DNA from: Echinarachnius parma | Taxonomy: Eukaryota > Echinodermata > Echinoidea > Clypeasteroida > Echinarachniidae | Reading direction: 5' to 3' | Assembly: GCA_037951105.1 (NCBI GenBank) | Contig: JBAMJV010011308.1 | Coordinates: 86,001 to 150,000 of the forward strand | DNA: 64,000 nt | Shown: positions 1 to 64,000 of the stretch, piece by piece | Layout: each line of letters opens with the position of its first letter | How positions within the stretch are numbered: the first letter of the stretch is position 1 | The notes under the pieces: model-generated | What the model saw: the letters and a program-made list of their open reading frames with translations, nothing else | What the model was told of the DNA's origin: nothing | Database searches by the model: none | Translations under genes and position numbers: made by a program

Positions 1-67
1 GTGATTTTGTTGAAATTGTACAAAATGGATCACATTAATAATTTGATGTACATTGTATATCATACAG

Positions 68-136
68 GAAGGATGTTGTGGAGGTAAAGGCAGATGTCAA
101 AATGGCCCATGCTCTGCCCAAGATCTCAACATGGAG
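68..136 (+). CDS. XDH: XDH exon 1 of window (linker after second Fe-S domain)
   Basis: Encodes 23 residues with GCCGG near the start, the Cys/Gly-rich linker that follows the second [2Fe-2S] domain in XDH. The acceptor is ATACAG and the donor GTAAGT; phase 0 at both ends. The preceding exons must lie upstream of base 1. Confidence 0.85.
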
Positions 137-3100
137 GTAAGTATACACAATACTAGAGATTTACTTGTTTTGCCTTGTGGCCATGTCCGGCAAGTGCATG
201 TAAACACAAGATTGTTTCAAATTGTAATGGCCCGAAACATGAAATATTGATAAAAAATAATAATAATGTTTCGATTTATATAGCGCCTAATATGATTGAT
301 AATCATCTCCAAGCACTTTACAATGATATTATTACCCCGGTCATCGGATACACTCACAATCATTCCGATGCACATGATGTGCACTCTCTGCTCCCTTGGG
401 AGCAATGCATTCTGGCAGCCATATGGCGCACTTAACTGAATCACGTGGCCGCGAACAAATTAATGATGATGATGGGCGCTGTGACATGATAACTCTCACA
501 TCTCGATAATTATCCACTTTTATTTTATACTTCATTTTTACTTCCGGGTTGAGTTCGGGATGTGTTCCATGTGAGTTCGGGATTGTCGGTTTCATGTCGG
601 GGTCTAGACCGATATATGACCGAATGTTTTTTGGTGTGACTGCTAACCCCAGTTCAGGCTCTTGTCGGTGCCCGATAAAGCGGAAATTTGTCACTTAGTT
701 CGGTTTGGTGTCGGTTTGGATTCGGTTTGGCGGTGTGACTGTTACATAGACATTTCCTCTCGGCTGGCTGGGCAAAACAGCGACCAAATCAACGAACTAA
801 TTATAAGGAAACGAAAACTTGTTTCCTATCAAAAGAACCAAGGAAACGAAACTTGCTTCCTATCAAACAAACTAAAGGAACGAAAATCAGTTAAAATCTC
901 CCGCATTTTAAGGGCGATAAACCTGGCGTAATGAGCAAACACTTGTTGGGGGCAAAACAAATTCCGCATCACCAACATGCAGGTATATAGCGTAATATAG
1001 GTTACCAATTTTCTATCAACCGGTGAGCCTGGAACTTTGAGAGGGAGCAAATTACTATAACAAAGGACCATACGCTGTGACGCTCGCAAAATATCAAAAG
1101 CATTTCTTCTACCAATTACTTAATTGTCTAGCTTACAATTAACCCAGGCAAACCCATAATCGTATTCCGCTATATATCATTATGGTAAAATTCAATGATA
1201 TTGTTTCATGAGTTTTTGTATCAAAGTTGCAGTGAAATTAATGTACGGGACATTTTTTATTATTTTGTTTTTTTAAGTTCTGTATAGATGTTACAATGAT
1301 ATAACAATGTTATTGTGACTTAGAGCTATGTTTATTATAGTGGTGTTATATATTCTTATACAATAATAAATTTAAAAGAAATTCTGCCACCATGGTTTTT
1401 TTCTACACTGCATTTTAGGAGTATGTAAGAATTTAATTCCACAATGCTATATATGATATTGTATACATTTCATTCAGTTCAGTGACCAGATGCAACCAAA
1501 TAGTTTAACTATTTGTTGTTATCTAGGCATGCAAGTGATCATGCCTACAAGTAAAATGCTTATGTTTGTAGAATTATAATTATGTAACATTCAAATGTTT
1601 GAAGACCAAAATATATATCTTTATGTTTCCTTTCTTTTCCCCCCGACTTCTCTCTAATGTCCACAGGAGCCCAGTCCACTGTTTGACCCTCAGCAGTTCG
1701 CCCCGTATGACCCATCTCAGGACATTATCTTTCCTCCCGAGCTCCTAGTAAGACCAGTTCCAAAACATTATCATCTCTATACTCTGAGAACATTTCAAGA
1801 ATATCATATGTGTTGGTTGGTTCTGTGTAATGAGTTGTTAGGAATGGGATTAGGGATAAGTGTAGAACTAGGTAAATCGATTATCCTAGATGTCATTACA
1901 GTAACATAAACCAAAAACGTGGCCACTGTAGACAAGTGACCTCCGTAGTCAGGTTTCATAACATGTGTTTTCTCTGCAGAGGATCACTTTTTAAAGACAG
2001 GTTGGCTGTTATAGATAGGTGGCTGCTATGACGGGTTTAACTGTATACGAAAGAAATTTTGAATGGCGTAAAAAGGAGCTATGGACTACATATATAATAT
2101 GTTTTTTTGTAATTTATGTCCAAAGTCAATGGATAGTAAGCAAATAATTACCGTTGGTGAAGGTGATGGGACAATCTATCACTTCCAAGGCGATCTGGAT
2201 GTAGCTATCTTTCCGAAGCGAAGCTGAGGAAAGATAGCGTATACATTCAGATCGCCGAGGAAGTGATAGTTTGCCATCGCCTGAAACCAAAAGGTGATTA
2301 TTTGCTTTATATTCCACATCGAACGGTAGATCTAGTCTATAAACAGGCCTAGTCTAACGCAAGTCTTAATTACAGCTGTTACTACTACTACTAATACTAG
2401 GTTTGATCTACTTACCAACATCAATGTTATTCCAATTTCCAATGTGTATGTTGTTTCCAGCATTCGCAATAATCTTGGAACACTTTACTTTCACTCTCAA
2501 GCAAAAAAAGTTCCATTTCAGCTCCGCTAGAACTCAAATCTTACGTCGAACAACAGAACAAGCAATTAAACAATAACAACGCAGCAAACCTAACCGTGTA
2601 TACTGTTATAATAATATGTACGATACGTATGCATACACAGTGCAGTGCATGCATAGCGTATGAGCTTGAACAGTGTGCTACGCTACGTACGTGTATGCAC
2701 AACGAATACAATTAAATTTGTAATTCGCGCGCATAGAGAACCCCGCCACATCATTTGGGTACGGAATTTGACTAGCCACACACGAGCTCCACAGTCAAGT
2801 CAATGCAACCGCAGTGAAAGTGCGTTGCACTCACTAGATAGTACTTTTTATCTAGTGAGTGCAACACACTTTAACCAAAGATATCTACAGAGTGTAACGA
2901 AGTTTTCTTCTCCCATCAATGATGGGCGAAACTATGCTTCATCACGTGATTAACTTTTGACCAATCGTAGAGCAAGATTCTTAGTATGTGGAATATAATT
3001 CACAATATCGAAGGGAACGGGTTAAAAGATCCCTTTAAAGGGAGTGTCCGCCTTTTACAAATCGTCCGAACGGTTTCCAGTAGACGGATAAAGATGAATG

Positions 3101-5575
3101 TAACACCCACTTCATATTTAAGATCGAACAACCCTGTAATTTAGATTTTACGAAAAGAAAACGAATGTGTAGGCCTACAAATCATCCCTTCATCGAACTA
3201 AATATCGGCCAATAAATGTGTTCATTGTATGGAAACGTGCATTGTTATTGTGAGCATGTTCTTTTGTAAGTTTGTCTTTTGTTCATCTCCGGTTAATAGT
3301 GATTGAGAAATGATGTCACAAGGGGTTTTTACTCTGGAGAGTTTTTTTTTTAAAGATGGGCCTTGGCAAACTGAAGAAAACAATTGCGAAAATTGTTACA
3401 AATATACAAAACATATGTAGGTCAAATAGTTAACAAATAGTCGATGAATACACTAATACACAATAGTTGAAGGCAACGTGCATTTGGAATTCAGGGAACC
3501 TTTAAGACTAAACATCCTCATATGCTATAAAATTGTCAGTGATTTGTTGTTGATACATGATACAACAAACTTATTGTGCATGTTTCTCTTTTCTAATCAG
3601 TTATCAGCAAATGAGCCACCCAAGTCGCTGTTCTTCGGAGGAGAGAGAGTTTCTTGGTATCAACCTGTCACTTTGGACGAACTCCTGGCTCTCAAGACTA
3701 AGTATCCTGATGCAAAACTGATCATCGGGAACTCTGAAGTTGGTAAATACTGGATTGTTGTTGTTTTTTTTGGCACACTTGTTGTAACTTTTCGGTGATG
3801 ACTTATAAACGGCTAACTTTGCTGTCGATCAATTTCAAACACACAGAGAAGGTCATGCCTGATTTTTTTTTCATTTTGCATTAACGTAATACACAAAAGT
3901 GACAAATTTGATTATTATTTTTGTTATCATTTTTATTGTTGTTGTTATTGTTGTAATAACTAGTATTGGCTGGCTGGCGGTGGTTGGCAAAAGCAATATC
4001 TATGGCTTATTTTTTGATTGACTAATTATTGTCATTAATAAGACAATTGTCTTTTATCTTGATTTTTGTTTACAAAGGAGTTGAAATAAAGTGGGAAAGC
4101 ACAGACAACATTAATCCTGTACCAAATAGTGACATCATAGCTATTCATTGCCATGTATAATGGTTCTAAGCAATGTCAGGCAAGCTCCAAATGTATGGCC
4201 GGGCAGTTGCTAAGAAGCAATCAACCACATCCAACCCACTGTCAAAAGAAGGACAAGATGTTTAGACTCATTAGTATTGTGTAACAAAAGGGCATGATGT
4301 CATCCATTCAGTACTATATTGTGTCCGGTTCTCATCTCTGCTTGCCAGATCCCTGAACTTACATACTATTATCCTTAGTTACAGACCCTAGATGGCCGGT
4401 GTCATACTTAAGGCTCGTATCTTATATGATTTATATGTGATCTCTCTTTTAAATTATAAAGGTTCGCAAATGAAGTTCAAGAACCAGTTATAGTTGGGTC
4501 CGATCTCTGTAAACCTATCCTGAGCTTATATAAATGGCCTTAGATAGCCAGTGTCATACTATAGGCTTTTGGATCTTGGGGTTTTCATGCGTTTACTGCA
4601 TTATTTATTATTTTCTTGTACTAGTTTCCGATATCTTTTTTTTAATATAAAAGGTGTGGAGATGAAGTTTAAGAGCCAGTTGTATCCGGTCCTGGTCTCT
4701 GTGAACCAGATCCATGAACTAACCAAACTTACCGAGGATGACCAAGGGGTTACCGTTGGGGCCTCTGTTAGTTTGACTTGCATGGATGAGTATTTCAAGG
4801 ACCTCATCAAAAGACAGCCAGGTACTAAGCAGGACTTATATCTTTTTTCTTGTTTACTTGTCAAAGAAAGTCCAACTTGTATGGGCTAAAATCAGCAATA
4901 AAATATGACCAGGTACTAAGTGGGACTCATATTTCGTTACTCTTGTTTACTTGTCAAAGTAAGTCCTAAATCAGTCCAAACTTTAGAAAGTCCAAAACTA
5001 ATCAAAATTGTATCGGGGGCTTTAGTCAGCCTAAAGTGGCCTGGCAATTTAAATACAATACTTTATTATTACATCACAAAATCCTTTTTGGTTTGTACTC
5101 AAAATATCAGTAATAACAGAAAATTACGAATATTTCCACCTATTCAAAAGCCTTCCGTAACGTGCTAAGCCCCGCATCTTAAAATGTGCAATGGTGGGGT
5201 CATGACTAAATTACATCTTTTGGAGCCAGTGTGTGAGGGCTCACATGCCCTAGGGCAACAGTAATGTACTTTACTTTTGTGAACCCTGACCCACACACTG
5301 CTTCTAACTATTTTCTTCTGTCTTGTAACTTGTATTTTTGTAATTTGTGCATATATAGTGTTGTATTTTACATTGTATTATGCTTTATGGTCGAATAAAT
5401 AATAATAATAATAATAATAATAACATCATTGCAGGCAGACGTAGGCACACATGTCAACTTCCACCTTTAATAATATTACAAGCCTTTCATGTAATGCAAA
5501 CATCGTTCAGGCATTTTTGTATTTATTTATTTATTTATTTATTTATTTGTTTAATTAATTTATTTGTTTATCTAT

Positions 5576-5650
<75 letters not shown>

Positions 5651-5651
5651 C

Positions 5652-5702
<51 letters not shown>

Positions 5703-8700
5703 TTCATTTTCATTATTTTTGTTATGGGGAGGGGGCGTTCCTAATGGGGATTCTTTTAAATGCATTCTTAAAAAGAAAAAGAAAAATTCTTATCATATTT
5801 GGATTCTCTGTGAAAACTTAAGGTCAGTCGTTCCCTTTTTATTTCGTTACCACTTAAAGAAGAATGGACCAGTATTTCAAGGATATCATGAAACACAACC
5901 AGGTCCTCAACAAAATCACTTAAAAGTCTTCTTTCTTTATTGGTCATATCAACCTCATATAAATTTATATTTCGAATCGAGGTCCAAAAAAATTGCAAGT
6001 AAAATTTGGGGGGCTTTTCAAATAATGATAATTTCTTTGCTGTTGTGTTATAACAAAATGTAAAACAACACTTTTTGCTGATGTCAGATAATGAGTTGTT
6101 CATTTATATTTGTGTGTGCGTTATTACAGAACATAAAACCAGAATTTTTGCTGCTTTTGTCGAGATGTTGAGATGGTTTGCAGGAGCACAGATCAGGAAT
6201 GTTGCGGTGAGTAATAACTTTCCAAACAAATGATCTCTAACACAACTCTTCAAGAACTTTGATGCAGATTTTTTAAAAAGGAAGCTTTACATTGCTGTCT
6301 GCTAAACAAAATAATAGTTTCTTAGTAAATCAAGATGTACCATACTATTTTGTTCAAAAATATTTGTTGTTATTTCTGATGTTACTTTCTAATTTCTTTA
6401 TTATAATGTTTTTACGTTTAGCTCAGACTTTATTGAATGGTGTCTGTTACCTCTTAAAAGGATATATATTTGTTCAGACAGAATTGTAGTAAATAAAAAT
6501 CGTATTACAGTTATCATAAAATATTAACAGTTATAATTGAATGATGCTTGAATGGTAGTAAATCATCTTAACCAAAACTGAACTATCCCTTTAAGTGACT
6601 TACTATGATTATTATAATATTGTTTATTTGTCCGTGTCACTGTACAGGGAGTGGGAGGCAACATTGTGACTGGGAGTCCCATCTCTGATCTGAACCCTAT
6701 ATTCATGGCAGCAAGAGCCAAACTCAAGCTGGTCTCCAAATCAGGAGGTAAAGTTCTGGTCCAGTTTCTTTCTTAATTGAAACATTATGTAGGTTTGTAA
6801 ATGTATACATCCTTTTAGTGTTTAAAATTATGTTTCTTAACTGATACATACTTATGTAGGTTTGTAAATAAATACGTCCTTTCAAAATTGTGTTTAAAAT
6901 TGCACTTCTGAGTATATCAACTAGTTTATCGATAAATGTATTTATTTTTGTATATGTATATGTCATTATCTATTTATGTGTTTATTTATTTATTTATGTC
7001 TTTATTAATTTATTTATGTATTTATTCATTTATTTATTTAGTATTATTTGTTTAAATTGTTTTGATTATTTAATTCATTCATTCATTCATTCATTAATTC
7101 ATTCATTCATTTATTCAGTCAGTCATTCATTCATTCATTCATTCATTCATTCATTCATTTATGTATTTGTTTATTTATTAATTGATTGGTCGATTTATTT
7201 ATCTATTTATCTGTACATTCAGTTGTTGTTTTTCATTGTACTCAATAAGATGAAATAGGGGTTCTTTCTACCATTTCAGGGTAATTCCGGGGGGCAAAAA
7301 GGGTTGTCATTTACTGTATATTACAATTTTAAAAATGTCTTTATAGGGGGGGGGGGGCTCTCATATACCTAAGTACTCCGCACTACTTATATTGGTAGTG
7401 ACCTAGCTAGTCATGCTAGTAAAATTATATTCTCTCCATTTTGGGTGGCCCGACACATACAGTAACTGGCCCCCAATGTACAGCATTTCATTCTCATCAA
7501 AATTGCACTTTATTGACCCAAACTGTTATTACTGATGCTCATTTTGTATGAAAATATACTTGCCTGATAAGCTACCAAAGTAATGTATAAATTGCATTTT
7601 GCTGGCATAAAATTGTACATGTTATTGGCTCGGATCAGCTGCAGCAGGCCAGTGTAAGACTAACTTCAAAATACTTTTCCAAAAGTGATATGTGAGACTA
7701 CAATCATATAAACCAATATAATTGTAAGATTCTTCTGAATAATCTGTGTTTCTTAGAATAAGGACACTATTTACCTAGTGAAATGGTGAGATAGTTGCCA
7801 GATTTTACCACCTACTGCCGATTGATTATGATTGACATTCGTACAGTCGAAAAGCGTTCCTAGAATGCTTTTTGTGCTATCATAAATATCTCCATAATTA
7901 TGAGAGACAATTGAAAAATCTAAACCTATTTCATTCTTCTGTTACCATCAACAATAAAAATGTAGAAGGCAATTCTGAAAGCTCCTAGTGAATTGGGTTG
8001 AATTTGACAATGTGGAATTCCAAGCAAAGATGGAAAAAATGTTACATTGATCTAGTAACTTTGTTGACATGTGCCAAAAGTGATGAAGGGTTGATGCAAT
8101 GTATATTGTTGTTATCTCATATGTCCACAGGGTATTGTGTGAAAATTTCAAGTCAAATGGACATTGCATGGCCAAGTAATGAGCGAAAATGCAAAGTGAT
8201 GTTCACTAACTCACTGCACTCACTTTGTACACGGTTTCAAAACTCCGGGGGAGTTTTTCTTATCTGAATACTTCGATCGTACATAACTTTGTAACGAAAG
8301 GGAAATTTGAAAAACCGAAACCGGTCCCATGATTTTATTGTTAATACGAATACAACAAGGTATGAGGGAACCGCTAGAATTAAAATTTTATTTTGAGGAT
8401 TTGGACAATGTTACTAAGTCCCTTTAATCATTCTTATGTTCTGACGTGCTTGTAGTTATTTAAAGTAGTGTTACGTTATTCCGTTTATTTGACAAAAGTT
8501 TTTAAAACGTTTAAAAAGTAGAGGGAAAAAGCGGGGGAAAATGTGATTTATTATTATTATTATTTGTTTGTATCCCTGTATTAATGGTCGGGATGGTGAT
8601 ACTGTGACGCTTTGCTTACAATCGTCCCAAAGTCAACGGACCATTTAACATTAATCATTTCATTGTTTGTAAATGTGTTTGTATATGTACCAGGTGAGAG

Positions 8701-11700
8701 GTGTGTGGTGATGGATAACAAGTTCTTCACGGGGTACAGGCGGAACATTATCCAGCCGGATGAAATTCTCCAGTCAATTACACTCCCATTCACACAGCAG
8801 GTACTTTGGCATTGTTCCTCTTTTTCTTTTTTTGTCATTATCTTACAGTGTATATTTTTTGTCCTGTTTTGTTTGTTTTAATGAATCGGTTTAATGCTAT
8901 CCTACAATAATTGGTCATGTGTATAGTGGCATGACAAAGATAAAAAACTACAGGGACAATTTTTCTAAAACTAAGAAATGTATAATAGGGTCCCCCAATC
9001 CTTCATTCATGTGCGCCCCCTCCCCCCTCCCCCTTAATCAGTCTGACCAAGCTGCGCCAAATAAGTAATTCACTTTTCGCCTACAATCATTCGTCGTGTT
9101 CATATGATTTTTGTCTAATTAATTTTAATTTTAACTCAGATTTTGCCCATGCACTTGACATTGTTTGCACAATGAGCGTTTTCTTTAGTATTTTTACTTT
9201 ATCAATTTACTGGAATTACATTTACACTATTCTTAAATTTTTCTCCCCTCCTCTCTATCTATCTCTCTCTCTCTCTTTCTCTCTCTGTGAATTTTTATCA
9301 TAATCTCTGTTTTCTCCCTCTTATTATAAACACTGTTTTCTCCCTCTTCAAAGGCATGTTTTCTCCCTCTCTCTCTCTTTAAAGAATGAATTCTTCCACG
9401 CCTACAAGCAGTCTCCTCGTCGGGAGGATGATATCGCTATTGTCAACGCCGGCATGCGGGTGATACTGGAAGAGAAGGACAGTATTATTCAGGAGATATC
9501 ACTTGCCTATGGTGGCATGGCGCCAACGACTGTACTGGCTCTCAAAACCATGGACAAGTTGATTGGAAAGTAAGTACAGTTGTTGCATCCTCTCTATTGC
9601 AGCCACCTTTGTATCGTGAATTCTTAAAGTATATTTTGTTACCCATAATCAATATGTTTACATGTTTTTATAGGTCTTGGTACGAAAAGGGTATAATATG
9701 TATTAACGATTTGTTAGATGAAGATGGAACTTTTTTGTCACTCAATGAATTTAAATTGAAATATCAAATTACAGTTAATTTTTTGCAATACTTTGGCCTA
9801 TGTGAAGCTATTAAATCTGGTTTCAATAACCGTTGTGGTATTTTTGTGAAAATGGAACAGCCTTTAAGATTAGATTTAATTTCCCTTATTTGTCAATTTC
9901 GAAAAGGATGCTCGCATATATATGCTTTATTATTACAACAAAAAAGGGAAGAATGTAAAAGCTATACAAAATGGAAAAGGTTTTTTAATATTGATGAATC
10001 CATATGGCAGAAGTATTGTGCTCTTGCATTTAATTGTTCTATTGATGTTAATTTACGTTGGTTTCAATTTACAATATTACAAAGAATTTTGTTTACAAAC
10101 GACATATTGTTTAAATTGAACATGGTTGAAACTGAATTATGTTCCTTTTGTAATGCTCATACTGAAACAATTACTCATTTATTTTGTGACTGTCAATTTG
10201 TTAAAATTATATGGGCAAAACTAGAAAGATGGATTAACATAAGTGCTGGTTGTAACATACATTTTACAAATGAAAATATATTGTTTGGATTAAGAGGTTT
10301 AAATAATAGAGCAATAAACTGTTTATTGTTCGTTAGTAAGCAAATAATATTTCGAAGTAAACTAGTGAATAAAATACCTGTATTTTCTCAGTTTAAATCA
10401 GCTTCAATTTCATATTATAAAAATGAAAAATATATATTTAGTTTGAAAGGTCATGGTAAATACTTTGATAAAAAATGGTTTTCCTTGAGAAGTATGTTTT
10501 CTGATATTGTTTAATTAGTTATATTTATACAAAGAAATTATACGACGGTTCATTTATGGTTCATTTACTGTTATTGTTATGATATGCTTGTAAATGTCAT
10601 GCTATGTTTAATTTTGTTTCACTTATACCAATAAATGCCCTGTGGAGGGGGAAAAAAAAAAATATATATATATATATATATATGTTTACATGTACAGAAG
10701 GCATTTCACAACGTTGATCTAAGTTGAACTAAACCCTTAGTTGGACATAAGAGCAATGGATAGTCTTTAGTTTCTTTGTAAAATGAAACAGTTCTTTTAA
10801 AAAGGCATACAGTTTGATAAAATCATCAAGGAGCCTGTAAATAATTGAGTCTCAAAACCTTGGTTTTGTTTGGCTTTTGAATATGTTTTTTTCAACGCCT
10901 ACAAATGGCTTTCCATTAGTATTAGGTCTAACTTACAGTAAAGTTTAACTAAGAATCTTTGTGAACCCCCCGCCCCCTCCCGGTATGTTTAAATATGTCT
11001 ATAATTGCCACTTTAATGCGTTAGGGTTAGGGTATTAATGCATGCACCATTGGTGAAGACTTACACCTCATGGCTGGTTATCCCCAGATGGAGGCAAATA
11101 AAACATCACTTTCTCACTGTTTCTCCAGTTCTCCCTCTCCAAATCCACTTCCAAGCAAATGGAATGGATTAGTGAATATTAGAAAAAGACAACTGTGGAT
11201 ATGCCTTGTTGACCATTTACTGTGCCCATCCCAGCCAGTGGCTGTTAAAGGCAGGAGGAGAAGAATAGAAGCTTATCTTGATACTTGATACTTATATATC
11301 TCCTTAAAAGCGCCATTCGGTGCTGCCCTGGAGAGGCAGTGCAGTGCAGTGCCAGTGAAGTGCGTGGATGTGATTATGATTCTCTCTTATACTTTTTGCC
11401 TGTTTTTGCTTTGTTTGGTGTTTTCTCTCTTTGTTTTTTTCTAACAGGAAATGGGATTGAGAGCATGTTAGAGACATCTCTCTGCACCCTTGGTATAGAC
11501 TTACCCCCTGGGGTGATGGTGGCCTTCTATAAGTTTTTCAGTCTTTTTTTCTCCATAATTTGTGTGTGTTACCTCTCGAGTTTTTATTATGGTTCTTTCT
11601 CGTTATTTTGTATCACAGAAAATGGGATGAGAGCATGTTAGAGACGGCCCTCTGCACCCTTGGTGAGGACTTACCCCTGCCGGCCGGTGCTCCTGGGGGA

Positions 11701-13006
11701 ATGGAGTCATATCGAAAGTCACTCACACTAAGCTTCTTCTTCAAGTTTTATCTAACTGTTGCCAATCACCTTTCATCTTCACAGGTAAAGTTTTAAAAGT
11801 TCAAGATCAAGAGTTATCTTGTTTTTTGTTGTTTGTTGTGACAGCATTAAAGTGTAGATTGATTGAAAACCGACAGTAGTTGATTACAGAAAGCTATATA
11901 AGATCATTTAGAATATGAATTATGTTACTTCCCAAGCAATCATCAGAAAAAAAGAAGAAAAAAAACGGCAATATATTGAACACCGTTTCAACACCCGAGT
12001 CAAGACTTGGTGGAGACCGAACACTCTACTTAGGCCTTTTCGCAAGTCACTTCTTCATAGTCGACGGCAAAGAAATTACGTAATTTAGGCGATTTGCGCA
12101 TGCGTCAGGCTGTCTCACGTTGTAAAGGCCAAATCTTAGCACCCGTTCATAATGATGATGGTGACCTACAACACTTGCATGGCGCCATTTATCTGTTCAA
12201 ACGTTCAAAGGCGCCTGCTCCTCCAAAAGGTAACTCATTTACTGCACATTTGCTTAAAAAGAAACCTTTGAAACCTTTGTCAGCGTTGCGAGGCACGTAC
12301 AGGAGGGAGGGAGTTCCAGAGGAGTAGAGCAACTGAAGCGAAGGCTCGAGTGGATGTATGGTGGCTCTAAATCTTAAACTTAATCAATCGATCCAGTAGG
12401 TGGCCATATGATCGTGTTTTTTTTCTTTAGATTTAGAGCTACCATACATCCTCTCGAGCTACGGATGCAATCGGTACGGCGCGCGCGCGCACCGCAGGAG
12501 TACGGTACGGTACTCTCCCGGGGGGGGGGGGGGGGGGGGGGGCACTCATGTATAATGTAAGACGGGTATGTGCCGCTTAAAAGAACCCCGTTTTCACACC
12601 CGATCGCAGCTCTAAAGATACCCGATTTTCAAAAATTGCTGCTCCATAGACCCCCGGAATGACTTGGCTAGGTAGTTGAGTAGCGCCACGTCCATTATTC
12701 TTCTTCTAGTTCGGCTCCATAGACCCCCGGAATGACTTGGCTATGTATTTGAGTAGCGCCAAGTCCATTATTCTTCTTCTAGTTCGGCTCCTTGGACCAC
12801 CATTTGAGCCTTTTTGAGGGTTTCCGTAGGTCTTTGGTAGCTCCAAGTCTATGTATTTTGTAGTTTCAGTCTGCTCCTTAGACCCCTTAACTCCCGTTTC
12901 AGGGTTTTTGTATCTCCAAAGACCCTATATTTTGTGCTTGTAGCCAGCTCTTCAGACCCCCATTTCAGAGTTCCGTGAGGCACACCCCCGTCAAAAAATA
13001 ATTCGA

Positions 13007-13043
<37 letters not shown>

Positions 13044-16000
13044 GGGTACTCTCTCCACTCGCAAGTCACAGCAGCTAGCTAGCTAGCGGCATAGCTGCTC
13101 GTGAAGTTCAGCTAAGTTCGATTTTACCGATCAAGTGCAAATTTTAGGGCGCCGCGACGCATCCAAAACCATCCATTGAAATTAAAAATTTTACAAAAAA
13201 TTACTACAGCAGAAAATCGAGGGATAAGGAAAAAGTGCAGTGAGTAATGCAAACCAATTTTGTTGAGTTTAAAGTGATGCAAGTTTGAAGAAAAAAAGGG
13301 GTACGAAACTGCATACTGCACTCAGCTTTGTCACTGCACTGAACCAGTCATAAGGTATAACGTTTATTTTATTTGTTTTCAACAAATCATAAATCATGTT
13401 CGGGATCTTGACTTAGCACTGTCTATGTAAAAAAAAAAACGTCTCGAAAATCGAAATGTTCACATGGTATGGCTAGCTGCTGGGTCGGGCTGGGCCCCGG
13501 CTGGGCGAGCAAATATTGTTTTTTATACTTAACGATCCCCGTCAAAGAACGACTGGAAATGTTCAATAAATATTACCGTTTCCCGCGGATAATAAGCAAA
13601 TAATTACCGTTGGTGAAGGCAATGGCACAATCTATCACTTCCGAGGCAATCTGGATGTAGCTATCTTTCCGAAGCGAAGCTGAGGAAAGATAGCGTATAC
13701 ATTCAGATTGCCGAGGAAGTGATGGTTTGCCATTGCCTGAAACCAAAAGGTGATTATTTGCTTTATATTCTACATTGGAAACATTTCACTGGTAGCTAGG
13801 TCTACGAGAAAGACAACTTAAACTGTTTTTAATGTCTAGGCCTAGACTAGTTCTAACAACACTAACAGTAACACTACAGTTACCGGCACTACTAGACTTT
13901 GATCTACTTACCAACAATGGCTATTCCAATATAAAATGAAAGTGAACTCCAACTCCAAGTCAGACTCCAAGAAAATTGTAATCAATGATGATGAAACACT
14001 AAAACAGTTCATAAGTCAACGTTCTAAAGTCTAAACGTCAGAGTCATGGCAAGCGGTGTACGATACATATTGCAAAGTACGCATTACATTTGTAATTCGC
14101 GCAACACACACACATCCGCGGTTGCATTGAATTGACCGTGCATTTTGCATGCAGTGTGTGGTTATTCAAATCCCGTATTAAATGAAGCAGACGGTACCGT
14201 ACCCGGTACTACCATACCTACAATACAACGGCAGTGTTGGAGTCGTCTTCTATGAATGGTCTGCTGAATAGTGCGGAATGTGAATACACACTCTCCACAG
14301 CAATTCAATGCAACCGCGCGCATAGAGTTATCGCGCCACTTATTGGTATTCAATTCAATGGCATGCAACCGCGGAGTGTAGATAGTACTTTTTATCTAGT
14401 GAGTGCAACGCACTTTCACCCAAGATATCTACAGAGTGTAACGAATGGGCAAAACTATATTTCATCACGTGATTAACTTTTGACCAATCGTAGAGCAAGA
14501 TTCTTAGTATGTGGAATATAATAAGCAAATAATTACCGTTGGTAAAGGCGATGGCACAATCTATCACTCCCGAGGCAATCTGGATGTAGCTATCTTTCCG
14601 AAGCGAAGCTGAGGAAAGATAGCGTATACATTCAGATCGCCGAGGAAGTGATAGTTTGCCATCGCCTGAAACCAAAAGGTGATTATTTGCTTTATATTCC
14701 TCATCGGACTTCTTCTATTTCTAGATCTAGTACTAGTCTACTGTTACTGTGTTACTAGGTTTGATCTACTTACCAATATGTTATTCCATGACAATTCCAT
14801 AACCGTTCAACATGCAAATTCTTTTCACCCCTGTTCGCACAATTGGTCATAATGTCGATGAAATTGAAACTTTACGTTGTAGTCCACAAGGAGAGTCCTG
14901 GACCTGGTCTAGACTAGACTGTCTTGAATCGGGTTCATGTCGGTTTCACTGACAGGTATATGATGTTTTACATTGGCTTTCCCCTCTTCCTTGAGTTTCT
15001 GAGGAACAGTTTTGAACACTCGACCATGTTTCGCAAAGTTGGTATCCTTGATAATGTCTATGTCTCGCAAATTCAATGTCTCTGCAGACCGCATACCTCA
15101 AAGCTTGTAGAGATTTCTTACTGTATGACTCACCATTTCGCGATTTCACACCAGCATACAATCTCCCCAACACTTGGTCTAGCGATTTCAAGTCCATGTC
15201 AGACAGTTTGTCAAAATGTATGATTCCAGCATCGCAATAATCTTGGATCACTTTCAGGCTGAACTTAAGTTGTCGCTTTGTATTTTTACTTTCCCTCTCA
15301 AGTAAAAACGTGTCCATTTCATCCTCATCAAAAAGCTCAAACCTTACGTTTGTGGCCGCCATTTTAGTAGAGCAACAGAACGAGCAATTAACATAAAACG
15401 GTGTAATCAGTATAGGGTGTAATGTACGATACGTATGTACAGTGCATAGCGTGCAGTGTACTACCGTATGCACAACGAATACAATTAAATTTGTAATTCG
15501 CGCGCATAGAGTTATCGCGCCGGTACGGAATTTGAGTGGCCACACACTCCACGTTAAATTCAATGCAACCGCGGAGTGTAGATAGTACTTTACCAATTAT
15601 CTAGTGAGTGCAACGCACTTTCGCCCAAGATATCTACACAGTGTAACGAAGTTTTCTTCTCCCATCAATGATGGGCGAAACTATGTTTCATCACGTGATT
15701 AACTTTTGACCAATCGTAGAGCAAGATTCTTAGTATGTGGAATATAACATACACTATCCAAACTGTTATTGTTCAATGAAATAGTACACACTATGATATT
15801 AACTTTGGATATGGTGAATAAACAAACGATGAGCTGATTTGACAATAAAAATCATCTTGAAAATGTAAACAAAGGAGTCGTATTCAATTGCACGTTTTGT
15901 ATCGTCAATTCTTCCGATTATATGTATGGCTGTATGCTCGACTTGCAACTGCGTAACCCGGAAGTCTGGATCGGTAATTTACGCGCATGCGCAAATCGTA

Positions 16001-19000
16001 CTTACGAACTGGTTTATTAAAATAGATTCATTCGGATGTGCATATCTCAGCCAATACTTAACATATTTGATCAACATTTGAACAAATTATTTTGTATGCT
16101 CTTTTGGAAAATGAAGTTCGAATTTGGAAATTCTAAAAAAAGGTTTTTGATGACGTCACACTTGACCACTCTATTGAACTATTAATACAATTAGTTTAAA
16201 GCAGCCACAATGCTCAGAACATATTTGTTTAAATTACGAAATCTACAGTATAACACGCAGTTAAGTATAGCAGTTCCTCTCCATATCCCTGTCGTGACGC
16301 TACCAGAAAACACTACGTTCGGTCGATCTCCGCCAAGTCGCTTGAATCGGGTGTTGAAACGGTGTTCAATATATTGGCATTTTTCATTTTCTCTAATGAG
16401 TGAGGGCTTGGAAAGTAATGTATTCATATTCTGTATGATCTTAGCTATTAATGCAACCAATGTGTTTCCAATTAATCTACACTTGATTGTCTTTTTGCTG
16501 TATTGTACTGTATTGCGATTTCTAATCAAATCTTCCATGCAGTGAATAATGAATATTGACATAAGAATTAATGGTTAAACATTATAGCTTCATGCAGATC
16601 ACCCTTTGTAAAGAATAAAACATCTATATTGGGTAGAGCTGAAGTCTTTTATCAAATATATTTTGTAAGTTTGTATAGCCGAGTGTTTTAAATTATATAT
16701 TATTAATTTGGCTGCATTATCTGGTTACTCCTTTTGTTCTAATTAATAGTACATGCATAATAGGAGAAGATCAAATTTTATAGTTTGGAACTTGTTTTTG
16801 TTTTCTTGTGAATTTTCTTTCGACAGAAATACAGCAATGGTTGTTCACTTCCAGCCAGTCATAAGTCAGCAATAACCGTCCATGAAAATGCACCAATCAA
16901 TGCCACTCAGTTTTACCAGGTGAAGTAATTTTTTTGTTTTTGTTATTATATCCCAGAATCCCTTTAATAGGCCAACTCGTATAGTGAATCTGTTAGCCTT
17001 TAAATATACCAACCAATTTATCATTAAAGTCTTCTCTTATAAACATGCTACATTGTTCATCTGAAATATCCATTGTTGTTATTTTTGATCCACTTAATGT
17101 TGTTAATATAATAATTTGTATATTGATTAATAATAATAATAATAATAATAACGGTTATTTATATAGCGCTATTCCCGTGGGGATCATAGCGCTTTACACG
17201 ATTATTATTACCCCGGTCAGCGGATACACACTGCAATCATTCCTGCACATTAAGTGCACATTTTCTATATTATGCATATTTATAAAGAGCAAATTGTAAT
17301 TAATGCTAAGGACCCTATATGCTTCCTTACACAGGTATACATTAAAAAAAAGTAAGATACATAATGATGGGGTAAACATATAGTGAAGAAATAATTTTAA
17401 AAAATCACAAGTGAGTTTTAAACCTCGACTGCAAGATCTAAAGATATTCACATGTACCCTTGAAGCAAAATATCCCATTGCCAATGGGGTCCGCTCGCTA
17501 TTCATGAGGTCTTGAGTCCAAAGGTCACATAACTAATTATACATGTGTATGCAAAAAGACTAATTTTTGGCATATCTTGAGAACCATTTGACAAATTGGC
17601 GGCAAACATAGTCAGTGACGATTAATACGTTCTTACGGAGATCTCTTGTTATGGAGATAATTACGCCGTGCCAGTGGGATACATAGCGCAGATTAGCGAT
17701 GCTGTCCGTGTTTTCGTTGGTCTAATTGCGCTCTAGCGAACATGAAAAGAGCCGAGGCAGTCAGAGTAGACATTTGGCAGGTCTAAAACCTTGTTTATAT
17801 TAAACTAGGGTCTGATTTGAAAAGACTGACCGCGCCAAATTAGAATTTACCGTGCCGTTTTGAAGATATTTAAAGAAGTATTGAGGTATAAAAATCCTTG
17901 AAAGCTTGAAAAACGACTGGTAGACTCTTTTCTAGTCTTTACACAAAAGTCTCGTTTTGTGCATCAACGTGTACGCTATGCAATGCACGTCAAGCGCAGC
18001 ATCCTACATACAATGTACACACACAGCCCGTGTACGTTTGATACACGTTAAAACTGTACTGATTTGAGCGAACCGTTGTCAACGACACGAGTGATCAAAG
18101 CGGACATATTGTTAATTTGTTATTATTTGTGACGGATTGATCGTTTATGAATATATCTAGGAGCTTGTTCAACATGGTCACTAGTGTACTTGTTAAGAAG
18201 ATTTTGGCGGATCACGTTGTAAGTAAGAATCTCACAGACTCAAAGCTCGCGTTGTGTTGTGAAACATTGCATGCACTGTGTATTGTGCATTGCATGCATG
18301 ACGGTGCCATATCAAAGACAATGCAATGTGACCCACACACATTGTTGACAGTGTAGTGCAGTGGTGGCCGTATGATTTCAACAGCAGGTTTTGATGTCTT
18401 ACCTCATCAATGATCTCAGAGTTTCAGACTCAATGACTGTGATCATTAAGAGTGCAGAATAATTTTGTTTGGGAAGTCAACGTAGCCGTAGGCGGTCAGA
18501 GTGATTTTGATCTACAACTACAGTACAACAAGTAGTGCGGATGGACGACTGAAAGAGAGATGAACTTTGTCTGAAGAGATTCTCTTGGTTCAAGCAGGTC
18601 AGTTTTACTTTTAGATCATTATTCCTTCCTTTTTACTGTCCATGTTGGTGAGAATTTATTGAGATAAATGTATACATGTACACCTGTATTAACAGTTCTG
18701 CTCAACTGACTGTTAATTCACCAAAACTATTCATATATGTTATAACAAAACTAATGTACATGTACATGTATGAAATAAATCCACCATGCCCAAAATATTA
18801 TTTACACACTTACAAACATAAACTAAGATTATTATAGTTTTGTCAAGGTCGGGTTAAAAATTGCCTGATCTGGCCACAAAAATATGACTTTCATTTTTGC
18901 TCGCCCAAAGTAATATTTAACTAGCCCCATGCCAGCGGGCCAGTCTTATAAAAAAATGCTTACAAATCAATTGTTTTTATGGAATTACTGTGTGAAGAAG

Positions 19001-22000
19001 GTTTTGTTAGGAGGTATTGAATGACATAGAACAAATTTAAAGAAAATATTCCTGAAGGCATCTTTATGTAGCATCGTCTCGTATTGTACAATACAACATG
19101 CGTTCAAATGTAACTTCACTAATTGCCCATGTTACATGATCTGTCAACTGTCTAAACAGTGTATCTTCTTTTACAATTTTCAGGAATGGTAAAGCATGCT
19201 CCAATCTTTCTGACAACATACTTGGCAGCCCCTCCTCAGATCCGTGAATTCCTATCAACCCACATATCTTTTTGGTCTGGAGGTGAAGGTCAAGGAGAAG
19301 CTTTGGACTTCAAGCTAGAAAACATCAACAAACGCAGCAAGGATTGGGCTCCAAGAGGTCTACCTTCAAACCAGGACTGGTTTTCAGCAATTTGGACTCT
19401 GAAGTGAGTTGTTTTCTTTCAGATTTCTATGTACATGTATATCCCCTTCAGAAATCTAAGCATGTCGCATGCTAGTAACTAGCTTGTCGCAAGCTTGTCG
19501 CAAGCTAATGACTAGCTAGCGGCAAGCTTAATTATATAAGCGATCACTGCTAAAATGAAGCTTGCAGACTGTACCCGCATGCTTACCGTGCACTAATGAC
19601 ACACTTAAAATTTGCTGCATGCTCACGTTGCGAGCTACATGCATGCAAACATAATCTTCATCGTTTTATTGGTTGAAGATTTTTCCTATTTTAAATATTT
19701 CATTTTGCATGCTAGCCGCTAGCTTGCGTGTAAGCTAGCCGCTAGCTTGCAACGTGCTTAACAATTGTTCTGTAAGGGATGCCTCTGTTTCCAGGCCTGG
19801 TAGTCAATAGTCCGTATGTTGATCCCATTTTCATGGAATTCCAATTTTCAAAATCCTGCTGAAATTTCACGCATGTGCTTGAAAGAGTGCATGTATTACA
19901 CTGTACCTGTACATTCAGTCAGTTGTCATTACATAATAAGCATTTCCACCCTGGGTATCCACTGCTATTGCTCTTGAACTTCCTCATTATAAATGTAAGA
20001 GTATGCTCAACCGATCATGTAAAATACTGGTCATCTCTTTTTACCTGCCCATACTCACATTATTTACAAAAAACAAATATGTACATTGATACATGTAATA
20101 TTGTATGGGAGTGAATGAATTGACCAGTATATTTAAGTGTTTCTGAACTGTATGCATGATTTTTTTTTAGTGTGTAAGTGTGCGTGATCTTAAACAAACC
20201 CCAGATATAGTGGCTGTATTCTAATCCCCACCTCTTCTTTCTCTTTCTCTATATCTTCCACTTTTTTTCCTTTAGGTCCGCAGCAGAACCCTCCAGAACA
20301 TGGGCAGATCTGAAGATGCCAACCAAGGCCAGGAGTCATCACATCGTGCTCGGGAGGACGATGTCGGTGCGTGGAGGACCCATCTGAGGGAGCGAAAGTA
20401 TCTGTCTTCTCAACTGACTCCAAACTTCCAAAGACATTCATGTCTCTTGATGGCATGCAGTGGCATAGCATGGTCGAACTATTTTTTTTTTTTTTTTTTG
20501 GGGGGGGGGGGGCACACCTTATGCATTTCTTTGGTTTTTCAAAAAATGTCCCCTTATGTTTTCTATTGTTTTTTCCAAATTATTGCGGGAGGGGGAGGGG
20601 GGCACGTGTGTGCCCCCCCCCCCCTCCCCAACAAAAAATATAATATTCAAAAGCAAAGATTGAAGTCATTTGATTTCAAAAGTTGCCTATGTACACTTGT
20701 TTGTTCTTTGTTCAATGGCACAAACAAGTTAATTCAAATTGTTTTGTTATTTTGCAGAGTTTTTAAAAGTTATATTATATGTATATGTTATGATACTTGT
20801 ATTTACATGTGCTAGAGCTGAGTCAAATCGAATGGCTATTCGATATCCGACCGTGAAGGTCGGATACCGAATACAAATTTTCGGATACGAATATCCGGAA
20901 AAAAAAAAAAATAATAATAATAATATATATATTTTTCTTTTATTTATTTATTTTTTTATAATTTTTTTTTTATTTATATTTTTTTATTTCGGATATTCGA
21001 TATCCGACCGTTTTTACACGACTCATATTCGAAATTCAAAATATTCGATTTGACTCAGCTCTAACATGTGCTATTGTGTATGACGACTGTGATGCTTGGG
21101 AAATCTTCTGAAATGTCATCTCTGGCCGATACACATGTTCATTTGTTTCATTTTCTGACTTCAGAACAAAATACAATAGTGAAACCTTGTTTTAACAAGT
21201 ATGTTTGGTCCAATGCATTTACCTCGTTTATCGGGGCTTAAAAACAACAAAATACCTTGTTATAACAGAGTTCGTTTTAAAAAGGCTCCACTGTATTGCA
21301 ATGTGCTCAAAGAAAGATTGTTTCTAGAAAAGATTTTAAAGGGACATTCCCTCTTTTGCAAGCCAAATTTCAAAAGTTGCAAAGGTATTGTCTTAAATGT
21401 TCATATTATTAAATTATTATTATTATTATATGAAAGAAAATGTCATTTAATAGCATGCCTGAACAAATTAGGGCTTGAAATCCTTTTCGTTCGTATACGG
21501 ATTCCACGGAGTACCGAAACGCTATGCGTGACCCCTACCTGACCCGCGCACAATAACAATGTCATGAACGGATGCTAACCAAAATAACCAAACCTCACTT
21601 AAACTGACTAAGTACATTCAATCATATTCTTAATGTTTTAGATTTTTTTCCGTGACATATACCTTTACAAATGTCGGCTTCACAATACCTTTACAATAAT
21701 AAGTATGTATTGTTGTAATATTTTGCTAAATCAGTTAAACTCGTATATTGACCGATATACAGTTTGATGGAGGGACGCATTCGTTTTTTAATTCGTAGAA
21801 TCCAAATTACAGGGCTGTTCGATCTGACTTTATCTTGTGTGTGTTACATTCATCCCCATCCGTCAACTGGAAACTGGTCAGACGTTTTGTAAAAGAGGAC
21901 CTGTCCCTTTAAGTACATGTACATGTATTCCATACATGTAACTTGACCTTTTGTTTTGGAGGTGTATGGAGCTTGTTATGTTTATTGTACATTGTTTGTA

Positions 22001-25000
22001 TCTACTACAGTACATGTAACAAGTAGTTTAAGATTTGATGTTTACATTTGCATTTCATATGTCATGTATGTGTGTGAAGGTATAGAAATTAACATTGCAT
22101 AAATAATGTACATGTAGTAAGTGTTGATAATGATATAGGACAAACAAATGGAAAGTTTTGTTGGCATTTTCTTGTTCTTGAATGTGTTTGTTGCACGAGT
22201 ATTGAAGTCATCCATTTACTTTAAATACAATTCAGCCCAAATCACTTGAACTTCTACATTTTGCTTGAATTGTGTTGTTATGGTAACAGAAGAATGAAAA
22301 TGGATTCTACTGTTCAAATGTCTCCCAGATTTTGATATTTCATTTGAATGATCTAGGTAAATATTATTTTTCTATAACAAATTTACATATTCTCGCATGT
22401 CTAAATGTACAAGTAGCAATTAATACAAATTTTCCCCCCAAATATAATGCTAATGGATCACTTTAAACCTTTAAGTGAAGTAAACACGTATTGAATCAAG
22501 GCTTCACTAACACTTGCCCGCTTGCCAAGTTCAAACCAGAATTTGATATCGGGCAAGTAAAATTGTATCTATGGTATATTTCTGCAACTAATAGAGTAGA
22601 ATGTAATTCATTACATCGCATCTAGAAGTAAGTTGGCATGTGATTTTTCTCTGTGGGCAAGTAGAACTTAAACATTTTACCTGCCTGAATCAGCCAGTAA
22701 AGAAAAAAAAGTTATTGTGGAGGCCTGAATAAATGCATGTAAAGTTTCAAGAAACTATTAAAAACCCATCTATTTAAGAATTATATTTGTATTGATTTTC
22801 CCCTTAGATAGGGATAATCATTCAATTCCAAAATTTGTATAATTATGTGTATTTAAAATCTGGTATATATATGTTTATAATACTGTTGTTATTGTAATTT
22901 GATGTAATGTAAAGCGCAAAGAGATGTTAATTCGTATAATGTGCTATGTAAATGTAAATTATTATTATTATTATTATATGCCTTTTACAACCATTTGAGT
23001 TGTGCTAAAGGTATCTACATTGTCCAAATCCACAAACAATCATAAATCTTTGTGGTTCTCTTTATTAAAAAAAATTTTTGATTGAAGTATTCAGATTGTT
23101 AATGGATAGTCATAACCAGGGCTCCACACTTACCTCTGGTCTGGTTAGACCAGTGAAATAGTTTTTCCTTTTTTGGTTGCCCCTAATAAAAATTAACTTG
23201 CCAGTGTCCAGCCCTGTATAACTGTGTAAAAAGTCATTGTGATAAGTTAGCAATACTACAACAAAGTTACTAGATCCATGTTAAGAAAGATTGAAATAAT
23301 CATGTATACGTATAAATCATTTTTGTTTCAAAATGTTTTAATTATTTGTCTAAAATACATGTGCTTGCCTTTAGATGTTTGTAAATAAATAAATGACTGA
23401 ACTTTATCTTACTGTCAAAAAGAGTTTTATTTTAGTACTTATATTATAAGACAGGATGATTATATGTCATTATAATATTCCCAGCAAATTTGAATACAAT
23501 ACAATGAGCATGTAGCGTTTCCCATAAACATACATTATATGTCGGAATTAATTACATGAGAATATGAGCATTCAGTTTGAAACTGTCATGATAAAGATCA
23601 CTCCAGATATATTCAAATGTAGGCAATTAAACACGATAAGAAAATGAGTAACAAGTGAGTAAGGCTTTACACATATCCTGACAATTCATTAAAATCATCG
23701 AGATTTTTGCGTAGTAACTTTTGTCATAATAAAAATATGTTTGTGGGGGGGGGGGGGAGCACTTGCCCCGTATACATTTGAAAAACAACAGAACAGGGGA
23801 ATTCTTTCAAAAAGAAAAAGAAATACAAAAGGTGTAACCTTTATCAGTCTGGACCACGCTACGTCAGCTGGGTACGCAATGACCATGGTGCCGGTAACCA
23901 CGGTGTGCCCCGCGGGGAGAAGCGGGGGCAGTGCATACGAAACCGATCGCAATAAATTTACTCGCATCAGTTGCAAAGCCTGCCTGCTGCCGAATGTAAA
24001 AACAATTCATTTCATTGCATGTAGCAATAATCATATGAAATAAACTGTTATAGACAGAAGTGGTTCGCTCATCGGCAATCAAGTGGCATAGCTTATCAAT
24101 GAAACATTGATTTGCCCCTTCATAATCAGGAATTGCTAGTAAATACATCGATTGAAGATAATCATATTCTTTCATAAGCACGTCCGTTAAAAAGGAACTT
24201 GACATTTGTTGTTTATTTTCATGTTACATCATCACGCACAGTGCACATTACACTTTAACAATTAGTTTCGATCCCCCTTCCCAACCAAAGTTAAACCGTT
24301 ATGATTATAACATGATAATAAGTAAAGTTTAATATTATACTGATCAATAAGCATGTTAATTTTGTGAAAACAAGAAATCAGTTAGCTCGATGGTCAAATA
24401 GCTCCGAAATGGCCGCGCGATCTCCTGATCCTATGCACTGTATGCACGAACGGCTTCGCTACGATAAACATAGTGAATTACGCGTAAAACGACTCGGAAC
24501 ACATCTAGTCAGAGCGCTGGGTTTGCTCGCTAAAGTGGCTGAAATATGACACCTACGTCCCGCGAGCGATATTTATCGCCGCTAACAGCGAAAGTTATTA
24601 TCTCCGAAACTATGCATTTTACCTCACTGATAGTACATGTATGCAGCTGTATTATGTGAGGAATCTCTGAATATATTTCTGGGTCATTTTTCCATACCTA
24701 TTATGCACCCCTTACACTTGGATCAGATGACTAAAACCTATTGTAAATCATTTGTCAACCCTAATCATTTGTGAAATAATTCCCACTATTGTCATTTTTG
24801 AAATATTCATCGTAATTTCTAAAATTCACTTTGTTTTGTCATTATTCTATTTTGAATAGGAGGTCGCCCCAGGCCAGCCTCAGCAGGACCCCGTAGGCCG
24901 ACCTGTGGTCCACTTGTCGGCCTTGAAGCAGACCACAGGGGAAGCCATCTACCTGGACGATATGCCAAGCATTCAGGGTGAACTCTACATGGCATTTGTC

Positions 25001-25557
25001 TTCAGCCAAAGGGCCCATGCTAAGTTAATGTGAGTGAATATCCTTGATAATGTCCTATTTGATAGAAGTTTTAAATGAAATCCATATCATTTCATTTCAT
25101 TTGTCTTACTGTTACTGATGAGTGCTTAATTCCTGTCGCTTCTAGTCGTATATTTCCTCTTGGGTATCACTCAAATTGGAAATAACCAATATTTTTTAGA
25201 CCACTTTCATTTGTTTGAACATGGTTGATCTGTATTCCATGATGAAGTAGAGGATTTGTAAGCAATCAGATCATTAGAGATAAGTTTTTTTTAAACAGTC
25301 AAGTATAATGTTTTTACCTTATAACGTAAAACTCAATTCTAGATCTGTGGATCCCTCCAAGGCTTTGGAGGTTGAAGGTGTCGTGGACTATGTCAGTGCC
25401 AAAGACATTCCTGGGAGCAACGTTGTTGGAGCTGTCTTCCTCGAGGAAGAACTGCTTGCAACAGATGAGGTAGGATTTTTCTGTCGTAATTTAAATTTTG
25501 AATCAAGACTCCAACACTTGGGGGTGGTTGATGTCACTGAGGAGGTTGCACTGAACC

Positions 25558-25592
<35 letters not shown>

Positions 25593-27735
25593 CTGTCCTC
25601 ATACCCTAAGCAAGTAATCGATTTTGTGTAAACCCCTAAGCAAGTATTTTTGATACCCTAAGCAAGTAATCAATTTTGTGTAAACCCCTAAGTAAGTATT
25701 TTTGATACCCTAAGCAAGTACCCTAAGCATCAGCCTAAAATAGATACCCTATTTCCTGATTTTGGGTGATTTTGAGACCCTAAACGAGATACTCGAGTAT
25801 CTCGCCTGATCGTGAAAAACCACCCAAATTACTCGTTTTCTTGGTCACGCATGATACCCCCCTTTCAATGAGGACAGACCCCCCCCCCCCCCCCCCCTCC
25901 CCCTCCCCCCCCCCCCCCGGTCACTGAACAGAGGAGAGTAGAGGAGTTCAATCCACTATGGAAATTGATATACACCAAGAAGGGAAAAAAGAAGAATTCA
26001 ACATGACTTTGTTCAATTTAAAATTGTAGTTGTGCAGACAAAATATAAATGTTTTTTGTTGTATAATAATGGATGAGAAAAGTTAAAGTTAAAGTTAAAG
26101 TTTGGCGAAAATTGACAGAGAAATGTATGTAACATTTTATACAATAAAATAACTTATTATTTTATTATAACAAGAGGCATGGGGAAAATAACAATCATCA
26201 AAAGCAAGAAGGAAGAATATATATTCAACAAATTTGAAGAATTTTATGTTTCCAAATATTCAAGATAATATGTCTAACTTGAATATTTTTTCGACATTAC
26301 TAAAACATGATCTTAACACCAAAAGGGTGAATGACATGTTCTTGTTGCACTGTCTAAAATGCTTACATCTTTGTCAGACGAGCAGCCTATATACTGACAG
26401 AATTATCTTTCTTTAATAGCAGTTCTGTAATGGGCAGTGAAAATAGTTTTGGCAATTGCCATGGCTGTATATATTTTGTGTACGCTCTTTGTTGGTAAAG
26501 GTTCACCATGTGGGTCAGCCTATCGGAGTTATACTTGCAGAGAGCCAGATACTGGCCCAGAGGGGCGCTCGACTCGTGGAGATTCAATATAAGGACTTGG
26601 AGGCCATAATAACCATAGAGGTAAGCGGTTCTGTCATTTTAATCATTAAAGAGATCCCATATTCGGATGTAATGCACTTTCCATGATAAAATATCCATAT
26701 AACAAATGTCATACCAATGTAAAGGGGGGAAAGTAGGCTTTATAATGATACCAAATTTATGAACAGTAATAAAGTACTAGGAGAGATATGAACGCTCAAA
26801 CTTGAATTGCGGAACTTTTTTGCAATAATCTGTGTACAAATCAGACATAATGATAATTTCTCAATCAGTCAATAAAACACAAAACATCTTCCTAACAACA
26901 TACAACAACGTTATTGCACCATCTCAAAATCAAATGACACATTTCATCCTCCAAAGAAGATGATAATACACCATTGACATTCATGCAGTGACCGACTGAA
27001 CATCATTCAGAACACTTTATTCTCCCAACAAAAGGAGGTATCGCTGTTGACAATATCATGGCATTCGGATGTCATGCACATTCCATGATACAATATTCAC
27101 ACCAAATGTCATATCAATGTAAAGGGGTGAAAACAAGTTTTCAAATGATACCAAATTCATGAACGGTAATACAGTAATAAGATAGATATTAACTCTCAAA
27201 CTTGAATTGCGGAACTTTTTGTGAGGGGTTTATATTGAAACTTCAAGTTATTATTGGTTTTATTTGGCTTTGTTTCTTGATCTAGGATGCTATCGCCAAG
27301 CAGTTGTTCTTAAGGGTGACCAAGGGGTTCGAAACGGGAGACATTTAGGAGGCGTTGTAGAGGTCAGACCATGACCTGGATGTAGAGATAACTGCTGGAA
27401 GGCATAAACATGTTGAGATAGTGAACAGTTTAAGTGATTATTGGTAATATTTGACATTGATTATCGATTCAGGATGCTATAGCCAAGCAGTCATTCTTGA
27501 AAGTGACCAAAGGGCTTGAAACGGGAGACGTTGAGGAGGCATTAGCGAGGTCAGACCATGTCTTGGAAGGGGAGATGAAGGTGGGAGGGCAGGACCACTT
27601 CTACCTGGAGACCCAGTGTTCCTTTGCCATCCCCAAGGGAGAGGATGGAGAGATGGAGTTATTCTCTTCCACCCAGCACCCTTCTCAAGTCCAGGTATGT
27701 AAATTATGACTTTATTTAAATGTGAAAAACAACAT

Positions 27736-27779
<44 letters not shown>

Positions 27780-30700
27780 CTAGATAGATACAATAGATAG
27801 ATATATCGGTTGTTATTGAACAAGATAATAAAACAAGACTGTAGTCCGAGGACTAAAGTGCCTTGCTTACAACACAAATATATAAACATTCATGAATAAA
27901 TATATTACAACACAATACAAAAATATTACTTAACATAAAAATACAACAAAATAATATATATTTATAAATGCATTTGGCAAGATAAGCACTAACATGGTAG
28001 CCTACAAATTTGATTATTATAATATATGTATATCCTCATATAATTCGAATTATAATCTAACAATAATAAAGAACCAATTTACTAATTCCTCATCGACTTA
28101 TATGTAATACTAACTAAATATCAAATCAAACAAAGTGTAAATTAATACAGTACATGTATATCTTTAAAAACTACAAAAATTAGCAGCACAAAAGTGCGGT
28201 CAGAGCATTATTATAAAGAGATCAAAAGAACTTTGAAAAAACAAGATCCCAGTTACTCATTAACTCTTAATTTAGGACACAAGATTACTAAAATCTTGTA
28301 AGACAAACTGTAAAAGGAGTCATAAGGCATATGCCAGACCTATCTAAGAGAAAACGTTAATTTAAGTTAACTATAGTGGCAAACCAAGAAATCATTATGA
28401 TTATAGTATGACGCCATGGTGGCATAAAAAAGAATTATCATAGAATGACGCTAAGAGCATGACAATTATTTTATTAAAGGATATCAAATCCCACTACGGG
28501 ACCTTTTTAGCCGTGTACAAAGTAAGTGCAACGAGTAAGTAAATATCACTTTGGATTTTCGCTCATTTCTCGGCCAAATAACATCCAATTTAACTTGAAA
28601 TTTTCACACATTACTTTCTGGACATATCAGATCACACCAATACACATTGCATTAACCACGCATCACTTTTTGCACTTGTCAACAAAGTTACTAGATCCCT
28701 TTAAACTTGGTACATGTATATACATGCATTTTGAGGAGTCAATTACCTGATTAGATTTTGAGGTCAAAGGCCACAGGGCTCATTATACAGGGTGGCCCAG
28801 AAATAACGGAACGGGGCACTTCCCAAAATAAAGTAACAAAATGAACATGTCCATCGGATAGGGTATCATTTCCAATGAACAACGATACCAAGAAAAGTAA
28901 TTTTGGACGTGTAGTTTTTGTTTTAGGGCGCTTTGAGTGAGACCATGTCAGGTTCCTATTTTTGTCATTTTTTACCAAGTCACTGCCTGATAAATGAGAC
29001 TGATTGCCCTACATACCATTTAACACGCGAGTATTCCGCGCGCTATTGTTAGTGTGCATTCAGCTGTGTGCCGAGCGGTGCCGAGAGAATGGACATAATT
29101 GGTGAATAGTATGGCGGGCAGTAAGTCTCATTTATCAGACACTAACTTGGTAAAAATGACAAAAATAGGAACCTGACATGGTCCCACTCAAAGCACCCTA
29201 AAACAAAAACTACACGTCCAAAATTACTTTTCTTGGTATCGTTGTTCATTGGAAAGGACACCCTATCCAATGGGCATGTTCATGTTGTTGCTTTATTTTG
29301 GGAAGTGCCCCGTTCCGTTATTTCTGGGCCACCCTGTATATGCGAAAATAGCTCGTTATTGGGATATCCCAAGAACCAATTGACTTACATGCATGAATTT
29401 TGAGGAGTTAATTACCTGATTAGATTTTGGGGTCATGAGGTCATAGGACAATGGTCACAGGGCTCATTATACATGCACAAATAGTTACCACGATATCTGT
29501 CGGGTGTCCGTCACAAATTATCAAAGCCGAGACCGGGATCCATCAACAAATGTCGAGACCGAGACCATTGATTATGATGGTCGAGACCGCTAAAAAGTGG
29601 ACTTGAGCCCAATTAAAGGGGTAATGTGATCATCAAAGGGAGGGGGAACCCCCCCCCCCCCCCTTCTCCTACACCGGGTACGCATGTGATCTTACGGAGC
29701 CAATGAAATTATTATATTTAAAGGGTAGCTAGGTCAAAGGTCATAGTTGACTCTGCTCATATAAATCACGCAATGGCGGAGGCATCCAATTCGACTGTGC
29801 GCAGTCGAAGATCCATCTAGTTTAATTTCTTCTGCCAAGGTCGTATTGCGCATGCGCAGAAGCATCCAAGGGTAGGCCAGGCCAGTGTCTCATTAATACT
29901 TGCGCGATACTTGTCCAGTGTGTTGATGCCTAGTATGAATGGGTAGACATCTTATCCCAGGCCAGTGCCAGGCCAGTGCCCAGCCAGTGCTAGACGCAAG
30001 TATGAATGGGGCGATATTCTTAAATACTGTAGAAAATCACCTCCATTGTTCTCAGTGTGCTGATAAATTGTGTTGTTTATCGAACCAAACAAGAAAGAGG
30101 AAGAACTGCCTTAAACCTGACAAGTTTTTAATAATGCACCTTCTTTGTCAGTTGTTAACATTTCATATTCTTCCATGCATTTCCTTTTGCAGAAAATGAC
30201 CTCCATTGTTCTCGGTGTGCCGTTGAATCGTGTCGTCTGTCGAGCCAAGCGTTTGGGAGGAGGCTTCGGGGGCAAAGAGTGCAGAGCCTCCATATTGGCC
30301 GCTGTATGTGCTGTGGCTGCATACAAGTAAGTTAACCTTGTACGAGTTTCCCTTATTTGACAGGAAGCCGTTTCGTGGGTGCTACAGAGTTGCATGGCTT
30401 CACAAACGACGGCAGGCTTAATACGGCAATAAAAAATAGTCTGATAATTGTAGTACGTGGTTATATGGCAAATAATACACAGGTTGCACAACTGGTATGT
30501 ATGATATAGAGCCATTTTATTTAGTGCTAATTCGTTGCTAGGTAACATCATAATAGTATCGATAGGTATCGATCATATCGCAACATCCCCCTTCCTTTGA
30601 AGTTATTAACATTCTTCTATAACAAATATCTCATTCGCTTAACACAATGCAACAATGCCTTAATTGCTTATATCTAAAAGAAAGAAAAAAATTAACAATG

Positions 30701-33700
30701 TTTTTGATGTAACTCTTGCCTTGCATATAACTCCTGTCCTCAAAACAATTCATGCTTCTGTATGTAACTGCACCAATAACATTTGCTTATGTAACAATCA
30801 ACATGTGTATGGTCTCTAAAATGATGCATAAACGGTACGCCGTTCGTGTTTTGTATAAATCGATACAATTTCCACTCACTGGGCACTGTACATACAATTA
30901 TAAACATATTTTATCTAAATTCAAAAGTTAACTCTCAAAACACTTAGCACTTACACATGGATCTAACTGCCTATTTTATCCTATAATGTTGATGCAACGA
31001 AATACAACTTTGCTAATTCTTTACAGCTGTCCTCTTAAAAACTAATCTGACACCCTTCTTCCCCTTCTTAACATGTTCAACAAGTAAATACTGTCGCTAA
31101 CATAAATGTATCCGTTTAAACATACGTACTCAAAAATAAATCATCACTGTCCCTTGTCTTATTTGTATTTTACATAGATATGGGAGTGTTTTCACGAATG
31201 CTGGTATCGGATTGGTTTACGAACTATGTGGGCTGATCTGGTGGTCATGTTAATGGGGGAGGGGGATGTTGGTGTGTTCCGAGTGTTGTGGTTGTTTGCT
31301 GGTTTGGGTTTGTTTGTTTGTGCTGGAAGTGTCTCTATTGGTGGGTGTGTGTGTTTGTGGTGTTGTGTCATCAGCGAAATGTACGCGCCTGGCTGTTTCG
31401 TGTGCGTTATTGGGTGTACTGCTCACTGGGACTTCCCTCAAGTGCATGGGAGCGTCTGCGGCGAAGTACTGCACCATTGGGTATGGATACTTCATACGAC
31501 CGTGGTTCGTCACACACCTTTGAAACCTTTGCAGGTACCCATACGTGTTCCTGCGGGTGTAGGACACAGACTGGTTGCCCTACATGGAGTGGTGGGAAAT
31601 CTCTTCCAGCGTGTTTGTTATGCGTCTCCTTCATCTTGGTTTGCCTTTGCAAGAGGTGGTGGATGAATCTCTCGCAAGATGATGGCTTGAGAGACCCGTT
31701 CTGACTGGCCTGCCGAAGAGAAGTTCAGCGGGTGACTTCATGTGACTTCAATTCGACCTCGGATAGTGTGAAGAAGAGGTTGTGTGGGTGATTGACCGTT
31801 TCTGACAGTGAAATGGGGGCCGTTGTCTGACACGATTTCAGCCGGTGGACAGAATAGACTGAAGACTCACTCATTACTCCTGATACAGCTTTGCTAGAGG
31901 TGTCCTCTAGCTTGTAGAATACAGGGTATTTTGAATGGTAGTCTGTAATGAGGAGGTAGTCCTCTAGCTCTATTCAGGGTGAAGAGGTCTGTTTCGAGTT
32001 TGGTCCATGGGGCTGTTGGAACATCATGTGGCTGCAACGGTTACTAATGTTGCCTTGCTTTGAGTTATTGGCATGCTGCACAATCCTTCGTGATGTGCTC
32101 TATGTATTTATTGATGTTGGGCCAAAAGACTGTTTCACGGGCTAGTCGGAGTCTTCTTTTACAGCACATGTGTCCGATGTGGAGTTGTTGTAGGATGTCA
32201 TCTCGGAGTGTGGATGGGATTACAACTTGCGGTCCCTTAAAGATGACGCCGTGGGGTACTCCGAGCTCATCTCTGTAGGGCCAGAAGATGCGCAGTGGTG
32301 TGGGCACTTCTGTGATATTGTCTGGCCACCCATCTATCACTAGTTGCCACAGAGCGCGTATGACGGTGTCACGTGCCGTTTCCTTTTGGAGTTCCTCCCA
32401 TTTCTTTTGTCCGAAATGGACAAGGTCAATGCTGAGTGCATCCTCGATCACTGTATAGATGTACTCTACCGAGGTCTGTTGTAACGTCCTGTGAGTCACT
32501 TGGAATTGGCATTCTGCTGAGGATATCCGACAGTACCATGTGTTTCCCTGGTTTGTACCGTACATTGCATTTGTACCCTTGTATTTTTATGAGAAGTCTC
32601 TGGAGGCGTGGTGGTGCACTCTTGAGAGCTTTTCTGCAGATCATTTCCAGGGGTTCGTGGACTCTTTCTACGGTGAAGTCTTGTCCGAATAGGTAGGGAT
32701 GGAACCGGGTGATGCCATAGACGAGAGCTAATGTCTCTCTTTCGATGTTTGAGTAATTTGATTCCGCTTGTGATTGGCTTTTGGGGCGAATGCTACTGGT
32801 TTGCTGTATTGTAGGAGGCAGGCTCCAACTCCTTTCATAGAAGCATCGACTTCAAGGACAGTGTCCTTCCGTCTCCGTGGGTCGTAGTATTGGAGAGTTG
32901 CGTGATGGGTGATAGCATTCTTGAGGGAGTCATATGCATGTGCATGATCTTCGTCCCAGAGGAATTGGACATCATTCCTCAGCAGCTCGCGTAGCGGTGC
33001 TGCTCTCTCACTGAAGTTTCGGATGTATCCTGATAGGTACGTGAAGAGTCCTAGGCATCGTTGACATCTTCATTGTCTTGTGGAGTTGGGAGAGACTTAC
33101 TGGCTTCTATCTTTTTGGGGTCTGGTTGGATTCCAGCCCTGGTGTACAGGGTGATGCTGGTCTGGTTAATGCAGCACTTCTCACTGTTGAAGACGAATCA
33201 TTTAAAGGCTGCCCGTTCCATCAGCTGACGCAGATTCTTGTCATGCTCTTCCTGTGTTCTGCCCACAGCAAATATGTCGTCAGCGATGCAGGCGCATCCT
33301 GGGAGACCATCGGTGATCCTGTTCATGTGCTGCTTGAAAATGTCTTGGCTAACACATATACCAAATGGCAGGCGGAGGAAGCAGTATCTTCCAAAAGGTG
33401 TGCGGAAGGTGGTGAGTTCTTGGGAGTCTTCTGCCAAGGGTATTGACCAGTAGCCAGCCTTTGCATCCAGCTTTGAGAAGTACTTTGCTCCCGCGAAGGT
33501 GGGGTTGATCTCCTCTATGGTCGGTGTCTTGTGTCGACATCTTTTCAAGGCGTCGTTCAACCATCTTGAGTCGAGGCATGGACGAAGAGATCCATTAGTC
33601 TTGACTGCTGTAGTATTTGTGGTTTCACAAAAAAAAAAAAACTTCAACGCATACATCTGGGAATAAAAAGTAAAGGAGAAGTGTAAAAGTAATCGATTAA

Positions 33701-36700
33701 ACATTTTCCCTTTTTTCCAAATGCATTTTGACATTTCTTTCGTAATTGAGGGCCTATGGAGAGATTTAAAAATAGTGAAACTTATAAAACTATACATTTT
33801 ATGAAAGCCCTGATAATACGCTTTAAGATGATATCAATAACAGCAATATTGTAGTAAATGGGGAGACACAGCGAAGGATATAATTGGTCAAGGTCTGCAA
33901 ATGGCCTATTGTACATCGTTCAAAAATCTGATCCATTTGTGGTTCATATTTTGTGCAGAATAAATCGGCCTGTGAGGTTCATGCTTGACAGAGATGAGGA
34001 TATGTGTTCTACTGGTGGCAGGAATCCGTTCCTTGGACGCTACAGAGTCGGCTACAGCAACGATGGCAGACTTACGGCACTTGACATCAAGCTTTATTGC
34101 AATGCTGGCTATAGTCATGACGTGTCTGGGGGTGTAAGTATAGTAACATTAATTAAGTTTAATTTCCCTTTCTGTATAGGCAAGTTCGTAATACCAGATT
34201 ATATTATTGTTATTCAGCTTTAAAACAAGAGGGGCTTTTTCTGGTTATGACTTGCTTAGGGCTATAAGTGTCACTTACTATAATTAACCCATTATTTGCA
34301 AATTTTCCTATTAAATGTTTAGTTTTATAGATTGAAATGCCTGAGTGGTATAGGAATAACTATTTCCTGTTGGTAGGATTATAACTGAAAGGTATTGTAT
34401 TATCCTATATATGTGTGTAGCAAAGCTAGATCATATAATTATCGCAATCATTGTAGAGACAATATATTCAATCAGCCTGAATCATGTAGGTTTTTTCCAT
34501 TTATCAATTTATGAGAATAAACTCGCTTATTTTCCGCTTCTTTCAGGTGATGAAGTGTGCAGTAGGAAAGAGCGATACACATTGACAATGTGTATCGAAC
34601 CTTCCGTATGTAAAACAAGTATCCTATCCATAACTGCCTTCATGGATGTCATTTATGTTTTCTATATAGAATCATCTGTTTTAATCTTATTCACTATTTC
34701 AGCTCTTTTACTATTTGATTCATCTCTAAATTCAGGTTAATAGAAAGGACTGTATCGCACATTGACAATGTGTATCACTTTCCTGTTACTAGAGTAAGAA
34801 GTCACTCGTGCAAGGCCAATATCCTATCCAGAACTGCTTTTCAGGGATTTCTTTTAACATGTTTAACCCTCAATAGCCCGGAGGCGAAATTTGTTTCCCA
34901 AACAGGTTTGCTATGGCACTAACGCATAAAATATGCCCGTTTAATTGGAATCGGGCGACTTGAATGGAGACCAAAGCACGCGTATTCAATTCGAGTTTTA
35001 AATAGACTTATAGCCACTAAATCTGACCTATGGCCACTAAAATTAGGGTTAGGGTAAGGGTTAATGTTAGGGTATATATATATATATATATAAACTAGCC
35101 CCCCCCCCCCCTCGACAGTTTTCGCGATAATTTGTTAACGCAAAACAATCTTGCGCTGAAATTTCATGAATTCTTTCTTTTACATCTCGCACACATTTTA
35201 AGACCTATTTGCGAAAATCGGGGGTACGGTTGCAGATATTCGTGACCACTGAACAACGTCACAAAAAATGGCAGTTTCCAATTATCTTGTGTGTACAATG
35301 TATGGTTTTACAAGAAGTGTTGTCAGAAGAATGTTTTTTCTGTTTTTCCTCACATAACATCCCTTTAGGCCATCATCAACTATTCTAGATAACAAAACAA
35401 TTAAAAACAAAAGATTTAAAAGCAAAGAAATACATAAGAAATTTAAAACAAAGAAATACATAAGAATTCAGAATTTCAAGAAAAATTAGCATATTTGCAT
35501 AATTAATTACAATTATAAATATGGAATTTCAATACATGTCATTAATTTGACTAAGCTATCTTTTAGATTATATTACAAGCTACAAACATGCCAAATTTGA
35601 TTGCATTTTCTCCATAAATGCGGGGAAAACTGGAAAAAAAATGAGAATTCCTTGCAAAAATTTGCATATTTGCATCATTAATTAGACAAAAATTAAGAAT
35701 AACAAAATCGGTCGATAAATGGCCGAGATCTGAGGTGGGAGGGCCAAATTAGCCCCCCCCCCCCCCGGGCTATGCAGTTTCAAAATAGCCCGGGCTATAT
35801 AGGGTTAAGACTTTTATTCTTTATCTACTATTGAATTTACTTCACTATTTGAGCTCTCTTACTACTATTTGATTCTCTACTTTCTTTCAGGTGATCGATG
35901 AAAAGGGCTGTGTCGCACATTTGCAATGTGCCTTACCTCCGTGTAGTAAGACTAAGAGGTCTTGTGCAAGACCATTATCCTAGCCCAAACTGATTTTGTA
36001 GATTTTGGTCACGGATTTTATTCAGTATTTACGATTTTAATTTACTTTATTTCAGCTTTTCGATTGTGTTTTTCTTTCTCTTTGCTATTTAATTTTCTGC
36101 TTCTTTCAGGTGATACTAAAGGCTCTATCACACATTGACAATGTGTATCGCTTCCCTGTGGTCAGAGTGAGATGTCACTTGTGCAAGACCAATCTTCCTT
36201 CCAACACGGCCTTCCGTGGCTTCGGTAGTCCCCAATCGATGGTCATTTGCGAAACTTTCATGACGGACATCGCCACAAGACTTGGTATCTCCCAACTGAA
36301 GGTATAATCATCATTCTCCGAATGATATATTTTAAACCTTTTCCGCTCTATATTTTTGCAAGTAAAAAAATACTTGTTTTTACATTTAATGGCCCGAAAC
36401 CTGAATCAGGTGGCCTAATATCAAACAAGTATAGACAGCTAGTGGTCTTCATTATACAGGTAGAGCATGTTGACTGTATAGTTCATATTATCTCAGTAAT
36501 TGTTTTTGTCATCATTATTGTTTTATGATTATTAGAATCATTGTTCATCTTATTTACCCCAGATCAGGGAGATAAATTTCTACCAGGAGGGGGATGTGAC
36601 TATATGCAATCAGCAATTGAATGGTTTTCAAATACAGCGCTGCTGGGAAGAGTGCCTACACAAGAGCAACTTTGCAACCCGAAGGGAAAACGTGGACATT

Positions 36701-39700
36701 TTCAATAGGTATTAAGACAGATATAGGGCTCGACACAAGCACTTGCCCGAATGCCCAGGGCAAGCTAAGATCAACACTGGGCGAGTGAAATCTTCATATA
36801 TTTGATCTTATTTGGTTGCCAGATTGGGCAACTAACATTTTTCTTCATCTTTGAGAGAAAAATGTATAAATCCCAAGCTACCTAGCACGATTAATTATTA
36901 GGTTGTTTAATATTGGTTTTGGCAGACATATACATTTCTTATTCAAACAAGTGAAATTGAAATATTTGCAATAATGGGCTAGTAGAAAAAAGTCAGTGTG
37001 GATGCTTTAGCCCCATTTCATGTAGTGAGATCCAGTTATGTCAACTAAATGATTTGTTTCCATTGCTTTGTTTTAATGTCATGCGTTGCTTTGTTTTCTT
37101 TTTGCTTTACTTAGCTTTTTTGGTTTTGGTTTTGTATTTAGCGAGAACAGGTGGAAGAAGAGAGGTCTAGCCGTGATACCAACCAAGTTTGGAGTCTCCT
37201 TCTCCGACGCGTTCCTTAATCAGGTATGCCACGTTTCTTTTTTCAGTTCAAGTAAATATCAAACTCAAGTAAAATTTATGTATTCAATAATAACAACTTG
37301 CATGTGGTGAGTGATTTTTATGCCTCCGCAACGAAGTGGCCGGAGGCATTATGTTTTCTGTTTGTCCGTCCGTACAGGCCAGACAAAATTGAATATGGAA
37401 TTGAGATAGGAAAGAGGTTTTAGATCAAGATAGTTAACATCACAGTCTAGACTTTTAACATTTATCAAGTTCATATGGAGTACATTGAAAAGTGTACACC
37501 AAGATGTCATTAAATGTTATCACACCCTGGACTTTAAACATGATCAATTTAATCAGTCCTTACAATAATCGGGGGTTTGGTATGCATATTAATCAACAGA
37601 TTGATGCACCTGTCATATGGCTTTATTGAGATGAGCCAGGGGTTGTACACTGAGATGACGTCCTTACAACACGGCGTTGACTTTTAATGCTAACAAATTA
37701 ATTAGTCAATGATGCAAAAATACTGCTGAAAACTTCTTATCTACTATAATAATGCCGGGAAATAAAGTGAGAGTCAATATAGGGCCTAAATTTTCGATCC
37801 TAGCAGAATCTTCTTCAGAGGCTATAAAGTGACGATAATACAAAAAGAAACAACATATATATACACATACTGTATAGCTACACATGCTAAGAAACTGAGG
37901 AAGGGGGTGGAAACATGGAACAATGAAAGGGCTGTGAGTGGCCAATCAGACTAGTCTGGGATTGGAGGAAATGCACACAAAGAGGATGTTATGTAACAAG
38001 GAGCAAGGGGTTGGAGTGTGAGTCAGAAGGATTAGGACGTTCTCTAAACGTTAAAACACAATTTCATGCAAATACGACCAACATTGGCCTTTTGAGCAAG
38101 GGATGAGCATCATTCAAAGTCACTCGCTGTACGGGATAATCCCATTCATAGCGAACACCATGGAGGCTGCCATTGGTGTTTATGAAACTCGGATCGCTCT
38201 ATGATGTGATGTCAAACCCGAACTACTCTTTTTGTTGGCTCACGTTTGGCATTGTGTTTGTGCACAAACCCCGCGAGCTGCGAGAGCTAACAAAAAGAGG
38301 CGGAGCTTGTTTGTTCGGGTTTGACGTAGCATTTCGGCGCGAACAATTAAAAATCCGGGTTTCAAAAAATATAATGGCAACCTCCACGCTATACGCGATG
38401 AATGGGATTAGCCGATTGACTTTGAATGATGCCCCTCCTTTGTTCAGAGGGCAAACATTGGACATATTTGCATGAAAATATGTTTTAATGTGTAGAGAAA
38501 TTAATCAAAGGTAAATAGATGATGGGGAAACTTTCCCTTTAAGGACATGAATAGTGAATGGAGACAAGATGTGAATGGAGGTGAGATGAAGGGGCTTATA
38601 GTAAAGGGGGCCAGAGTGGCCACAGAAGAGGGAGGTGTGTGTGGGGGAGGGGGTGGTAAACAAAGGGGAGCTTAAGTGGAGGAGGTGGGATTAATGAAGA
38701 GTGGTGGTATGAAAAGGAATGCTGATGGGGAGGGGGGGGGGGGGGGTAAGAATGGGTGATGATCAGTGGAAATATGAAGAACCAGAGAAAGAAGGATGTA
38801 CGAAAATCAGACAATGCTTATGTACACAAATGGAACCCTGTAGAAAAATGGAAAATGAGAGTGTAATGTCAGTTAATTATTAGTTAGCAAGATATATACA
38901 TGATATATAAATAAGTATATTGGGATATAAACAATACATGAAAATAATTACAACATGACAAATAAATAAGTCTTATGAAACTAATGTAGCTGGCTGCCGA
39001 TTAGAGTCCTGTGGGAAAACAGTAAGTGGGAGAAATGTAGATTAAACATACTTAAAAAGTGGTGCATGCGATATATCAATAAACAGATGAGCATATACAA
39101 TATGTACAATATATACAGTATCAAACTATAACAAATGATAATCTAATATGGAGAAAATGTGAGAGAATTGAAAAATATAGTTGAAAATCGAGCAAAACAA
39201 TGCATGGAAAAGGATGGAGAATGAGAGCTCCTGCTAATGAATACAAATAATTAGATTTTTCATTTCTCACCATTTTGTTTTTGTGATTTCTAATTAGGCG
39301 GGTGCTTTGGTACACATCTACACCGATGGTTCCGTGCTCCTGTCACACAGTGGCATTGAGATGGGTCAAGGCCTTTACACCAAGATGGCCCAGGTAGCGT
39401 CCAGGACTCTAGGCATCCCCCAGGAGAGGATTCACCAGTCGGAGACCAACACCAGTAAAGTGCCCAACACAACCGAAACTGCCGCCAGCACGGGATCAGA
39501 CCTCAACGGCAAGGCAATAGAGGCAAGCGTTCCAGTACCCGTTCGTTGTTTGAGAAAGAGAAGTGCGCTAAGTCACTCGTACTTCAGGGATTATCATTTT
39601 TGAAAGCCATGTTAAAAAAAAACAGTTGTAGCTCTCTTGTGTAGTTGATGAATAAACCCCAAATCAGACCTAATTATTATCTGAACATGTTGCATCACAT

Positions 39701-42700
39701 AGAGGAGGCTCAAACCTACAAGAATATTGCCAAAAATAGGCCGAACGCTCTTCCCACTCTCATCTAGTATTACAGAAAATATGAAATTACATGTTAATAT
39801 GTTGTTGTTTTTAAGCCATTAACGGCAATTAGGCAACAGAGCCAAGTTTAGGCGAGCATTCAATTAGATCATAGGAAATTACAAGTCTTCTTTGAAAAAA
39901 AGAAAAGTGTACACATGTATACCATTTTAATTTTAATTTTTGAATTGTAAGCATCAATTTTTATTTCGTAAGAGAAAAGTCTTACAATTATTTGCATTAT
40001 GTGGTTTTGCACACTTTTGCAATGGTGTTCCCATATTAAAAAAAATTGCGTGCGGTAATATAGTATTACAGTATCTGCAGGGAGCTGAAAAGGACCATAG
40101 TATAATTGTATGTATAAGTGGTCAAGTCTATCTGACCTATTCCGGCAATTTATTAAAAAGCTAAACAACTATATATTTCTACCAGTCCCAATATTTCAAA
40201 CATCATGTATAACTTAAATGTTTTCTCATTCCAAATCCCTAGAATGCCTGCAAAGTGCTCCTTGGAAGACTGGAGCCATACATGCATGCTAATCCAAAGG
40301 GCAACTGGGATGAATGGGTAAGTCCTAATATCGGCTTCATGGGCGTAGGGGCACATTTGTCTCAGGGGGCTGAGGTCTTTTGCCCAGATGATTATATACT
40401 TCCCATTTTCACCTGACAAGCAGAAAAAAAGGTTTTTGAGTCTTTGATGCTAAGTTTTGATGTATAGTCTAAATATGGGTTTTGCCCCAGAATGACGTTG
40501 TATTGCCCTAAAAAGACATTAATTTGCCCGAATGTAACATGACTCTGGCAGAAAATGACATGAATGTGCCCGAATATGACTTTATTTTGCCCAAATATGA
40601 GACGGATTCGCCCGAATGTGACATGATTTTACCCGAATATGACATGGATTCGCCGGAATATGACATGTTTTGCCCAAATATGAGATGCACTTTTTTTGCC
40701 CAAATATGGTTGTTTTCCAAACTCCAGGGGGGCTGCGGCTGTTTGAGATGAGCAGTGGAGAATATATACTTTATGTAGTTGTTTATTGTCTATCATACTT
40801 TCTTGTTTGCTACAAGGGGGTAGCATTAGCCCAAATTAAAGGGGACCACCATGCAAAGAACAACACCCTCAGGGTTTTTTGTTTTGTTTTATATCAAATA
40901 GATTTACAACACTTTGCTAAGGATTCTGTGATTCATACACAATCGTCTATTGGAGGAGACGTTTTGGTTGGGGGTTTTTGCCTTGCATAATCGTCAGTAA
41001 ATTTAGCATTATGTGAAAGCGTTTTTATTTTTCCTAAAATCCTAACCCGTTATCATTATGATATAGGGGTGTTTGCAGTAAAACTACATTTGGGGCGCAG
41101 TAATGCTATTGAATTTAAATACCGTGGCTTCTTGTTTCAAGATTCCGGTGACATATTGTTGTATTAATCATAACTCATTCATCATAACACTTAGCATAAT
41201 TGGAATATATATAAATATATAGTGGATAGTTGAGTTTTGGTATAGAGGGCGCTACATACAATAATTTGTTGTGAGATAATGAAAAACTGAGTGTCAAATT
41301 TGAAAGAGCATACAATTTTAATGACAGAATAAACTTTATTTGATCAAAATCGGTTCAGAAATGGCTGAAATATCATAAACATAACCATTTGTAATAATTG
41401 TGGGGCCCCACAATTATTCGATCATTCGATCCAGCCGTTACAATTTTTGTAATGGCTTCTCTTTTCAAATATTAAAAAAAGAGGTTTTTAAATAGTTCTT
41501 GATTATCTCTCTATCTAATCACTATGTTCAACAAAACATCACATGCACAATATTTTATTTTAAATGGTTGAAACCAATTAATTTTTAGAGAGCGCCCTCT
41601 TGAGTTTTAAACGGCTCTTTTTTTTAATGATAACAGGGCTTTTACAAAGTCATTTGTAATGTTTTATTTCTTTCGAGCATGGTGGAGTTATAACTATTAG
41701 TTTTGTATGGAAATGGTGCAGATTTTGGTTACTAAAAGTCAGTTTGACCAAAACTGTACTCTCTTTACCAAAACTATCCTTTAATATGATATCTCATTTG
41801 TAATGATTAAGCTGCATGTGTGTGTGCAGTACAGGCCACTGGCGTACCCAATATTTTTTCAAGGGGGAGGTTATATCGGCAGCCAAATTTCTGAGGCCGA
41901 GACCAATGGTTGAGAGTTGTGTAAGCAGGGGGGAGGTGTCCGTAGAAAATTTCGAAGCCGAGACCAAGTACCTTCTAAATTTTCGAGGCCGAGACCAGGA
42001 CCGGTCAAACATTTTTCGAGGTCGAGACCGAGACCATTCGTTGAGAATCGCGTAAGCGGGGGGGGGGGGGGGGGGGGGGGGGTGTCCGTATCAAATCAAA
42101 GCCGAGACCGAGAACTTTCACAATTTTCGAGGCCGAGACCAGGGTCCTTCCACACGTTTTGAGGCCGAGACCGGGATCCTTCAACATTTTCGAGAACGAG
42201 ACCATCGGTAATGATGGTCGAGACCGCTAAAATGTGGGCTCAAGACCACGCTAAAAGCGGTAGGGGGGGGGGGGGGAGGTTCAAACCCCTCAAAACAAAT
42301 TATTTTTGGGACAAAGGGGGTTTTAAACCGCCCCCCCCCCCCACCCCCCCCCCCCCCCCCCGGTACGCCTATGGTACAGGCAAACTCTCAAACGTGATGT
42401 ATTGGAAATGCATCAAGTTCCCCTAAGCCTACGCAAACTCAGAGCAAACTGGCATTATTAGCACCCTCTTGGACCGTGTAGGTATGCCCTGTTCAACATC
42501 TACCAAATGGCAAAACGGTGTACTTTGCAACATGTTATTTTAAGCCCCATTCATTCAGAAATACTGCACACACCGCAATCGCATAACCATTACGAATGGG
42601 TCATCATTTATGAAAAAATGTACACGCTTCATGTTGAATTTCATAATGATTATGTTAAAGGGATAGTTGAGTATTGGTCAAACTTACTTTAGTAACCAAA

Positions 42701-45700
42701 ACCTGCATCATTACGGTACAAAATATCTCGAAAGCTCGAAAGGTATACACAGCAGTAACAAACGACTAAGTAAAAACCATGTTTTTAAAAAGAGCCGTTA
42801 CAACTCAAGAGGGCGCTTCTAAAAACTCATTGGTTTTAGTCATTTTTTTCATACAAATTGTGCATTAATATTTTTGTATTTAAATAATGATTCAATAGAG
42901 ATATCATCAACAACTTTTTAAAAACCTATTTAGATTTTTTTTTTCAGGGTAGTCTATAAGCAATTTTTTGTATTTTTCTAAAAAGTCAATCTCTGAAATC
43001 AAATTTGTCAACTATTAGAGCATTTGAAAGGGAATTATTCTCATTTTACATGTTTTATTCAAGGAACTTTCAAATGAAATTAAAACCAACCAATTTAGTG
43101 TCAAGGGGCATTTCGGGAAGTACCAATAGTGAAGTGTACCTTTAAGTAATGTACTAAGATATCTACACACAAAATCTTTTTGGACGCAACGCCTTCAATT
43201 TCACACAATCAAATGCATTTGTGTAACATTTCGCTGTCAATCCTCCTCAATAGTCACCTTTACTGTACATACCCGGCTTTCATTATAATTACAAGTGAGG
43301 TGCCACTGGAAAGTAATTCGACAGGCTTTCTTATGATACAGTATTCGTCGAACGAATTTGAACTTGAGAAAACCGTGATATGAGAGTCAGATCTTCCTCT
43401 GCTGCAGCTTTTCACCCATTTTCAAATATACTGCACATACCCCATACTCATAAAGCTTACAAATTTGGTATCATTTTAAAGAAGAATAAACACCCTTTCA
43501 AACAATACCAAATATAATCAACATGATTTAATAAGAACAGATATATAATCGATCAAACTTAAGTTTCCGAACTTTTGAGGGGTTTAATTAGTTGCTCTCC
43601 TAACACCTCCCCCTCCTCTAACCCTGCCTACTCCCTCACTCTTAACTGACTTCCACTCATATTATGACAAAAGCTACTTTATACAAAAGGGTATCAATTG
43701 TGTTTAATCTGTCTTGTACGTTTATACAATTTGTGTATTCTCTGCAGGTTAACGCAGCATACATGGACAGAGTTAGTCTTTCTACCACTGGTTTCTACAA
43801 GTGAGTATAATGGAAATGTATTGTGCATTGTGTATTACATGTAGCAAACCACACGAAAATGCAATATGCAATTATGGGGTTTTTAATCATTGGTATTAAA
43901 AGGCCACAGTAGTATAGAGATTCTTCTTTTTTAACTCGATGCCTACTAGAACCTGGTGGTCCCTGTATTTAGTCAATGGGGATTCCAAAATATATTATTA
44001 GGGTATCGGTTAACTCTTTGCCTACAGGAACCTGGTGGGCTATGTACAAAGTCTATGGGGATTTCAAAATCTCAACGGAACAGGTTACTAGGTCTGAAAT
44101 ATGAGACCCCCTATTGGTTTTCAAAGATAACTTTTGTATGGAGAACCTTGTTTGGTAATGTGTTCCATTTGTGTTATTGTTTCAATATAGCTCCCGACAT
44201 CAACTATAGCTGGGAGAAGAATGAGGGCAACTTGTTTCATTATGAATCATTTGGCATGGGGATTCATACAAATTGTGAAATCTCCTATTAGTTTTCCAAA
44301 GATGACTTTCTTGCTTGGTAATATATTTCATATGTTTTACTGTTTCCTGTTTATCTGCTGTCCATAGAACTCCTGACTTAAACTATGACTTGGACAAGAA
44401 CGAGGGCAAGTTGTTTCACTACCACTCCTTTGGAGTGGGGATCTCCGAGGTGGAGATTGACTGCCTGACTGGTGATCACCGGACTCTGCGCACCGACATC
44501 GTCATGGATGTCGGCAACAGCATCAACCCTGCCATCGACATTGGACAGGTCAGAACAATATTATGTTTAATTTGCTTTTATTTGTTTTATAGAAATGAAA
44601 AACACTTGATACAGATCATCTTGATTTCAAATCTATCTCCCCATGTTACACAAATGGACAATTAATGTAAAAGAAAAAATATACCGTTTTTCATGTTTGA
44701 TTGTTACCATGGCCATAATTGATTGTACCTGTCAATCATTGTTTGTTGTACTTGTCTTTGAATTGTTCCCAAATTAAAGGTGCCTTTACCAATGGCTATG
44801 ACTTTAACCCCTTGACTACAGGAACCAGGTGGGTTGTGTACAAAGTCTATGGGGATTTCAGAAACTCAAAGGGAACGGGTTAATATGCTGGGAAGACTGT
44901 CGCTTGACCCTCAAGGGCCAAATCTAGCTGACCCTGGAACTTTGCCTAAATCTGCAAGATAACTGGTTCAAACAAATATAGATTATGACTTGAATTTGAA
45001 TTGCAAATTTGATTGATCTGTAAATTGAACCCATATTGAAGGTGCCCTCATCCAGGGCTACGGCTTGTTTGTCCTGGAAGAATACTGCTGGACTCATTTT
45101 GGCAACGCAACATTTTGCACCAAAAATGTAAAAACCTACTTTCACAACAATTTTAATGAAATTTGGTACACTTGATAATCTTGAAGCGAGGATGTGCAAG
45201 ACATATTTTTGCGTTGTGGGAGAAGGTGCTGCCATGGTTAACGCACTATGTTTCATATATTTTATTTGTCAATCATTGTTTGTTTTAATTGTCTTCGATT
45301 TGATCCCAGATTGAAGGTGCCTTCACCCAGGGTTATGGCTTGTTTGTCCTGGAAGACTGTCGGTGGACTCCAAAGGGCCAACTCCTGACCCGGGGGCCTG
45401 GCTTCTACAAGATACCTGGCTTTGGAGATGCACCCAGTGAATTCAACGTCTCCCTCCTCCACAACGCTGCTAATCCAAACACCATTTGTTCTTCAAAGGT
45501 TAGTATGCTAATAAGAAAGAACAGATTCTTTAATATTTAAAAGAAAAAATTGTGAATACAATTGTAAGGAAACTGACCAGAAAAATGAAATCCATACAAA
45601 ATGAGAAAATAAAATTGGGATACGCCAGGAATCGGACCCGAGACCTCTGGATTGGTAGACCGGGGCTCTAACCAATGAGCCACAATGTCTTATTGATGGT

Positions 45701-47723: not shown

Positions 47724-49300
47724 ACTTCATTAATCTTCTTGACGTCTCATCTTTATAACAAGATATGTTATATTTGTAATGTATAATTTATTGTTGGAAG
47801 TATAACGTACAAATTAAACATTTAGTGTAACCTTTTTCCAGTTGTGTGGGGGTTCAAGCCCAAGCAAGGCCATACCAATACAATGGTTACTTATAGCTTG
47901 ATGCCTTCTAAACGTAACTTCTAAAATACTCTGTATTCATAGAATAGAGCTCGAAAGGGATGTTTAACAAATCAGTGTCAGCTAGAATACAGATTAGCCT
48001 AAAATATTATAGTGACGTATATACAATACATTTTAGCTTAAATCGTGTTTAGAATACACCCCAAGATCTTTCCACACCCTGACAAACCAAATCTCCTTGA
48101 CTAAGCAAACGTGTTTCCCATTTTGGTGCATTATTTGTATAACTGTTTTCCTGATTGCTGTTGAAATTTCATTGAATCAGGCATGTCAGTGGTGGTATTC
48201 TGCAGAGTATGTTTTTGTATTTTATTATAATTATGCTACAATGGGTGACTGTATTTTCTAGTTTTATTTTAATATTATAGTGTTTTATTTATTGCGAAAA
48301 TTGGAACATTGTCACTATATCAGAATTTGTGATGTACTGCGTAAGTATTAGCATAATTATGAAATTGTTATTCAATTATAATATATACATTTTTAACAAA
48401 AGATGAAGAAGAAACTACAAAGAGCGCAGTAGTATATAATATTACAGATTTTACTGTTGAGTTACACTTGCAAGGGGAAATCAAGAAACGGAAAGATGAT
48501 GGTTATTTGTAATTACAAGGCTGTAATTGCATGTTGACCTAGTTTCGTCTTGGGTTCCATGATGTCAGCATATGTCAGCAGGCCACTTTAGCCTTAATTG
48601 CTGCTCTACACCTAGTAAGTTACAATCAGTAAAATAGTAAGTTGATTGTGTAAAAGTAAAACTTGTTGCTTGCTTACACCAATGTTTATAAATGGGAACT
48701 TGGTATATATTTATTGGAACGGGATTATAAAGCATGTGGGCATGAAATTGTATAGGTATAGCCTAGCTAGTGCTCTTAAGGGGAGTGGAGTTGGTGCACG
48801 ACATGTACAGATTGCTTTGGAGTGCGAATCGGGTGATTGAGGCAATGTCTTTGTAATATGCTTTTCAGTTGTGAGATTAATCAAGTTATATATTCATTGG
48901 TATTATTCCTATTAAGATTTATTTCAGGGTGTGAACTGGAGACCTGCATGAAGTGCACAGTTTTATAACATTTCTTTCATATTAAAATAACTGCATGACA
49001 ATTGTTTTATCTTTAAACATGAGGAAAGTGTATCATGAAATGATGATGTGATTGTTTTTTATTGTTTGAATTACGTGTTGGCTTACAGTGGTTGAAACGT
49101 ATAGTTATGTAAGTTATACATTTGATAAATGTTGCTCCTGGTTATTAATATTCCATAATTAACATGTGCATGTAAATTTATTTGTAGGAATTAGACAATG
49201 TACATGAAAATAGAAATGTTAGTTATTTCAAATAGATTCCCAGTAGGCTGTTCCAATTACTATTGGAAGTAAAACTAATATGATGTGTGTCATATGAGCA

Positions 49301-49336
<36 letters not shown>

Positions 49337-50060
49337 AGGAGGGTGCATTTGCTAGCCTCGCCCCCCCTCCCCCCCCCCCCCCCACCCAAAAAAAAAAAAA
49401 AAAATGAAGTTGGGGCAGAATGTATACTCGTCCATCATAATTCCCAATTAGTCCCCAAATCCTATTGTTGTAGGGTCAAAACCTAGTTGTGAGGACATTT
49501 TCTTCTTGTCGGATCCTAACAATCGTGATGCAGGAACTCTATTGAATTTAGTGCGATTGTTGGTTTTACCTTTTTTTACCTTAGCTTATTTTAGAATTGA
49601 GTAAGCGTTTCGAGCCAGAACTTGGAGTCGTGGGCAATGTAAGCAGTGCACAAGTAGCAGATAGCGGCATGTGGCTATAATGGTTAGCTGCAAAAGGAGC
49701 AGCGATATCGATCAAAGATTTAAATTAAGCTTCTGCGGAGTGTCGATCAGTAATGATGCCCAGACGGACAATACAGTTCATGTTTGTTATTGGGTCGATC
49801 ATTTCTTTTATACATATAATTTGTATCCAATATAGTTGACTGGATCTGCCAGTGTATTTGTTTTGGCACCCTATAATTCTTAAATTAGGCAAATAATATG
49901 AAGTATAATTGGGATTCTATTAATAATAATGAAGTACAAGTAGAAGAGGGTCCAACCCTGTGAGACTTTGGTGTAACCCACCCATAAACACGGGCGCAGA
50001 AGTTGACTTGATTGGCAAAACTATGATTTTGAAATGTCCTATCTATATTATAAAATGGTG
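47724..50060. other. Intergenic, downstream of XDH
   Basis: AT-rich. Contains (GT)n at 49303-49335 followed by C- and A-runs (49365-49404). No gene recognised; the short frames here look random. Confidence 0.6.
47813..47818 (+). promoter_or_regulatory. XDH: Candidate XDH poly(A) signal ATTAAA
   Basis: ATTAAA lies about 90 nt after the stop, followed at about 47838-47852 by a GT-rich stretch (GTTGTGTGGGGGT) of the kind found downstream of cleavage sites. It would give a short 3' UTR. Transcript data could show a longer UTR. Confidence 0.4.
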
Positions 50061-50198
50061 TTTTAGACACGGGCGTAGACATGACATTGATACCCATTCA
50101 AGTGGGGGGGATGAGCTATTCATTCATCGGATTACATCCCCCCCCCCCCCCCCAGTTGAATAGGTATTACGTAACTCGCTACGCCCGTGGTTTTAGAC
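50061..50198. mobile_element. Small MITE, CACGGGCGTAG inverted ends
   Basis: TTTTAGACACGGGCGTAG at the left and CTACGCCCGTGGTTTTAGA at the right, which are inverted in the CACGGGCGTAG part. The interior has a G-run and C-run pair, like the other repeats here with poly-G/poly-C ends. Confidence 0.6.
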
Positions 50199-50796
50199 CT
50201 AGTTGAATGTTTCAGCGCATTGTCTGATATTTGAGACGGAATGTGCACTATTATCACCGATGAAACAGTGAGATTATTTGTTTGAATTATTCGCTTTAAC
50301 CCGTGAAAAGATGAATACCTATATTATTGAGAGTGCCCCTAAACTTCAGTCGTTGAAATTTTAACTACATTGAATACCTTTTGCGAGTATGCACTGTCCT
50401 GTGTTTAGTCACACTAGCTAATCGCCCTTGGTCCATATTGTTTGCCTATGCTTCGTTTTACCTGCTATTAAGTCCTCGGCGATCGCTTGACTTTTGTGTA
50501 GTATTCATGCAAGATTTCACTGAACCACTAGTATTAGGTATAACATATGTAATCAATCCACTGGTCTTATTCACACGATTGATATATGAATTATTGTTCG
50601 TATAATATATCATACATATGATTGTTGTCCAGTATAAGCCTAGGTTCATTAATGAGCAAATACTTGTGTATATTTTGTATTAGCATTTCTAAAAATTATT
50701 ATACGAATAATCTGCTGCATGTGATTGTTGAAAGGATTAAGCCATTTGAGCTACTCTTATTACGTTTAGCACTAAGCAAAATAAATATATTATATT

Positions 50797-51168
50797 AAAG
50801 GGATCTAGTCACATTGTCCCAAACCACAAATTTTACTTGAAACTTTTATGGTTCATTCATACATTGTTGTATTTGAATTGCCTGGAAGAGGTTTTGGTTT
50901 TCGAATTTTCCTTTCGTTAAAAAGATAGTAACGATTAGTTAATTCGGATTTGTAAATATCCACTGGAAATTTATAACTGTGTCCAAAGTCAGTGCAGTGA
51001 GTTACCTATAATGTTCGCTCATTTATGTACTCATGGAGTTACCATCAATGCTTCACCATTATATATATATATTCATTTGACGTGAAATACTTATAAACAA
51101 TCAACTTTTATCAACCATTTATCACTTTTTGCTCATGTCAACACAGTTATTAGTTACCTTTAATGTTA
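50797..51168. mobile_element. MITE family 'AAAGGGA-TAGTAAC', copy 3
   Basis: Left AAAGGGATCTAGTCACATTGTCC, right CACAGTTATTAGTTACCTTT; GTTCGCTCATTTATG and CACTTTTTGCTCATGTCAAC match copy 2. No coding potential. Confidence 0.65.
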
Positions 51169-51473
51169 GTTTGTTGATAATAAGCACATTTACGATGTAT
51201 CATGTTGATTAATTGTGTGTAATTAGTTTGGCTTTTTTTGTTTTTGAAAGTTTAGCCCTTTTTACATAACCATTGATTTTTTAGCTTTCTTTGATAGGGG
51301 TTTCATTCATTTTCACCAAAAATATACCGCATATCGTTTGTATTTTTTCTTTTCATGATAAAACAATGTGAATCAGAATTATTTTGTAATATATGTTTAT
51401 TACTCCTTTTTATATACAGTTATTCATTGTACTTTGTGCTATGAATAGTATCTTCATATTGTATAAATTGCTT

Positions 51474-52013
51474 AAAGGGGTAGTTTAGTTTTGGTAGAGA
51501 GGGCGCTGCACATCACAATTTGTGTGTAAGGTAATGAAAAACTGAGTGTCGAATTTGAGAGAACATGCAATTTTAATGGCAGAATAAACTTTATTTGGTC
51601 AAAATCGACCCAGAAACGGCTGAAATATCAATAAATATATCTCATCTTATAATTTGTTGGGGCCCAAATAATTAGATGATTTTTTCAAAAAATTCAAAGA
51701 ATACTTGCACTTTTCAAAAAAATTCAAAAGCATTATTTAAATAGTTGCTGATGATCTCTCTATTTAATCATTATTTCAATAAAACATCACATGCATAATT
51801 TTGTATGAAAAATGGTTGAAACCAATACCTTTTTAGAAAGCGCCCTCTTGTGTTTTAATGGCTCTTTTTTAATGATAACGGGCTTTTTACTTAGTCGTTT
51901 GTAATTTTGTATACATTTCGAGCATGGTGGAGTTATAACTATTAGTTTATAATGTTACTGTCCTGGTTTGGTTACTAAAGTTCAGCCTTACCAAAACTGT
52001 ACTACCCCTTTAA
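51474..52013. mobile_element. 530-bp MITE family, copy 5
   Basis: TTAAAGGGGTAGTTTAGTTTTGG-type left end and CCAAAACTGTACTACCCCTTTAA-type right end. The cleanest inverted ends of the family; TTAA at both ends suggests TTAA or TA targeting. Confidence 0.82.
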
Positions 52014-52639
52014 TATTTGTATATCACATAATTGTACTAACTTTATGTTAGAAATAACATTGTTTAGTTCTCTCCTGAAAGAAAACTATTATCAAATCGG
52101 TGCATTAAATGGTATGCCTTATCAAAGATTTAGTGATAATGTTGTATATCAATGTAATCATTTATGGTTAATATTCTTTACTGTATGTGTATACTTGTCT
52201 TGCATGTACAGATACACATCTAATCTAGCCAAGCTTGTCTGACATATTGATGACAAGTTTGATATTTTAAGGGGTTTAATTGATTCTTCACTCATTCTTC
52301 ATTAATAGGTTGTACATATAATTTAAACCATCGATGTTTATCCAAGGTATACGGTTGGTCATTGTTCTTCAATCGGTTTCTCGATCTGATTAGCTAATCA
52401 TAAACATCCCGTTTAAGTATCCCTAAAAAGGCCGTAGTATATATTTGAGGTCTTTCTACCGCCTGGGGGCTATTATGCCGCCCCAACTCTCCCTTCATGT
52501 CGACCGTGAAACGACCAATTGCCGTGAATATAGATGTCAAGCAAAGCGAATAGAATAAACTGTCATTTTGTTTTCTGAAAATGTACTGATTTACATACTT
52601 ATGATAGATGCAAATTATGTTATCATAATATTCATGTCG

Positions 52640-52952
52640 TGGACGTGGTGTGGCAAGATTGATAGAGCGCGTGCTTTCCGATCTCGAGATCCCGAGTTCG
52701 AACCCAGCCCCACTCCGTTTGTCCTTCAGCAAGACAATTAATCCACATTGCTGCTCTATACCCAGGAGTATAAATAGGTACTTGGTAGGGTGTTTTGTAG
52801 CCTTCAGCGCCCGTTGGGCAGCTGGACTAGTATGCTCCCCAGGGATTTGAGACGGTGCACAAGATAAGTGTGCGGGTTTGACCTGTACCTGATGACCAAG
52901 GGTAATAATAATGTGCTTAGAAACATTGTATTAAGCGCTATATAAATGTAAT
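52640..52952 (+). mobile_element. tRNA-derived SINE
   Basis: A-box-like TGGCAAGATTGATAGAGCG (52651-52669) and B-box-like GAGTTCGAACCC (52694-52705), a body of about 220 bp, and the tail TTAAGCGCTATATAAATGTA. The tail motif recurs inverted at 280 and 17160. A TA-flanked transposon starts right after it. Confidence 0.8.
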
Positions 52953-52955
52953 ATG

Positions 52956-53864
52956 TACTCCGCACAAAAAGAAACAGGACACTTGTTTAAGTTGAAATAT
53001 TTAATATTTATGTACGACAAAGTGTACATTATCATATATCAAATTAAAGGAAATTTAGTCCTCTACAGGCAGAATATACATTAAAGGTGTAATCGTTCAT
53101 GCATGAACTGCCATGCTCAGTTTACAATAGTAAGGTCTGTTTTCAAAAATAGCAAAAACAATGGATGGCCGCACCATTCGACTGCAATGAGTACTAAGCG
53201 TCTTGCTTGAAACAAGATGTGCGGGGCAAGTCTTTTATGACACCATTCAACCTTATTGTCATTAACACACTCCAAAAATACACATTTTCCAATAAAACAG
53301 GGCCAGGTTATGAGAACATCAACATATTGGTCTGTTTTTGAGGCATAAAGCTTGTCTGTTTCATGTGTCCCTTGCCATTTCAACCATAGTTACCTAGAGA
53401 AGTGACATGTTAGACACTGCCCAAATGGTTGACCAAGGGTGACATCAGATTTTGAAGATCTTTGGACTACGGTAGAATTCTTGAGAAGAATTTATACCAA
53501 GTTTCATGCTGAAATAAGGGCACAAACTGTAGTTTCGACGAATAAACCTTAGCCATGGAATTTCCCATTTTGTTGCATTTGGATGAAAATAAAACCTACA
53601 ACGTTCACAATTTGTCTTCATTTACACTTTGTCTATTGAGATGAAACTAAAAAGGATTACATTTGTAATGAAATAATTATGCCATGTCATGAATATAGCG
53701 TTTATATCATGCTTGTCAACATTTAAATGGTTGAATGGATGTTCCATTTTTGCTAAGAGGGTAATTTTATATTTAATTTGATATACAATAACATATATTT
53801 TATCGTTAAAAAATATGAGATATGTTGTCTTAAATAAGTGTCCAGTTTCTTTTTGTGCGGAGTA
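52956..53864. mobile_element. TA-flanked DNA transposon relic (~905 bp)
   Basis: Left TA CTCCGCACAAAAAGAAAC and right GTTTCTTTTTGTGCGGAG TA (one or two differences), as in Tc1/mariner-type elements. An 88-codon minus frame (53117-53383) has no recognisable catalytic triad. The right end adjoins (ATT)n. Confidence 0.78.
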
Positions 53865-53897
<33 letters not shown>

Positions 53898-53899
53898 GT

Positions 53900-55160
53900 C
53901 GTGCTTATCATTTTCATATTTTGTGTATGATTAATGATTAAAAAAAAAAAAAAACAATGATTATCATTGGTTTTTATTGTTCTTTAGACCAGATCTATGT
54001 TTTATATTGTTTTGATAATTTCTTCGTTTTTTCCTCGTTATATTAACTTTTGTATATATTAAGTAATTCAGCCATAAGCTTATGTTAAAGCACAAAAAAC
54101 AGTATTCGGAAAGTTACCAAAAACATCTATATTTGCCAAACGAATTGATATTAAAAAAAAAGGGCTTGCGTGGTAAAATCCTAACGTTAGTATCGTTAAA
54201 TGCAGAAATATCGGTGGAAAATCAATTCACGTCGTCAGCATGCCAATGAGATTTGGCCAAAATTCACCGCCCGTTCGCGCCGCTCCGCTGGGCTGCAGAT
54301 CGGGTCGACAAGCCCAATAATGCCGTGCGCTTTCGCTCGCATAGCTTTCGCACGCAGCGCAAGCGGGTGCATTTCAAAATACAACAGTCGGCGATATCAA
54401 ACTATGCCTAGTTCGTTTTCTAATTTTGCAAATATATCAATTAGTAGACAGTTTCTTGGCCAAATTGTATAATCCCATATTAGTCAAAGATATATTCTTT
54501 CACATGGTTTGTGATAAAAAGCGTACTTTTAATTTGTGTGTGCGGGGCGTTTCCCAATACTGTCATTTGGCTTTAATCGATCAAGTTATTTCAAAGAATG
54601 TATAATGTGTTTTCAAACTGAATTGCAAATATATTGTCAATATTATTCGTGTATTGACAATAAAATGCATTTAATACCCAAATACCTGCAAGCAAGAAAT
54701 TATCATCATTAAACGTCAAACAAGAGAATATCATTATAGTATAATACATAATGGCTGTAATCATCTAATTGCCATAATCAACCCTCTATACAGCACAAGC
54801 TTTAGTTGGTGTTCTCAGACCCATTATGAGTGGATCCTTTACTTGAAATCATGTTTGGCACACATGAAAGGAAACTTAATTCGACACGATATTAAAGTCA
54901 TTAAATGTTTTTAAAGTCACCAAGTGGGTTGCTCATAGTATAACGATTTTTTTAAACATAGACAATGTTGTAAATACTGACATTTTTAACGATATTTTTG
55001 TGTCAAAGAAATTAATTTGTGAGGAAAATCAATGTATTTGTTATAAATAATTGTGCACTTTTACAGCTCATGACATTTCCTTAGTGTTCCACGATATTGT
55101 AATTTTATGGGTGTTTGTATAATATCATTTTAAACCCCATGCATGTGCATATTTAAACCC
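53900..55160. other. Intergenic, with a CpG-rich patch at about 54200-54370
   Basis: Mostly AT-rich. At 54200-54370 the composition changes to GC- and CpG-rich (GTTCGCGCCGCTCCGCTGGG) with a 90-codon frame of no recognised family. Possibly a repeat fragment. Nothing else seen. Confidence 0.4.
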
Positions 55161-55161
55161 C

Positions 55162-55710
55162 GGGGGGTCTGTCCTCATAGAAAGGGGGGTATCATGCGTG
55201 ACCAAGGACTTGCCAAAAGCACCCTAACGAGTATTTGCGTGGTGCAAAAAATACACCCTAAGCAAGTATGATTATCGGTAATTTGATACCCTAAGCAAGT
55301 AATCAATTTTGTGTAAACCCCTAAGCAAGTATTTTTGATACCCTAAGCAAGTAATTTTTTTTTTGCAAACCCCTAAGCAAGTCATAACTATATTTGATAC
55401 CCTAAGCAAGTAATTTTTTTTTTGTAAACCCCTATTAAAAGCAAGTTATAACTATTTTTGATACCCTAAGCAAGCCTAAGCTGAGTTTTTGAGACCCTAA
55501 GCGAGTAATTCATCTGTTTGATACCCTAAACGAGTAATTCATCAGCCTAAAATAGATACCCTATTTCCTGATTTTGGGTGATTTTGAGACCCTAAACGAG
55601 ATACTCGAGTATATCGCCTGATCGTGAAAAACCACCCTAATTACTCGTTTTCTTGGTCACGCATGATACCCCCCTTTCAATGAGGACAGACCCCCCCCCC
55701 CTCCCCCGGG
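55162..55710. repeat. Repeat with poly-G/poly-C ends (C), longer copy of family B
   Basis: Terminal inverted repeat GGTCTGTCCTCAT AGAAAGGGGGGTATCATGCG with its mirror at the right end. The centre is a minisatellite of ACCCCTAAGCAAGT/ATACCCTAAGCAAGT units. The right 150 bp is almost identical to repeat B. Confidence 0.82.
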
Positions 55711-56269
55711 ATTTAAACCATAGCATTGTAATCGGATAAAATGGAAACGATGACGTAAACATCAAATTATTATCATTGTTTTGGGCGTCATTTATTAAAC
55801 AAGACAGACAGAAGAAATCCCGTGAAATGTAATTTCAGTCAATAATTTGTAGGTCATTGGACCAGAAAACTCCAAACGTTACTTTTTTACTATCATGAGA
55901 AAAACACGGCAAATTCATGTTATGGTTACCGTGCCAACGGAAAGTAACCGATGTCAACCGATGTCAACCGAGGTCAAAATTGTTACCAAAATGTTCGCAA
56001 TACGTTTTTAATTAGGAAAGGTCACCAAATTTGGTAAAAACTTAACACAAATAATAGGACAGGTGGCACAATGTGTCCCCTCCCCTCTCGCCGCTGGGCT
56101 TCATATGGTTGAGTAAACATAACCTACATATTGTATATTTCGATAATTAGAGGGTAAATTGTATAAAAGGCATCCTTAGAATATTCTGTGAAGTAAATAA
56201 ATCCGCTAAAAAGAATCTTGTAACCAGAAATTGACATTCTAATTTATTCTGCAGTCATGTTCTGTTTGT

Positions 56270-56432
56270 GTATATGCTTGTGTGTGTGTGCGTGTGTGCG
56301 TGTGTGCGTGTGTGCGTGTGTGTGTGTGTCTGTGTGTGTGTGTGTGTATGCGTGTGTGTGCGTGTGTGTTCGTGCGTGTAAATGTGTGTGCGCGTGCTTT
56401 TGTGTGTGTGCGTGTGCGTGTGCACACTTGTC
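56270..56432 (+). repeat. (TG)n with interspersed CG
   Basis: Alternating pyrimidine-purine repeats over 160 bp (TGTGTGCGTGTG), potential Z-DNA. The Cys/Val frames across it are artefacts. Confidence 0.92.
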
Positions 56433-56599
56433 ATTGGTGTAAATTTGGGTTAGTTGTATGTATTCACCCTCTAAAAGTTTTCAAGTGGTATGGCGATAGA
56501 CCCGATTTCCAAGGCCCATTTTATATAGACCGGTGATCAACTATTGAGGCACCAACTGCCCAGCTGCAGCTCAATCACGTAAAGTAGATCAGTCTCGTA

Positions 56600-57870
56600 A
56601 AAGTTGATAATGGGCAACTCCAGCGACACGGACATTACAAATCAGAGAATTTTCATGACTTTCCAATGCCACTACTAATTCATACCTCTAACTAATGTCT
56701 AACTTTTATTTTGATTACAAAGCAATAGCCTGGTTAAGTATGCAAAAAAAGTTTCAGAACATTTATCCAATTCGTTACTGAGTAATTCTGCAAAATGTGC
56801 GCCGTCACGGACATTACATTTTTTGGTCATGACTTTTTGCATCCATACACATCTTTGCAAAAGTCTGTGAGTTCTGAGACTTCACAAAGGTGATTTAGGT
56901 ATTAAATTATAGACAAGGTAATGATGAATTGAATCCAAGTTGGATTTTGCGAAACGGGCCAGGCATATGTGATCTAGACAACAAAACGTTGCTTCACGGA
57001 CATTACACTTTTGTCCACTTTCTCTATACTTAGAAATAACCCGCAAAAAATGCTCCATTGTGCATGAAACTGTTTTAATTGTACATTTGATATGTAATCA
57101 AACAGTTTTGAGAAAAAAATTTATATTTCAATTTTTTTTTAAATTAGCAAAAAACTATTTTAAAAATAGCAATATTTGTTTCCAAAATTATTGTAAAATT
57201 AGAAATTTTTAAACAGAATGTGCAGTAAACCAAATATTCAACTATTTAAAACAATATTATATATTTTTGATGAGGTACAATGCTGTTTTGTTCCAAAAAA
57301 TTGTAAAATATAAAAAAGTTGTGTACATCATGGGCATAACACATGGGAAATCATGGACTAAGAGTATAATTTTTGCAATTTGATCATACTATATGAGATT
57401 TAACCATCTCTTTCTCCTCCCAGTTAGTTATAGTCAAGTCTTTATTGATTAATGAGACATGCATGTTCAAATTGAGCAAGGAATTTAGTTTTATAAATAG
57501 TTCAGAGTACTGACTCAAAGTTCACTATCTGATAATCACAATTTATTAAAACTTGAACCAGGAAGGTAATAGTCCCTCTGTTTTTTGGGATTATCTTATT
57601 TCTTGGCTAAAATAAGACATTTACATGAGAAAATAATGCTTGAAAATGTTTAGCTCTGCTTTTTTATACTTTTCACTGTGTATGTAAAGTCCGTGACGTA
57701 ATGTCCGTGACGCCATTCTGGACAAACCATCAAATATTTTAGTAAATGCTCTTGATATACTTTATGATATCACATTCTAGCTTTGCAAATGAATTTTGAA
57801 TTAAATTGAATTAAGATTTGTGCTTCTACAAAAACTTTTATATCTAAAACGTCACGGACATTACACATCA
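56600..57870. repeat. Region with repeated CACGGACATTAC motif
   Basis: CACGGACATTAC occurs at about 56628, 56806, 56996 and 57846, and inverted (GTAATGTCCGTGAC) near 57700. The intervening DNA is AT-rich and non-coding. Possibly a decayed transposon with subterminal repeats. Confidence 0.55.
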
Positions 57871-58159
57871 ATGTTGTAAGAATCAAGATTTTATCCAATA
57901 ACAGTTTTCAAAAAGTAAAGATTTTTGCACAATTTCCTTTTCTATGATGTTAAAACAAAGCATAAACTAGACATTAGAAGAAGAATTATCGTTCTGAAGT
58001 GATCCATATTTTAAAATTTTATTTCTCAAACAATGCATGCAAATTTCATCATTTTGGGGGGTAATACATACAATTTTTCTCCAACTTCAATGGCCAAAAA
58101 AAAAAATATATTCTGCATTGAATTTCAAACTTTATAATATCGCTAGTGATATTCGTTTG

Positions 58160-58835
58160 TCTCGCAATGTATGGTCAACAAGGGTCGTCCGTCACATGAG
58201 GCGGTGATCATCCTCCAGCTGGATCGGTTAGCAGTCGGTGTGCGGCTGTCGTTCCAATTCCAGGGACTACATTAAGGTCTTGACGGACGTTTTGTTACCA
58301 GCTCATTTTGGGCCGACCCATTCGTCTTCTGCCTGCCTGGGGCAATCCATCATAGAGTTAGACTTGACAGGCGGTCAGGGGGAACGCGTGCTACATGGTC
58401 CAACCAATTCAGGCGCCTTTTACAGATTGTTGCATAATTATCCTGGCGGCTACTTGTAACCTTTTCTGACTTCCTTATTGGTGATGAAATCATTCCTCTT
58501 GATGTGCAGGATCTTGATGTGCATAGATCTTTCCTAAGCATTCTGAGTCAAAAACAAACTGTATGTTGAACTGTTTTTATGAATAGATTTTTAATTCCAC
58601 GTTTCACAGCCATAGAAAAGGGTCGACAGCACAATTAAATTGAGTGTAGAAACGAGGTTTGCTCTTAACGGGAAAACTTGCTAGACCAGATTTATTTGAG
58701 TTGGTTGAAGGCTGCTGATGCTTTTCCTATTCTGCAGTTGATCTCCTTGGTCATATCTCCTAGGTTGTTGATGGCACTTCCCAGGTATGTGAAATGTTCA
58801 AAAGTGTCGATTTAATCTTGATTTAATTTCGATTC
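58160..58835 (-). mobile_element. LINE remnant (endonuclease-RT C-terminal part), antisense
   Basis: Minus-strand translation, in broken frames: FEHFTYLGSAINNLGDMTKE then INCRIGKASAAFNQL, and further on RRLNWLDHVARVPPDRLSS. These are the familiar post-RT blocks (F.YLGS, EI..RI.KA..AF..L, RL.WLGHV.RM) of CR1/RTE-like LINE proteins. Several stops are present. Confidence 0.75.
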
Positions 58836-59419
58836 AGTTTAATTTGTGTGGTCTACATACAGATGAAAAGGAGCAAAGACTGTCAGGGACCATTGTACAA
58901 TAACCCCCCCCCCCCCTTAAAAAAAAAAAAAAAAAAAAAGATAAAAATAAAATAAAATAAAATAAAATAAAAAAATAAAAAATAAAAAATCCTAACGGAT
59001 AATTTGGGGTATATACTGTATGCGTGTTTATGTTTGTCGCTGTTGATATATGGGTTTCCCATCCATTTTCACACTTTTTCATTCAATTGTAAACATTCGT
59101 ATTTTATACTCGTCCCGAGAAACTAACAAACTTCAAATTTGTTAATTATTATGATTATTTGTCATTTGTCAATCGATTTCAAAGACATCGCATTCAAAAC
59201 CACCGATTGTCATTGAAATTTGCCTCAAACGCTATGCGAGTGGTTAATGCAAAGATCAAATTCGTCTTCGTTCAAACAATTTCGTGATTTTTTAATTCAA
59301 ATTAGTCAGATGGTATAGTTTGACTGTCTGTGTGAGGACTATGTGGAGGTTGAGTGGCTCGGTGGGTAAGTGTGAGTGTCTGTGCGGCATGTGTGCGTGT
59401 GCGTGTGTCCATTGTTGCA

Positions 59420-61482
59420 CATTATTTCTATAGATGTCGTGAAACAGGTTTGAATGAAGAAATAAAGAGTAGAAAAGTTAGGAATTAATATTGATGGTTT
59501 ATATGAAGAATCTAGTATCCCTGGAAAAATTTGTGAAATGTTTAATAATTTCTTTGTACAGATTGGAGAAAATTTAGCTGATAAAATTGGTGATACAAAT
59601 GGTACCTTTCATACATCTTTGGGTCAGAAAGTATCTAATTCATTTTATTTTTTACCCGTTACTCATTCTGAAGTTCGGAATATAATTTGTTCCTTGAAAA
59701 GAAACAAAGCTTGTGGTTTTGATGATATTCCCGTTGGTATTTTGATGGATGCTGTTAATTACGTTTCTCACCCATTGGCTTATATAATAAACTTATCAAT
59801 TTCAACTGGTATATTTCCTGATAAATTGAAAATTGCAAAGGTAATTCCTGTACATAAAAAAGGTAGTACAGACACACCTGGTAATTTTAGACCTATTTCT
59901 ATTTTACCTGTTTTATGTAAAGTATTTGAGAAAGTGGCAAATAATCGATTGATTAAGTTTTTTAATGATAATACTGTTTTGTATGAACACCAATATGGAT
60001 TTCGTTCTGGCTATAGTACTAAATTATCATTAATAAATATGTTAAAGCAAATTTGTCATGATATTGATCAGGCTAATACAACCGTTGGACTCTTTTTAGA
60101 CTTTGCTAAAGCGTTCGACACCATAAATCACAATATATTATTATATAAATTAGAGCATTACGGTGTGAGAGGAATGCCTCTAATTTGGATGAGGAACTAT
60201 TTATTTAATATATTTCAATTTGTTGATTATGATAATATTCATCAGACAAACTTCCCCAGGGATCTGTGTTAGGTCCAACCTTATTCCTTATTTATATAAA
60301 TAATCTTCCTAACTCGTCCGATTATTTTAATTTCCGTCTCTTTGCAGACGATTCTAGCTTATTTCATACTTTTCAGGGTGTAGGAGATGCTATTAATTTG
60401 ATTGAGATGGAAAATGATATTGATTTGATAATGACTTGGTGTAAAGAAAATAAACTTACTATTAATACTAAGAAAACTAAGTACATCATATTTAAAAGTA
60501 GGTGCAGGAAAATTGATGTTCTTGGTAATATTGTAATGAACAATGAAACAATTGAAAAAGTTCCTTATACTTCATTTGTTGGAGTCAATATTGATGAAAA
60601 TGTAACATGGAAGAAACAAGTTGATTCTGTTTGTGTCTCCTTGAGAAAGAACATACTAGGTGTATTATATAGAATACGAAATTTGTTGCCTAAAAGATTT
60701 TTTAAAATGTTGTACTTTACACTTGTTGAACCACACAGTACATATGGCCTAGAAGTCTAGGGTGGAACTTATCCGTCGTATTTAATGAACATATATTTGC
60801 TTCAAAAGAGAGCCATGCGTGCAATATGTTTCAAGAGTCCAAGGGAGCACACAGCTCCATTATTTATGGAATTATCTGTCCTTAATATTTTTTTTATTTA
60901 TACAGATATGTCATAGGTACAGTGATGTTTGATTTGATAAACGATAAATTCTCACAAAGTTTAGTTACTTATTGTACTCGCATTGATCATTGTTATGATA
61001 CTAGAAGTAAAAATGACGATAAATTCAAAATAGATCCAATAAAATTAGAATTAGCAAAACAATCCATTTCATATATCGGAGCAAAAATATGGAATTAACT
61101 TCCAAATAATTTAAAAAGTAAAATGTCAAGACACACGTTTCGTAAATTGTTGAAAGGTTATTTGTTACATTCGAAATGATTTTTTTCCATTTGTATATAT
61201 ATGTTCGGCATTCTTGATTCTGTATTTTGTATGAGCACCTACATTATGTTTATATGATAACTGCGTTGTCTATTGTGCTTTTAATTCCAATACGTATTTA
61301 ATGCATATTTTTATAAGGGCTAGACCAACTAGCATTTTGTGCTATAACTAGTTCCTTTTTTACCAAGAAGATTTAATTTTGTGGAATCTTTGTATTATAT
61401 TGTAAATGTTTTCAATTGGAAAATAAATTTCATTTCATTTAATTGGTAAATAAATTTCATTTCATTTCATTTCGTTTCATAT
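59420..61482 (+). mobile_element. LINE A (CR1/Jockey-like), nearly intact RT
   Basis: Reverse transcriptase from 59538 to about 60760. 3' end with (TTTCA)n (61425-61482), as in CR1/L2-type LINEs. The RT is broken only by one frameshift near 60250 and one TGG-to-TAG-type stop at 60758-60760; after it ...RAMRAICFKSPREHTAP continues. The endonuclease part is missing. Confidence 0.85.
59538..60760 (+). pseudogene. LINE A reverse transcriptase, one frameshift and one nonsense codon
   Basis: RT domain blocks in order: KRNKACGFDDIPVGIL, IAKVIPVHKKGSTDTPGNFR (then PISILPVLCKVFEK), YGFRSGYST, GLFLDFAKAFDTINHNIL (catalytic Asp), LGPTLFLIYINNLP, LFADDSS (catalytic Asp-Asp), and KKTKYIIFKS. The catalytic residues remain. 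The frame changes near 60250, between PQ and GSVLGP. Confidence 0.9.
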
Positions 61483-61487
61483 TCAAA

Positions 61488-62700
61488 AAAGGAAATTACC
61501 GGGTAATCATAGACCCATCTCTATTTCACCAACAATGAGTAAAGTATCATTATGACAAAAATAGTTAATGCTCTTCTATTAAAATTCTCGGAAGACAACT
61601 AAACATTATACGAACATCAGTACGGGTTTAAACATGGCTATAGTACTAAACTCACATTGATTAATCTGATTAATCAAATTACAAAATATACTCGCCAAAA
61701 TATTGTACTTTTAGAGTATTTGCAGATGACTCCAATTTAATCCATATTTTTGATCAAGATAAAAGACACACTGATTTGATAGAAAAATGCATGAACCTGA
61801 AGGATATTATGAAATTGTGAAATGCCAATGAATTGACTTGTGAACCAAACTAAGTACATTCTTTTTCAAAATAAACGAAAACATTTTGTAATATCGGGTC
61901 AGATTTTAATTAATACAAACATTTTAGAATCTGTTGATTCAGCATCGTTTCTTGGAATCATATTGCTAAAAAATTAACTAGGAAGAAACATATAAATAAT
62001 GTCTGCACAAAAATCAGTAAAAAACTTGGAATTTTGTATAGAATGAGACATTTTGTGTCAAGGAAAATTTTGGTTATGCTTTATAATGCATTTATTCTAC
62101 CCCATATAACGTAGTGTCTGGAGGTTTGGGGTGCAGCAAACAAAACAAATTCAAATTCTGCGTTGATTCTTCAGAAACGAATTTCACGGTTGTTAGCATA
62201 TAAAGATATTAGAGAGCCGTCAGGTCCACTATTTCATGAATAAACTGTTTGACTTATTAAGCAATACCTTTATTTGATATGCATATTCATGCATGATTTG
62301 ATAAAAAATAATTTACCTCATAAATGTATTGATTATTTCTCATTTCTTGATCATGCGTACGAAACACGGAATAAAAAGACTTGCAATATAAGCATTATCA
62401 AAATTAAAGAAAAAACACTGGAAAACAATTTATTTTATATTACGACCACATTTGTGGACCATCTACCGATAACTTTAAGGAAAAATATTTTGTTTGTGTA
62501 ATTCATTATTTTCGGGACTAGCCCCGATTAGCATTGCGCTATTTTGTTAGCCCCTTTTGTCAATTCTTCTATTGTATTGTTAATTTCAAGTGTTCAAGAT
62601 CGTTTCGAGATCATTAATCTGTAGTATATGACTATATATATTGTAAATTGTAAATATTGAACTGATTATTACTGACAAAGTAATTAATTTATTTCATGTC
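61488..62700 (+). mobile_element. LINE B, degraded relative of LINE A
   Basis: Frames in pieces: GNHRPISISPTMSK, YGFKHGYSTKLTLINLI, ADDSNLIHIF, then CISKI..LGILYRMRHFVSRK-type sequence, ending in TTFVDHLPITLRKN. It corresponds to LINE A with internal deletions and many stops. It follows LINE A head to tail. Confidence 0.75.
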
Positions 62701-63060
62701 ATTAAACTAAACACACACATAAACACACACGGACAGTTTGCGTTTATTACCGCACAGGTGGGGACATCTGAGCGCGCGCGCGCAGTTCCTGTTCATTACC
62801 GCACAGGCGGGGACATCAATGTGGATTTGATTTAATTAACCACGTAAGACTTGTAACACCACCGGTCACCATCCAGTGCGCCAAAAATGCGCGTGCGCAT
62901 AGTTGTTTATCTATCGCAAGCTGGCGCTATTTCTCTTTCTGAAGAACATTCATTTCTGTCTCTAACCTACTATATGGGGACAATCACTTGACAAATTAGT
63001 ATAATATTTGTTATTGGTCAAAGGATCGAAAAATGAGGGAATTACGAGTGCGGACGTCCC
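62700..63060. other. Short duplicated segment, 'TTACCGCACAGG.GGGGACATC'
   Basis: GTTTATTACCGCACAGGTGG and GTTCATTACCGCACAGGCGG, each followed by GGACATC, are direct repeats about 55 bp apart, with a (CG)n tract between. GTCCCCACTCCGCGTGTGTC follows near 63057. No gene seen. Confidence 0.4.
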
Positions 63061-64000
63061 CACTCCGCGTGTGTCCGCACTTGTTGGGTTAAAGATACAA
63101 AAATGTCCCCATATGTTGGTTCATACAGGCTCACACATACATTTGCACACATGCACACCAACACGCAAACAAGCACGTATACAAACATTTGAAATTAATT
63201 CCTTTTCCAAGACATACATAGAAATAATATAAAACAATATTAAATAATATGTACACACACACGCACACACACACACATACCCATCTAACCACCTACCATC
63301 TACATAGTTATGACACAGACAGGCATATATAGGGCTATACCATGTGACGAATTTGAATGATAAATTCACGAAATTGGTTGAACAAAGACGAATTTGATCT
63401 TCACATTCACCACTCGCTCCGCGGCGGAGACGAGTTCCAATGCCAATTGACGATTTTGAACGCGAAGTGTTTGAAATCGATTGACAAATGACAAATTAGA
63501 TTGATAATTGACGAAATTGAAGTTGGGATGTACGGTCTGTTGGTTCCTCGGGACGAAATTGAAGTACAAATTAATGAAATTGAATGACAAAAGTGTTAAA
63601 ATGGATGGGAAAACCTATATACAACGTATATATAATGTTATTTAACTGTTTTATACAGACTCTATAGTATGCTAGTAATGTATTTTGTAAATTGTATTGA
63701 TAGAACTAGGGGCGTAAGTGTTTGATAATAAAGTACAATTCTATTTTTGTATTATATTTGAACTGCTTCCTACCGACTTTAAGTACATACAAACATTCAA
63801 AAATGAAATAATTGTTCATGTGAAATCATAAATTGAAGGTCCAATATGTTATCAAGCGAAATGTGCTAGAGCGCCATCTGTAGTTACTGCATATCACATC
63901 AGTAACGTACACTCGTGATACTAATTCCTGTTCTTCTTCTCCAATGCCCAATGTGATTTTTTGTCCCCGGTATAAATGTAATTTATATTTGGAACCATGT

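Follow-up and report, generated by a model that had tools for sequence, protein, structure and literature searches.

The window, a stretch of 64,000 nucleotides of the Echinarachnius parma genome, contains on its plus strand an XDH gene (gene A) for which an open 29-exon model was obtained. Its protein is 77% identical to an XDH-like protein of Lytechinus, and its alignment to the solved XDH 2ckj covers residues 1-1304 of 1312 aa, a full-length similarity. Four exons of gene A lie upstream of the window; exons 4, 9, 14, 15, 16, 17, 23 and 24 of the first-pass annotation are exons 8, 13, 18, 19, 20, 21, 27 and 28 in the whole-gene numbering used here. Gene B, a close XDH paralogue, lies head-to-head with gene A on the same contig. 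Further XDH copies exist beyond these two, and the paralogues C377 and C2988 were used in comparisons; their exon borders were first tblastn edges in the step-length and splice-site tests and were later set properly. The window holds 15 decayed exon copies (ghosts): three of exon 8 (two upstream and one downstream of the live exon), two of exon 13, one each of exons 18, 19 and 20, three of exon 21, one each of exons 24 and 27, and two of exon 28. These ghosts and their live exons, with ranges relative to the exon, are as follows.

4275..4367, plus strand: ghost e8a, exon 8 coordinates -17..76; blastn 2.4e-6; 92/95 identical to gene B copy
4418..4550, plus strand: ghost e8b, ~ -41..91; step of 193 bp to live copy; AG kept; blastn E 1.65e-11 over 4440-4526
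4654..4821, plus strand: live exon 8 (first-pass exon 4)
5862..6050, plus strand: ghost e8c, exon 8 127..296, 3' part, donor GT; blastn 2.56e-8; the sole copy listed here that lies 3' of its own live exon
11043..11189, plus strand: ghost e13a, 35..194, 3' part, donor lost; tblastn 6e-4, blastn 3e-7
11410..11555, plus strand: ghost e13b, ~ -35..125; step 172 bp; AG kept; tblastn 4e-7, blastn 5e-15
11619..11784, plus strand: live exon 13 (first-pass 9)
27183..27410, plus strand: ghost e18, -89..125; step 186 bp; two stops; AG kept; tblastn 7e-13, blastn 4e-26
27473..27694, plus strand: live exon 18 (first-pass 14)
30014..30103, plus strand: ghost e19, ~ -27..71; step 160 bp; AG kept; blastn 6e-9 over 30028-30072
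30193..30326, plus strand: live exon 19 (first-pass 15)
30358..30555, plus strand: ghost e20, 58..235, 3' part retaining the donor; live exon 20 begins 3.6 kb further downstream; blastn 3e-8; also in gene B
33959..34133, plus strand: live exon 20 (first-pass 16)
34418..34610, plus strand: ghost e21a, -128..51; AG kept; blastn 4e-8; common to gene B
34624..34849, plus strand: ghost e21b, -129..113; AG kept; tblastn 5e-14; 167/191 identical to gene B copy
35803..36009, plus strand: ghost e21c, -102..117; step 204 bp; AG kept; blastn 5.5e-18
36110..36301, plus strand: live exon 21 (first-pass 17)
37479..37659, plus strand: ghost e24, -98..92; 1.6 kb upstream of live exon; absent from the first-pass list; tblastn 4e-4, blastn 2.5e-6
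39298..39522, plus strand: live exon 24, GC donor
44097..44263, plus strand: ghost e27, -96..75; step 174 bp; tblastn 1e-9, blastn 1e-15
44368..44548, plus strand: live exon 27 (first-pass 23)
44665..44966, plus strand: ghost e28a, -117..110; interrupted by an insert of ~86 bp
44976..45103, plus strand: ghost e28b, ~ -54..69; tblastn 1.6e-6, blastn 2e-18
45310..45498, plus strand: live exon 28 (first-pass 24)

The insert in ghost e28a (44805-44890, ~86 bp) resembles 44010-44090. An apparent copy of exon 29 at 47347-47508 was dropped, as it consists mostly of a ~540 bp repeat present four times and only 28/43 of its bases match exon 29; this exon (dispersed repeat) is excluded from the offset counts below.

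The first-pass annotation had reported at least 11 decayed copies among the live XDH exons, listing exons and counts without single coordinates. Matched by exon and count, all 11 are recovered, and four more are found. The search of the window with XDH peptides gives 28 matches at E <= 0.5. The controls give 13 (reversed peptides), 22, 12 and 19 (three shuffled sets) and 22 (53.5 kb of DNA lacking XDH), so peptide matches near this threshold are uninformative. Ten matches fall below 0.006, every one of them in the intron just upstream of its own exon. The lowest E-values among the controls are 0.044 with reversed peptides, 0.006, 0.022 and 0.021 with the shuffles and 0.037 in the other DNA. 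The strongest E-values are 5e-14 (e21), 7e-13 (e18), 1e-9 (e27), 4e-7 (e13) and 1.6e-6 (e28). In the TBLASTN comparison of XDH exons with the introns, proposed in the first-pass annotation, the matches thus beat the reversed, shuffled and non-XDH controls, which rules out chance similarity. Ghosts e8a (0.041), e8c (0.057) and e21c (0.08) are weak at the peptide level, and e8b and e20 gave no match in the peptide search; at the DNA level (blastn) all five have an E-value of 2.4e-6 or better. The ghosts extend into intron sequence that flanks their own exon, which bears out the earlier view of local tandem duplication including the intron flank, and not of a retroposed or second gene; a processed copy would have lost its introns and joined its exons. 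Exon sequence is thus repeated in the adjoining intron of the same gene, that is, as partial or degenerate tandem exon duplication in the sense of Exonize.

The copies are fragments of a particular geometry. Both splice sites were found on none of the 28 copies in A and B. The splice-site search stretches in gene B had been hand-cut to about one step, and donor ends were retested on wider stretches, where 0/24 acceptor-side copies had a neighboring donor end scoring above the best of 200 shuffles. Counted by exon over these two genes together with C377 and C2988, 5' fragments are upstream at 12 exons and downstream at none, and 3' fragments are downstream at six and upstream at two (p = 0.0007, leaving out exon 18 of C2988, whose acceptor-side copy is upstream). 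The earlier proposal that each duplication was later resolved in favor of the 3' copy mostly reduces to this geometry, in which the side of the fragment predicts its position: a unit clipping the 5' edge of an exon leaves the intact exon 3', so the survival of the 3' copy was not the outcome of competition. The two upstream copies that hold a 3' part, e13a and e20 (the latter in A and B), need an older whole-exon or multi-step event, and geometry by itself would not predict the surplus of upstream copies (in A/B, 10:1 by exon, p = 0.012; over all arrays, 23:10, p = 0.035). Nor is clipping the sole outcome, since at exon 7 of C377 (142 bp) two decayed downstream copies span the whole exon, with acceptor and donor pieces scoring above all 200 shuffles. 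This exon, outside the window, is the only one with a whole copy bearing acceptor and donor, as expected of tandemly duplicated (mutually exclusive) exons; none is found in A and B.

It had also been suggested that the ghosts are once-used alternative exons. Tandem exon duplication is a known origin of mutually exclusive and alternative exons, as described in PMC9013439, and a loss of function after such use could be read into the whole-exon copies of C377 and into the e27 ghost, which is open over 24 matched residues at 71% amino-acid identity. This explanation is nevertheless very unlikely, given that neither A nor B has a copy with both splice sites, the stops in e18 and e21c, and the divergence of the pooled window ghosts, which differ at codon positions 1, 2 and 3 by 0.209, 0.199 and 0.311. 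Positions 1 and 2 are about equal, and change in the live lineage by itself would account for an excess at position 3 as large as the one seen. This is the pattern to be expected if the ghosts were unconstrained from the start; by the pooled codon positions, no coding constraint on the copies was found. Kept acceptors could instead serve as maintained decoy or poison exons in regulated splicing, with AG kept in 19/24 acceptor-side copies of A and B and an identity of 43/48 at positions -2 and -1, compared with 77-78% in the surrounding sequence. However, this excess is weak (p = 0.03), the A and B copies are not independent, and the remainder of the ghost diverges like the intron flank (0.72 at -40..-16 and 0.72 at exon positions 61-125), which makes a decoy role highly improbable.

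The smallest tandem offset per exon is 160-204 bp in 17 of the 23 exons with a match in A, B, C377 and C2988, or in 13/18 when A/B pairs are merged, with multiples at 343-393 and 562-601. The other six exons have offsets of 106, 276, 307, 307, 449 and 648; the first step-length test was blind below ~140 bp and was repeated without that limit. The copies therefore form a regular head-to-tail unit with second and third multiples, as in a satellite or minisatellite. Each of the 22 exonic arrays matches 0-3 other places in the 310 kb of DNA compared, which would be expected to include hits between A and B and to the paralogues. The step is broader outside exons, with 6/34 non-exonic low-copy arrays at 160-204 bp versus 13/18 exonic ones, the low-copy set excluding 13/69 clusters with three or more matches elsewhere. 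The tight exonic step may partly reflect a purge of short units at exons. As exon-fragment duplication is already known, the surprising part is the step quantum, often 160-226 bp to the live exon.

Neither exons nor XDH are special in this respect. Short tandem arrays include 22/98 exons versus 15% of random intronic intervals (p = 0.03, one-sided), and array detection favors exons, as 11/22 exonic arrays vanish when exons are masked; an exon-specific process is therefore rejected, the rate in exons being only slightly above that of intronic intervals. Among the matches listed for unrelated families, ghost copies number at least 3/92 for chaperonin, at least 9/146 for kinesin and at least 6/92 for the myosin head, in total at least 18/330 (candidates scored: 87/107, 122/312 and 65/273, respectively). 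These pairs were chosen by eye from matches on the same contig and strand, less than 1 kb apart and with overlapping query ranges, the live copy being judged by score. Their offsets, in 14 arrays, have a median of 201.5, and 12/14 fall at 160-226, a band chosen post hoc. An XDH-specific process is thereby rejected, and the duplication-prone locus put forward in the first-pass annotation is not supported. The option that holds is the third one it offered, a widespread process that goes unnoticed since annotation leaves out decayed exons.

Copies of e8, e13, e18, e19, e20 and e21 are present in gene B too, so they are not an assembly collapse. Ghosts of A and B are 81-97% identical in 9/10 compared pairs, the tenth (e13a) aligning poorly (26/35), and the A ghost is closer to the B ghost than to the live exon in 8/10 pairs, the exceptions being e18 and e13a; for e13b and e19, overlapping flank distorted the comparison with the live exon of the same gene, and the cross comparison was substituted. 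As judged from these alignments, the ghosts appear to predate the A/B split. A second XDH gene, retrocopy or gene conversion interleaved with the live gene, or a haplotype merge in the assembly, has almost no chance of being correct: although the close paralogue B lies head-to-head on the same contig and more copies exist, the ghosts bear their own intron flanks, stand at regular steps within the same intron, are common to A and B and have similar counterparts in unrelated genes, and there is no N in C11286:1-150000.

Very probably, then, short tandem duplications clip exon edges and leave fragments that mostly cannot be spliced and decay neutrally. The proposed model is that such duplications form and build up across the low-copy DNA of this sea-urchin genome, with a step that at exons is often ~160-210 bp. 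A unit overlapping an exon edge would leave an intact exon on the outer side plus a single fragment, so that a fragment with only the acceptor side would sit upstream and one with only the donor side downstream. Lacking one splice site, the fragment could not be defined as an exon and would be tolerated, decaying neutrally, and repeated events would build arrays of up to five copies, including the live one. Whole-exon copies, as at exon 7 of C377, would also be possible, but few. Tolerance probably operates through exon definition, and selection has presumably removed some whole-exon copies; the pattern suggests a higher tolerance for clipped exons than for whole duplicates. The duplications may stem from template switching or slippage during replication, or from misrepair, and chromatin perhaps dictates the unit. 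A wider and more tentative reading, less likely than not, is that tandem duplication in units close to one nucleosome repeat (160-210 bp) affects single-copy DNA throughout the genome in this lineage. The mutational process, rather than subsequent selection, would then fix the satellite-like length from the outset, and exon edges would reveal the process since one of the copies is kept unchanged. Should chromatin set the step, the reason why satellite units so often have nucleosome length could be tested directly in single-copy DNA. Decayed exon fragments also preserve a dated trace of short duplications that would otherwise vanish, and annotators can mistake such exon-like fragments in urchin introns for exons.

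Short within-gene tandem duplication involving exon sequence is reportedly also at work in intron gain by tandem genomic duplication. Unlike there, the live urchin exon keeps its borders, the fragment stays in the old intron and no new intron is created. A close likeness is to tandem exon duplication (PMC12343006; PMC9013439), where exon sequence is likewise duplicated in neighboring introns, often unannotated or degenerate; in Exonize (PMC12343006), genes with partial, inter-boundary and intronic events outnumber those with full events. The relevant passages of these two reports describe neither a fixed step length nor a rule relating fragment side to position, and a literature search, mostly of titles and passages, turned up no exon-fragment duplications described as having a nucleosome-length step, although this does not prove that no such description exists. 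In the Pacific oyster, dispersed satellite-like arrays are described as short, mostly of up to five units, with a dominant unit of 160-180 bp (PMC7492417), and so resemble the urchin arrays in shortness and unit length. The most abundant oyster arrays are, however, shared families on mobile elements according to that report, whereas the urchin arrays consist of local sequence, including exon edges.

The window spans contig C11286:86001-150000. Gene A, its xanthine dehydrogenase (XDH) gene, has its 5' start upstream of the window and is described by a stop-free 29-exon model of 1312 aa, in which exon n of the first-pass annotation becomes exon n+4. Its internal introns are AG/GT, the sole exception being an apparent GC donor after exon 24. 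Residues 1-1304 of its protein can be aligned to the solved XDH 2ckj, and its identity to XDH-like proteins is 77% in Lytechinus variegatus and 75% in Diadema antillarum, which places the animal among the sea urchins or near them. In the 1.2 Gb assembly (14,790 contigs), gene B lies head to head with gene A on the same contig; the contig stops after its exon 23 and truncates it, with an open frame of 1009 aa and 23 exon lengths equal to those of gene A. Further XDH copies occur on contigs C1345, C4000 and C9021 (92-93% over one exon) and on C377 (68%); more distant genes include one on C2988.

Features of the locus (window coordinates unless a contig is named)
C11286:195-44462, opposite strand to gene A: gene B, outside the window
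9570-10511: open stretch, continuous with exon 12; like the next, it resembles the remains of a reverse transcriptase or non-LTR element
59466-62500: open stretch
25601-25720 and 55281-55543: arrays of a CCCTAAGCAAGT unit of ~26-59 bp, 30 kb apart
26661-26820 and 27063-27220: purely intronic duplication downstream of exon 17 and upstream of exon 18 (85%), offset by 402 bp or roughly two tandem steps
34737-34850: ghost e21b, a decayed copy of exon 21 in which a 10-residue stretch of that exon is still readable
36110-36301: exon 21
39520-39527: apparent GC donor of exon 24 (GAG/GCAAGC)
41224-41760, 45866-46404, 46911-47435 and 51472-52011: four copies of a ~540-bp repeat (78-85% identity), one stopping ~30 bp before exon 29

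The exon 21 stretch reads LEKAVSHIDN in gene B and LERAVTHIDN in Lytechinus, where we take the position to be that of the purine-binding arginine of XDH, and gene B has GGGFGGKQ against GGGFGGKE in gene A. The substrate may differ between XDH copies.

The first-pass annotation had listed at least 11 decayed exon copies, or ghosts, among the live XDH exons, and all 11 are recovered, matched by exon and count. Within the window gene A has 15 ghosts: 14 precede their live exon, and e8c alone follows it. A peptide search returns 10 matches below E = 0.006, the best control value, each in the intron immediately upstream of its own exon; weaker matches resemble the control list, so the weaker ghosts rest on DNA matches. 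Like gene A, gene B has ghosts at exons 8, 13 and 18-21, with extra ones at exon 4 and, four times, at exon 18. The observation of interleaved decayed copies is confirmed, and the reading that each local tandem duplication was later resolved toward the 3' copy is corrected here.

Both splice sites are present together in none of the 28 ghosts of genes A and B (29 lines, as e28a is split in two pieces). The acceptor side is kept in 24, with AG intact in 19 of these. In a wider stretch beside the 24, a donor end scores above the best of 200 shuffles in none and stands at the collinear place in none; at several, the next copy starts before there is room for a whole exon. Duplication from the upstream intron into the exon would yield a fragment and then the whole exon, and the mirror duplication, from the exon into the downstream intron, would yield the whole exon and then a fragment. 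Across four genes (A, B and those on C377 and C2988), 5' fragments precede the live exon at all 12 exons that have them, and 3' fragments follow it at 6 exons and precede it at 2 (e13, e20); this gives p = 0.0007, leaving out C377 exon 7 (whole copies) and C2988 exon 18 (acceptor-side copy, upstream). Donor-side copies lie downstream of C2988 exons 2, 12, 27 and 28. Survival of the 3' copy thus describes genes A and B, where the exons stand at 10:1 (p = 0.012). It fails as a general rule, the count over all four genes being 13:7 (p = 0.26). When three unrelated families are added, the upstream to downstream ratio is 23:10 (p = 0.035). Geometry does not account for this modest surplus; gaining a second donor may be harder to tolerate than gaining a second acceptor.

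The ghosts are arranged as head-to-tail steps. Comparison of offsets in the four genes (exon +/- 900 bp, E < 1e-4, no lower distance limit) gives 38 exon-overlapping matches. For 17 of 23 exons (dispersed repeat e29 left out) the smallest offset falls within 160-204 bp; for the other six it is 106, 276, 307, 307, 449 and 648 bp. The 17 in-band offsets average 181.8 (SD 12.6), within a band picked after data inspection. Further offsets fall at 343-393 and 562-601 bp, about two and three steps, and in gene B exon 18 is copied four times and exon 21 three times. In the 310 kb examined, the steps of 34 low-copy arrays outside exons span 92-868 and only 6 are at 160-204, against 13 of 18 exons once A/B pairs are merged (p = 0.0002). 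Given these broader non-exonic steps, the tight exonic step would reflect either chromatin phasing of duplications at exons or the purging of short units there.

The sole clear whole-exon case found is exon 7 on C377 (about C377:39359-39970), with two decayed downstream copies that span the exon and carry indels. It represents 1 of 22 exons in the four genes, whereas 16-43% of overlapping events are expected to give whole copies, depending on the assumed unit lengths; this is few for long units and unremarkable for units of <=250 bp. In the A/B gene, none of the 14 exons below 130 bp has a ghost, against 10 of the 15 exons above that length (p = 0.0002), and length alone would leave the short exons without a ghost with P(0 of 10) = 0.027. 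Since the low count is unremarkable for short units and the 97-bp exon 2 of C2988 does have a ghost, selection against whole-exon copies is a suggestion, not a result.

Ghosts of genes A and B share 81-97% identity in 9 of 10 pairs (e13a aligns poorly), and alignable intron stretches of the two genes mostly 77-90%. In 8 of 10 pairs the ghost is closer to the other gene's ghost than to a live exon, so most ghosts are older than the A/B split. Ghost and live exon differ at 87/417, 82/413 and 128/411 of first, second and third codon positions, and live A and live B at 55, 21 and 75, each of 1009. As first and second positions are nearly equal, the ghost side is unconstrained, and the surplus third-position change is about the contribution expected from the live side. 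One suggestion had been that the ghosts were once-used alternative exons; the codon-position pattern argues against a long life of that kind.

Of 98 exons, 22 overlap a short tandem array, compared with 15% of length-matched intervals drawn at random from introns (p = 0.03, one-sided); exon masking removes 11 of the 22, so conservation of one copy aids their detection. A whole-genome search covered three unrelated families, in each of which part of the candidates was scored, so the counts are lower bounds.

Ghost copies in three families, among the matches listed
Chaperonin (PF00118), 92 listed: at least those on C5284, C7269, C1820
Kinesin (PF00225), 146 listed, at least 9: C10331 (two), C12482, C1423 (two), C1406, C4289, C8560, C8152
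Myosin head (PF00063), 92 listed, at least 6: C1237, C4594, C7085, C3991 (two), C7851

Several of the listed matches contain stops. C12482 and C1423 are probably duplicates of each other, as are C8560 and C8152; with each pair collapsed, the first offsets of 14 arrays range over 164-313 (median 201.5; 12 of 14 at 160-226), 10 arrays being upstream, 3 downstream and 1 ambiguous. The duplication process is seen in several gene families and is neither exon- nor gene-specific. The clipped-copy rule and the ~160-210 bp step at exon edges are perhaps new to the specialist; the XDH ghosts themselves belong with known kinds, namely partial or degenerate exon duplication and satellite-like arrays.
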